Assembly: GCF_010093815.1 (NCBI RefSeq)
Contig: NW_022985555.1
Location: 1,510,170 to 1,574,169, forward strand
DNA length: 64,000 nt
Source: Pseudovirgaria hyperparasitica
Lineage: Eukaryota; Ascomycota; Dothideomycetes; Acrospermales; Acrospermaceae
Direction of reading: 5' to 3'
Shown: in pieces, positions 1 through 64,000 of the stretch
How the letters are laid out: each line of letters starts with the position of its first letter
Numbering within the stretch: position 1 is the stretch's first letter
Program-made: the position numbers and the translations under genes
The notes under the pieces: generated by a model
The model's database searches: none
What the model was told of the DNA's origin: nothing
What the model saw: only the letters and a program-made list of their open reading frames with translations

Positions 1-1341
1 CTTTACTCATCTTGTGCCTGTTTACCTGTGCCGTGCGTATAACGATTGTTCCTATGGGCTGTGACGTAAGTTCGAGACTTCGCGGCAATTGCTATGTGTC
101 TCCTACATCCACCAGTACATATGATCCACCTTATTGTCCATCAGTTTCCCTTTAACAAGTGTGAGCTCTCAGCCGTTGCTTGGGTAAGTAACACAGCGAA
201 GTGTTCGTCGTTGCAGTCCAAGGGTGAAACAATGGATGAGTCCTCCATCGACAGAGTCGTGAGCCATCGCTGAAAGTTCGTGCGCGGAGTGTAGCACCTG
301 CTGGCGGGTGCTGCAAGTATGCCGATCACTGCCATTCTGAGAGTGACAGCTCGCACAGCGATATCAACAGCGCTGATCCTTCCCAGACCCAGTAAAACAA
401 CTACACCGGGCGAGTGCATGACAACAGTTGGGTACTTGCCAAAGTGAATCCCTAGAGCGGAAGTAATTATTTGTGATGCAGACAAATAGACGACTCCCAG
501 TGTCTGCATCCTGCTATTTGTGCGTGGTCTGTTGATACGTGGCGCCACGAACATTCTCATCGCGGAAGTGAGGCAGCTGATGATCATGCAACTTTGCGAG
601 CTTGAAGTTATCACTTCTCTCCAACAGATCGATCTCTACGTCCAAATATTCGCACATCTAGATCGAGATCATCCGTTGATGCCCTAGGCAAATGCCGAGA
701 GTGCCTCCAAGGAAGGGCCGATCTGTCAGATGACACGAGGATGTTTTTCGTATTAGCAGTAAATTTTGAGGACCCGATAATGTTGCACACTGGAGGATGT
801 GCTGAAATAAGTAGATATAGGCATTGATGCATAAGCTACTCGGCCGACAGATCCCTCTGAGCGTGTGTGCTTGGATCCTGTATGGCAGTCTACTCTCGCG
901 GGTCTTTCGACCAATACTGATACATGATTGATGACCAAGCCCCGTGAGGTCAGCAGTCAAGATGTGAGACACCCGTACTGGGCTATGGAAGGTCTTGCGA
1001 CACATGCCGATGTATTTGGTGGACGGGTGTGACCACGAGGCTCGAATGCTTGGACTGCAGCCTCGCGCAACTGACATGAGTTCTGTATCACGGAAGCCTC
1101 CGGAGCTGTTGCCATTTCCGAGACTTGTGAATTATGCTTGCAGCAGGCCTGATCAGGCCACTCCCAGCGATGCCAGCACAACTGAGCAACCCTGTGTCGC
1201 ACTGTCCCATGTTGTACACCATACAATGCAGTGAACCGCCAGGGCTGCAGACTGCAGCAAGTAGGTGACAAGTCCTAGGGCACGGTTACCAACACCCGCG
1301 CGATGATAATAAGAAGAGCCACCGTGTCGGGGGCCGCCGCG
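1..1341. other. Left-edge stretch with no supported gene
   Basis: The longest open frame here is 157 codons on the minus strand (141-614). It has no domain I recognise, no convincing start context and no exon partners. Base composition looks ordinary for the window and no tRNA-like fold was noticed. The stretch is the 3' flank of mdm12 and may contain the end of a gene lying outside the window. Confidence 0.5.
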
Positions 1342-2619
1342 TTACACCAGAAAAGTCCAGAAGCTGGGATAGACGAACTCTTCCTCAAAGATTCGCCTTA
1401 CTTGCTCGAGAATGAATTTTTCCACCTTCCCAACATTCTTCAGGACCTGCTTTCCACCTTCCTTTTGTCCGATCTCGCTCTCAACGCGGATTTGTTCGAG
1501 CAAACCCCCAGCTACCTGCCGTCGGGTGGCCGCATGCTCCAGACTAGTGCCAAGTGGAGCCTCATTACTGATTATGGACTCCGCATCCTCTGGTGCGAGG
1601 AAGCAGAAGTGTGCCTTCTTCCGGATGTAAGCTAGAATTGATACACCGTCAAACGTGATGCCTGTGATATTGAGTTTAATGGGAATTTCTACAAAGCTAG
1701 GCATGGGGTAGTCCAACAGGATCGAAGCTGTAATTCCTAACTTGATGTCGCCGGAGTACTTGACGTGTGACACCACTTGGATATCATTGGCATCTGGTTC
1801 CGAAAGCGGTGGCTCCTCTCCCTGAAGTTGCTCAAACGTACCAGTTTCATAAGTATCGACCTCGGACCCTGCAGGCGAATGAGGCCTGCTACTATTCTGC
1901 AGATGTTGAGAGGGTGGTCTGGAGCCAGGATCAGCTATAGAAGGCGGAGAGCTGGAAGTGATAGAACCAGCCGGGGCACGTGACGATGGCTGGAACTCTC
2001 GCATGCTAGCATGCTGTTGATGGGCGTCCGGCCAACCATGGTGGAATTGGGCACCTGCCACAGCAGCAAGTGGAGTCGTAGTACCAGGTAGACCAGCGCT
2101 GAAAGGCATATGAAAGTAGCTCAGATTTGACGAGCCGCCCAGCAGACCTGGTGTGGGTGCTCGTGAGAGGAATGGCGCACCAGGGAGTTGCTGCTCGCTG
2201 GATGAGTAGCTAGCGCGTGGACCACTGGACCTTGTATAGTAGTCGAATGAGTTATTGTCCACTCTTTGGCCGTTTTCGCCTCGAATTTTGGCATGCGGAT
2301 CGGTAAGGGTCGGTGGATGGTCACTTGGCTTGCTGCCTAACAGTGCAGACTGGGCGCCGCTATCGGTTCCTCCGTCTCCATTCTCGGTCCCATCGTCTTC
2401 ATCATCCTCGTAAAAGTCGGGGAGTGGATCACAGATGTCTTTGATCTCTATCTGAGGAGCAACATGGCCAAAGTCAAAGTTGTGTACTTGAACGGAGCGT
2501 ATGAATCGCGGGAGCGGAACCTGCTGGAATTTGTCATGGATGAATGCACGAATGCTCTCAGCAAGATCAGCTCCGTCGGAGCCACCAGTGAGCTTCTGCC
2601 AGTTAACGTCAACAGACAT
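1342..2619 (-). CDS. mdm12: Mdm12, ERMES-complex subunit with SMP domain
   Basis: Mitochondrial distribution and morphology protein 12, 425 aa in one exon. In yeast Mdm12 is the soluble SMP-domain subunit of the ER-mitochondria encounter structure (with Mmm1, Mdm10 and Mdm34) and helps move phospholipids between the two membranes. The frame is open upstream to 2697, but I start at 2619 because the protein then begins MSVDVNWQKL, the typical Mdm12 N-terminus. The first about 75 residues (QVHNFDFGHVAPQIEI, then DPLPDFYEDD) and the C-terminal block (KYSGDIKLGITASILLDYP to FEEEFVYPSFWTF) form the two halves of the SMP fold. Between them lies a long Ser/Pro/Gly-rich insertion of about 200 residues, common in filamentous fungi and probably disordered. 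The call is firm; only the start is a choice. Confidence 0.95.
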   Translation of the reverse strand: MSVDVNWQKLTGGSDGADLAESIRAFIHDKFQQVPLPRFIRSVQVHNFDFGHVAPQIEIKDICDPLPDFYEDDEDDGTENGDGGTDSGAQSALLGSKPSDHPPTLTDPHAKIRGENGQRVDNNSFDYYTRSSGPRASYSSSEQQLPGAPFLSRAPTPGLLGGSSNLSYFHMPFSAGLPGTTTPLAAVAGAQFHHGWPDAHQQHASMREFQPSSRAPAGSITSSSPPSIADPGSRPPSQHLQNSSRPHSPAGSEVDTYETGTFEQLQGEEPPLSEPDANDIQVVSHVKYSGDIKLGITASILLDYPMPSFVEIPIKLNITGITFDGVSILAYIRKKAHFCFLAPEDAESIISNEAPLGTSLEHAATRRQVAGGLLEQIRVESEIGQKEGGKQVLKNVGKVEKFILEQVRRIFEEEFVYPSFWTFLV

Positions 2620-2764
2620 CAGGCCTGATTGATGTGATTTGAGGTGGTGGGTGGATGAAAAGGGTTGGAAATGGAAAGGCGCGCCGAGCTCATGCAAATC
2701 CGTGCGCCCACCTGAAGCGGGCAGGGCCAGGCTAACCAGTATTAGCGGCTACCTACCTGTGTTT

Positions 2765-2821
2765 GCCTGAGCGGCTGAGCCTGACATGAGCCTGAGCCAG
2801 GTAAGCCTGAGCCTGAGCCAA
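2765..2821. repeat. GCCTGAG short tandem repeats upstream of mdm12
   Basis: The heptamer GCCTGAG or a close variant occurs about seven times within 57 bp, partly in direct tandem. It begins about 145 bp upstream of the chosen mdm12 start codon, so it lies in the promoter or 5' leader. Function is unknown. Confidence 0.7.
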
Positions 2822-5800
2822 GTAGTAAGCGCGCACTCGCAGCGCGTGTGTGTGTGTGGAGGAGTGCAGCTGGAATACAGTCGTTCGCAATAAACCTTAT
2901 GAACCTTGACAGCAGCCCGAGATGAATGCAACTTCGCCTGGCTGACCCTTCCTTCAAATATTGACTCATCATCCCTTCAAGTTGGCAATCGTCCTCTTAC
3001 CGAGTGCCGTGTCCGCATCAACTTTCGGTCTCTTGACCACCTGTTCATCGAATTATATTATCGCATTGAGTGATCGTCGCTTGGCCGTCGTCTAGTAGAG
3101 GTTGCCAGCTTGCATTAGCAGCGCTTGTATCCAGGCGAAGCGGTCTGATACAGCGTCTGCGTCTAGATCGCACGCCTCCTGCAATACTAGCTTTGTCGCT
3201 ATCAGATAAGTGTGCGGGGTGCGGTACAGGAGACGTCTTACCCAACACTTCCCTTATCTATTGGCTGAATGAGTGAAGAAGTGGTATTTGTTGCGTGATG
3301 TGCTTGTTGTGTGTGTCTTATATCATCGTGCCACTCTGGACCTTGGAATGCTCTAGTGCATAAACTGTTACGCCGTGGAGATGAATCAGGCCAGAGCATT
3401 ACCGCTTTCTGTTGCAGCTTCTGCGACAATTGCCAAGCACAGCCTGTATGGACATCTGTCAATATCAGACGTGCGTCGACCTAGTGAACAGCGCGTTTAG
3501 TCCTGAACTCCGAATATGCATAGCTTTTGATATTGAATTGCCCAAATAGGGCTTGTTGAGTAGGGAAGTCCAGACAGAAACTGTAACGGTTCTCCTCATA
3601 AGGCAACTTGGGGCACGTCGATCAGAGATCTGATGCAGAGAAGGCTGCACAACCGATCCGTCCGTTGGCCAGCCTGTTTCTCGAACCCAGTCGGTCTTCG
3701 ATGGCTGCGGAGACTTGCGCGCGGAACAGGGATGGCTTAATGAACTTTGATAGTCAAAAGGTAGTCGTCATCTACCATGATCCATGATCCATGCTGCATG
3801 TCTGCAGCAAGAGACAAGGAAGAGCTTTTTCTGAGTCAGGCTCAAGCATTTGATGACCGCCAGTCGTCCTGACACTAAAATCTCTCCATCAGCGTTCCGT
3901 TCCCTTGCGTCCATCCGAAGACAGCTTACAGTTGTACAGAACGGTTCTCTGTGGCTAATAACGGCCCGTCCCTCGGATCGATCGGGACAGGAAGCGCCAG
4001 CATATGTACCGTGTCCGCGACAAGAACGTAGGCTGTCTGACAGGCGGTCGTGTCACGTTCCCAGACGAAGTCCGCAATGTGAGGATGGGGAAATGACATA
4101 TGGCAGCTCTCTGGATAAGGACGGAACAGGAGGAAGGGTTGTAGCCTTTCGTGATCCGAAGCCCCGAAGCCCCACCTGATGATCCATGTTGGTCTGCTGC
4201 GCTGCAGTGTGCTATGGATGCGTGCTCTCGTTTAGAGGGTCAGGATCATATGGAGCATCCCCACCCCGCTGCCAGAGGGCATTATTGATGAGACGTGGTC
4301 GATGCAGGAAGGTGGAAAGACTCTGGGCTCTGGACGCGGCACATACCATGATCATGATGCTGCTGTTGGTCAAGGGACTGTTTGCATTGCGTTCAAAGGT
4401 GATTTTTATCCCTGCCCTTTGATAGCCCTCCCTGGCTTAGGCTTTTCTGCAGGCATGCCGATTATAGGCCCTTTGAGCGGTCTCGCCCTTGTCCCGCGTT
4501 GCCAATGCGTTTGATAGGCGACATGGTGCCTGTTGTCAGCCCGCCTCTGCGTGCATGGTTGGATGGCTAAGCGCGCAAGGCTTGCTGTCTAACATCTCCC
4601 GCAAAACTTGTAGACAAGCTGTCACCTCGGTTCGTAACATTTACAACGATGCTAGCAGACTGTTGCCATGTTTTCAAGGGTGCCAAGAATGGTTTAGATC
4701 ATAGTCGGCTTGGTTCAATTATATCCTGGCATGTTGCCCCAACCAGTCCGCTCATGCATGACTCTGTGTCAATCTAGAGAATATGTCCCATCGCCGGTGC
4801 CGGCATCCAAACAGCCTCCGCATGAGCCTGGTGTGATCACCGAGAAAGATCGCCCCAATAATACAGTCGAGAAGTACCCTGAAATGTGCAATCCTGCCGA
4901 ACGCTGGTCGTGTGCTTCGTGACCTTCGTCCACGTGGCCGCTGATTGTCCTAACGCCATAACTTTTTGGGCCGCCAGAACAACTCGATATGCTCGCCCTG
5001 TTTAAGGGACATGCGCTAAAGGAACCAATGCGACACCAACCAAGGAAACTCGTGTGATAGCATGAGTTGACAGAATTCTTTCGCCTTTCGCGTTCGAATC
5101 TATGCTCCAGTGCTACCTTTCATCGTGAAACGTGGAGGAGGGGCGAGGGATAGGTCTACGGAGCTCCTGCACCTGGTTAGCCAATTGGTCATTTCCAGAA
5201 AGTGCCCAGCACGCGAAGCTCATGTATGAAACATACCTATGGATTACAGCTGTCACATTTCTCCGTTCGATGATCCAAGTCTCTTGTGCTCACGTTCGGG
5301 CATGGCGAGCTTGTAGTCTTGGACGTTGCGCATGGAGCGATATCCACTACAACATGACCACAGCCATAGGTTCGAACAATTTTGGTACACATCTTGATAA
5401 CCTCCTTCACGCTCAACGTTCTGATTTGTGGAGCCGTAATCTGCGCGGATAATCGGGATGTAGGTGGATCGATCTAGGAGGATAAAGACGAGAGCAAATT
5501 GAACCGGCGAGATCAAGACTTGAGAGGAAGACGCAGGGCTATTCGTGTGGCGAGCTATCAAATGACCTGCAGGAAGACTGTGGTAGTATCAAGTCGCTGC
5601 AATGACGAGGCGTGGTTGGAGTACGTCTCCCGTAGAGGCGGGGAGGAGAGGGTCTGATGAGTGAGTTAGGTACTTGTGAAGTAAAATCAACCGGACAGAA
5701 CAAACCTCACAGCGCAAGGCGAGAAGACGCTTTATACCGAACGCATAGAGCTTCCGGAGAACTGGTTCCTTTTGAAATTGTGCAAAGTGGTTTGCGTTCC

Positions 5801-5974
5801 TTGAGTGCGACGTATCCAAGTCTAAGGCGTTGGCCCATACGCGGGTAGGCAAGGACATTTTCTACGACGGCGCGTTGGAGACATGAGCGAACAGGGATAC
5901 GAACGGCGGGCAGGCTAGAAAGATGCCTGTGATTGTTCCAGCATGGGGAGACCATTTGACCAATTGATAGCCTG

Positions 5975-6420
5975 CCGGGGGGTGGTGGCTTCAGATGGGG
6001 TTGCTTGGGTGTGCTTGGACTTGGTGCCTGGGGAGGGTCGAGGGTGGTGGTAGGCAGGTAGCAAATAGCAGCAGGTAATTAGCTGGTAGCTGGTAGCAGC
6101 AAGTAGCAGGTAGCCACCACCACTACTACTGACTACTGGGAACCCTCGAGAAAAGCCTCAAGAAGAGCGGCGCAGGGTCTGGCTTCGTTTCCGCCCGTTG
6201 ATATCACCACTAATAATTACCTCCTGCTTCTCTTCCTCCTCCACCTCCGCAAATATAACAAGGATCACCGACTTTATTCTTTTCAAACTCAGTTGCAAAC
6301 TTTTTTCCTTTTCTGTTTCTCTCAGCTGTCAACAGCATCCTTTTGCTCTATCGGCTAATTTTACCCCTATAGAGGCCGAGTGAGAGCCGCACGCACGCAC
6401 GCACATACAGCTCATTTGTG
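5975..6420 (+). other. Promoter-like tract with GGTAG repeats, no gene behind it
   Basis: A G-rich segment carries repeated GCAGGTAG, TAGCTGGTAG and AGCAGGTAG words (about 6050-6112). It is followed by a pyrimidine-rich tract (about 6215-6345) of the kind seen in fungal 5' leaders, such as the one before the small gene at 9724. No convincing coding sequence follows on the plus strand: the next ATGs open only short frames. It could be the promoter of a decayed gene or of a noncoding RNA. This is inference from composition only. Confidence 0.3.
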
Positions 6421-9400
6421 AACAGGTTACAGGTTACCGTCACCGATACGGACTACGGACGCAGCTTACCGTACGTCCTTTCCGCGCAATGACCTCCGGT
6501 TCGTCTCTGTGATGGATGATCCTCGTCCGTGTCACGCGGACGAGCGCTGAGAAATGTCATTTCAGCATATTCCCCACGTTCGGAATAGTATGCTTGTGCC
6601 CTATACAAAGGTTCTAGCTGCAACTTGCAACAAGAGTTGCAAAAAAGTTCTTGGTACTGCCCAGCCGCTATGTCAGATGGACCATATTCTCATACCGGCT
6701 CGATTACGACTGTGCCGCTGCAGATCTTCAGACTTCTTTACGCACTTCTACTACGTGTCGTTCCTGTTCAGAGCGGGTTTTCCCCGCCACTTTCGAGTAA
6801 AGACCATGGTTTGGCGTGGCCATGTTGTCAAGAACCCCAGTCGCTGTAGTGATCAGCCACGTCGTCAACAGACACTCCAGATTCCCTCAATGACTGTAGA
6901 GAACAGCGGTTGCGCAATAGTTCAGCCTTGTGGGGACTGTCCTTAACGCTGTGACCATCCAAGAGTATTCTTGGTCTTGGCCAAGGTAATTAGTCTACAA
7001 CGCCGTTTGTCTCGTTCTCGATAGAATATGAGCCCCACTTGCTGTGTTTCAATGTGAGCGGTGACGAGCGGACCGCTGCCCCCCGGCGTGACAGCCCTCG
7101 AAACCATATTTCCACCAAGACAGGAAGAGCATGGGTTTCGGATGTGTCGTGAGGTCCCCGCCATCAAGACCGGGACGTTTGTATGCTAAGTTGCTTTTGC
7201 GTTTGAACGGCAGCTCCGCATGGCACCCTGGAAGTAGGACTGGCCACAAGATTGCACAGATCGCAAGTCTGTCGGTGTCCTCACAATAGGGCGCAAGGAC
7301 AGGCGTCAGTTCCATCAATGCACCCTCCCTCCCCGGTCTGAGAGTTTGACAACAGACAATCAGTTTTACAGCGTAACAAAAGCAGACTGACTTATACTTC
7401 AAACGATGGGCTGCTAATGTGGACCGGACCTCGACAAGCAGCGGGTAATCATCGGCCCGGCCCACTAAGATGTGAGCGGCCGCATCTTGCAGATCTTTTG
7501 GGTGGACTGGGCATTATTAGAAGTCAGTGCCAGTTCGAATAGCTTGAGAAACGCTACAATGTCGATGCTTGAACACAGTTGTCCCTTTTCATCGTGACAG
7601 TCGGCTCGTCACTGCATTCAGTCCGCAATGAGTGATCAGGAGCTCGGCCTCGGCGGTATCCAGGCAAGCTTGGATCGCGACGTTGACAATTGAGCATTAA
7701 CATGCAGACGGAGCCTGTTTGAGTTTGCTTTGGCGGCCGGACCGACACCGAAGCAGCCGTGAATTTCTGTTTCTATGGTCTCTTGCTGCACTCCATTCGC
7801 CGCCGCCTCAGGTCCTCGGGGATCATTTCGTTCGCTCGCTCGCCCTTCCTTCCCGTGTTTGCAGGGCGGACGACTCGGTGATGGGTATTGGTGACTTCTG
7901 ACAGTCCCATAATTAGTGCTGTCTCTCATTAATCACCCCTGCAAGTAACACGTGTTAATCAGCAAGGTGAGATTTCTTCCCAGCAGAAAGTGGACAAGGA
8001 GTAGTATTTGTAGCAAGTGATTGCGAATCCCTATACCCCACTTATCACTTGGTGACAAGGGGCCAAGAATGAGGGGGACACGGTATTTATCGTCACAGTT
8101 TACGTGACATGACGATAAGGACCGACATCTCTCCATCACGTGGCTCTTTTGACCCTGAGGCAGTAAGGCAGTGATAGGGCAACAACAAGGCAACGAGCAG
8201 GAAAATGTCGCAGATTGCGTTATTTTATCCTCTTGGGCTGTCAGTCAGTCTCAGTCTTGACGGCCTCATCACGCTCCTCTTTTTACTTGAGTCTACCAGG
8301 TAATTGCCAGACTGCATGCTCTTCCCACGAACATCCTTCACCCTTAAAAGACCTGCCTGTCGCCCGAGTGCCATCGTGATACTTCCGCCGTCGTCTCTGG
8401 CAGCGTAGTAGCTATCATGCGTTCATGCAAATGGACACCTCAACCCTCATTGCCTTGGGTACATGTCCCACAAACCTTTCCCGCTGACTGACTATTCTCA
8501 ACAGCCACAATTTGTGAGCCGCGGTCGCCTCTACGCGTTTGTGTACACGAATGTCAGCGATACCGATTGACGCACAATAGGGTCTCTTGTGGCGACTGTT
8601 ATCGATGAAACGCGCCAAGCGAGAGTCAATAAGAACATGCGCATGCACGAAGGAGCAAAGACAGCGTCCTTGCGCAGCGTGGAATCAGAGAAGCCTCAGA
8701 TGCACTACCCAAGGTTCAGAAGACCTGATGGAGATGCGCGGCAACAGCAACTGTGAGACGACTAATTAACTTTTGCTTCACAGCAGGCTGGAAAGAAAAG
8801 GAGTTTCGCGCGTTCAACAAGTCGCGTCTGGGCGCAGGTCATCCGACTTGTCCTAGTCATCTTCGTTCATGCTATGAAACGGTAAGCACTCTCATGCCAT
8901 CCGGACGGCCATTTTACCAAGCATCCACCTCGTTCCCCTCCAGCTCTCGTCCCATCCCACTGAGCTTGGAACGTTGAACCCCGGACTGAAGGCGAGCCAG
9001 CCAGCTGCGTAGACTTGCCCTGTTGGCTGCGCTGTGGTCTTTGTTGTAGAGACGCATAAGGCATTCTGCCTTTCGTCGGCACAGTGTGTGCTGCTGCACT
9101 TATGCTGGCTTTCTTTAGCGGTCGCACCGCCAATTCCACGTCATATTATGCCGCTCCGGAAGGCTTCTGGGCATTGCCTCTCGTGGTCATTTCTCAGGCG
9201 GCCTCTTGGGCAGACCTAATTAAGTGTTACGCTTTTCTTCTGTCGACTCTTGAGTCATTCACCTTTTTTTAAATCTATTTCTTTGTTCGAGAGTACCAGA
9301 GGTGGGGGATCCACCTTGATCCATGGAAGGTAGAGAGACGGAGGGCGTCGAATAGACCATCAGAACATCCCACGTGCGGGAGCCAAGCTAAGCCCGCAAC

Positions 9401-9575
9401 ACCACCACTTCGCATCTGCATGCCCACACCAGGGCTACAGATTCCCACTAGGTTCCGAGTGCATCTTTCCCCAAGCTGGAACCACTGATACCCGACCCGT
9501 TAATGACCACCGCCGAGATATTGTGTCAGACAACCGCTAACTGACTGGGTGCCTCTTCCCCTGGCCATCTCGTCC

Positions 9576-9583
9576 TATAAGTA
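9576..9583 (+). promoter_or_regulatory. TATA box of the small FLSL-motif gene
   Basis: TATAAGTA lies 148 bp upstream of the ATG at 9724. It is followed by a pyrimidine-rich tract and an A-rich stretch just before the start codon. This arrangement is typical of strongly expressed fungal genes. Confidence 0.6.
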
Positions 9584-9723
9584 GGCCCCTCTTTCCCTCT
9601 CCTGTCTGACCATTTCACTCCGCCAGCAACAACTGTAGAAATTCTCAGCCCAGTCTTTCTCTCAAAACAAGAACTTCTACCACCACGTCATTCTCCTCAA
9701 CAATAAAAACAACAACAATCACA

Positions 9724-10008
9724 ATGGACGGCGAACTCTCAAACTCTCACTACATCCGCCGCCCCTCCACTTTCCTTTCGCTCGTACCCGTCGCGCACAA
9801 GGACTATGAAGTCAAGTCACAGGCGACGTCTCCCGTCGAGTCCAAGTCTCCAGTCAATGCAAAGATGTCTGTAGAATCCCCTGTCATCAAGGCCACGGAG
9901 GTCGAGGAGCACCCAATCAAGACTGTCCGGTCCGACAGCACCAGCAGCCAGGCCTCATTCGCATTCCTCTCGCTCATCCCCACACAGCACCAGAAGACCA
10001 CATTCTGA
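9724..10008 (+). CDS. 94-aa protein with duplicated FLSLxPxxH motif
   Basis: I do not recognise a family. The gene looks real. It has a TATA box and pyrimidine-rich leader, an A-rich Kozak-like context (ATCACAATGG), and a strong preference for C-ending codons unlike the surrounding sequence, which suggests high expression. The protein has no signal peptide or membrane segment. A nine-residue motif occurs twice with identical spacing: FLSLVPVAH at residues 17-25 and FLSLIPTQH at 81-89, near the two ends. Between them is a Ser/Pro/Val/Lys-rich linker (SPVESKSPVNAK, then SVESPVIK) likely to be disordered. The C-terminus is basic and polar (QKTTF). The symmetry suggests two docking motifs for one partner joined by a flexible tether. 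That is inference; the function is unknown. Confidence 0.75.
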   Translation: MDGELSNSHYIRRPSTFLSLVPVAHKDYEVKSQATSPVESKSPVNAKMSVESPVIKATEVEEHPIKTVRSDSTSSQASFAFLSLIPTQHQKTTF

Positions 10009-13000
10009 GCACTGAACGGTGCTTTAGTTCGTGTACAACTGGATGCATTATTACTTTTTCTTTCGGAGTACAACTGGCATTGGGTATCAAGGGATCACCG
10101 CGGCAGAAAATTGCAGCCTGCCTGAGCGACACGCATAACAATGTGTGATTTTTTCCCTTATCTTTCTCTTTATCTGGCACAAATGTACGATGGAATGGGA
10201 CTTGCGAATGGTTGGGCTACCCTTGACACCGGGGACCGCGGAGGGGGGGAAAGAGGGCGAGAAATTGGCACCGCGAAGGGCTTGGCTCGCGCTCGCGCTC
10301 GGGGAGATTAGATTAGATGCTGCGTTTCCATGGTCGAGCATTCTCAAACTCTGTATTCTGCACAAACAGTAACGAATCAATGACATTACTCACACCAACG
10401 CACACACATACACACACAATCTACAAACTGGTTCAAGCATATGACCTTTGCATCCCGCTCTAAATGTCTAGTGGGTGCTGCACACCGCCCCTCCTCCCCT
10501 CCGCTTGTGGAGATCCAGTCCTCAGCGCACGCACGCACATCTGTCTATCAATCAATCTATCTATCCCACCCCTCTCCACCGCGCAGCGCCGCCAATCTCA
10601 ACCACCCCCTATTCCGCCAGCCAGCCCTCCATCCATCCAGCCAGCCAGCGGAGCCGGTGTCACCGCGCCAAGAGCCTCTAGCATGCAAATCCCGACTTGG
10701 CAATTGGCTTGGCTGTGTCATTGCCTAGTCTTGGCCCGGGCTTGTGTTGTGTCATTATTTGTCTTTGTGTCTGTGTGTGTGTGTGTGCTTCGGGGAATAG
10801 AGGGCTCCGAGGAGAGGATGCGGTCATTTGGTGTTTATTGCTTGGGGGATATGTGTGGAGATGTAGAACAGACGTGAACAACAGTAGAAACAGGGGATCA
10901 GAGGGTTGTAGTGTGAAGGAATGTGAAGTATCTAGGTAGGCTGCCCTGAGGGGCATGATCAGTAAGGCACAGACACTGAGACTTAGGTCTCACACAAAAA
11001 CAGCACAGAGACTTTGGGACTGGAACTCAGAAGGCAGCGGCCCGGAGCGGACGAGAAAAGCCAAATTTCTGTGGAGAAGCAGCTACTGTAATTAGTGATT
11101 TGTCGGTGCGAAAACGGCTATGATGTGCGTTTTTACGGCGTTTGCGGGGATGGGGCTAGCTGGGGAGGGTGTGGACTGGAGGTGTTAATGAAGCAAGGTA
11201 TGTGGGTGGATGATCGACGGCTAGTGCGTGCTTGTGTAACGCTGGCTATTGGGGTAGGGTTTAATTAGGATTTTTCTTGGAGGGGCGCATCGGATTTCTG
11301 GTTTGGGATGCGTTGAGAGCTTGGAGGCTTGGATGGAGGCTTGGGCGTGTGTGCTGTGGATGGAGAGGATTTGTTTCGGTCCTGTTGTTGTGGGAGTGTG
11401 TGTGTGTGTTTGTGTGGTGGTGAGTGAGGTAAGGGATGAGTATACGATGTTTGTGGCAGATTGATGTGCGCCCAGGCGATAAACGCTTGCAGCCTGACGG
11501 GTGATTGGCCGCTTCGGATTGCCTATGTAAGCGTGCTGCAGTGCCGGTGCAGGAGGGGATGGAGATGGAGATGGAGTTTTGTACCTGACACTCTGCTGTT
11601 AATAATATAAATGCGACATACTGTAGCCTGCTCAGCTTCGGGTGTGGTCTCGGATGTGAACGGATGTGGTCTCGGATGTCGTGCATGAATGGGATTAAGG
11701 ATAAGTGCGCAGGTATACTACATATAGTATATGGAAGCATAAAAGTATATTGGGAGGCTCGCCAAGAATACGGAATCATGTCCGATGCAATTTGTGGATG
11801 TGTCTCCAGGGGATGGATGTGGACGACCTGACATATTTCTTTGTTGAAAGACACCTCATCGACAGCAGACGAAATCAATCAACAGATGAGCACACGAGAA
11901 TCTAGACCTGCTTATCTTACCAATCTTCACTATTGGTCAACATCCCCAGTCCTCTGTTCCCTTGGAAATTTTCCCCCCTCAGTATCAAGGATGTCTTTCC
12001 ATCGATCCTCCCTACTACCCCAGATACACAAGGATCCGGCCACGACGACGCAGGTGAGGTGAGGTGCTCAACCTTGGAACTCAACCACCCCGCACTAGTC
12101 TCCCCACCGCAGCCTTAGATACAGTACCTTTGCTGTCTCCTCGCATCTCCCGTTTCCCGGACGCCGAACCATCTGCCAAGGACTGCACTGCACTGCACTG
12201 CAATGCGATGCGATGCGGCCTTGCATTGCCTTGCATCCTGTCGTCGCCTGCCGTTGATCTTTCCTCGCGGACGACACGGACCGGACTGACGCACACGGAC
12301 GTGGGGGTGGGTCTTTGCAACAGACCGGTCCAGACCTTGAGATGGCCATCGCCATATATTACCTAGTCAGGCCGCGTAAGGGTTGGGGGTAAATTAGGTT
12401 TATGATTTGGACTGTGCTGCACGGTGCTTTTTTTTCTTCAATACATATATACAGGCGTTGGCAATCCCGTTGACATGCTGACACGTCGTGTTATGATGGA
12501 CGTGCGTAGACGATGACGACATGTATGTATATTGCCTTTTTCTGGGACGGCAATTTGCTTTGCGGTGATTGTATCGATGGTGATAGGATCCAGTTGAGTG
12601 CTGTACTTGTAGCTCTGTATGCTTCTTGCCTCTATACTCTATATGATACCGATGATGCTGTATGCTCTGCGACTGTTGTTTAGTTGCGGAGATGTGCATT
12701 AGCAGAAGAGAGGAAAGTATATTTGTCTCGATGGCGCCACTACGTTAACGTCATTCTTCCCGGTGTGTTCCGCTGCCTCACCGAATTTTGGCTGTGTTAG
12801 CATAAAGTCCATGAATGTGTTGTTCCTGTTTTCAAGCAGATCTCAACACCCTCAGCCTGTCATTCCATGTAGACGTGGGACGCCGATCACGGAGGGCGGG
12901 CTATCGTACAGGGTCTGCCACGGTATTCACAGACGTAATATTGTTGATGTGATTTTAGTGGGGCAATAAAGGCACGATCTATCCCTGCTCACCGTAAGCT

Positions 13001-13851
13001 GACATGTTGTTAGCATGTTAATAAGTTGTGATTGGACTGTCCTTACTGTTAGCTGACGTGGCATACACAAAACACAGTTTTGACATCTTTGTGACAAGTC
13101 ATACGGTAGCTCGCTCGACGTCGACATGATTCGTGTTGATGATTAGATGGTTATGATTAATAACATAGTCATCCCTGCGACTGGGTACGAGTGTACGAGT
13201 CCACATAGACGTTTTCGAGCATTCTCAGGTCTGTAACAGTCGAAGAGTTCCCTAAGTCTGAGGACTCAGTAATGGTACGCTCAGACTGTCCGACCATCAA
13301 GTTTCATATTAGCGAGGCAGAAAGTTTATTGCGACTTGGGGTAAGACTAGCGTCCAAGTACATGCAGCGATGAAAACCAATGAAAGTTGTTGAAGCTATC
13401 AACTGGAAAGACTTCATGGTCGTAATGGATAACTTTGTTAAACACGTACCAAAAGAGGCTAGACCAGATTTCAAGAGGTGCCTCATTTCGCAGTGCACTT
13501 TTCTTCGTGTGGCAGCAAGTCTATGACTTCTACCTCCTCCTCTAGGCTATTCTAATCTTAAGCAGAAGAAAGCTCAATTCGTCTATCATTTGTACTCTGC
13601 GACCTGATTCACTCGCATATCAGGCGCTAGTCACCCGCGTGTTCATTGAGCCATAATGATTCATCTAAGCGCTATGCAGAAATTGGGCATTGAGAGGACA
13701 TCTGCTCAAATAGACATATCAATACACTGAGGCTAAGTAGTTTTTAAGAGCTCTTGTCATCTCTAAGCTTGCAAGGCCATACCTCTACCCAATTTAAGGA
13801 TTTTTGCAACAAACTCGGGTCCGTGGCTTCGAACAACAGATCATCTGTATT
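10009..13851. other. 3.8-kb stretch without a supported gene
   Basis: Contains simple repeats: TG runs near 10775 and 11397, CCATCCAGCCAG words near 10628-10650, and TGCAC/TGCGA pentamer runs at about 12183-12220. The longest frame (205 codons, minus, 11261-11878) is rich in His, Ser, Pro and Thr because it reads through such repeats and has no family match. I see no tRNA. Confidence 0.5.
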
Positions 13852-14964
13852 ATGGATGTATATACTACGGATCCATCAACGATGCTCACGGCTGCTGCAG
13901 CCCTGAAGCTGGTGACGGCATTCTTCGAGAAGGAGTGGCCTCAGACGATCGAAGAGGAAATTGATTTGCGGAGGGTGACTGGAGGATTTTGCCATCGTTT
14001 ACATCTTATAACTCGCAACAATGAAGCCCGACAAGAGCCGAAGTCGATACTGATTCGTCACTTTGGCTTGGAAGGCAATGAGAATGAACCTCTTGAGAGC
14101 TCTACCACCTTGTCGGCTGCGGAACAAACCGTCATTTATCACGAGATGGGCCGCAGAGGTTGGGGACCAAAGGTGTACGGCGTCTTTCGCGGTGGAAGAC
14201 TAGAGGAGTACATCGACGCACACGTTCTTACCGCCGCAGAATCGATGCAACTTGACATCAGGCATGACATAGCTCGCAGTTTCGCCCGGCTGCATTCTTT
14301 GGAACTTCCATTTCGTAAAGACTCCTTCACACGAGTTATCTGCGAGTTCAAAGGTGTAGCGAATAAGAAGGCAGAGGCAGTGCAGAAGCTTCTTGGACTG
14401 AGATCATCAAAAGCCACTCAACTTGCTACATTCATCCGTAACATGGACTGGAGCAGAGAGCTTGACTGGCTATCAGAGCTCTTCGAAAGATACAAGTGCA
14501 AGCGGTCCATCGCAATCATAGACGTAAACTTCTCGAACGTGTTGGTGAAGAATTACAAGAGCGAGAACCAGATTCTTCTAATTGACTACGAAACAGCAGC
14601 GTACAGCTATAGAGGAATCGATATTGGCGGCCATTTCTCTGAACGAATGTACTGCTGGAGCCACCCCGACAACGTTTTATCTGGACATCCTGCGCCAAAT
14701 CTAGAGGAACAGACCGCCTTTTGCGAGTCTTATATGCAAGAGATGCAGGTCTTGGGCCAGGAAACAACAAACGATACAGTTTCTCATCTGATTCTAGAAT
14801 CAGAAATTGGTCGTATGTACCAAATGGTGTTCTCATTTCTGATGTGTATAAGGTTCGAAGGGTTTGAGAGCAGCTCCCCACTCGTAGTTGGGCTTGTCAA
14901 CATGGCTGAGATCTACTGTCAGCTGAAACATGACTTTGCATCGCGCCATGAAACACCTTGTTGA
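13852..14964 (+). CDS. Choline/ethanolamine kinase-like protein, altered catalytic loop
   Basis: Single exon, 370 aa from the first ATG in frame. The frame is open upstream without another ATG. Choline and ethanolamine kinases phosphorylate the head group in the first step of the Kennedy pathway. Supporting motifs in order: an N-lobe glycine motif (RRVTGGFCHRLHLI), a hydrophobic segment ending EEYIDAHVL with the usual Glu-Glu hinge, and the catalytic loop around IIDVNFSNVLV with Asp224 and Asn229. The choline-kinase signature LLIDYETAAYSYRGIDIGGHFSE follows, with metal-binding Asp245. The catalytic loop normally reads H-x-D-x4-N; here the His position is Ile222. The protein is shorter than typical fungal enzymes (usually more than 400 aa). 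It may be active on another small substrate or may be a pseudokinase. It has no metabolic neighbour. Confidence 0.8.
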   Translation: MDVYTTDPSTMLTAAAALKLVTAFFEKEWPQTIEEEIDLRRVTGGFCHRLHLITRNNEARQEPKSILIRHFGLEGNENEPLESSTTLSAAEQTVIYHEMGRRGWGPKVYGVFRGGRLEEYIDAHVLTAAESMQLDIRHDIARSFARLHSLELPFRKDSFTRVICEFKGVANKKAEAVQKLLGLRSSKATQLATFIRNMDWSRELDWLSELFERYKCKRSIAIIDVNFSNVLVKNYKSENQILLIDYETAAYSYRGIDIGGHFSERMYCWSHPDNVLSGHPAPNLEEQTAFCESYMQEMQVLGQETTNDTVSHLILESEIGRMYQMVFSFLMCIRFEGFESSSPLVVGLVNMAEIYCQLKHDFASRHETPC

Positions 14965-15744
14965 AGGCGAGGCGAGAACGGATATTGACGTCGTTATGTC
15001 CTTTGTCACACCGGCGAGTCAGACGGATCCAAGACTGGTTAAGGCTCTCGAAAGTAGGAAAGGCTTAGTCGAAAGCATACCACATCCCTTGATCCACTGA
15101 TCACTTTAGATTAGGAAGCTCCTAGTCTGCTATAGACTATGATGTCGCTCCTTGGTTCGCTTTTTGAAACTGCGACACGTCCGAAAGCCTGAACGAGCCC
15201 CAGGATCAAGCATCGGAAGATGAATTATAACACAGCAATATGAGCCTCATCATTTCCGCAAGGGAGATGCCAGTGTTGCCTCCTGGCTGCCACGTTTTCT
15301 GCAGAATTGATATCCTAGATCATGTTCCGATTCACCGCTAATTCCGCCAATTCCGCCAGTGACGCTCGCAAGCATCAAGCATCAATCAACCTCGCCGCCG
15401 CCCCCTGCGGTCCGCTTCCTCACCTGTTTCATTGTGAAACATGAAGTAAATGATCCTCATATTGCAGAATCATCCTAGATTACAACCGATAGTTCCCTGA
15501 AACACATGTCGGAACGACTAGGCTGGATTGTACCCCGGTCAACTGACCGCCCTACCGACTCATCAATATGCTACTCAGTGACTGAATATGTAATGTCAAT
15601 CGAGTGTCACGAATTCAAGTAGATCACTTGTGATTAAAATCATTTATTTTGAACTTTGACGGTTTCCTAGGGAAGAGGCATACTTTTGTTATTGATTGAA
15701 AACGGTCATTGTCTTGGCAATGAACAGGGCGTAACACAACAGCC
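14965..15744. other. Intergenic, convergent 3' ends
   Basis: Lies between the stop of the kinase-like gene (plus) and the stop of the RBR ligase (minus). No frame or structured repeat stands out. Confidence 0.6.
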
Positions 15745-17169
15745 CTAAGTTCTGTATCTTCGACAGTCCTCACAAACTCTCACCGAGCAATGTCTGCATT
15801 CCAAGATATAGTTCCAGTGTCTGGTCTCGCAGAATTCACAGCGGAAAGATCGGCGCCCCCCGTTTCCGAAGATACGTTGGAACTTCCCTGGATGGACGCA
15901 TTCATGATTCTCGAGCAGCCGTTCATGGACTTCTCTTACGCGTTGCTGCCGATGATGCACAGGAACATCGGGGTCGCGATCGACAACCTCCTCCGCACGC
16001 TCAAGCATGCGATTGACGTCTGCATTGGTACAATGGCATTTCTTCCACTCCGTCCCGCAAACATAGCAGAACTCCGCTTTGCAACGACATCTGAAATAAT
16101 ATCAGTATACAACGCTGTGATATAGACTCGATTTAAAGTCCTTGACTCACGTCATGTGAAAACATCCCGTACGGAGATCTACGAGACGACCACACTTATA
16201 ACAAGTCTGCCATCCCATTGCGCGTGCCAGACTCTGCGTCTCCAACAGCTCCGTATCCTCTGGACACATTCCTTTCGCGTGTGTTTCATTTTTGCATATC
16301 ACACAAGTCGATTGGCTACAACGCGCACAAATAGCTGTCTTCGTTGCCGCATCTACCGTATCAGGTCGGAGAAATACGGAACACTGTCGATTGCTACAGT
16401 AGACTCTGTTCATGGTCTCGAATTCGACACTTGCTGTTTCAAATGCATTTCTCTCCTCTGGGCTCATGCGCGCAAGGACATCGTCTCGGGGGATATCCTT
16501 TTTGCAGCACCGGGGCGGGAAACGAGTCTCATCCTTTGTAGCCATTAGGAAAAGTGTCTTCGCGCATGACACACAATACCGGTGGCCGCAGCCAGATCCG
16601 ATGATTGATGTAGCATGTACCCTGCGGCTACACACTCCACAGACGTAGGTTTTCTTGAGCCGCTCGAGGGCATCTGCCTGTTTCTCGCGGAACGATATGG
16701 AGGGTCCCGCATTGACTGCATCGTCGTCACTGTCCTCGTAGATTACAGAGGCGGCAGCTACTGACTCGGCAACCGTTGAAATATACTCCTCTAGGCCAGG
16801 TGAGGCAACTTCGGTCTCAGTCGCTTTTTCCAGCTGCGGGTCACGTTCGCAGAGGTTCAACGCGGCGCGTCGGTCCTCAAGCAACTGGATATCTCGCGAG
16901 GTGAGAGTAGAGATCATGGTCCCATCAGTGTGGACGGCGGCACCGATGCTATGCGCCATCTTCTGATCTTCGAGAAATACTTTGTAGTCCACCAGGTCGG
17001 TCTGAAAGCTTTGAAATGCTACTTCAAGATCAGGTGGGCTGCCAATAGGATGTTTGCCCTTGCTCTGCTGAACGAACAAGCCAAGCTCTTCCATCTGCAT
17101 TGACAAGGCGATCATTTCATGATCGATGTCGACTGGGTGGTTAGCTCGATGGACGGCGGTGTCGGCCAT
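15745..17169 (-). CDS. RBR-type (RING-IBR-RING2) E3 ubiquitin ligase
   Basis: Two exons, 17169-16151 and 16090-15745, with a 60-bp intron (GTGAGT to TTTCAG), giving 454 aa. RBR ligases take ubiquitin from an E2 on RING1, form a thioester on a RING2 cysteine and pass it to the substrate. The N-terminal about 170 residues are acidic and helical without a known domain. RING1 starts at Cys177 (CGVCSRRVHATSI, then GCGHRYCVSC). The IBR follows (YCSNRQCSVFL, then ICARCSQSTCVICK). RING2 is split by the intron; splicing restores GCFHMTCRCKAEFCYVCG, with Cys336 at the catalytic position. After RING2 comes another Cys/His-rich segment (FRCEFCETRHWNYILECRHC, then CEDC) close to the C-terminus, probably an extra zinc module. 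The gene is divergent from het-C. Confidence 0.93.
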
Positions 17170-18089
17170 GACGAGGATAATTTGTAGGAATATCGGCTCT
17201 CGCTATTCGTACGACGGAGAAAAGAAAGAGGAGTAGCAATTGTCGCGAGGATGTGACGTGCAATTCAGTACGTTGAAGTCACGGCTAAGAACGACACGAC
17301 GGAGCTCCAAAGGAGACGGGCAGAGGGCCGTATAAGTATGAGGTCTTCATCCAGCAGGTATTTAGGCTTATTACATTGGATGTAACACGCAAACATGCAT
17401 CTATACGGAAAGAGGTGGAAATAGTAACAGGGTTTGCTGCCGTGATGATAATGCTGACGTCGTATCTACCTGAGGATCGAGGTGCGAAAGAGATATGGGC
17501 ACTGACTGTACCTCAGGACACAATAGACAAGGGCCCTTTCATGGTTTTCCCAAGCCTATGTCGTCATTGTGATCTATGGACTTGACGGTATAAAGTAGAT
17601 ATGCGGTGTCACGCTGTATTTACATCCTTGACGCTCGGGATGCTGGGACATGTTGTGTGCTCCCTGTTCTGCGGCTTGCCATCCGTTGTTTGGCAATCTA
17701 CAATGGGCACTCGTATGACGTACTCAACCCGCGCAGGACAATGTAGTCTTACTCCATGTCTAAGGATACGCTGAGCAAAAAGTTGGCGAGGGCCAGACCA
17801 CATCAATTCATTTTGGGCAGCGCAATTGGAAGACATCAACCACAGTAGTTCGCGCACAGACCATATCGCGGTGCTGGCCAGGCCCCTGAATCTGATCGGA
17901 AGCCCCGCGCTTAGGTTTGGAATGCCCCGCCAAACTTCAGGAGCTGAAAACAGTTTCCATTTCTCAAGCTTCACTCCTCTCTCTCCCTGAACCCTTCTCA
18001 TATTACCTATATTTCTTTCTACACCTAAGACTATATCTTGTTCTTGACGTTCTACAATAGAATCTTGCGCCCAAGCGCATACTACTGCC
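17170..18089. promoter_or_regulatory. Divergent intergenic region between RBR ligase and het-C
   Basis: 920 bp separating the two start codons. The part nearest het-C is pyrimidine-rich (about 17955-18035), consistent with its 5' leader. Open frames here are short or overlap het-C and show no family motif. Confidence 0.55.
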
Positions 18090-21000
18090 ATGCCTACACT
18101 ACGCGTTGAGCCCTCGCTGCTCTTAGCTGCGCTGGTGCTGCTCGTGTTCTGGGCGCGGCCCGCCCATGCCTTTGGTGCTGGGAATATCGCCTCTATGGCC
18201 AAGATTGAGGGACAGAACTGGCGTCATGGAGATATCGAAGACACTCTCCTGACCCTACTCATGAGTCGCGCCACGAACAAGAAGTTCAGCAAGATGGACG
18301 TCAAAAGAGTCTACTTCGGGAACTGGCTAAGAGATTACTCACAGGCTGTCGATGTACGACCATTGTATCACATGCCCAGTGGGACCGATTGCTGATTGGA
18401 CACAGGTTGGCACGCTCAAGATGGTCAGCGGCGAAGCTATTCGTATCCTGCTCTGGATTCTGGGCTTCATGAGCTTCGGCTATGGAACGAAGGAGTTCGA
18501 AGTCACCACGGAAAGACTTGGCTGCTACAGGTGTGATTCTAATGAGACCTCTCTATACCCAAACTGACATAATTTCAAAAGACCAGAGGAACACATCGAT
18601 AACCCCAAAGACTACGCCGACAACATTGATGCCCGACAATATGATCGAAGACTTCGTGGACCTGTCGATGAGAGACGTGAGCTCAGCATTGACGAGCGCA
18701 CTGGTCTGAAAAATTACATTGCGTCTGAGGATATTGGCATTACAACTTCTGCTGGTATGGTCCGTGACCTTTTCAGACGGTGTGTCGACCTTGGCCGCCG
18801 GTACAACCGTAGCAAGAATAAGGCCGAATTCTACGAGGCTCTACGCTTGTTGGGAACTGGGCTCCATTGTTTGGAGGGTGAGCATAGCGAGCTTGAATTT
18901 CATGGGGTCAGTAATTGACCAACTATCAGATTACTCGGCCCATTCAAATTACACCGAATTGGCTCTAATTGAGCTGGGTGAGCGCGACATCTTCCCTCAC
19001 GTCGGTCGCCGGACACAGGTGCAGATTCGTGGCGCACGCAATCAGGTCTATCCAATTGTGACCGGGACATTCGGTGGCGTTGACTTCCTTCACTCCGTCA
19101 TGGGTGAGCTTTCGGACAAGGCCACTCAGTCGGAGATTCAGGAGCTTGAGGGGACCATTGCGCAATCACAGAATCAGCAAGCCAACAACAGTCTCTTGAA
19201 AGATCTGCTTGACAAGCTCCCGGGAGGCATCTTTGGTGGAAGCGACGAGAAGGGCAAGGCCGATGAACTCCAGGCCAATGCCCAGGCAGCCCAGATGCAA
19301 AACATGAACATCTCTCCTCGTCAGCCAGAAGCGTGGGCGAACCAAATGCAAGAGATGCAACGCCAAATATACCCAATCATTGAATATCACGACGAGGTTA
19401 TGCAGGGCATCAGTGAGACCATTGACAAGATTCCTGTTCTCCCGGAACTGGTTGAACAGATCCAGGAGCAAGTCAATGTCTTTGTCTTTTCACTCCTTGC
19501 CCCATTCGTGCTTCCAGTCATCCGCCAAGTCAAGAATGAGCTCGCCACTGGGTCATCGGAGATCATCCAGAGCTCCCGGGAAAAGCAGCTGATCGTCTTC
19601 CGTGATGACAATTGCACCGATCCAACGCATTCCATGCTATCAAAAGACCACTTTAGTAATGTCTTGAACGAACCTGCTGGCAAGATTGCGTCACAAGTCC
19701 TTAAATGGGCAGTTCCTCAGCTCGTGGAATGCTGGGACGATGAGGGAATCGATGCTGACCGCACCATCCACCGCATCATTAACGGTGTATTCCACCATCC
19801 TGCTATGCGTGACTACGGCGACGACGGTGCCAGGGATGGTCGCCAGCTCATGTTTGGCGTTGTCCAGAAATGGTGGGGTGAGATGAGCCGACGCGAACAG
19901 GACGATCTCCGCGATAAACTTAGCCGTAGTGGTGTCGAGAATGGCCGCAACCACAAAGAAGGTGTCCATGACAAGGGTCACGGATGCGGAAAGCCTCTTG
20001 GTATGCCTAACGTCGGGACTGCCAACAGCTCTGGAGCTATTGGAGGCGTTCTTGGTGCTCTTGCAGGCGCTGGTGGTTCCTCATCGTCGGGTGGTAAAGG
20101 CGGAGACAAATATACCAAACAAGTTGGCAACCTTGCATCCGAGGCTGTCGGCGGTGGTGCGCTTGGCGGACTCGTTGGGGGTCTTGTCAGTGGTGTAGGA
20201 GCCGACCTTCTTGGTGGCGCGTTCGGAGAGCAGGAGAAGAAGAAGTCCAAAAAAGAGAAATACAACGATGATGGATCTTACACGGAGACATATCAAGAAA
20301 AAGGACATAAGAAATCTGGATCCCGCGGCCGTGAAGAAGAGCGATTTGGTCAAGCCCAGTACAGCCAAACGACCTATCCTGGTGGCGGACGTCGCGAAGA
20401 GTTCTCTCGCTTCGAACAGGATGGTCGAGGTGGCGAGCCGTACGGAGTACAGCAACGCGTCGAGACCACCGGTCATGGACGGGCCGGCTATGAACAGACT
20501 GAACAGACACGTTATGATCGACCGGGAGGCCAATGGGAGTCGCGCGAGTCACGTGAAGGCTATGACAGCCGTGGCGACTATTACCAGACTGAGACCAAGT
20601 AAGTGCACCCCAGATCGGTGTGTTACCTATTGCTAACAGCAGAAGATCCTCCGGCAAGAAGTCGAAGAAGCAGGACTCTGAGGATGAAGATTCCGAAGAC
20701 AACGGTGAGGACGACTGGAAGAAGCGTGAGAAGAAAGAGCGTAAGAAGCGTGAAAAAGAAGAGAAGAAGCGCCGCGAGCAAGGATATGGCGGTGGCCGCG
20801 ACAATGATTCCGATGAGGAGAAGAAGTACAAGAAGAAGAGCAGTGGCGAGCACAAACGCCGCTCTGGCGAAGGTGGCCACCAGCAGTCTTACGGCCAAGA
20901 GCGGAGCTATGGCCAAGAACAGTCATACGGTCGTCAAGAACAGTCTTATGGCCGTCAAGAGCAGTCATCATACGGTGGTGGTCGTGAGCAGGAATCTTCC

Positions 21001-21330
21001 TATGGAGGAGGTGGTGGCTATGGTCGCCAGGAGCAGTCTTACGGCGGCGGAGACTCAGGCGGATACTCGCGACCTGCTGAAGGATACGGCGGAGACTCAG
21101 GGGGATACGACGGCCGTCAGCAAGGCTATGGAGGAGATTCAGGTGGTCGCCAGCAAGGCTACGGGGGAGATTCAGGTGGCCGCCAGGAGAGCTACGGTGG
21201 TGACTCGGGCTACGAACGCCGTGAAGAAGGCGGTTACGGTGGTGACAGTGGCGGCTATGGCGGTGACTCAGGGGGATATGGCGAGCGTCGTGGCGGATAT
21301 GGATCTCGTGGATATGGCGGGTCGGACTAA
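18090..21330 (+). CDS. het-C: Het-C heterokaryon incompatibility protein homologue
   Basis: Five exons: 18090-18353, 18406-18530, 18582-18877, 18930-20598 and 20643-21330, with introns of 41-52 bp and all phases consistent, giving about 1013 aa. In Neurospora, allelic differences in het-c trigger death of fused cells. A signal peptide (residues 1-27, ending ARPAHA) precedes the conserved start [20 protein letters not shown]. Splicing restores [26 protein letters not shown] and [17 protein letters not shown]. The region [16 protein letters not shown] to [10 protein letters not shown] corresponds, as I recall, to the polymorphic specificity segment. Next comes a Gly/Ala-rich hydrophobic stretch ([29 protein letters not shown]). 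The tail has a Lys/Arg/Glu block followed by repeats of SYGxxQEQ and GYGGDSGG. The last intron has a tandem acceptor (CAGCAG at 20637-20642), so the fifth exon may start at 20640. Confidence 0.92.
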
Positions 21331-21878
21331 ACCAATACCCCTGGAGGGTTAGTGCTTGGTAGCAATTCAGTTGAGATCACGGTGGGCGAGCGCAGTATTA
21401 GAAGATGAAAATACCCATGTAGTTGTATAAGCGCAAGCTGAATGCGAAAGGTCCGATAGTCTGAGTTTGGCCGTTATCTAAAACGTATTATTATATATGA
21501 AGCCCTTTTTGTTCGCCTAAGCAACAGGCAACCGTTAGCATTGTCTCATGTCTTAAATGCTTTCTCGCACATATTACAGCTCTTAACAACTATCACCACT
21601 TCTCCCTCATGTGCACCTGTAGTGATAGTACCGCTGATAAAGGATTGCATTGCTAAGGTTCCTTGGTGTTTTGAACGTCGCGTCATTGAGATTGACCGCG
21701 ATTTCTTGGCGGTGTCATGAGAAGTCGTTGATTGGTCTGTCGGATGCGCTTGTCCTTACAGCACCAAAAAAATCGGCAGCTCAACAACGACTTCTGCGCT
21801 TCATCACCACGTTATAAAGCACCGCCTTCACAATGAACAATCACAAGGACAACCACATACATCTACCTGCCCCCCAGC
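21331..21878 (+). promoter_or_regulatory. het-C 3' flank and ACR3 promoter with TATA box
   Basis: TATAAA at 21813-21818 lies 66 bp before the ACR3 start codon, matching a short leader. An out-of-frame ATG at 21833 opens a 27-codon frame overlapping the ACR3 start. It is only 20 bp from the TATA box and may lie upstream of the transcription start. Confidence 0.55.
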
Positions 21879-23124
21879 ATGGACACAGTCGAACGAGCGG
21901 CCATCCGGCAAGATGAGCAGAAACACATACCCGCAGACTCGAACGATGATCTCGACGTCGAGAAAGCTACCAAACTACGTATGCTTCAATATCATCATCC
22001 TCACCACCCTTCAAGCACCATACTAATCCTTCTCTCCAGCACATAACCCACCATGCGCAAACACCCCCTCCGCAGCCGACCTCCCCCCTCTCCGCGGCCT
22101 CTCCTTCCTCGACCGCTTCCTCGTCCTCTGGATCATCCTCGCCCTCGCAATCGGCATCATCCTCGGCAACCTCGTCCCCAGCACCGGACCCGCCCTCCAA
22201 CGCGGCCAGTTCGTCGGCGTCAGCATCCCCATCGCCATCGGCCTCCTCGTCATGATGTACCCAATCCTCTGCAAAGTCCGCTTCGAATCCCTCCACCTCC
22301 TGCTCCGCACCCGCACCCTCTGGCTCCATCTCGCCCTCTCATTCCTCCTAAACTGGATCATCGCCCCCTTGTTCATGGTCGCTCTGGCATGGGCCTTCCT
22401 GCCCGACCGCCAGGACCTGCGCGAGGGCCTCATCTACGTCGGCATCGCGCGCTGCATCGCCATGGTGCTCATCTGGACCGACCTCGCCGGCGGCGACGCA
22501 GACTACTGCGCCGTCCTCGTCGCCGCAAACAGCATCCTCCAGATCGTCCTCTTCGCCCCCTTTGCCGTCTTCTACATCCGCGTCGTCTCCCACTCGCGCT
22601 CCGCCGTCACAGTCAGCTACGACCGCGTCGCTACCAGCGTCGCCGTCTTCCTCGGCATCCCCCTTGCCGCCGCCGTCCTCACCCGTTTCGTCCTCCTCCG
22701 TATTCTCGGCAGCGAGGCCGCGTACCAGCGCCGCTTCATCCGCTATATTGCGCCCTTTAGCTTGCTCGGCTTGCTATACACCATTGCCGTGCTCTTCGCG
22801 TCGCAGGGCGCGCATGTCGTCGGGCAAATCACGTCCGTGCTGCGCGTCTGTGCGCCCTTGGTCGTCTATTTCCTCGTTATTTTCGGTGTGACGGTGGGGC
22901 TGTGCTGGAAGCTCGGGTTTGGGTATCGCGTGAGTTGTACGCAGAGCTTTACGGCGGCGAGTAATAATTTTGAACTTGCCATTGCCGTTGTGGTTGCGGT
23001 ATATGGGGCGGGGAGTGGGCAGGCGTTGGCTGCGACGGTGGGGCCGTTGATCGAGGTTCCGGTGCTGGTTGCGCTGGTTTATGTGGTGAGGTGGGTGAGG
23101 GGGAGGGTCGGGTGGAAGGATTAG
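21879..23124 (+). CDS. ACR3: ACR3-family arsenite efflux permease
   Basis: Two exons, 21879-21978 and 22040-23124, with a 61-bp intron (GTATGC to TCCAG), 394 aa. ACR3 carriers sit in the plasma membrane and expel arsenite (As(III), in some species also antimonite) using the proton gradient. The first about 50 residues are hydrophilic, then about ten membrane segments begin at FLDRFLVLWIILALAIGII. Family landmarks are VMMYPILCKVRFE, GIARCIAMVLIWTDLAGGD (containing the conserved functional cysteine), NSILQIVLFAPFAVFYI, and near the end FTAASNNFELAIAVVVAVYG followed by TVGPLIEVPVLV. The ATG at 21879 has A at -3 and G at +4. The coding sequence is unusually GC- and C-rich at third positions. No arsenate reductase or arsenic methyltransferase lies nearby. 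The convergent neighbour is an MFS carrier. Confidence 0.95.
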
Positions 23125-23604
23125 GATGGCGTGGTTTGGGCTTTTGGGATTGTAGCTTTGTTGTCGTTGTGGTTTCAATGGAATGCATGCTAGAATCGTC
23201 TATCATGGTCTAGGACTTCTGTCAGGCTGATGTTCGCAGGGGATTTGTGTATTCACTACTATCAGCCCCTGCCTGAAACGAAAAGCAGCGCGTGACTCTC
23301 GACTAGGACACATAGATGGATAGATAAGTTTGCGTATATTGAACTAGATGTTTTCTGTCGATCAAGGCCGTTATCAGATTCATTTCCAGCGCTGTACCGC
23401 TCAATCCCTCTCTTGACACATTAGAAACACTGTCTCGCAGTGGGAATACAAAGGTTATTACAGGTAAGGAAAGTACGGTGCGGCACGCTCGCTATACGGT
23501 GCAAATCATTCATACATCCTCTCCATCCAGCCGTCCAGCCATCCATCGCCGACAGGTGCATCCACCCCCTTTCTCTACGGTGCCCTCTCCGCCTTCGATC
23601 ACAT
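23125..23604. other. Convergent intergenic region, ACR3 / MFS transporter
   Basis: 480 bp between two stop codons. Frames inside are short and low in complexity. It presumably holds both polyadenylation regions. Confidence 0.6.
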
Positions 23605-25075
23605 TTACAACCAGCCGAAGTACTTCCACAACAGGTTCATCCCACTCAACAAGCCCGTCACGCTCGTAAACGCAATCATGGGCCCGAAGACGCCCGCATA
23701 CCCGATCCCACTGTGTCCATGCGCCGCTGCGCCATGCACAAGCCAATCACTCAACGGGCCCGAAACCATATTCCCAATGCCCCGACCTAGTACCAGGAGC
23801 GAATACACTGCGAGGGGATCCGTATAGCCGTGTCCGGCGCGCTCGGCCCGGCGCGCAACCTCGCTCATAACTTCGGGCCAGATAGACGGCCAACCGCCGG
23901 CAAAGAGTCCATACGCAACACAGAAGGTGTATAGCGCAGGGAGCGAGCTGGAAAAGCCCCAGAGCAGGGCTGTGGAGAGGGTGGCACCGAGCGCGGAGAC
24001 AGCACCGCAGGTGGTCGGGTGCCAGTGGTCGGCGAGTGCACCCATGGCGACGCAACCGATGGTGGTGGCGCAGTTGAGCACGATGAGGGCGAGGACAGAT
24101 TGGGTGTCCGAGGCATTGAGGGCGACGCGGGCGTAGAGGGGCAGGTAGATGGCCGGGAGGAAGTAGCCGGCGGCCTGTATGAGGTTTGCGAGCTGGTACA
24201 GGGCGAAGACGCGGGAGCCTAGACAGCGCATGCTGAGCAAGCCGGTATGTTCGTCTGAAGTGTCGATCTGGCGCGGCTTGATGTAGTATGCTAGGGGTAC
24301 TGTTGCGATGCATGTTACGCCGGCCCAGATTTGCATTGTGCTTGCGAAGCCGAGCTCGCGGAGCATGCGTTCGAGGAGGGGTGGGAAGACGACGCCACCG
24401 AAGCCGCCGGCGCTGAACATGATGCCCATGGCTAGGGATTTGCGCTTGATGAACCATTGGTCGATGTAGATGATGCAGGGGCAGAAGGCGAAGCAGCCTG
24501 CCAGGCCGAACGGCACACCGAGCACGGCGATGAGCTGGGGGACTGTGACACACATCGAGCTTGCGGCGAGGGAGAGGGAGGCGACTAGAAGGCCGGCTAA
24601 AGTGAACCATCGAGCAGCGTGGGGAAGGCGGCGGCATAAAGCAATGACGAGGGGTGTTCCCATGTACAGGATGCCCTGAGAAGCGTGAGTCAACAACAGT
24701 CAGGCTTGTCAGTTGGATGTACTCACTGTAGTTGTCGTCCCTATAGCAGCGATGTTATTGGCGCCAGCAAACGGTGGGTGACTGCTGTAGTAGTCCTGGA
24801 AGACCCCAAACGACAGCCCGAAGCCTGGAAGATGTGTACTCAGTGGGTGTACCAAGGAATATTGCACGATTGTACTCACCGAAGACGAACGCCTCAACTA
24901 CCCAGCATGCTGCCAGGAACAGCCAGGCCTCTCTGCTACTATCGGCCTTTGCAGGCGAGGCACCAGGCGTATAGACTTGCTGCCCGGCATCTGGAGCAGC
25001 CTCCTCTTGTGGCGTGGTGACGTCCTTGGGTAGAAGCGGGTCACGCTCTCCGGGCTGCCGTGACGCTGGAGACAT
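23605..25075 (-). CDS. MFS transporter, monocarboxylate (MCT/SLC16-like) type
   Basis: Three exons: 25075-24880, 24824-24727 and 24675-23605, with introns of 55 and 51 bp (both donors GTGAGT), giving 454 aa. These permeases carry small organic acids or related compounds across the plasma membrane; the substrate cannot be read from sequence. The hydrophilic N-terminus (MSPASRQPGERDPLLPKD) is typical. Splicing gives the family signature of the first helix, AFVFGFGLSFGVFQDYYSSH, then NNIAAIGTTTTGILYMGTP. Helix 4-5 carries CPCIIYIDQWFIKRKSLAMG and FSAGGFGGVVFPPLLERML. About 12 membrane segments are visible, with a loop of about 45 residues in the middle. An upstream open frame to 25159 is ignored because the protein begins naturally at MSPASR. 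Confidence 0.9.
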
Positions 25076-26991
25076 ATTGAGAGACGGCGAAGGAGTTGGC
25101 GAGGAGAGGATGAGAGGCGTGAGATGAGGAGTGAGGAGGGGGGAGGGCAGAGAGATCAACTTGAGGGACGAGAAGAGGAGAAGAGTGAAAAGAACTTCAA
25201 TTCGTGGTTGTCATACTACGTAGTCCGTGCTCCAAGGTCCGATCCGGGAAGAGCCCACACTATCTGTACTACCATTACAGCCACTCCCATTGCGCCGACA
25301 CGACATAACAAAAGAAAAATGATTAGTCAATACACACCCATCTAGCCAGCCATCAGCAAGACATTGTGACGTAGTCCGTGCTATACATCTCCTATTCCCG
25401 ATCCAGTAATCCCTGCACAAACAATATGCATGGTCAGATCAAAATCCGATCTCTAATCCCAGCAACGAATCAGAATTTGCTCTCTCCCCTGCCCTCCCAG
25501 CACTGTGGGTCCATCTCCCAGCCTGACGGGCTCCAAATCCTGGTCCTGGTCGCGGATCCATCCATTCATCCGAATCGATGTATAATATATATATATAAAA
25601 TGTTTGATATTCAATGTCAATCATCCACTAAATAAACGTCTTATCTCTTTCTGCTCTTCAGCACCACTAGCAAACCAGGTTTTTCCCTGCGATAAGTAAC
25701 ATACCAGCGAGTCCAGCTAACGACGACTTTGGCTAGCTAGCATAACACACATAGCATAGCATAATATAATATGACAAACATAGCCTTATTCCTATGATCA
25801 AAACACAACATCTTTCGCATCTATAGTTTCGCAGGAGCTTACCACTTACGTACTCTCTGTCTACTTTCCAGTCTCTTCCCAGTATCGCTCCTCTCTATAT
25901 CGCGTCTCATATACCTGAAACCTTCATCTCACAGAGGCAACCTCACGATCGTGTTTTGCACTGTCCCATCATGTCCAGACAATCCCCCCGTTAAAAGACT
26001 AATCTCTTTCTACCACTTTCTGCAACCGCCCTGCACAAATTCTCGGCTTACTTCGAGTGAGTCCAAGCTGGATGTAAGACGCGGACTCCGGAGAGCAAGA
26101 CTGACTCAATCAATCGATAAAACACAGGCCGCCAGCACATTAAAATATAAGCCATACAAAACCCTACACTTTACACACAGCACAGCACAACACATAACAC
26201 AGCACATCACACACAACACACATCAAACGCATTCCGCAATATAAAAGGATCACACTGTTCTATTCTTCTTCTCAAACAAGACTTTCACTACTCCTTCTAT
26301 TCCATTCCGCCCCAACACGCAATTTTTTTTTAATCGCTTTACCCTACTATCCTTCCTTTTCCACCTCAGGACTCTTGAGTTGTCGGGTATTTAATGCCAA
26401 CAAGAAAGAATCGCAAAGCAAAGCAACACCCCCATAACAAAAAGCAGAATGATAGAAAACCCCAGGTGCATGCTTCCCGGCCCCCCAAAAATAACCGCGC
26501 GGAAAATGCTGCATGAACGAGAGATGGCGCAATGCAGAATAGCAAGATGTGAATATGATACTGTGATATGTGGTATGCATGATATGCACGAAGCTGCCGC
26601 TGCGTGTGCGACCTGTATAAAATGTGGACAAAAGGCAAAAAAAACATTAAACTTTGGAGGGAACAAAACGCCGTCGCTAAATGCCTGCTACCTTTCTTTC
26701 TTTTTCGGTTCTCTGTCTTGCGCCACGGCTTTTGGGGATGTGTGTGTGAATGTGTATATATGTGTGCGTTGATGATGGACAAGAGACATGCCCGGAAGCG
26801 AGTGACTGGAGAATATACATGAGAGGAGCGCGGATATGACTCGTGGTGGTAGTGGTACCCGGTATAATGAGGGAGGTATGACGTGGGTATTACTAGTGAC
26901 TTTTGTTTGATAAAGGATGAGAGGGCTCGTGATGCGTCCGTGCGCGTATCATGTGTATGTATGTAGGTGCGTAAATGAGTGGATGTACCGT
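25076..26991. other. MFS promoter and gt4C 3' flank, no gene
   Basis: Holds the promoter of the MFS gene and, beyond about 26 kb, the downstream side of gt4C. A short TA run lies near 25583-25600 and CACA-rich simple sequence near 26170-26235. Frames up to 138 codons occur on the minus strand near 26.4-26.8 kb without motifs. I regard them as chance. Confidence 0.5.
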
Positions 26992-29900
26992 TTATACATC
27001 GCGCACATGCGTCGCCGTGTGCAGCTTGCTCGGCACGTATTGGCTACTGCGCGTGCTCATCGCGCTTTGGCGTCCGTTCTGGATATTCAGCCGGGCGCCC
27101 AACGGCGTGACACGACCCGGGGAGTGCGAGTCGTCGAAGGACATGCTGCGCGACGACGGCGCGCCAGACGGACCGCGTGAGTGGCCGCCGCGGGCATCAG
27201 GCGACGACTGGCGAGTGCGTTTGAGCATCGGGCGTGCGACAGCGATGCTCTCGTTGTCGCTATCCCAAGTCTCCGGGGTGAGGTGACCGAAGTTCTGGCG
27301 CGAGGAGGAGGGACCTTCGTCGTAGTAGACGGAGGAGAAGGAGGTGGCGCGGGAGCCGTGCTTCATCCAGGCGGGCTTGGGGTGTTCCATCTTGGCCATC
27401 TGCTTGTCGAGCGTAGCGCTGGAGCGGTTGCGCTTCGAGTGCATCTTCTCGGCCAGGTCTGCGCCGTCGGTAACGTCGGGTACCATACGCTCTGGCATGC
27501 CCAGCATCTCGTAGTTGGACTTGCCGATCCAGAGCATCTGCTCGTGCTCGCGCAGGTAGCGGTCGCCGGAGAAGGACTTCTGCACAATCTGCCTCGCCAT
27601 CATGCCGAGCTTGCGGCGATGGTCGCTCTTCTCGTACATGCGGCGGGTGATGATCTCTACGTCCTGAGGTGTTGGCTTGATTGGCAGGATTGGAGCTGGA
27701 TGGGCTGGGTCATCATCAGCGTAGGCTGCCCATTGGTCGATCATGGCGAGCAGATTGATTTGGGCTCGGGCGAGAGCGTAGGCGTCGTTGGGTGCTACAA
27801 CCTCGCTGTAACGCTCATTGTCGTCTGGATCAGTCAAGACGCGAAGGGAAGCACCCACATCGGTACAGACCACAGGCGCACCAGTCAGGGCAGCTTCACC
27901 TAGCGCGAGAGGCAGACCTTCAGACACGGAAGAGTTCAGGAACAGCCATGTGCTTTCCAGCACCATACCGGGATCAGCAGTACCGCGAAGTGTCACCTGA
28001 GTGCCGAGAGCTTTGCAAGCGATAATCTCTTGACACTCCGAAGAGTAGACTGGAGCTTTGTTGAGAGCACCGTAAATGTCCAGCACATAGTCCTTGAACC
28101 CCCATTCATTGGTAATGATGTCTGCGGCGAGAAGAGCAGTCTTGATATCCTTGGCAAACCAGACGTGCGACAACATAGTGACTGTTGGCCTCTTCGTCTT
28201 GATCTCCGAGACTGGCGCGAACTTCTGCATATCGGTAATACCATTGACGATGGGGTCAACCTTGCGCTTGAAGACATTGCGATGAGCGATGGTGCCATTC
28301 GACGTTCCAATCTCGACTTCCCACCCTGGATTAAAGAAATCTGCGCATGGAAGAATCTGATCGGCGTGATGAAGAGTGAGAGTAGACGTAAGCTTCATCA
28401 GACCTAGTAGCGAGTTGCGGATGAAAGGTGGCATGGTACAGAGCGCCGAGGACAAATAGAGGTTTGTCTCACGCCATGAGATAGCATGATCCCAAATCTG
28501 CAATGTACAGTTGCGCTTGATCTTGCATACGATGCCGTAGGACGCAGACACACTGTGGTGAGAGGCCTGGAAGACGGCAGGTATCTGCTCAGGAATTGGG
28601 ATCGAGAAGATGAACAAATAACGGAACCACAGGTCCAAGGCAGTCTCAAGATGACCTAGAGTTGGCAGCTCAGTATCGAACCACTCATTTGGAGGTTTGG
28701 CGTTTGGCATGTCGTCCGCGAGCCACAGGTTGCGCCAGGCTTCCTTGACAATGTCGCTTGTCCAGACCTGAGTCCAGTGGCGCGAGTCCTGGAAATAGGT
28801 ATTGAGATTCACAAGAGCACGGGTCGCTTGCTTGAGGTCGGCCTGGGTCATGTTGATTGCTCTAGCACCCCTTACAAGAGCTGTCAGAGTGGGTATGAAG
28901 TTTTGCTTGATATCATCTGCGGTAGCGCTCTTGAAAAGATGATCGACCTCGCTGTCTAGTTTGTTGGAGAACATGCCATGCTGGGGATGCAGAAAGTCCA
29001 GACCCCAGAGAGGAATGATCTTGAGAGACTCTACGTTTTCTTCGGTCTGATGCTTCGGTAGACCAAAGTCGTTCGCAGACTCGACAACCATGTGCCAGCG
29101 GATGGTCTTCAGATTGTTGATCAAATCTCTGCGGCAAGCAGAGACACCGCCACCCTCGTTGGGCCAAGTACCGGTATCGACAGCGATGACGTGCAGGGTA
29201 TCGTCATTGTCTGGCTGCAGATGCTTTGTTCGCGTATAGATCACAGCATCACCACCTTGTCCGAAGCTGAAGAGGTCACTCAAGCGGATAGCAAGGGGTG
29301 TCCAGGCACTGATATCGGTCGTGAGTTCTGCGCTAGCCATGACTGCATCAGCATGGAGTGCAAGATAGTCCTCAGCGCGGGCAAGGTTGCACATGTTTCG
29401 TGCCTTCCAGTAAGGTCGCAGAAGGGAATCGCCACGAAGTAGTTGTTCATCCATCCAGCGAACGACTACTCCATCGATATCTCGCCGCTTCTTCCAAGCC
29501 TTCCACAATTGCGAGCGTGCTCTAGACGTAGATACCGGAATACGACGCTCATTGAGTCTGAGCACCCGGCTGATAACACCATAGTTGAGTGAGCTGAAGT
29601 CAAACAGAGGATTGTCGTCAATGAAGGTTGAGTTCGAGGGCTTCTTCAACACCCCGAGCCAATCGTGTTTGATCATCGGAGGGGTATCGATGAAGTGTCC
29701 GTTCAATTTGGTAGTGACCGTGGGGTGGAATTTGTGGTCGTAAAGCCAGCTACATTCAAACACGTCGGCACCCTGCACGAAAGTTGCTTCGTGAACCCTT
29801 GTATGAGGTATCCAACGCTCAAGCTTCTCGGGATGACGAACCGGCGCAGCGCACCAGCTGACACTACAAGACATGTGCGGAAGAACAAAGTCGGCTCGCA

Positions 29901-32900
29901 GCAACTCATCATCGTACTTGGCGTTTTTCCGGTAATGGTATTTGAATCTGACAAGATTGCCGTCGAGCATGTATGTACCGGACTCGATGTGACCTTTGTA
30001 ATTGTACTGGACTACAGCACCTTCCTGCTTACCTCGGATGCAAGTTCTGGACATTGGTATCTTGGTATTGGCCAGAGCGCCGAATTTGGTAAGACGACGT
30101 GCTTTGCGGTCTGAGGGATAGTCGTAGATGTACTCATTTTCCATCTCGCCTTTGACAAACTCTGTTCGAGAATAGAGACGCATGTCTTTCGAAAAGGTAC
30201 TGATCCGTGTCGAGCCAGTCTCGGGCTCCGTCTTCAATGTGCCATTGTAAAAATGCAGCTTAAAGCCCTCATTCGCCGCACGATGAATAAACGCCGTGCT
30301 AGTGGTGTCAAGATATTGTATATTTAACCGATTCTTCATAACGGAAATCTTGGTGCCCTTGATATTATTCGAGAGAAGCTTGAGATCTCTGCGGCGGTGG
30401 AACACAAACCACGCGATCGAAATCGATTGAACGAAATGCGAGTATCGCCACATCAATGTCAAGAGAAATGTGACGACAGTGCGGACTGGTTTTGGCTTTC
30501 CGGTCAGGATGCAGTTTAGTTCTCGATGGTATTCCGGATCGGCAATGGTTGCAAGGACAAAAAACTTGATCCATATACCGATACTATGGTACAAGTGGGC
30601 GAACGGTCTCTTGATGGCTGATCCAATTGCCAACAGGAGGGACTTTACAGATCGCGACGGTTTCTTGTCCTGGTAGTAGTGGATATCAGCAGTCTGTTGC
30701 TGGTACGCCTTCTCATTCATCGCCATAGGGCCTTGAGTGCGGAAGTAGTTGTAGCGTTGGACTGAGAATAGCGCACCCAGGTCGTATCGAGCAATACGAG
30801 TCGAGAGCGAACATCCTTCTTCTGCAGAGACGTTATGCTCGATCCAGTACATGTGATCAGCTGTAATCACCGTCGCTTCACCTAAGCAACGAGACAGGAA
30901 TGCAAGCCTCATGGTGAGAGGTAGCTCATCCCAAGCGGTTTCACAGTCTACACCCAAAGACAGATGCCTGAGGAGATCCTTGCGTGAAGCCAACGCGAAC
31001 GCTTCCATCTTCGACTCCGAGAATTCAAACGGCATGGCGCGCTTGACTGCTTCAGAGACTTGGTAGTTGCCGCTGTCGTGAGTACTGCACGTAAGAATTG
31101 ATTCGGCGATCAAGGCTTGATCGTGCGTCAACCCAAATACAGATTCGGCACATGCATGCATCAATGTCTCTGCAATAGCGCGACAGTTGCTGCTCACGTT
31201 TAGCGGATTGTTGATATCATCCGAGTCGGACGCAATTAGTAGCTCGAGGGTGCCCTCAGAGAAACAACTAATAGCCCGGATGTCTGCCTCTGCCTTGACC
31301 ACTGAACGCATAGAGACAAGTTCGATGGATATTGTACCAGCTTCCCACGCCGACACGATGCGGTGTGCGAGATACGGCGCAGTGGGGAAAGCATCCAAAG
31401 CAATACGAGACAGCGCATTCTGGTCACATGACAGCAAAATAGACTTGATCTCAGTCCCAGGATAGCCACTCGAGTGAATGCTGAAAGTCTCTGCTGTTTC
31501 ACTGTTCTTGATGGCATCGTAGAAAGCCTCGAGCTCACTCTGACTCCATTCGTGGTTGACACCGACACCACCATAGTGGTGGAACTTCCGTTGCTTTTGG
31601 GAAAGTTTTGGCTTTAGAGATCTTGGTAGTCCGATCTTTGCAGTGTGAATAGACAGGATGGCGGCTGTCCAAGTACAAATGCCAAGAGCAATAACGTCGT
31701 TCCACACATCACCGGCGTTGAAACGCTTGAGAAGTAGTCCTAGGGGGAGACCAATGCCCACAGCGAAAAGAAGGGGATGAATGACATGTGGGCCGGAGAA
31801 GATCTTGTTGTACTGGTAAAGCAACAGGCCAGTGTAAGCAGCCACGTACGACAAGAACATCTTGAGTGCGAGCTCTGTGCCGTTGAAGATCCAGATGAGA
31901 GCAGCGGTGACGCCCAAAGACCAGACGTGCACACCGAGGAATCGGAACAGGGTGGTCCAGTACATTCTTTGTTTGAACTTCGCATCGTTGACAATAGCTT
32001 CGTGTATGTACTTTGTGGAGCGGATCGAGATGGGACTGCTCTGAGCGGCGGCCTGGTGGAGATGCTGCGCTTTGTAGTCCAAGAGGACAGCTCCAACAAG
32101 ATAGTATGCTAGACCGAATCCTACAGCGACGCGATAGGAAGTGTTAAAGCTCGCACCGAGAATGCCATTGATTGGCTGGCCACTGAGAAGAGTGACCCAT
32201 CGATCCAACAAGGCCACGAGGAAATATAGCAAGCCACAACCAACTTCATCACCAGCGTTTCTCCAATGAATGAAGGAGTTGTGCAGTCTGATTCCCTTCT
32301 GGTTTTGTTGCAAACTGTCGTAGGCGACTTGTGTTTCCAAGTTCCAGGTCGAGCTGTAAGGGATCGGGCGCTTCACATCAGACAAACGACAATACCAGTT
32401 CAAGAGGAAGATTGTTGAATCCCAGCATTCGGCAAGTTCGCGCACAAGCTTGTCAGCTTCGCTCTTCTGCCAAAACTTTCGGTTCTTCTCCTTCATCACA
32501 GCGTTGTAGAGATGGGCACGACATAGTGCAAGGATGGCTGGTTGGCTGAGACCGTCGAGCGTGTCTTCCTTGCCATTCTGCTTCTCGCGGATGTACCAAG
32601 CTTTGACGGCAGCATCGTCCACACATTTGATGTGATTGCACCAATCGACCCAGCGTGAACCAACCCATCTGGTCCCGAGAAGGAGGAAAAACACAAATAT
32701 AAACATGACCACCAGGTAAATGATCACATCATGATCGGGAATCCACATGGTAATGATGGGAGCAATAAGCAAGGTCGGAATCAGGTAGATAATAACATAG
32801 CGCCCATTGAGGAATGACGATCCGGGAAATTGGTATGTCGAAAGCACGGCCAGGATTGATAGATATGCTGTGAATCCCACAAGATAGAAGAAGAAAACGG

Positions 32901-35883
32901 CACCAATCTGTGGAGACTTGACACCACTAAGAATGACGAATCCGAGGATACCACCAGCAAAAGTAAAGGCGAGACCACCCACAAGACGAGTGATCACGAA
33001 CATGTTTGCAGCTGAGAAGGCCATGGAGATGAGATAGTAGGTTCCACCAATAGAAATCCAGGTACCAATTACACCGGAAAGAAGTAGAGATATCATGAGA
33101 GCGAGTGTAGCATATTGCGATTCTTCGTGAGTCATAAAGGCACTCAAGTACAGTCCTCTTCCAACGCAGGTGAGCAGAATGATGTCGACCAGTGCGGGAA
33201 TGGCGAAAACACTAAGAAACGTGAATCTGCGGTACGCTGGCATCAGTGCATCCTTTTGATCCGGATCAATATCAGTTTGTGCTGCAGCATAAGCAGAAGC
33301 GAATGCTGGAGCGTTGTCGATCCACATTGGCGGCTGGTTCTCGGCTTTGTTGTAGTGAAGTCGATGGCGATCCGACAAGAGTCGACCAAACATACTTGGG
33401 GCCACATCGAAGTAGGTCTCACAGCGCGAACCAAGTGCGAAGAGCTCGGCGAAAGCTGCGCTCTGGTCCGAGAACTCGTTGAAGAGAGGGTTGCGGTCTG
33501 AGACTTCGAGATAGACTTCATCAAAGGCGGCCTTCCTCGCGGCGCAGAAGACACAGAAGAGGACAAAGTCGGAGCAATAGTCCAGGATATCGTCTGCGGT
33601 AAGACTCACCAGGCTCTTGGTAACAACCTCCAGCTTGTCGTGGTCACAAGTGTGAAGGATGCGTTGCCACTCGGCCTCTACATCGCGGAACACCTGTAGA
33701 GCGTATCCATTGTCAAAGACACCACGGTGATGCTGACGATACCAATCCATACGGACTTCGACAAGCTCTTCATCGGAGATGGTGCCGTTGATGTACTCAA
33801 AATTGGAGACATGCTTGAGTTGCTTGTACGACGGAATGTCGATGAGGACTTCTCGACAAGATCGCTGCAACGAGCTCAACAGCGGACAAGAGTGGTCCCA
33901 TTCCGAGAAGCGTAAATGCTGCATGAAAAGAAGGACATCGGTGGGAGAGAGGAGTGCGATATCTTGCTCGATGCGCGGCGGGAGTTTGTCAAGCAAATGA
34001 AGCCCGGAATCAAACTGGCTGCGCGCATACTCAGCGAGAAAGCACTGATAGCGTTGGAACGAGCGATGACTCAGATATGTATGTAGAACGGTGCCTGTGA
34101 GGTCTGTAGCATTTTTGGAGACATAGATGATGAGAGCACCACTGCGCTGGTCGATTTCAAAGACAGACCAGAACTGAGCGCCAGAGGGCGTTCTGAAGCC
34201 AGAATCCAGTCCCAGATAGACCTGAATCGGGTCCTCAAAGTCCTGCTCGCCCTGACATTTCCCGCCGAGAGAGCTGAAGTCGTTGATGGCTTGCCGGAGA
34301 AATTGCGGCATCTGCGGACCTCTGTTGTTGGTGTTGTTGGCAAGTGGCCGCAGCCCCGACCCCATCTCTCTCAGCCGCTCCGACGGAACACGATTCAACA
34401 GTCCGAGAGTCCGCAAACGCTGCTGCGATCCGAGAATCTGTATGAAGTCGTCGCGAGTAACGTCCATTCCGACGGGAAAACACCCCGCTCCGTCGTGTGC
34501 TGCACCTGTCGGAGAATATGACAGCGGGTTATTAGGGCTTCGCTGCATATGCTCTGTCCACTCGTGCCCGGTGCGACCGTCGGCATAGGGGAAAAGGGCC
34601 CAGCTCGCGTCTCCATCACCTCCTTGCACTGTCAATGTTGACGCACTGGAGCTGTTTAGAGGGCTCTGAATAGAGGACTCGCGCGCCACTCTGAGCAGGT
34701 CGGCCACGCTGGGGAAGATGGTGCTAAGGCTCTCGTACTCTGGCGCAAGCTGAAAGTCCACAGCATCCAGGTTGCGAGTCGACCGCAGTGTCTCGTGGAT
34801 TTTCATCACTCGGTTCTCCTTTAGCCACTGGAAAGATGCGATTGGATCCGTTTTGGGCACATTTTCAACAGCGTTTGTCAAAGCCGATTCCGAACCGATC
34901 CAGACCAATGCACCATGGTAGCCGCACCACATGAAGGATCGCTTCACAACAGCATGCGACAGCGCAATATCGTTTCGGACTGTTTCCCACATCATGACTG
35001 TGAATGGCCGTAGGCAAGCTTGGGCAACAAATGCCTTTGTCGTTGTCTTCATCTTGTCCATGTCGAAGAAATCTCGACGCTCGCCATCCTCCAAGATCGT
35101 GGCGTTTCTGACGACGACTCCGGAAAAGTGCTCGAGCTTCGGGGCTCGCTGGCCTTCAAGAAAGTTCGGTGGTGCAATTTCCAGATACGTCTTCAGGCCA
35201 AGTCCTTCCAGAAGTTCACCCAGCGCGTTCAAGAATGGAGTAGGAACAATGCCCTCCCAGCCTGCCACAAGAATCCCTTGGAAGTTGTTACCCTTCCGGC
35301 CGAACATGGACTCGATCTTCCTGACTATGTCATCAATTGTTTTAATCATCACGGCTGATTGCAAGAGGTCAGTGTTGTTTATGACCATCCGCACGTCCAA
35401 GCGGCCAACCAGCTGGACATGGTCGGATTTTTGCTCTAGCCGGATCGCGTCCAGCACCCCTTGCTGTGTTGGGTCCAAGATGACTATATCCCATTGTGAG
35501 AATATCCGACTTTGAGCTGCGGTTGGCGGCGAGGAAAAGGCTCCAAGGTAAACGCCAAAGGAGGACGGCTTCGACGACAGAACAACGCTACCTAGGGGAT
35601 GGGTCTCTTGGGCGACTTGTCGAAGATGTTTCAAGACATCAGTTGGCAGTACGGTCAGGGTGGTGTCTCTCTATGGCAGTGTCAGGTAGCTTCTTCACAA
35701 CAACGACAGCTGACAAACCTTGAGGTATCTTGCCAACCATCGAATGAAGGTCAGTAATATGTTTACAGAACCAATTAGAACACAGGCTCCAATAATTGCT
35801 ACGAGGACTATCTGCCACCAGTGCTTGAGCAATCCATCGCTAGCGAAAGCACTGATTGTCAAAATCTCTGGGCTTTGCACCAT
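26992..35883 (-). CDS. gt4C: Gt4C, giant membrane galactosaminogalactan synthase (GT4)
   Basis: Two exons, 35883-35719 and 35670-26992, with a 48-bp intron (GTTTGT to CATAG), giving 2947 aa. In Aspergillus the GAG cluster has one large GT4 transmembrane protein thought to polymerise Gal/GalNAc and probably export the chain. Exon 1 supplies an N-terminal membrane helix (WWQIVLVAIIGACVLIGSV). Residues about 80-380 resemble a TIM-barrel hydrolase (GVYLGAFSSPP, WDIVILDP, FQGILVAGWEG). Membrane helices cluster at about 865-1060 and 1190-1395, with more near 1755-1815. Between about 1830 and 2200 lies a beta-rich region with GTYMLDGNLVRF. The GT4 domain starts near 2216 with TGTWPNEGGGVSACRRDLI, as in PelF, and carries the EX7E motif SEGLPLALGEAA (Glu2639, Glu2647). 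A Ser/Arg-rich tail follows. It is divergent from agd3. Confidence 0.92.
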
Positions 35884-38800
35884 ATTGACTGTGAAAGGGC
35901 GTGAGCGTGGCTCTACGAGCCTTGCTGAGAGAGGGCCAGGACGTTGGGTAAAGCCCAGTCGTAGCTGGGGTTTTCTAACGATTATAGAAGGTCGGTATGG
36001 CGGGTATCAGGAATAGACAAAGCTCTCGGGTATGCGGAGGGGTAATGGACAGCACGGGAGCAAGGATTAATGGTGAATGAGGGAGTGAATAGTAATGAGG
36101 GTAAAGAAGAGGAGGCCGAGGTGGTGGTGAGGGAAGAAAATGATATGAAAGATGTACAAGGCGGTATGTTCCAATTCCAAAAGTGATCAACCTCTACGGA
36201 ATGGAGAGGATAAACACAAAACTCAGTGATTGTGACATGTAGACATGTCGGAACGTGGCACGCGTCTGGGAGCAAGGTGAGCAGTAGTGAAGAATGGCCA
36301 AGGAAGCAAATGATGGATATGATAGCTACTAAGGCAGAGGCGAAGTGGGAAAGCTAATTAGTTAGATCTTGGGCAACACATTGTGTCATAGCACGGGCCC
36401 TGAAGCAGTGGATGTTGAACTGAACCCAGAGCACAAGCCCAGAGTCAAAGAAAGGGAAAAGGGTATGGAAGGGGGAAGGGGAAGGGTGGAAGAGTGGAAG
36501 GGTGTAGAGAGAGGCTAACGATTGCGGGCACGGCACAGAGCAAGCAGAGCAAAAGGCAGAGGGGCCCGTAGCGAGTCGGGCCCACCAAAGCATGTCGCCA
36601 TGGCATGCCCAGACATCGAAGCGCCAGGGGACTGTTACCGCCTGAAAGTGGATGCTCAGTAAGTTACAGTGCATTAATAATGATGATAGAAAAGAAAATG
36701 CACGGAAGACGGGCATGACGGCCGAAGAACAATATGTGCCTGTTCTTGTGACAGATCTGTGCTGTGCCCCCCGGTACGAACACGGACGCCTGATAATAAG
36801 ATGTAGTCTATCGATACGCCACGACTGGGGGATTCATGTGGTAGGACTATGGACGATGGAGTATGGACTATGGAGTGAAGCACTGTCTGACACGCAGTTG
36901 GGTCCCCTCTCTCGTGTTTTCATGTCAGCGCCCCAAGAGACCGGCCTAAACGGTGCTGACAGGGACTAAAGTTAGTATAGAGTAGCATATTCGTGAAGAG
37001 CCTTATGCCGGCCCTTCCGCCTCCCCCTGTCCTAGTCCCTTGCCCTTGTTCATTCTTTGGTGTCTGGGCGTCAGTCTGAGGTTTCCTCGAGCGCGGCTAA
37101 ACCTCAATCAATAGCGCAGCATGTGGGGATCGTAGACCCTATCGCATGAGGGCAAGGCTCATCCAATCTGGCTTAAGTCTCGAGCCGACGTCTACTATAT
37201 GTTATGTGCAATGAACGGTTACAGTCTTCCTACACCCTCAGACTGACGGGCTGGCTGGCTGACTAGCTGGCTGCAGCTGCACCTGAAACTCGAATGATTG
37301 ACCCGACAGCCCCCAAAACGTTTGTCGCCTCGTCCCGATGCCGGCGGTGGTTCGCGATCGGCGCTGAAAGAAGGGAGCATTTAAGAATGGGAAAACAATA
37401 GCGACAGTGACGGTAGTGGTATAGTGATGAGTAAAGAAATGTAGAAGAATCTCCTTGTTAACAGAAAGAGGGAGAGTGTGTACATACTCGCAAGCGGGTC
37501 ACTCGTATTCGTCATTCATCAGTCGTCATTCGTTCTTTGTCCATGGCGGAACCGAACTCGTGTATTTTTGTTTTCAAAACAGGCATCTTTCTACTGGCTC
37601 GGATGTTTCAGCCATGCAGCAGCATACCCCTCCCCCTCCCCTGCCCCATACACTACACTTGACCTCTGCTTACTCTTCTCTTTGTGGTCTAGCCGCGGGC
37701 TCGTCCACAGCCACTGCTCATTGCCCACTTCTCGAACGAACCCTTCGCTTCTTTAGTGCTGACAGCTGGCACACTTTGAAAGGGGGGAGGGGAGGGGGCT
37801 GAAGAGAAAGCTCCCGTTCTATCCGTATCATCCGTTACATACTCTTCACCGCCCATTCCTTTCATACAATACTCAGCTGCTGCTTTCCGTACCGTACAAG
37901 GTTACAGCGCATCCCATACCCACAAAACCATAATATGTACGCATCCCAACCCTTCATACAACCAAAACAATACATCATTACCTCCACCAATGTCTTTCTC
38001 TGCCTTTGTCTGCATGCAACACACGCAGGCTGGTTTCTCCGCTGGCTTACCGTACATGCAGTTCCACATGAACGCTCACAGTCTACGGAGTGGCCACTTA
38101 GGCAGTCGGACAGGTCCTGGTATCAGCATCGTCATCGAGATCATCACCAGGACCAACGACCGGGGCAGCACATCTACCGCCTCCGTCGTGAACGGTGAAC
38201 GCCTCGATATCATGAGACCACGATTTCTGACAGCGCGAGAGGCGCCGTTTGAGTCACAGCTTTTGATGTTTCTTCGCTTGATACTCCCTGTATGTGTGCC
38301 TTTGACGTGCGCACTCACTGATATTGATCAAATGACACCTTTCAGCCATGCCACGATGGTTGTCCTCGTGCCTGCTCATGGAGTCGTGTGGTGTCAGCCG
38401 TTCCATTTTGCATGATACAAGCATTGCTTATTCCTGGCCATTCTGCTTTCTCGGGTCGAACGCCAGCGGTCTGGTCGGTGATACGAGCCATGCGTAGCAC
38501 TTGGCTCAATAATGGTACTATGTATACGGCAAGTAGACGACAGCACACAATGCAGATGCACGTCGTGAACATTGGATGCATCGCTCTCAAGCTTTTCCGC
38601 CCTATGCATTTCAACAGGCATATATCCCGTCCCGTCTACATAATGCTAATACCCAATACCGAGACACGTCGTCCGTTACTTGTTACTATGCTTTTGATGA
38701 TATGTCAGATACGCCCAGACGGCGATTCATGTGCTGAGAAATACGCCACCTGCTGTGTACTATACACTCCCGTTCATCATATCAACCAACTATTCAAGCC

Positions 38801-40087
38801 ACGACCACAACTTGTCTCGTGTGTGCAATCTCACCCCAAAAAGTCAATATATCATATATTTTGACTCGTAATCGTTAGCTGGAAAGTCTCAGCCCTCTGC
38901 CAACCATCTTGGCTAATGAGCTGGACTATGTTCTAAAAATTATCATTACCATTATTCTGTCGGCCGCCACACACACTTCAGCTTGCTGAGTTTCTCGTAC
39001 AAAGGCTAACTTATGGATCTGTTACGATGGTGGAGCGAGTGGACCTCATTGACCCCGTAGTTCCTGAGTGGAACCAAATGCCAATTGCTGCTTCGCGAAC
39101 TGTACCTTGGAACGTCCTCTAGCTTTTGAAAGATCCGGTAACACCAGCCGCCAGCGCGAAGTGGGTGTGGGTATTGCGGACACCAGCGTATACCTCGCGT
39201 GCTCGACCCCGAAATTCTAAGCCACAGCCACAGATTATGAACTCATTCTTGACAAAAACTCCCGACGATGAGCGTCTAGGCCATGAACGACGGCCCAATA
39301 TTTACGGCATGGCCGCCGCTGGCTCGCTCGGCATCTTGAGTGTGTTGAGTGGAGTTCGCTAGAAGTAAGGGCAACCATACCACGTTACGTTAGGGGTAAA
39401 TAGAATTGACTATAGGGCTGGCACGCCGGACTGGATACAAGGGATACACTTAGGGCTGCTCGACAATGAATGTTAGTGGACGGACTGCTGCTGGGGACCC
39501 CCCTGGGCTTCAAAGCCTCGTGTTGGCAGTTGTTGCAGAGGCAGTTGCACATCCATCATGATCCCCAGGGATAGACACATCATCACTCACTTTGCATAGT
39601 CTTATTCGTTCACGTCAGGAAAATGGGCGACTCACAACAGCTGCTGCTGGACATCAGAAGTCCAGACGGTCATGCAACGAAACGCCTCTCATCACCACCT
39701 GAGTCCAGCCTCCAGTGCCTATGCAACTCTGATCATGTCCCCACCGTATGGCTTGCGCTTACTTACCTCTTCGGACCTTGCCAATGCCTCCCAATCGGGA
39801 AATGACAGGATCCGATAACGAAGCCATGCCCGTTTCTTCGCTTGGCTGCCTGAGAGAAACTGATTCTTGACTTTGAGCCTAGACACTATACGGGCGATGG
39901 TCCGTCTGCTAAGGTTCTTATACACGCCCGCATCGCCCTGTTATCGATATATTCTTCATCTGTGGTTTTCGTCTTCATCTCCATCTTCACCTTCATCTGC
40001 CCCTTTTGTACCCTACCCTTCATCACGCTCGTTGTCTTTCTTCGCTTTTTAGTTAGGTGTGGTTGTATTCCACACCACTCGTCGCTC
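35884..40087. promoter_or_regulatory. 4.2-kb divergent region between gt4C and agd3
   Basis: Separates two GAG genes that should be co-expressed, so regulatory sites for both are expected here. I see pyrimidine tracts (about 37610-37680 and 39960-40030, the latter just before agd3), G-rich runs near 36460-36490 and 37780-37800, and small imperfect repeats. No frame carries a recognisable domain. The region is large for a fungal promoter and could hide a noncoding transcript. Confidence 0.45.
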
Positions 40088-42301
40088 ATGGCACGCTTCA
40101 CCTTTGCAAGCCTGTGTCGCCGGGCTGTTGCACTCGCTTTCACTCTCCCAGCCCTCACAGCCGCTGCTACCGTAGACAGCACCATTCTCATCTTCGCCCG
40201 CGATGCAGCCTCAGCTTCCTCGGGCTATTCTGGTCTACAGGGCTACGGTATTCCCTACCAAACAGTCATTGTGCCATCAGCCGGTATCACACTACCAACC
40301 CTGAACTCTTCAACCACAGCCGGCAATTACGGTGCCATCGTGGTGATTGGAGAAGTCAGCTACGACTATAGTGGCAGCTTCCGCAGCGCTCTCACCGACG
40401 CCCAGTGGGCTCAGCTATACGCCTATCAGTCTTCCTTTGGAGTCCGCATGGTCCGACTCGACGTCTATCCTGGTCCCAACTTTGGTGCGACTGCCACTTC
40501 CGCGACCGCGGATGACCAGCCCATTAGCATTAGCAACATGTCGGCTTTTGCAACTGCAAATCTCAAAGCGTACGCATCCGGTCCTTTCCTTGATTTGATC
40601 TATTGATTGATGTGCGGCTGGGATCTGATCCCTTGCACCCTTGGCTGCATGATCTGAGCGCCCGCATATAATCTATTCCTCGTGGTTGCGTCGAACGTGC
40701 ACTGACATCAGAACAGGGGTGCCCAGATGAGTACGGCCGGTCTTTACCATTATCCAGCCTCGATCACGAATACCTCCCTGGCCACCGAGGTCGCCCAATT
40801 TGCGACCAGTTCTGGCCCGGCGACTGCAGCTGTGATCAACAACTTTGGTAGCAACCGACAGCAGATGGTATGGTTTCTGCCATTCGCAACCGAGTGGTCT
40901 GCTACGTCGAACTTCTTGCAGCACGCATGGATCCACTGGGCCACCCGAGGGTTGTACAGCGGGTTCCGCCGCATCTATTTCAGCACCCAGGTCGACGACA
41001 TGTTCCTGGCCACCGAGTTGTACGAGCCGGCCGGGACTGAATTCCGCATACGCACCAGCGATCTGAACGGCATCAGGGACTGGATTCCCACAATAAATGC
41101 GAAGATGCCTGGAGGTTCGAGCTACATTCCCGAGATTGGTCACAATGGCAACGGAGATATCGAAGCTGCCGTGACTCTGGACTACAACAACAGTCCCGCC
41201 AAGTGTTCCCCTCAAGAAGCCATCGAGTACGATGAACAAGTCGACACCCCCCTCGAATTCAAGAAGAACCTTGGCAGCGGGACTGACATCTGGCCCGCTA
41301 CCCCTACTGCCTACGCCTGGTCGCTGAACTGTGCCAAGCTCGATGCGCTCGAGCAGTGGTGGACAGTCGTCGCAAACCGAGACGCCTTTGCTCACGTTTC
41401 ACACACCTTCTCGCACTCCAGCTTGAACAACGCGACATTTGCCGACGCTAACAAGGAAATCACTTTCAACACGGCCTGGTTCCGGCAGATTGGTTTGTAC
41501 TCGGCCAAGTACTTCTCCACCAAAGGTCTGATCCCGCCCGCCATCACGGGTCTGCACAACGGCGATGCCATCCGTGCCTGGATCCAGAACGGCATTACAA
41601 ACGTCGTCGGAGACAACACCCGGCCCGTCCTCCGCAACACCCAGAGCTCCTTCTGGCCCCTGACCTCGACCGTCAACGACAATGGCTACGCAGGGCTGAA
41701 CATCATCCCGCGCTGGGCCACGACAATCTACTACAATTGCGACACACCCGACTGCACGCTGCACGAATGGATCAACACCTCCGGCGGCAGCGGCGACTTC
41801 CAGAACCTCCTTAAGGATGCTCGCACCACAAACTCCCGCAACCTGCTTGGCCTGCACTGGGACCCCTTTATGTTCCACCAGGCCAACCTGCGCTACACTG
41901 ACATGCCCTCCACCGTCGTCAACGGCGTCTCCCAGAAGCTCTCCCTAATCCAGATCTGGGTCGAGGTCGTCGTCAACGAGATGGCCCGTCTGACCAACTG
42001 GCCCATGATTACGCTCAAGCACGACGATCTCGGCGCCGCCTTCATTGCGCGCCAGACCCGCGATCAGTGCAGTCCAAAGATCAAATGGACCACCAGCACA
42101 GATGGCAAGACCATCACCGGCGCCACCGTCACGACTACGAACAACCAGTGCGGCACAAAAGTTCCCGTCACCTTCCCCGGTAAAGTCACGAATACAAATG
42201 GCGCGACCACGGAGCAGGTTGGCGGCGATCCGCTCACGCTCTGGGTCACTATGTCTGGCGCTGCAAAATCCTTCACGCTGCAGACTCCCATTCCTGTCTA
42301 A
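40088..42301 (+). CDS. agd3: Agd3, secreted galactosaminogalactan deacetylase (CE18)
   Basis: Two exons, 40088-40569 and 40717-42301, with a 147-bp intron (GTACGC to ACAG), 688 aa. Agd3 removes acetyl groups from GalNAc in GAG, making the polymer cationic and adhesive to hyphae and surfaces. A signal peptide spans about residues 1-26 (ending LPALTAA). The N-terminal part (STILIFARDA, then QGYGIPYQTVIVPSAGI) fits the family's carbohydrate-binding module. The catalytic domain shows deacetylase-type metal motifs: TQVDDMFL with Asp254/Asp255, HTFSH at 390-394 and GLHNGD at 440-445. The splice joins NLKA to GAQMSTAGLYHYPAS. The start at 40088 is the first ATG; the open frame before it has none and would not give a clean signal peptide. 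No GPI signal is visible at the C-terminus (SFTLQTPIPV). Confidence 0.92.
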
Positions 42302-45285
42302 GCGAGGAATCGCAATCGCGGATCCTGTCGTCGTTCTTTGCGTTTCACTTTTTCCGGGGGTTTTATTTTTACTACACATGCCATGTACATATTGGTCTCT
42401 CTTTTCGTATGACATCAGCCAGCCTAAATGACTCTGCATCCTCACAACAACAATCCATTTCCATATCCCAACTTCTATTACTTCCCTCATTTATTCGGTC
42501 TTTCAGTCATTCACTCATCTTTATTTAATCTTAATTTGCGAGGAATGAAACATACCGGTTACATTCCAAGCAAACAAAAAAGCGAAGCATTCCAGTGGCG
42601 CACGTGTGTGTGTGCGTGCGGTGTAGTGTGGTGTGTTGTATCTATCTAGTCGGAGTAGGGGTAGTACACGGAACAGGAGTAGTAGCGAATCTTCATGACC
42701 GTAATGATGATATTGGGTATTGAATGCTATTCCGTGTGTTTCAATGTTGTGGCGACTTGATTGAGTGAATGTCTTGAGTTTATTGTTTTGTTTTGTCTTG
42801 TTTTAGGAGCAAGGTATAATAAGACATACACGGACGAGGAACGTATATGGTGGAGAATGTGGTTGCTGGTGGGTGTTGGGGTAGGTGTGATGTGATCTGT
42901 TCTGCGGCTTTTGTGATTGAATCTGCGTACTTTGGTCTGTGTAGTACTGCCTACGGTCTGTGATGTGCGGTGCGAGATGTGATTTGCTCTGCGGTCTGCG
43001 TTCCCAATTCTACGTCCTTATTACCGCCATGCAGACATACCCACGTTCTGACTGTCCCCTCTTAGTCCCACAATATACAAACAAACGCAGACGGGCACGC
43101 ACAAAGTCCCCACAGACAAACACAATTGCACACACCGCTACCTCAACTTACCACTCCCACGACCACTCCCACGACCACAATTACCACCACCAACTACCGC
43201 AATAAAATTCCGAGAGGACAGGAGAAATTCGATAACGCGCGGCTACATACATGCAGGCAGCATACGCACTGACGCATGCATCTTGATGGAAGGATCGATA
43301 AAGTACCTCGGAAAGTTCCGACCGAGGGTGGGCGGCTCGGTGTCGGTGTCGGAGTTAGGAGATTGTGGGATTGGGGAATGAGGAGGTGGATAGTGGACGG
43401 TGGATGTTTGTGGATTAAGTTGTGAATATTGTGAATCTTGAGTGTGGGCTTGTGGATGCGCATGCGCATATGTAAAGTCTGTCAGATTATGTATGATACT
43501 ATAAATCATATATACCACTCAACAGCTCAGGAATTCTATTGTGGCCACTGTGAGGTGTGATGCAAGAGCAACGCAATGTAATACAAATGCACTGCAATGT
43601 CGCGATATGTAACGCATCAGCCATGTTTACGGCAATAATGTCCGATAGCGCAGCGCTATCGTTTTGATGATGTATCAATGAAGCAGCCAAAAGCCAAAAA
43701 CCAAAAGACGACAGAAAAGAAAAGCAGAAAAAAACCCCAAGACAAAAAAGAAGAAAAAGGTGTATGCTGTCAGTGGATCCTGGCGGTATTGGGGCCCACC
43801 AACCAATCAGATTGTGTCTTGGTACTCCCAGATCTGTCTACCGCTGCCCTCGCCGCATCGTGTCGGAGCATGGCATGGCATCGCGTGCATGACGCAGGGC
43901 CTTTACGAGCAGGGGTCAGGGCGGTAGGATTGACAAAGAAAAAAGAGGAAAGCGGACAAATTTTTGCGTTCGGCCAGCGCGTGAGTCAAGTGCGTGTATG
44001 TGTGTTAATATCGTCACTGTTTTCACCGATCAACTCGAGAATGCAAACGTCAGGAACCAGAAAAGTTACAGCGATAGCCGAATATTATGAATCTGCAATG
44101 ACTCTCTGCTCGATATTGGATTCAATGGGGCTACTGGAGATGAGGCTGATGAAGGGCCGTGATCCGGGTCAGCGGGCGCCTGGGCCGGCCTTCGATTGAG
44201 TGTGATCCGAGCATTTATGGTGGGATGTGCAGAAAGTATGATATATTGCTACTAAACTCAGAATTTGCAAAAATGTGTGGATTCGTAATTGCGATGGTGG
44301 GGAGAAGTGAATTAAGGGGGGGATCCCTCCGCCTGAAGTGTGTTAGGGCGACGGCTAAGCGGCTTAGGAGGGACTTTCCAGTATGCCGGCGCTAAGAGGT
44401 GGAATGGAAGGGACGATCTTGGGACTCGTACGCTAAGCCGGAGGTCATCCCCGCGAAGCCGCATTCTTTACCATACGGTTTCGGTTTTGATTTGGAATGC
44501 TTACATACGCAGTATTGTTTCGGCGTACGTGCACCCGGCCCTCGCCTGTCTCTCCTCGCTTTGTCGCATGTCAGAATTCTGCCAAACACTTCATTCACCC
44601 CTTACCCTACCCTCACTTTCGCTCCCCCCTACCCCCCCCTCCCCTTCTCTTTCTTCAATCCCCACTTCTAAGACACCTTTCTAGGTTCCTTTCATGATCG
44701 ACGGACCCGTCCTGCTCAAGGGTTCTCGCTGCACCTTGCTGCATATTCATGCACCTAAGTATCGAAATTTTGCTACGCGTGCCATGGAGCACGAATGTCG
44801 TGGCCGCTTCACAAAGGCCATGCTCTTGTCGGAGAAAATCATAGCCCCCGTCCCTGTAGGACGACGGTGGTACCAGAAATAGTAATTCCCGAATCATGGT
44901 CCATGGTTACGCCAAAGTAACCTTCGCGCCCGTCGGCAAAACCAGGCTCATCACGTGTTTCCGTGCGAAGTTCTAGACTTCCAAAGGTTCTCATTCAGAC
45001 GAGTTTTGATGCTAAGCTGCATGCAGATGGATCGCTGCTGAGCCTCAAAGCTTCGTCCTCGCTCGCTGTGCCCCCTCCCCAGGTTCTCCGACCTCTACAC
45101 GTCTTTACCACGATCTCAGGGCGGTTCCTGTGTCCATGATATCTTCTTCATAAAGTTCTCCTGGCTTTATACGCTCGGCTATGCATCTATAGCCCTTTCT
45201 TGTACACCCAGCAACTCCTTCCAAGGTTCATTCGTTTTCTTTCTTGTGTTCTTATATTCATATCCGTGCTTGTAGATCTTTTGTA
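42302..45285. other. 3-kb gap between agd3 and ega3
   Basis: Contains the agd3 3' flank, simple repeats (for example CACGACCACTCC copies near 43155-43182), an A-rich purine tract (about 43690-43760), and pyrimidine-rich sequence near 44590-44690. The ega3 leader is close to the right end, with a TATA-like TTTATA near 45165 and CTATAG near 45188. No frame has family motifs. Confidence 0.45.
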
Positions 45286-46394
45286 ATGTCGTCTTCCCCT
45301 CCGCCAAAAGAGTTTGCCCAGCATGAGACTGCCGTTCGCGACGGCTGGTGGGCGCGAATGTCCAAACGGACAAAGATTCTCCTCGCCGCACTCATCGCGG
45401 TCATCATCATCGGTCTCGCAGTCGGCCTGGGTGTCGGTCTGACTGTCGGTGGTGGTAACGATGATGGCGACGGCAACTCTGGCGACGACTCGGGGCCCAC
45501 CGGACCAGCTGCGACCTCTGGCCCTCGTCCCACCGGTGTATGGCAGCCCGCCGTAAACGCGAGCTGGCAGATCATCCTCCAAGCTCCGATCGAGCTGTCC
45601 AGCGACGCAACCAGTGTGACGCCGGACGTCGAAATCTATGACATCGATCTCTTCACCAATGATCAGGAGGTCTTCGACACGCTGCGACGACTGGGGAAGA
45701 AAATTATCTGCTACTTCAGCGCCGGTTCGTACGAGCCCGGTCGTCCCGACTCCGGCAATTTCGCAGACTCGGACAAGGGCAAGGAACTGGATGGCTGGCC
45801 GGGCGAGCATTGGCTGAATCTGTCGAGCGAGAATGTGCGCAACATCATGCAAAAGCGTATCCAGCTCGCGCATGACAAAGGGTGTGATGCAATTGACCCC
45901 GACAACGTCGATGGATATGTTTGTCTCCCCCAATAAACAGTGCGTAAATGACCAGACAAATGCTAATGCCCGTGTAGAACAACGACAATGGCCTCGACCT
46001 GACCCCAGACGACTCGGTCGCCTTCATGGAGTACCTCTCGTCTGTGTCACTCCCGCTCAACCTCTCCATGGGTCTCAAGAACGCCGGCGACATCATCGAC
46101 CACGTCCTCAACATCACTCACTTCTCTGTCAACGAGCAGTGTGTCCAGTACGCCGAGTGCGAACAGTTCTCTGCCTACATCAACGACACGAAGCCCGTCT
46201 TCCACATCGAATACCCCGACGATGTGACCTCGCTTTCGACGGATAAGCGCAATGGGTACTGCGAGGATCAAGGAGACGCAGCGTATAGCAACAATTTTAG
46301 CACGGTGCTGAAGAACATGAATCTTGATGGCTACGTCGATTACTGCAGCGGAATGTCCGCTACAACACCTTTGAACACGACCGGCTTGTCGTAG
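45286..46394 (+). CDS. ega3: Ega3, membrane-anchored endo-alpha-1,4-galactosaminidase (GH114)
   Basis: Two exons, 45286-45918 and 45978-46394, with a 59-bp intron (GTTTGT to GTGTAG), 349 aa. Ega3 cleaves galactosamine-containing GAG. In Aspergillus it is a membrane-anchored enzyme that may guard against accumulation of deacetylated polymer. The short N-terminal cytosolic part (MSSSPPPKEFAQHE, then WWARMSKRTK) precedes one membrane helix (ILLAALIAVIIIGLAVGLG), giving type II topology. A Gly/Asp/Ser-rich linker leads to the GH114 barrel: WQIILQAPIELS, YDIDLF, KKIICYFSAGSYEPGR and GCDAIDPDNVDGYNNDNG. Asp204 and Glu289 (in VFHIEYPDD) match the expected catalytic acids. The splice restores DGYNNDNGLDLT, which confirms the intron. 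Confidence 0.93.
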
Positions 46395-49300
46395 GCTTCA
46401 ATCCGCACTTTCTGGCATGAATAATCTTCCTGACATGCTTCGTTCGCTTCATGTACCTATCTCCCTCTAACTCTCTAAACCTTTCTATCTTTCATCACAT
46501 TTCCGTTTGTACACCTGCTCAAAAGCATCAGCAGCAGTACCATCAGCATAGTATAGCATAGCATAGCATCAACGGGGAATTCCGGGGTTCGGCGCTGAGG
46601 ATATGGCTTGCGGTCCCGATATCAAACTGTTCTATATACCCCCTATGATCTATTCTCTCGAAGATCCATACCTCCTTTGAATGAATATAATTCTGATTTT
46701 TCCTCAATATCTATCACCCGTTATCTCGAGACTCTGTACGTTGCGAAATCGGCTGCAGGAGACTTTCCATATCTTTCCTGTCGTGTTCATATACATGGGC
46801 CATCTCACCATGTTCTATGCTATGTCACGCTTCAAATATCAAATCTCACAGCACGTCCCTCCATGTCTCATTTCACCACACTCCCTCTACCTCTTCACAC
46901 TCTCCTTTATTAACATCTAGCCTCATCTACGCTCATTCGAGAACATCCACATCTACAGCCACATTTCTCTCACCCCTCCCTCCCCCTCCCCCCTTCAACT
47001 TTCGTCCTTTGTTCTTCGCGCTTCTCGAACAATATACGTACCATGGTTCATGTGACAGGACTAGCTTCAATATACACGTACAACGCACGTGCGATGGCCA
47101 CAAATAGCCACGCCATAAGGGGGTATGAGTCTGGATGCAAGTATGAATAGTCTACCAGAAAGCATATCCAGTGCCATGTTGAGGCGTGTGGCGTACGTGG
47201 CTAAAGCATGCAACGTGTGGCGCGTCATGTGGAATGTGGCACGTGGCGCGAGGTGGAAATTACCGATGACCTCACTAGTAGTCCGGAGCACGGCCCGGAT
47301 GACGGACATGAGGGGAGGGAAGGTGCAAAAGCCCGGTTCCGACGTTCGAGTTTCTCGTCGTCGTTGTTTCAATAATTTGGGCTGCGACTGGGCGATTGGG
47401 AGGGCCTGAGAGGTGGGTGGTTGATGGTTGTGTGGTTGTATGGCCGTCTGGAATGAACGCATGGATCGATCGATCGATGGGTCAGTCGAACAACTACTCC
47501 CGAAGTCTACCGCTTCAAAGTTCGCACCCAGAGTTCGAAAATCGAACATCTTCGGCAACGCATCTCGCATTACCAGGTACACCAGACCACACTACTCATC
47601 CATCGCACCAGATTTCGATACCGACGCTACACGGCACTTTGCATCGCGTTGATCCAGTCTTTCACCCCGCTCTCCCACTGCTGTTTCGCTGAGATCGATC
47701 GCGATCCAGCGGCTCTGCGGCTGTTGGTCGGTAGATGTACCGTGCCATGTGGTCGGGACGAGCGGCTGTCTTTACAGAGGGAGTTTGGGAGAGAGGAGGC
47801 GAGCTAGAATAAGGGATGTGGATTTATGGGATCTGGTAATGGTGTGGGGTTTTGCTGGATGCGTACGTATGTTTGGATGGTACGATGCGACTGGTCGATC
47901 GGAGTAGGGAAGATCTCTCGTTGTGGAATTCTTCCGACTCAGAATGTAGGTAACTACCGTTCTGCCAGCAGTCTAGTATGATGCACCGCGAACAGGAACG
48001 ACGGCAGGCAAGCAGAGAGGCAGGGGATCGATGATACAACACTATCTGATCATCAAAAAATGTCTCCTCTGCACTCGTGCTGTAGAATACACACAAAGGG
48101 GGGTCCAAGGTCCACCGTTGAATTGATTCCAGGTGTACAACAACCAAGTTTTGGCACACTGTGTCTTCGGTTAGCACGCTGACCTGATACCAGCATGATG
48201 ATAAACCCAAACCCCACCTGAACTCACATCCGACCGAAATTTGAAGTTGAGATCATCAAGGAGCACAACACAGCCTGGTTGTGGATGATACGTACACCAC
48301 TGTCCTCGATGATCCCATCTTAGAACATGCTAATCAACGTTGCACGCATACACGACGCACCACCCGTTCAGCTCGGCCGATCCATCACCATCCCCCCTTC
48401 TAGAGCTCGCTTGCCCACCACAAAGTAGCACCATGACACTTATTCTCCGTCTGTGTATCCTAAGCCACATTTACGACAGACCAGAAGCACACAACAGGCC
48501 GGACGCGTACAGCGTCAAGTACGAGAACCCGAGCACGAACCATGTACCTCTTAAAGGGGGAATTCGCGTGCATGCTAAGAATCGGTACCTGAACTAACCC
48601 ACTATTGACTCACTAAATGATTACTTAACTAACAAACGAGCATTCGACGGCCTGAGGTTAAGGCATATAGTTTCAAGCTAGAGGGTAGGAAGTTCTCTTT
48701 TTTTGCGCTTGACGGTTCGACTGGATGAATAGCATGAACACTTGCTCCCGCGGGAATTAATTGGCCGTGTGGTAGGGCGTTGGATTTCGGCCTTGTTTTC
48801 TCTTCTCATCTTTCCTTGTCGGTGAGTTGGGAGTCCTGACTTTGTTGTTATCTTGTGGAGATTACACAGACGCAGATGAATGGTTCATTTGGCGATCGAT
48901 GTACTTCGTAGATATCCCGTGCTTTGCGTGTGTTTTGTGTTATGCTCTGCCGGAGCGAGTTCGAGATATGATTGACTCTTCCTACAATTCATACACAATG
49001 AAGGCCACGGCGGGCTGCGAGCGGCGACGTCCAATGTTCAACACACCCAAAGCACGATATTCACATGCATCAATGCATGCGCGCATACAAATAGTACATG
49101 CAGACATACATCTATGCAGGTAGGCAAAGCAAGCGCCAATAGTCGCGCGCGCCACGCAGCATTATAGCAAAGCCACCAATCCCGCTTCCACCTACTTCTG
49201 CCAACTTGTCAATTAGTTCTGCGCGAAACGCCCCCTACGGACCTATAGCATTAATGCATCGTCTGCCTTTTTAACCTTCAGTACGATACATCTGACAAGA

Positions 49301-52300
49301 ACGGTTTGCATGTGCTTGCATATGAGATACGGCCTGCATGCGACGAGCCTGATGGGATCTCGCTTCGTGTTGTGTCCAATGCTGCAGTTCCGATCTTGTA
49401 ACGTGCAGGAGTACCATTTCTGGATCAGCGCAGAGCCGCGATGCTGTGCCGCCGGCCAAGTTGACTTATCGATAGGTTGACGATCCAGCTGCCAGGCGCA
49501 CGGCACCGATCTGATTATGAGGGTGTTGCCATGCACAATGACTGTACTCCCAAGCACAAACGTACACGATACATTCTCGTGTTTTCTGCTGACGTACTTG
49601 CCGTGCCGCCCACAGCTTGATCAGGCCATTACGGATACCGATTCCGTCAATATCGGATTTTGCATATTCGCTTCTCAGGGCATAAGGGCGTCGGAAGTAC
49701 AATACATGGCTTGCGCACCCAAGAGGCGTGGGAAAGCCATGCTCATAATGGCAAGACCTCAATGCTCCGCCTGTGGAATACAAGCGCATCGCAAATGCAA
49801 CTGAGTCACGACTCGACCGCAGGCCGTCGTCGTTGACGTGTACATACATATCTGGCTAAGCCTGAGGCAGAACTGCTGAGCCTCGGCGACCTTGTTCTAG
49901 CTTCCCCCCGGTCCCCTGGCATGGCATGGATGTGATGTCGTAGCAATAAGATCTCCCGGCTATTATGATATTCTCCGGTGTGGTACGCTGCGCTTATGTG
50001 CATTCTCGTATTCATCCCAAAATGCATGCATAAATACATATGTATACAGTCCATTGCGCCGGGGCGGGGGCGGTCTCTCTCACTCGAGTCACAGCTCATT
50101 GCATGGCATTCGCATCGCATCGCAGCTCACGCCCACGAGCAATACTCTTGCATAGCACGGTTCTCCTTTCCCGCCCCCGGCACCCCCAATCCACGCATTT
50201 CAGCTCACCAGGCCCTCCATTTATCACGACGTCGGGTACTACGGTAAGCACGCATAAAGTAAAGGCTCGTTTCAATGCGAACGAAGACAAAATCTCAGCA
50301 ACGCCATTGTGCCATGCCATACAACGTACCAACACTCATGCCATGATGCCATGCCACGCCCACAGCCGCAACGCACGCACACCACAGACACGAGCGAAGA
50401 ACACAGATCCGAGAGAGTTGAAGCACGCAATCGCTTACACTCATCATCAACACATGGCACAATTCGCCGCCCCATTTCCCCCTCCTCCCTCCCAACAGTG
50501 CCACGATGCTGTGATGCGTATGCCCTCGTATATGCTACGCCCGCGTGGCACACAATAACCTGTAGTATCACATCGCGTGCGCGTTCAATACTCAAACCGC
50601 CCCCGGGTACATGCTACGTACTGTGTGTATGTATGTATCGGACAATATAATTCCACGCACGACACGGCACGGCACGGCAAGCGAGCGCCGCAGCACGCTC
50701 TGAGTTGGTCTGTATGCTGACGCCAAGGGTGTCCGTGGGCATGTTTGTGTAGGTATCTATTTCATCGAAGCGACGGCGAGGGGAAGGGGGCTGATTACTA
50801 TGTGCAAGAGGGATTAGATGAATCAATGGATGGATGAGGCGGCATTTAATCGGGTCGGGGATGTCTTTGAGGAAGGCAGATGTTGGATAGAGGGACAGGT
50901 AGACACGTAGACAAGTGACAGACAGATGACAGACAGATAGACACGGCGAACGTGGAGAAGAACGGAAGGAAGGCAGGAAGGATGCTCGATCATGCATGTA
51001 TGTACCAAGGTTTGTATGCAAAAATTTTGCTTGCTTGCATGGCATGTCATATGTACAGTTGGGCAAGCGGGTTACTAATTAGATGAGATTCTGGGGGAAC
51101 GCCGATGCGGTGTTTGTATATCCTGTACTTGGGCTCACTCTCGTCCACAGCGAAATCTTGCAAGCGGCAGGGACAGGCATGCAATACTTTCTTTCGAAGC
51201 TTCCCTCCTGCTGGATTCTCGAGCGAGATCCGCCCGTGCTGACTTCTGGTGGGTTCCTTGGGCAGGGCCAGGTTCCAAGACGGCGCTGGAATCCCGAGGG
51301 CGGGTGACACCGCAGCAAGGAGTCAATATTGGAAACATAATACGCGCAAGTTGCAGATTCCTGGTATTAGTGGTGTTTGTTGAAGAGATCGGGCTGCGAT
51401 CTGGTGTGGATCTCGATGTGGGTGTGGAATGAATGAGTGCATCCATGGCGTGTGTTTGCATGGGCGTCGCGCGCTGCTGGGTCTCTCTCTCTCTCTCTAT
51501 CTCGCTGGTCCACTCCTCTGCATGATGACCAACTATGAGCACCACTGGGCCTGGCACTGGCACCACCACATGAACGGATGTTATTTGTGAGAATGTGGTC
51601 TAGTCGCTTTGGTGTTAGGCTCAGGGCAGTCGATTTAGAGTTGCTGATCATGGCTGGCGAGGCGCTGGCTGATTCATTGCTTTGACGGGCGCCAAACTAT
51701 GCTTCCCCTCGCAGCATTAGGGCCTTCTTGCATCCCTCCGCTCTACTACCACCCCCCCCTCCCCCTACATTCTCTACCCCTTGCCTCGCGTCCCTCGGAA
51801 ACATCAGGGTGGCCCCTGTTCGAGCCTGTGTGGGGAGCATCGCTCACCCTTGTAAAGAATGTTTTCGCGGTTTCCATCAAACACTGACCTGGCGAATCTT
51901 CTTGGCGACCACTTTCGTCCTTCTTTCCGTACCGTTTCTATCCTCGGCTCGAGACCCATGTGGTGCATCGTCTTGTCCGTCTAACCGCTATCGGAAGAAT
52001 GCAGTCCATTTCTTGCTTCATCGGGCAGTCATATGGAAGACCGTGGAGAAAACTTTGCAAGAGGTGCATAGTAATAACCAGGTCCCAAATCTCACATTTC
52101 CAGGGTGTGTACATCATGTCGTGTTCTTGTCGGCTAAAGGCTGACCATCTCGTCATTTTCGACTTCGATGTCGCTTTCACATTGAGTTTATGCGAGTCAC
52201 GGAATCTCTTCAAACAATAGCCAAGCCACAGTCGGTAACCGGGTAATCTATTCAGATCGGTACTCTTTGTCTAAACAGGGACGCCCTCCTAGGAACTTGC

Positions 52301-52334
52301 TAATCACCTCCACACAACATTTGCATACCCGGTT
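46395..52334. other. 5.9-kb gap between ega3 and sph3
   Basis: The largest empty interval inside the GAG cluster. Simple repeats are frequent: ATAGC units near 46547-46568, CATGC/CGCAC words near 50300-50400, CGGCA units near 50664-50684, GACAGACAGAT near 50917-50940, and a CT run near 51484-51498. Open frames (up to 172 codons) follow these repeats and have no recognised domain. Base composition stays ordinary, so this is not the RIP-degraded type seen at the right edge. Confidence 0.45.
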
Positions 52335-53372
52335 TCAGCGTAGACCACGAATGCTAGACAGCAAGGCTACATATTCTCCAAATTGCGGACTGAAGCTTTG
52401 ATAATAGGCTGAGTCTAGGGATGTCAAGAAAACATGACCTGTCAGTAGCTGCAAGTGATCGGCCAAACATTTTAGCGATTCTTCGGTGATATCTGGCAAA
52501 GAGTGGACTAGTGATACCAGGTTGCGCTTGTTGTAGTTCAAATCATCAAGCTGATGCGAGATTCCCATCTCCATCCAGGCTGAATAGGTTTGCTCAAAGA
52601 CGACTGTCAGATCTGCATATGCCATGTACCGCTGGTCAGGAATATAGCCGGGATTGTGCACTGCTGCTTTGTGAGCACTCAAACCACGCAGTCGATTCTC
52701 AAGCGCGCATTTTCAATCTGCACATGCGACAGCGTGCTGGTGGTACATGCTGACCCACGAAGCCTGTGAAATAGATTGACTGACCAACAAAACTCTCTCC
52801 GAAGCCGTCTGACTCTTGTACGGCAGTAGAGACAGCTTGCATGTACGCATCGGCGTTTGCATCGTAGTGAGTAGGTGTCTCGTCGAAAAAGACGCCGTCC
52901 ATGGTCATGTTCGCACTCTTCTCCGCCCAGGCGGCGTACATGGCAATCTCAGCCAGAGTGAGATCCAGGGCTTTGCTTCCATAGTCGGTGGCGACGTAGC
53001 CTAGAGTCCGAACGTTGTCAAACTCATTCAACTTTGGAATCTCTCGTGTATAGTTCGCGTCTGGTAGCGCGCTGCTGCCAGGACCCTAGATTGGCTGACT
53101 TAAGTAACATTACAGAGGTGCATTGGGGCCGCGGCCCACACACACAGGGGGGAGGGGGTGCCGCACTCACGGAATGAGGGTTGACCACCACGGTAAAATC
53201 CAGGTCAGGATACTGCCAGGCGCTGCGTACCATATATCGTCAGTGTCATCCGCCCAAACAATAGCCTGAAGCTGGAGGGTAGATTGAAACCATACGCTTG
53301 GTACAACTGGTCCCACGCTCCGGGGTTGGGATAAATGTATAGCGGAACAAAAACAGATGGAGGAGGCGCCAT
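52335..53372 (-). CDS. sph3: Sph3, GH135 galactosaminogalactan hydrolase (spherulin-4 family)
   Basis: Four exons: 53372-53296, 53222-53171, 53085-52785 and 52663-52335, giving 252 aa. Sph3 cleaves acetylated GAG and is required for GAG production in Aspergillus. Motifs across the exons: MAPPPSVFVPLYIYPNPGAW, then PDLDFTVVVNPHS joined to GPGSSALPDANYTREIPKLN, NVRTLGYVATDYG, DGVFFDETP (Asp106) and TVVFEQTYSAW (Glu167). These acids fit the family's active-site positions. The start is the first ATG and gives the usual MAP...VPLYIYP opening; a GTG-only frame lies upstream. No signal peptide or anchor is visible, whereas the A. fumigatus enzyme, as I recall, has an N-terminal membrane segment. The third intron (121 bp) is the least certain; its acceptor is CAGCAG at 52661-52666, so one Ala may be added. 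Confidence 0.87.
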
Positions 53373-54165
53373 GATGACCAGCGACCGGCCGCAAAGTAAC
53401 CATTCGAAGTCAGTGATGTCTTTGGCGGCAGTGATAGACACTCACTTACTACCTAGTGATGTACGAGTAAGAAATGCAAAGTCTGACCGGATAATTGATG
53501 TCGGACTAGACCGAAGTGGGACCGACCAGTTAAAGCGAGGGCGCGTGCGCCGTTTCAAGATATCGTTCAGCACGAAAGGGGCTAATACGTGCTATAGACC
53601 ACCTTTCAAGCGGGTACCGTTCAACGCGAGGTAAAAAGTAGCAACTCTGTTGATTGATCCAGAATCTAGATGCTGATATTCAGCTTATAACCGGGTCGAT
53701 TCGAAGGCAGCTAGGATTGTCGGATCAGCTATTCTGCCAGACTATTCTGGGATGGAGGTTCCGAGTTACAAATTGTTTTTTAATTCAAACGGAACGTGAA
53801 GCGCAGATGCCAAGTAAATAAAGCCACAAGAATAATAGCCCAGTCGGCCTGTGACCTGTGACTAGGGGGGAGGGGGGCTCTAGTCAGTGAATGCTTGCGA
53901 GCCCCCTGGTGGAGAGGGTCGAATTCCAGTCCAGCCAGGACTGTTTTGACAGCCTGCCACAATTCCATTCCATCGCCTACCTACTTGATGGTCCATGCAA
54001 CATCCGATGCAAGCACGCTATTACCGCGCGAACGACAGAATCCAAACCGTGAATACTCTTGCTGCGGAGCGATGCGGCAAGAATATTGAATGCTCGCTCT
54101 GACGCTGCCACTGTGCCTGTTCCCGTCCGGGTGCCTGTGCGTTGGTACAACATCACACTTTTTAG

Positions 54166-54197
<32 letters not shown>

Positions 54198-54382
54198 CCT
54201 GTCCTCATCCGCACTACCTTTGCCTACATCAGCCCATATACAGAACATCGTTCCTCCAACCTCTATCTTGCAACCGTAAATCCTTGCATTCTCTCGGGGT
54301 CCCAGCAATATCAGTCTTTTCCATACCTTTCGCCATATTCTCTACGGCCGATAGCCTCAAGAATTTCCTGGTCGTCCTATTA
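53373..54382. promoter_or_regulatory. Divergent promoter region between sph3 and uge3
   Basis: 1.0 kb between two divergent GAG genes. The uge3 side has a long TA run, then a pyrimidine-rich leader (about 54200-54300). Open frames extend into this region from uge3 but contain the TA run and lack family similarity, so I treat them as leader sequence. Confidence 0.6.
54167..54196. repeat. (TA)15 microsatellite in the uge3 promoter
   Basis: Thirty bases of uninterrupted TA, 187 bp upstream of the uge3 ATG, at a place where a TATA element would be expected. It may serve as the TATA region. Its length could vary by slippage. Confidence 0.9.
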
Positions 54383-55753
54383 ATGGCTACCTACACCTTG
54401 TCCGGTGCATCGTCTCCGGCTCGATCGCTATCCTCTTTGTCCATTTCCAGTGACGGAGACGTCGGCACACCAGATACTCAACGGTCTGTGATTTTTGATG
54501 AAGACGACGCGATCACTGACCCTCTCGATGTCGAGACTGATAACCGGAATTATATTTTGGTCGTTGGAGGACTTGGATACATAGGATCCCATACCACCCT
54601 CGAGCTTCTCAAGGCCAACTATAACGTCATCGTAGTCGACGACTTGAGCAACTCATATCGCGATGTACTGGACCGGGTTTCACATTTGGCTTCTGTCCAC
54701 TTCAAGGCCTGCGGGTTACCAATGCCAGCACTCAGATTTCACAATTCCGACTACCGCGCTCCGACAATGCGTGCTCTTCTCTCGAGTTATGGATCGTATA
54801 TGGTAGCCGATAACTCTAGCGGAGAGCAGACATTGAAGCAGGTGTCAAGAATCACTGGCGTTATCCACTTCGCAGCTTTCAAATCCGTCGAGGAGAGTAT
54901 CCAGAAGCCCCTGGCGTATTACATGAACAATGTGTGCGGCATGGTTGACTTCCTTGCTCTTCTACAGGAGTTCGGTATCCAAAACTTCGTCTTTTCCTCT
55001 TCAGCAACTGTGTACGGCGAGGCCGCAAATAGGGGAGTACCGCTAAAGGAAGAGCACATGGTCTTGCATACCGAAACCTATCTCAACGACTCCGGTTTCG
55101 AACAGACTCAAAGCCCCGGGTCCATGGGGTTGACTTCGCCTTACGGACGGTCCAAGTATATGTGCGAAGCAATCCTGGCAGATATTGCCAAAGCTGATCC
55201 TTCGTGGAAAATCACAGCTCTGCGATATTTCAACCCTGTTGGGTGTCACAGCTCCGGGCTTCTGGGCGAAGACCCACGACAAAAGCCAACCAATTTGATT
55301 CCAGTCGTAGCAACTGTTCTTACTGGTCAGAGACCCGTTCTGAGCGTCTTTGGAACTGACTGGGAGACCTCAGACGGTACTGCTGTTCGGGACTTCATCC
55401 ACGTGCAAGACCTCGCACGAGGGCACATCGCCGCATTGGCCGCTTCTGCGAATGGTGTAGTGAAAGAACCATACAGAGCCTACAACCTGGGAACAGGACA
55501 TGGCCACAGCGTCCGAGAGGTTGTTGCTAGCCTTGAGAACGCATCCAGTCGACATATTCCCGTGCAAGAAGTTGGCCGCCGGGCGGGTGACGTTGGCTCA
55601 TGTGTTGCTCGAGTTGACAGAGCTGAGCGTGAGCTCAGCTGGAAGGCCGAAAAGACTCTTGCGGACTGTGCGGTCGATGTCTGGAACTTCACAAAGGGTC
55701 GTTGTGAGAAGCCGGTTATCCTACGGACGGATTCCGGCATCGCGATGAAATAA
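54383..55753 (+). CDS. uge3: Uge3, UDP-glucose 4-epimerase of the GAG pathway
   Basis: Single exon, 456 aa. It interconverts UDP-Glc/UDP-Gal and, for the Uge3 type, UDP-GlcNAc/UDP-GalNAc, supplying both GAG precursors in the cytosol. The NAD-binding motif GGLGYIG is at residues 62-68. The catalytic region shows FVFSSSATVYGE and SPYGRSKYMCE (Tyr254, Lys258), followed by ALRYFNPVGCHSSG, AVRDFIHVQDLARGHIAAL and YNLGTGHGHSVREVV. It is longer than housekeeping GalE enzymes (about 340-370 aa) because of a Ser/Thr/Asp-rich N-terminal extension of about 55 residues and a loop near residues 110-150. The ATG at 54383 is the first that does not read through the TA repeat. Adjacency to sph3 and the other GAG genes supports the Uge3 rather than the Leloir role. 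Confidence 0.94.
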   Translation: MATYTLSGASSPARSLSSLSISSDGDVGTPDTQRSVIFDEDDAITDPLDVETDNRNYILVVGGLGYIGSHTTLELLKANYNVIVVDDLSNSYRDVLDRVSHLASVHFKACGLPMPALRFHNSDYRAPTMRALLSSYGSYMVADNSSGEQTLKQVSRITGVIHFAAFKSVEESIQKPLAYYMNNVCGMVDFLALLQEFGIQNFVFSSSATVYGEAANRGVPLKEEHMVLHTETYLNDSGFEQTQSPGSMGLTSPYGRSKYMCEAILADIAKADPSWKITALRYFNPVGCHSSGLLGEDPRQKPTNLIPVVATVLTGQRPVLSVFGTDWETSDGTAVRDFIHVQDLARGHIAALAASANGVVKEPYRAYNLGTGHGHSVREVVASLENASSRHIPVQEVGRRAGDVGSCVARVDRAERELSWKAEKTLADCAVDVWNFTKGRCEKPVILRTDSGIAMK

Positions 55754-56289
55754 TCACCTTTATCTCTTCTTTGTGTTTCTATCTTCTATCTCTTCTTTTC
55801 TGTCTTGCGAGCATATGCATTGAGTGCCGATCAAAAGGACTAGCATTATTGAGCATTTCTAGCGGGCGTTCAGCAATATTCTGGAACTTTCGCTCTTGTT
55901 TTGAACAAATGATGTATTAGAGATTTGATTCTCACACAGAGACGACATAATAGACATTTAGGCTAGCGTGCCCTCCATATGAGAACCCTGGAATAAAGAA
56001 TTCCACACTTGTCGTTGTTCTTATCAGCGTGAAAGTGCGTTGCCTTACAAGTTCGAGACCAGCATCAGATCCGCTGTTAGCAGTCTGCTACCACGTCAGA
56101 CCTGGATGGATACCCGATCAAAGGTCTCGGTATTGCGTTCATTATCGTCGGTCAGGCGCGGTCATGCTTCCCCTGTATTCTAGCTGGCGTTACTAGTCGC
56201 TGCTATGGAGGCTTGAAGACTCCACAAACATTTCGATTGACCATTCTCCCGGCTATAGTGAACGGGTGGGCTGACAGTACGGATGCGAG

Positions 56290-56331
56290 ATTCTGGATGC
56301 TGGATTCTGGATGCTGGATTCTGGATGCTGG
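56290..56331. repeat. 14-bp minisatellite, three perfect copies
   Basis: The unit ATTCTGGATGCTGG is repeated three times without mismatch. It lies in the intergenic region between uge3 and the regulator. Confidence 0.9.
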
Positions 56332-56380
56332 AACACCACCTGGTAGGGTATAACGCTTATCTAGGCTACTGAGAGGTAGG

Positions 56381-56677
56381 TTGTGTAGATTTGAGGCTCA
56401 CGATAAACTCCTCGACCCTATAGAGGAGTATGCAAGAATCAGTCGAAGCGAGGGTATCGAGACTGTGAAATTCAACCTGAACTACAGCTATGTCGCAAAG
56501 TCTCATCTGAGATGGTCGAACATGGCGTGCCAGCTACGACATATATGGCTTACCACTCAGGACCGCGATATAGTCCTGAACATTGTGGTGTACCCACACA
56601 GCTGCTGGGCCCACGGTCAGTTGGCTTTTCTGGCGAGCTATTATAGCACACTTAAGACTTTCTATGTACGACAGTAG
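56381..56677 (+). pseudogene. Possible gene remnant or terminal exon
   Basis: A 98-codon frame without an ATG start (it opens on TTG). It could be entered from a splice acceptor at GTGTAG just upstream and ends in a stop. Its composition is protein-like: EGIETVKFNLNYSYVAKSHL, WSNMACQLRHIWLTTQDRDI. I recognise no family and find no upstream exon. It may be a fragment of a lost gene or chance. Confidence 0.2.
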
Positions 56678-57168
56678 TGATACAGGCACAAAGATCCGAT
56701 GGTCGTGTGGAGGGGATGACAGAACCGTGACTCAATCTACCTTAGTCATTATTTACTAATATAATCCACTACTTTCCGTACCCAAACGCTTGGTATTCCT
56801 TCTGCAAGATCTATTACTCGGCGGGCCTACGGTTCGAGACTTCGAGCTGCACTTAATGGAATTAAAATGTAGTCTAGATGTCCGATACATGATGGAAATG
56901 GAAAAAGGGTTGGGCAGAGGTTTGGGCAAGTCGAGCCAAATGCTTCCATTCTCCATCCATTCACGTGGTAGCACAATTGTTTCAAATAACTTCTGTCCTC
57001 CCTTACCGCTCGTCTGCGTCTTTCTTCTTATACTGCAACAAGCTTTTATCTCATTCTCACCAAACCTCCATCGGTTCCCGTCTCCTGTCAATCCAGAACC
57101 TTTCAACATTGCAAAGCATACCCCCTGTACTAAGCCTTGTATGTGTCGTGCCGACCACCGTCCGTGCC

Positions 57169-59382
57169 ATGGACACCGACCTCTCCACTCAGAACGATGA
57201 GATCGTCTTCAGTTCTACCGCTTCGTGGTCCTGGGATGGAAACAATGACGAGCACGATTCTTTGTCAAACAACGGGCTCGCAAACCAATATCTACCTGAT
57301 GGGCAGTCGTCGAAGACCAGGAATAGCGGCCCTAGTCCACCGGCGGCCAATAGGGCTTCCGTATCAGTGGCTTGTGTTTCTTGCCGAAGCCGCCATCTAA
57401 AATGTGATGGTATGTAGGACCGAATTGTGAGAGAAATAATGTATCTAATCTATTCCCAGGTGGAAGCAGATGCTCTCGATGCAAAGCAGATGGAACCGAA
57501 TGTTCATATGTGAAATCTCGCCGTGGTTGGAAAGGCCCGCGGCGATCCAGGCTACAACATCAACCGAACAACACTGGTGAGTAGGGCAGGCCTAGGGAAC
57601 GCTCTGTTCTCCCAGTCGTCTACACTGCATTGCCGTAGGTTCCCTGACTTTTATCTTTATGTAGGTCTTGTGTCGCCGAATCCTTCGATCTCTAGGCAAC
57701 TGCCTGCAGCTAGCGAATATGCTCTTGTGGCTTCACCCTCCTCAACTCTTCTGGGCATCACAGCATTGTCAGGTAGGGAGCTTGTCTCTGTGAATGGCCT
57801 CAGAACATCTGAATCTCCCTCAACTTCGGAACAAGTCATTCCATTCTGCCACCACAAGGCCACTTTGGATGAGCATTTATCGCGGCCGGCCATCAAGCAG
57901 TACTACGACACCTTCGCTCCAGCTCATCCAATTTTACCACATCGGGAGCTGACAGCCGAGCTCATACAGAGACATGGGCTGAAACACTTGGAGGTAGCAA
58001 TGCAATACGTTGCTTGTCGTTACGTGTTTCCATCTGAGAGCGAAAAGCTCAAGAACGAGCTAGGACTGTTGTTCTCCAATGGAGATCCACCTCGTGATGG
58101 CTTCACGGTGCAAACTCTTATTTTATTTGCAATAGGCTTGCATGCCAACGATGAGCCGGCTCGTGCACTGGAGGCGCTGGACATGGCGATCTCAATTGCG
58201 ATAGAAATTGAGATGAACTACGCTCGATTTTCGACAAGCGCAGGTGATGGGGACAGGGTTCTCGAGGAGAGTTGGAGGAGGACCTGGTGGCAACTCTTCG
58301 TTCTAGATGCATTCTTTGCTGGAATCAACAAGAAATCAGACTTCAGATTGCGAATCGTCGAGACGGATGTGCCGTTGCCATGCGAGGAGAAAGAGTTTAC
58401 TTCTTGCGTGAGTAGACTTTCTCCACTCTGGATCTGTCCATACCCCCAACACGTCTGTCGTTTTCCTAAGTGTCCGTCAATTCGATTATATGTGATAGCT
58501 GCCACTATACCAGACGCCATGCGACTTGGATTTTATGGATGTCCAGGCGAACCAATACTGACTGTAATACCAGCGTATACCTCCAGGCCATACCGTGGAC
58601 TCATTTGAGTCTGACATTTTTTCGAATACCGACAAATGCTTCTCTTCCTTCGCCTACATGGTTCACGCAGCAAAGATCCTTGGTTCTGTACTACAGATCG
58701 ATCCAAGCGGCGCAACAGACAAAGTAGTGAATCAAGTTGACACTGCGCTTTCTGCATGGATGCTCAATCTTCCATGCTCTAAACGAGAGGTAATGTCCAG
58801 AAGTGAAACTGTGGATGAGGTACTCCTCCAGGCTCAGATGATTATTGCCTGGTGAGCAAGCCCTAGCCCCTAGCCTTCACTACACCAGCACTGACACATG
58901 ATAGCGCAAACATAATGCTTCACCGTCCCCGTTCCGCCCTCGAAGTCGACCCGGTCGGCGATATTAAAACATGTGTAACTCCTGGTGAGTTTGTGGGCAC
59001 GACACAAGCACGGGAGGTCCACACCGTGAAGGCCATAAAGGCGGCCGAAGACATATCCGACTTGATGAAACTGCCTTCACCACTGAACAAACGTTCTCCT
59101 TTCTTCACTTGTGCTGTCGTCATGGCGTCGGTAGTCCACCTCTCGTACTGGTCCTTCATAGTACCGGATGGTGAAGATCTGCCTATCAAAGATCTGATTC
59201 GACTAGACACAGGAGCCTTACGACACCTCTCTGAAATATGGCCGATAGCTGGTACCTGTCTTGGTCAGGTGAAGGGAGTTGCTCAAGAGATGTTTGCCTC
59301 GAAGAAAGCTATCAGTTTGCATACCTGGAAGAACATGCACGGCGAATTCCAGCATATGATAGATGAGACTGTCAGCAGGTAA
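57169..59382 (+). CDS. Zn2Cys6 transcription factor next to the GAG cluster
   Basis: Five exons: 57169-57409, 57460-57576, 57665-58407, 58574-58851 and 58905-59382, with introns of 50, 88, 166 and 53 bp, 618 aa. The binuclear zinc cluster has Cys 69, 72, 79, 85, 88 and 95 (CVSCRSRHLKCDG joined to GSRCSRCKADGTECSYVK), followed by a basic linker (SRRGWKGPRRSRLQ). The fungal-specific regulatory domain follows: HPILPHRELTAELIQRHG, then EESWRRTWWQLFVLDAFFAG and TDVPLPCEEKEF. The third intron is longer than usual; its acceptor at 58573 was chosen because it gives the expected RIPPGHTVDSF into CFSSFAYMVHAAKILG. It lies 1.4 kb downstream of uge3 on the same strand, so it is a candidate pathway regulator. 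That link is positional only. Confidence 0.85.
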
Positions 59383-60015
59383 TATTGGTGTAATATTGCT
59401 TTAACTTTCAAGATGTTGTTAGTTTCTAGCAATGGGTATCAACATCGACTCAGTAGATAATACCGAATCTACAATCACATTTGCCTTGAATAGATCAAGA
59501 TACTGTTATCACTATCTAGGAAGATGTGTCGTATTGTAGCAGCCTTTGCGTATATAACATCCAATGTTGAACTGCGCTCATTCCGTGATATACATTGAGG
59601 AGTCGCTTTACAGTCAATGGCCTGGATTTCGACTGCAAGGTTACTGTACGGATGTCTGGTCTTGCACAGCCCTTTTTTGCCCGAATGACTGCGTGTGTAA
59701 CAACGCCCACACCAATTGTTGACGCCCATACAGCGTACTTTCATGTCAGGCAAGCATTCTCCCCTCATGAAGCCATGCGAATATGGAGTTCGTGTCTCAA
59801 TTGTCCCACTACATGGCTAATGCGCCCCACGTGGCCTTCCATTGTGTTGTCTTCCTGCCGCTCCTCAGAGTGGTCTTCTAAGTGGTTCCAGCGTGGCCCA
59901 TTCCCATTCTCATTTCGGAGTACAGCGCACTCGCGGCCAGTTTCACCCTCAGGGCAAGACCTTATGCAGTGCTCCAATATGCACATAGTAATCTAAGCGA
60001 CTGGAGGCACAGGGC
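59383..60015. other. Convergent intergenic region, regulator / PET117
   Basis: 633 bp between two stop codons. The frames inside are short and overlapping on both strands. No motif is seen. Confidence 0.6.
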
Positions 60016-60337
60016 TTATGCGTCGCCATCTTGAACCTTTTGTATCTTGCGATATTCCTCTTCGAGTGCCTTTGACATGGCAAAATCGGCCGTACGCTCC
60101 CGTTTCAGACGTTGTTGTTCTAGATCACGGATGACACCTGCATGCATAGCCTGTTCATGTTAATGTTACCCTAATTGACCAAGGGTGCGGCGTCGAATTG
60201 CAGTATATTCGGACGTGATAACTGAAATGCGAAAGACGTACAGCTTTATCGTTCGTCTGAGCTTGGTGAACGAACACAACTATCCCGATTGCGCTCAGAG
60301 AGGTCAAAGCAAGTGTAACTTTGGATGCGGTTGACAT
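60016..60337 (-). CDS. pet117: Pet117, cytochrome c oxidase assembly factor
   Basis: Two exons, 60337-60242 and 60150-60016, with a 91-bp intron (GTACGT to GAACAG), 76 aa. Pet117 is a small mitochondrial inner-membrane protein needed for cytochrome oxidase assembly; in yeast it supports heme A synthesis through Cox15. The N-terminus MSTASKVTLALTSLSAIGIV forms the single membrane segment and is followed by the family's VFVHQAQTNDKA. Exon 2 gives AMHAGVIRDLEQQRLKRERT, the diagnostic HxGVxRD block, then a short helical tail. Length and motif order match the family. It shares a short divergent promoter with vma10. Confidence 0.92.
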
Positions 60338-60534
60338 TTTCGGTGCTTGTTGTTGGTAGGAAAAATGTTGCTACCTTGAGGGCATCAAGTCGGTGGTCGC
60401 TAGGAGCTTGGACCTTCCATCTGATAGCCAAGCTCTTACAGCGAGCACCCGCCGCAACGAACATCCACTTGGAGCCCACGTCAACGACAACGGCGTTTTT
60501 CTAGCAAGAGACCAGATATCACGAACAAGCAAAT
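60338..60534. promoter_or_regulatory. 197-bp divergent promoter, pet117 / vma10
   Basis: The two start codons are only 197 bp apart, so both transcripts must start within this segment. No clear TATA box is visible. This fits a shared housekeeping promoter. Confidence 0.65.
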
Positions 60535-61127
60535 ATGGTACGATGGTTTTCCAACCAGTGAACGCATGTGCTGACGCTCTACGAGTCCGCTCAACAGTCT
60601 GTCGGGATTCAAACACTACTTGATGTGAGACGCTCCGCTCAGCAGGCTGTCTGTTAGAGACTGACGTGTTCCTAGGCCGAACGAGAGGCGCAGAAGATAG
60701 TCCAAAAAGGTGCGTACACTGTATAAAGCCACTGTGCGGTTTCAATGCTAATATTGCTCAGCCAGAGAGTGTACGTAGCCCATTGCCGCTCCAGGGTAAT
60801 TAGTTAATACATACAGACCGAACAAAGCGGGTCAAGGATGCACGAAGTGAAGCACAGAAGGAGATAGATGAATACAAGAACCAGAAGGAAGAAGAGTTCA
60901 AGAAGTTCGAGAAGGAGGTAGGGCACCAAGAGCATCGTGCGGAAAGGCCATGACTGATATCAATTTAGCACTCAAGCGGAAACGAGAAGGCTGAGGAGGA
61001 TGCTAAAAAGGACACCGATGGCAAAGTGAAAGAGATCGAGGCGATTGGCAAAAAGAGCGGAGGGAGCGTCGTTGACCAGCTACTAAAATGCGTGACGGAA
61101 CCACAACCTGAAGCCCCTGCTTCATGA
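60535..61127 (+). CDS. vma10: Vma10, V-ATPase V1 subunit G, with a 9-nt microexon
   Basis: Subunit G of the peripheral stalk of the vacuolar proton pump. Six coding exons: 60535-60537, 60586-60624, 60676-60709, 60762-60770, 60817-60917 and 60969-61127, with introns of 46-52 bp, 114 aa, the same length as the yeast protein. Exon 1 contributes only the ATG and exon 4 only nine bases. Assembly gives MSAQQSVGIQTLLD, AEREAQKIVQKAREYRTKR, VKDARSEAQKEIDEYKNQKE and HSSGNEKAEEDAKK, an excellent match to the family. The residues ARE come from the microexon, and the Tyr codon is split between it and exon 5; skipping the microexon would remove three residues in frame. The first intron's acceptor is CGAG, less usual than YAG. 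No other arrangement yields the conserved protein. Confidence 0.9.
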
Positions 61128-61544
61128 TTGCTCATGACCAGAGACATATCAGGTTCGCTCTTCATCAAAGAATAGACTCGTTTACTTCGGAATAGCTACC
61201 ACAGTTGATATTGCATCTCTTACTCTGAGGATCACTCACTGCGATGTAAAGCTTGTCACCCAGACCTCACTTTGTACTCAAGTTGTCGTCAGCATTCCTA
61301 TCTCACTCAGTCGCTCCCCAGGTGTACAATATAGAACTGGACTTTACGGCATTTGAACCATTACCCACACAATGAATGGCCTTCTGGTGACAGGAGGCAA
61401 AAATAAGGCTACTTGGTGTACATCTCTGTACACCCAGGTATAAATGAGAACGAGCCGCCTCTTCCCGCCACTCATGTGGCTCAAGTGCCTGCGAGAAGTA
61501 GAGATTCTTCGGGCCAAGGTAACGGTCCAGGCGGCGGGTAAATT
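61128..61544. other. vma10 3' flank up to the AT-rich boundary
   Basis: About 0.4 kb of ordinary composition with no coding frame of note, ending where the sequence turns abruptly AT-rich. Confidence 0.6.
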
Positions 61545-63700
61545 TTAGGGGGGCCCTACTCTTAGCCGCGCGCTATTACGTAACTCTATATAAGATAGCT
61601 ACTAGAAGAATAGGGGGAATTTCTCGGTTCTACTAAAATATAGAGTTAATAAACTTATAATATATAACTAGGGTCTAGTACTAGAAAAGATAACTAACCT
61701 TATAAACTTAGTAATAGTAGTATATATAGCTATACTTATTAGTAAAACCGTGATAAACGTAGAGAGTAATACTATACCTATATTCTATTCTAGAACTATT
61801 ACCCTACCTATAAACGATAGTCTACCCTCTATTAGAAATTATATAGTAGTAGTATTAAAGAAGCTTTAAAACTATAAAGTAATAGTTCTAGTAATAGTTC
61901 TAGTAATAGTCCTATAGTCTCTATATATATTTATAGGCGTGCCGTAGGCCAATTTTTTTTTTAGATATATATATAATATTATTTTAGAAATCTTAAGATT
62001 CATAGAGAGAAATATTAGAATTATTACTTAAGTATATACTTATCTATAGTCTAAATTATATAAAATAGAGAAGAAAGAAAGGATAATTTAAGAGATAGAT
62101 AAATAGTTATAATAGTAATTTAAATATTATTATATATATATAGATTAAGATATACTTCTACCTAGGTATACTCTAGAAGTAGATATTATATTTAATTTCT
62201 AGTTATTATTAGGAAGATTATATAGTTTTCTTAGAAAGAACGGTACTTTTAGAGATATAAACTTAACCTATTAATTTAGAAACCTTAAGAATAATCGTTA
62301 ATTAAGTTAGAATTAATACTTAGATATATAGTATATATTCTAAGGAACTAGTATACTATTTAGCTTCATGTATTTACTAGTAATACTTTAGAGTATTCTT
62401 AGTATTAATAATAGTCTTAAAGATCTAGATAGATATTATTATATCTAAAATATTAAGGATAGTTATATAATAGGTTAGATTTACTACTTAAGTATATATA
62501 ATCTATAGTCTAGATTATATATAAAAGAGAGTAAAGGAAAAAGAAAGATTTATAAGAGATAGATAAAAGAATATAATAGTAATTCTATTAATATTATATA
62601 TATATATTAATATACTTTCTAACTAGTTGTCCTAAGGGAGTGGCGTTTCCTTTAGTTTTTAGTATTTACTAGTAATATTATAGGATCTTTTTATAATTAC
62701 CGACTTTAAACTCTTTCTATATAAGAATATCTCGTTAAACCTAGGTATTTAACTAGTATATACTACTCTTACCTCCGCTATATCTTTATTATTATACTTA
62801 TATTAAATTTTCCTTACTTTATTAAGAGATTTAATCTAGTTTATTAGTCTTTCTAAACTATATTTATCTAATATTATAAAGTCTTAGAGGAATAAGGTAT
62901 TATTTTTATAGAGTATATAGATAGCTATTATAGTCTATTTAGTTAAATAATTAGTATACTTCTAGTAGAAAAAACGAGTTCTAATATACCTTCTATTTAG
63001 AGTATAACTTCTTAAATACCTCCTATATCTATAGGTTAATAGAATTATATAGCTATATCTAGTACTTTAGTAGTACTAGGACATCTTTTAGAAAGACTAA
63101 GGTTCTATAGTACTAGTCCTATATAAGTTAAGGAAGATCTAAGCTATACGCTCGTGCTATATCTACTAGCTATACTATATTAGTATTAGTAAATTAAATT
63201 ATCTTCCCTTTTATTATAATTTTACGGCTAATACCCTTATTCTCTTATGAATCTTAGGGTATAGCTATCTAAGACTATATTACTAAGTCGTTAATAAAAG
63301 ACGTAATATTATCTACTATATTCTACTTCTATCTTTATTTTAGTCTAGCTATAAGACTTATAATCTATTATACTACTTATTATTAAAACCGATTTACTTA
63401 TATTAGATTATTAATATTTATATTAATCTAGAAAGAATATTACTTAGATATAGTAACCTCCATGTAAAGGAGTAATAGTAGTTACTAAATTTATTAAGGA
63501 TTCTAGGTTTATACTAAGGTAGCTTTGGTTTAACCGAAGCCTAAGGGTTTATTAACATTAGGAAAGATACGGCGCTCCTAAGTACTTCTAAGTACTCTCT
63601 AAGTATTCTTTTATCCTATTATATTTATTAGGTAGATCTACTTACTATCTATTCTAACGGAACGGCTTTATATAATTTATACTAAGTATTCCGCTTATAT

Positions 63701-63862
63701 TAAACGTCCCGTTTATTCTAAACGTACTAGTTATACTAAACGTCCCGTTTATACTAAACGTACTAGTTATACTAAACGTCCCGTTAGTACTAAACGTACT
63801 AGTTATACTAAACGTCCCGTTTATACTAAACGTACCGTTTATACTAACGGAATAATTAGTAC
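63701..63862. repeat. Nine-unit 18-bp tandem array with alternating subtypes
   Basis: Nine units keep an exact 18-bp register, each beginning TAAACGT except the last, diverged one (TAACGGA). Two subtypes alternate: one continues CCCGTTTATAC (or close), the other ACTAGTTATAC, so the higher-order period is 36 bp. The order is A-B-A-B-A'-B-A, then two diverged units. Unlike its surroundings the array keeps an ACGT core in nearly every unit. Confidence 0.9.
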
Positions 63863-63960
63863 TAGTTATTTTCTTAATACTAATTAGCTTACTAGTACTA
63901 CTTATTTACTATATACTAATAACTCTTATAGAATAAATAGTATCTAGTATTTTAGCTTCT

Positions 63961-64000
63961 CTATCTACTCTATCTACTCTATCTACTCTATCTACTCTAT
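63961..64000. repeat. 9-bp tandem repeat at the window edge
   Basis: The unit CTATCTACT is repeated more than four times without mismatch and runs off the end of the window. It is not the fungal telomere repeat. Confidence 0.9.

Follow-up and report, generated by a model that had tools for sequence, protein, structure and literature searches.

A probable galactosaminogalactan gene cluster in Pseudovirgaria hyperparasitica and the kinship of its synthase to bacterial PelF

Positions 26992-55753 of the window (the whole stretch of 64,000 nucleotides that we analysed) carry, from first to last, gt4C, agd3, ega3, sph3, and uge3; every gene has matches at the level of its family and a splice-consistent model. 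Such matches at five genes are not explicable by chance, and we think it very probable that the locus is the five-gene galactosaminogalactan (GAG) cluster of a filamentous ascomycete, working by the mechanism that we propose below. The cluster and its wide spacing are ordinary; the fresh point is that the working part of the chain-building enzyme is related to bacterial PelF. This kinship was observed directly, as were the family identity, domain content, order, and spacing of the genes. An earlier note on this DNA had placed all five genes here and named their families. The Pfam matches and gene models bear out the location, and the Pfam and NCBIfam matches and the solved relatives agree on the families.

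The GAG synthase and its PelF-like module

The gt4C gene lies on the reverse strand and its model encodes 2947 amino acids, with one 48-bp GT..AG intron (35671-35718). The first exon (35719-35883, with the start codon, ATG, at 35883) encodes a hydrophobic, probably membrane-spanning segment (residues 25-43, hydropathy 2.72), and the second exon (26992-35670, a single open frame of 2892 codons with its stop at 26992) encodes the remainder of the GAG synthase. The earlier note had located gt4C correctly but had missed the short first exon and the hydrophobic segment that it bears. The putative orthology of gt4C to Gtb3 rests on its GT4 domain, its membrane segments, and its place in the cluster. 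In Pfam, Gt4C matches Glyco_trans_1_4 (2.9e-12), and its score for DUF3492 (19 bits) is below that model's own cut-off of 23.3 bits.

Judged by its sequence, Gt4C is homologous to bacterial PelF along a stretch of about 480 residues close to the C-terminal end of the fungal protein. The PelF profile matches residues 2219-2697 of the full model, and this PelF-like GT4 glycosyltransferase module (27745-29181, reverse strand) was recognized by NCBIfam, tblastn, hhalign, and Foldseek. In particular, hhalign of the module against 86 bacterial PelF ORFs gave a probability of 99.6% (E = 1.1e-24), and all 9 of the 9 plasmid records that it matched by tblastn are annotated as PelF. The NCBIfam PelF model (NF038011) matches at 1.5e-18 and 67.1 bits, which is under the curated cut-off of 100 bits, so we describe the module as homologous and PelF-like and do not file it as PelF. 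The GGVS motif and the E-X7-E pair are retained in all rows of the Gt4C/PelF alignment (18 of 18 aligned rows). The GR(I/V)D motif of bacterial PelF is SHVW in the fungal Gt4C, so a usually conserved arginine is absent from Gt4C. Foldseek matches a predicted structure of the module (mean pLDDT 64.5) to GT4 enzymes, though loosely (TM-scores over the query of 0.28-0.49 among the 50 matches listed).

The PelF of the Pel operon is likewise the GT4 enzyme of an alpha-1,4, GalNAc-rich, deacetylated biofilm polymer, as Gt4C would be, and the two are homologous over these ~480 residues. They differ in their setting: PelF adjoins PelG, whereas here the module lies inside a 2947-aa membrane protein. 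The fungal GAG synthase was called not yet characterized in 2019 (PMC6753227; published sources are cited here and below from excerpts of their texts). In the literature that we searched, two papers name both Gtb3 and PelF, excerpts of which state no sequence kinship between them, and none names both Gt4c and PelF.

The membrane region of Gt4C (31639-33219, reverse strand) has 12 hydrophobic segments at a threshold of 1.5 and is the likely exporter. We found no relatives of this region, and it has no match in plasmid sequences. As its source, the membrane protein of the bacterial operons was rejected (hhalign probability 0.2%, profile E of 5); the controls gave 0.1-1.4% for five shuffles and 0.1% for the reversed sequence, and the use of a single fungal sequence limits the sensitivity of this comparison. 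Also unsupported was the idea of a GH114- or GH135-like barrel at the N-terminus of Gt4C (first ~340 residues; hhalign probabilities of 0.2% and 0.1%). A single-sequence structure model of 400 Gt4C residues, made for this N-terminal barrel guess, has a pLDDT of 33.

Bacterial operons with Agd3-like proteins

The PelFs nearest to the Gt4C module come from actinobacterial and Deinococcus operons. Bacterial exopolysaccharide operons that contain Agd3 have already been reported (Bamford et al., 2020, PMC7229062). We kept the best 80 of 590 loci by similarity to a Deinococcus PelF, found with an alignment that contained Gt4C's own module. Agd3-, GH114-, and spherulin-like genes are all present in 58 of these 80 loci; as the loci were selected by similarity, such operon counts are valid for that sample only. 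These operons resemble the fungal cluster in their Agd3-, GH114-, and often spherulin-like genes and in their PelF-like glycosyltransferase. In contrast to the fungal cluster, they encode the glycosyltransferase and the membrane protein as separate genes, and the latter has no detectable kinship to the membrane region of Gt4C. Another difference is that in one bacterial locus (L002), the nucleotide-sugar gene scores highest as LegB-like (453.6 bits, cut-off 475; the GalE score is 140.7).

The seeds of our iterated bacterial AGD profile included the cluster's own Agd3. A profile made in one round from just two Deinococcus sequences still had matches in 78 of the 84 loci (78 ORFs, E of 2.9e-14 or better), and it matches the cluster's Agd3 at 9.7e-28. 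The Pfam Agd3 models do not recognize the Agd3-like protein of L002. Pfam's Agd3_CE has a match in three of the four genomes searched, two of them over the cut-off, and has none in the genome of L009. A scan of viral contigs for relatives of Agd3 or Gt4C found none.

We also placed Gt4C in a tree of 59 rows, which comprise Gt4C, 12 of the 80 kept loci, and 46 of 52 PelF matches from plasmid and other genome loci. (Six matches were omitted by name, namely L085, L089, L096 twice, L100, and L101, and none for length.) Gt4C has a long end branch (5.6), which makes its placement tentative; the branch is attached between the PelG-type and the Agd3-type PelFs. One tentative reading, which on balance we doubt, makes Gt4C a chimera, in which the PelF-type catalytic enzyme from a bacterial operon with Agd3 may have been combined with a membrane scaffold of ~2,200 residues and of other origin, which would have replaced the separate membrane protein.

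The epimerase, the deacetylase, and the GH114 hydrolase

The uge3 gene (54383-55753, forward strand, no intron, 456 aa) encodes a GalE-type 4-epimerase, with matches to Pfam Epimerase (5.8e-41), to NCBIfam galE (335.8 bits, over a cut-off of 262.3 bits), and to solved epimerases in the PDB. Within Uge3, RRAGDVGSCVAR aligns with RREGDVAACYAN of 1hzj/1i3k, cysteine on cysteine. We take 1hzj/1i3k to be human GALE, and the aligned cysteine presumably lets that enzyme accept N-acetyl sugars. In 8wow, the PDB entry that Uge3 matches best, this position is valine rather than cysteine. Activity on UDP-Glc and UDP-GlcNAc, as expected of the epimerase of a GAG cluster, is putative for this protein.

The agd3 model (40088-42301, forward strand, 688 aa) has one intron. 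Exon 1 (40088-40569) encodes a start that by eye resembles a signal peptide (hydropathy 1.51) and the beginning of CBM87, and exon 2 (40717-42301) encodes the remaining CBM87, the CE18 deacetylase domain, and the C-terminal domain. Agd3 matches CBM87_Agd3 (7.6e-55) and Agd3_CE (3.4e-180) in Pfam, as well as PDB entry 6nwz (E = 9e-203), and it has all three of these domains behind its putative signal sequence.

The ega3 model (45286-46394, forward strand, 349 aa) also has one intron. Exon 1 (45286-45918) encodes a hydrophobic segment (residues 31-49, hydropathy 2.94), which is a candidate N-terminal membrane segment, and the beginning of GH114; exon 2 (45978-46394) encodes the remaining GH114. 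The two exons match Glyco_hydro_114 at 1.8e-42 and 1.2e-29, and the protein matches PDB entry 6ojb (E = 9.6e-88). The catalytic Asp/Glu motifs of GH114 (DPDNVDGY and NEQC) are retained in the alignment to 6ojb/6oj1.

Sph3 and its missing membrane anchor

The sph3 model (53372-52335, reverse strand, 252 aa) has three introns. Exon 1 (53296-53372) begins right at the catalytic domain, and we found no leader; exon 2 (53171-53222) follows in the gene model, and exons 3 (52785-53085) and 4 (52335-52663) contain the FFDETP and VVFE motifs, respectively. Pfam's Spherulin4 matches at 6e-31 and 2e-18, while the short first stretch alone matches at 1.2e-5 and 25.4 bits, below the cut-off of 30.2. The joined model matches PDB entry 5c5g (E = 3.5e-69, residues 1-247 aligned) and retains both motifs, and from this alignment the GH135 catalytic domain is judged complete. 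The earlier note had called the genes intact. This holds for four of them and for the catalytic domain of sph3, but we did not find the N-terminal membrane anchor of Sph3.

The cluster might be something less than a full GAG pathway: if sph3 has lost its anchor exon, then Sph3 would not be delivered outside the cell, and the chains would be unprocessed or unmade. The Sph3 of A. fumigatus is described as membrane-bound and essential (PMC12054363), and here the model opens at the catalytic domain with no hydrophobic segment in its first 80 residues (0.43). Among the upstream exons that could be joined in frame, just one has a hydrophobic stretch of at least 1.6, and it would depend on a weak donor site (GTTTGA) and on an intron of 350 bp. 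However, Sph3 retains an intact domain with its catalytic motifs, and we saw no decay in the remaining four genes of the cluster. The Sph3 homologues of the bacterial operons are leaderless too (a hydrophobic leader in 0 of 70 ORFs). Also, the upstream candidate, ORF 53783-53980, has no Pfam match but scores positively in the dicodon test (0.119), and sph3 may therefore have an anchor exon after all. Overall, we consider a broken pathway unlikely and still favor a working GAG pathway.

Spacing of the genes

The divergent gt4C and agd3 are 4204 bp apart, start to start (35884-40087); agd3 and ega3 are 2984 bp apart (42302-45285); and the convergent ega3 and sph3 are 5940 bp apart, stop to stop (46395-52334). 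We found no recognizable gene in these three gaps, whose sizes agree with the 3.0, 4.2, and 5.9 kb given in the earlier note. The divergent sph3 and uge3 are separated by 1010 bp, start to start (53373-54382).

It had also been claimed that the gaps hold no other coding gene. That is right insofar as no Pfam cut-off is reached by any of the gap ORFs that we scanned (30 of the 112 with a length of 60 or more codons). (Taking the gaps in cluster order, we scanned 10 of 30, 7 of 28, 12 of 47, and, between sph3 and uge3, 1 of 7.) Four weak matches below the cut-offs were to GAF_3, ADD_DNMT3, Alpha_adaptin_C, and DUF3903. The window has no tRNA or Rfam matches. In a dicodon test against a background of coding sequence read out of frame and from the reverse strand, 13 of the 162 ORFs with 50 or more codons in the gaps scored above 0.05, so small lineage-specific genes may be present.

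A second possibility is that the cluster is unusual and that its genes were spread apart in this lineage, for instance through decayed transposons or extended regulatory regions. A block at 61.5-64 kb, 5.7 kb past uge3, bears a strong signature of repeat-induced point mutation. But the base composition of the gaps resembles that of the window outside this block, the gaps hold short tandem repeats only, and the 30 of 112 gap ORFs that were scanned contain no transposon domain. Furthermore, the cluster of Neurospora crassa is about equally long (its six genes are given a length of 30 kb in print; PMC11356417), so the 29-kb span here is not unusual. Such an expansion is quite improbable, and we view the spacing as ordinary for a GAG cluster.

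Comparison with known GAG clusters

The earlier note held that neither the cluster in this lineage nor its spacing could be cited. Besides the published length of the N. crassa cluster, a query of more than 250 genomes had by 2016 listed a GAG cluster for 28 species (PMC4817252). Gene deletions tie the cluster to GAG production in Metarhizium (PMC8224951) and in Neurospora (PMC11356417). That study took a GAG cluster to be a single locus with a glycosyltransferase, an epimerase, a deacetylase, and a hydrolase and/or spherulin gene (PMC4817252), and all of the gene types required in Pezizomycotina are together here.

The gene order was expected to be that of A. fumigatus, and it is: gtb3-agd3-ega3-sph3-uge3 agrees with the published locus tags (07860 for gtb3, 07890 for ega3, 07900 for sph3, and 07910 for uge3; PMC4817252), with a published gene list in the same order (PMC6753227), and with the adjacency of agd3 and ega3 (PMC7229062). 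(Order alone was compared.) The A. fumigatus cluster, where the synthase is gtb3/gt4c, also shares the five families, the three-domain plan of Agd3, GH114, the GH135 domain, and the GalE-type epimerase, and differs in the membrane anchor of sph3, which we did not find here. The N. crassa cluster (NCU05132-05137) shares the five families, the total length, and a GH114 protein with a membrane segment. It differs in its order, which by locus number is synthase, epimerase, small gene, GH135, GH114, and deacetylase, and in the extra small gene (NCU05134). Sites that fit the StuA-type consensus show no enrichment in the window (46 sites versus 57.9 expected).

Finally, it is highly improbable that the five genes are chance neighbors without a single pathway and that gt4C is a different large glycosyltransferase, for despite gaps of 3-6 kb and a gene that is poorly conserved among fungi (28% for MrGtb versus Gtb3, PMC8224951), five GAG-specific families lie in the published order inside 29 kb, and the closest bacterial relatives found for the module adjoin Agd3-, GH114-, and spherulin-like genes (the 58 of 80 kept loci mentioned above).

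Proposed mechanism and implications

We propose that Uge3 would form UDP-galactose and UDP-GalNAc in the cytosol and that the PelF-like GT4 module of Gt4C, on the cytosolic side, would join the sugars of these nucleotides into an alpha-1,4 chain. The chain would exit the cell via Gt4C's own membrane region. Secreted Agd3 would then strip acetyl groups to give a positively charged polymer that sticks to hyphae and surfaces, while membrane-anchored Ega3 would cleave deacetylated stretches and Sph3 would cleave acetylated ones. For the enzyme activities and the sidedness of these steps we draw on published work on relatives, as we do for the structure of the polymer, its secretion, its adhesion, and the co-regulation of the genes. 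By the same analogy, a deacetylated GAG-like polymer is the expected product, as the earlier note had predicted.

The locus would thus be one further ascomycete member of the known distribution of GAG clusters, and the predicted adhesive, deacetylated polymer is testable by lectin staining. With the link between Gt4C and PelF, both the catalytic residues and the direction of transfer can be put to the test. If Gt4C is indeed a chimera, then Sph3, whose model lacks a leader just as its bacterial counterparts do, would act on the cytosolic face, and the first step of GAG synthesis would have been inherited from bacteria, with export reinvented in fungi.

Evidence for the five galactosaminogalactan genes

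An earlier note had placed a complete galactosaminogalactan (GAG) cluster at 26992-55753, and all five genes (gt4C, agd3, ega3, sph3, and uge3) are borne out by a Pfam match for each and, for all but gt4C, by solved relatives. Agd3 has its CBM87, CE18, and C-terminal domains spread across two exons and matches PDB 6nwz (E = 9e-203). The GH114 domain of Ega3 is split between two exons, keeps the DPDNVDGY and NEQC motifs, and matches 6ojb (E = 9.6e-88). Sph3 matches Spherulin4 in three stretches, keeps FFDETP and VVFE, and matches 5c5g (E = 3.5e-69). Gt4C, the predicted GAG synthase, has a GT4 glycosyltransferase domain near the end of a 2892-codon open frame; the whole frame, searched alone against the PDB at E 0.001, gave no match. 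Uge3 is a GalE-type epimerase (Pfam; NCBIfam galE, 335.8 bits, cut-off 262.3), and its solved relatives are UDP-glucose 4-epimerases. It has a Cys that aligns with the Cys of RREGDVAACYAN in 1hzj and 1i3k, which we take to be human GALE; the corresponding residue of the best match, 8wow, is Val. Presumably, this position decides the acceptance of N-acetylated sugars.

By analogy with published models (PMC4817252, PMC6753227, and PMC12054363), Uge3 would make UDP-Gal and UDP-GalNAc, Gt4C (also named Gtb3) would polymerize and export the chain, Agd3 would deacetylate it outside the cell, and Ega3 and Sph3 would cut it.

Judged by its sequence, the locus is another GAG cluster of an already known type. 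The earlier note could cite neither the cluster in this lineage nor its spacing; such clusters are published in other ascomycetes. Lee et al. (2016; PMC4817252) queried more than 250 genomes and report the cluster, for the most part in synteny, from 28 species; the A. fumigatus locus tags given there show the same order as in the window for the four genes compared. Two other papers, on Metarhizium (Mei et al., 2021; PMC8224951) and on Neurospora (Chatrath et al., 2024; PMC11356417), link the cluster to GAG production. Chatrath et al. give a length of 30 kb for the Neurospora cluster, so the 28.8 kb span in the window is ordinary, and the spacing is ordinary too.

Gene models, gaps, and neighborhood

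A splice-consistent model was obtained for each gene. gt4C and sph3 are on the minus strand and agd3, ega3, and uge3 are on the plus strand; agd3 and ega3 have one intron each, sph3 has three, and uge3 has none. The agd3 and ega3 introns had several in-frame options, and we chose those that preserve the alignment to solved relatives. In gt4C, an added first exon (start codon at 35883) contributes a strong hydrophobic segment and gives a protein of 2947 amino acids.

In these models, the gaps (in the order gt4C, agd3, ega3, sph3, uge3) are 4204, 2984, 5940, and 1010 bp, and they contain 112 ORFs that are 60 codons or longer. A Pfam scan of 30 of these (mostly the longest, plus a few with good dicodon scores) gave no match at cut-off and four weak matches under it. 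A dicodon test, for which nine coding stretches of the window served as the training set, gave scores above 0.05 for 6/44, 4/38, 2/70, and 1/10 of the ORFs of 50 codons or longer, gap by gap. So, the claim that no other coding gene lies in the gaps holds for recognizable genes; a small lineage-specific gene may be present. There were no tRNA or Rfam matches within the window.

Downstream of uge3, at 57514-58608, is a Fungal_trans (transcription factor) domain just below cut-off (5.3e-5, 22.9 bits, cut-off 23), with a putative upstream exon near 57134-57417 and, upstream of the domain, a Cys-rich stretch that looks zinc-cluster-like by eye and has no Pfam match. Further on, the block at 61500-64000 is AT-rich (GC 0.19-0.31) and shows a strong repeat-induced point mutation signature (TpA/ApT 1.4-2.3; (CpA+TpG)/(ApC+GpT) 0.03-0.11); it has 18/36-bp tandem repeats at 63676-63864. 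On the other side, a HET-C heterokaryon incompatibility protein (4.3e-135) is encoded at 18710-20602, 6.4 kb past the gt4C stop codon.

Bacterial operons with Agd3-like proteins

The best plasmid matches of the catalytic module of Gt4C (the PelF-like GT4 part near its C-terminus; PelF is the glycosyltransferase of the bacterial Pel operon) come from operons with further genes for Agd3-like proteins and GH114 and, in Streptomyces, spherulin-4. Operons of this kind are already known: Bamford et al. (2020; PMC7229062) describe bacterial agd3 operons in which agd3 is accompanied by GH114, glycosyltransferase, and membrane protein genes, with spherulin genes in some, and they favor horizontal transfer. 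Scanning bacterial genomes gave 590 confirmed loci (596 candidates). Among the best 80 of the 590, PelF and a membrane protein were present in all 80, an Agd3-like protein in 77, a spherulin-like protein in 69, and GH114 in 63; 58 of the 80 had all five genes, as did 56 of the 67 loci of at least 21 kb. The actinobacterial Agd3-like proteins were matched by profiles built here, and the Pfam Agd3 models gave nothing above cut-offs in the cases tried. Profiles of bacterial sequences match four window proteins and the catalytic module of Gt4C. The window Agd3 is also matched by a profile free of window sequence (9.7e-28); the Uge3 match is to the broad SDR family and says little.

A Kocuria rosea plasmid (L133, 5690-12395) has a compact set of Agd3-like, PelF, membrane, spherulin-4, and GH114 genes, flanked on both sides by genes for the same transposase protein. 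On a Paenarthrobacter aurescens TC1 plasmid (L132, 7986-11693), a divergent PelF-like gene adjoins a separate integral membrane protein gene and lies close to an annotated galE; in the PelF tree it has a long branch and groups with rows of the type associated with PelG, which stands beside PelF in Pel operons.

The window sph3 model begins at the catalytic domain; when we looked upstream for an exon that could encode an anchor, a single weak candidate emerged. In the bacterial operons (loci L001-L084), a hydrophobic stretch of at least 1.6 within 60 residues N-terminal to the domain was found for 0/70 spherulin ORFs, versus 61/80 Agd3-like and 34/64 GH114 ORFs. This difference between the spherulin and Agd3-like ORFs suggests that the leaderless spherulin-4 beside Agd3-type PelFs is a cytosolic enzyme of an exopolysaccharide operon. 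Since ORF starts were set mechanically, the parallel with the fungal Sph3 is no more than suggestive.

The synthase and PelF

The best NCBIfam match of Gt4C is PelF (1.5e-18; 67.1 bits, below the cut-off of 100). All 9 plasmid records matched by the catalytic module were matched within an annotated pelF, and a profile built from 86 PelF ORFs of bacteria aligns with the module at an hhalign probability of 99.6% (E = 1.1e-24). GGVS and the E-X7-E pair are kept in 18/18 rows of an alignment of the module with 17 bacterial PelFs, in which the bacterial GR(I/V)D motif is SHVW in Gt4C. A structure predicted from this alignment (mean pLDDT 64.5) resembles MshA, BshA, and other retaining GT4 enzymes; the similarity is modest, the 50 matches listed having TM-scores of 0.28-0.49 when computed over the query. 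The available text of the literature that we searched contains no statement of sequence kinship between the fungal synthase and PelF.

For the part of Gt4C that precedes the module, roughly 2,200 residues, there were no relatives by sequence in Pfam, NCBIfam, or the PDB at the thresholds used (one NCBIfam match, E = 0.19, is at chance level). A structure predicted for 400 of these residues from the single sequence was of no use (pLDDT 33). The membrane region of Gt4C had no detectable kinship with the separate membrane protein of the bacterial operons. In a tree of 59 PelF rows (52 different), Gt4C has a branch length of 5.6 and lies between the PelG-associated and the Agd3-associated PelFs, so no direction of transfer is supported. 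The chief interest of the cluster is the make-up and origin of its synthase.
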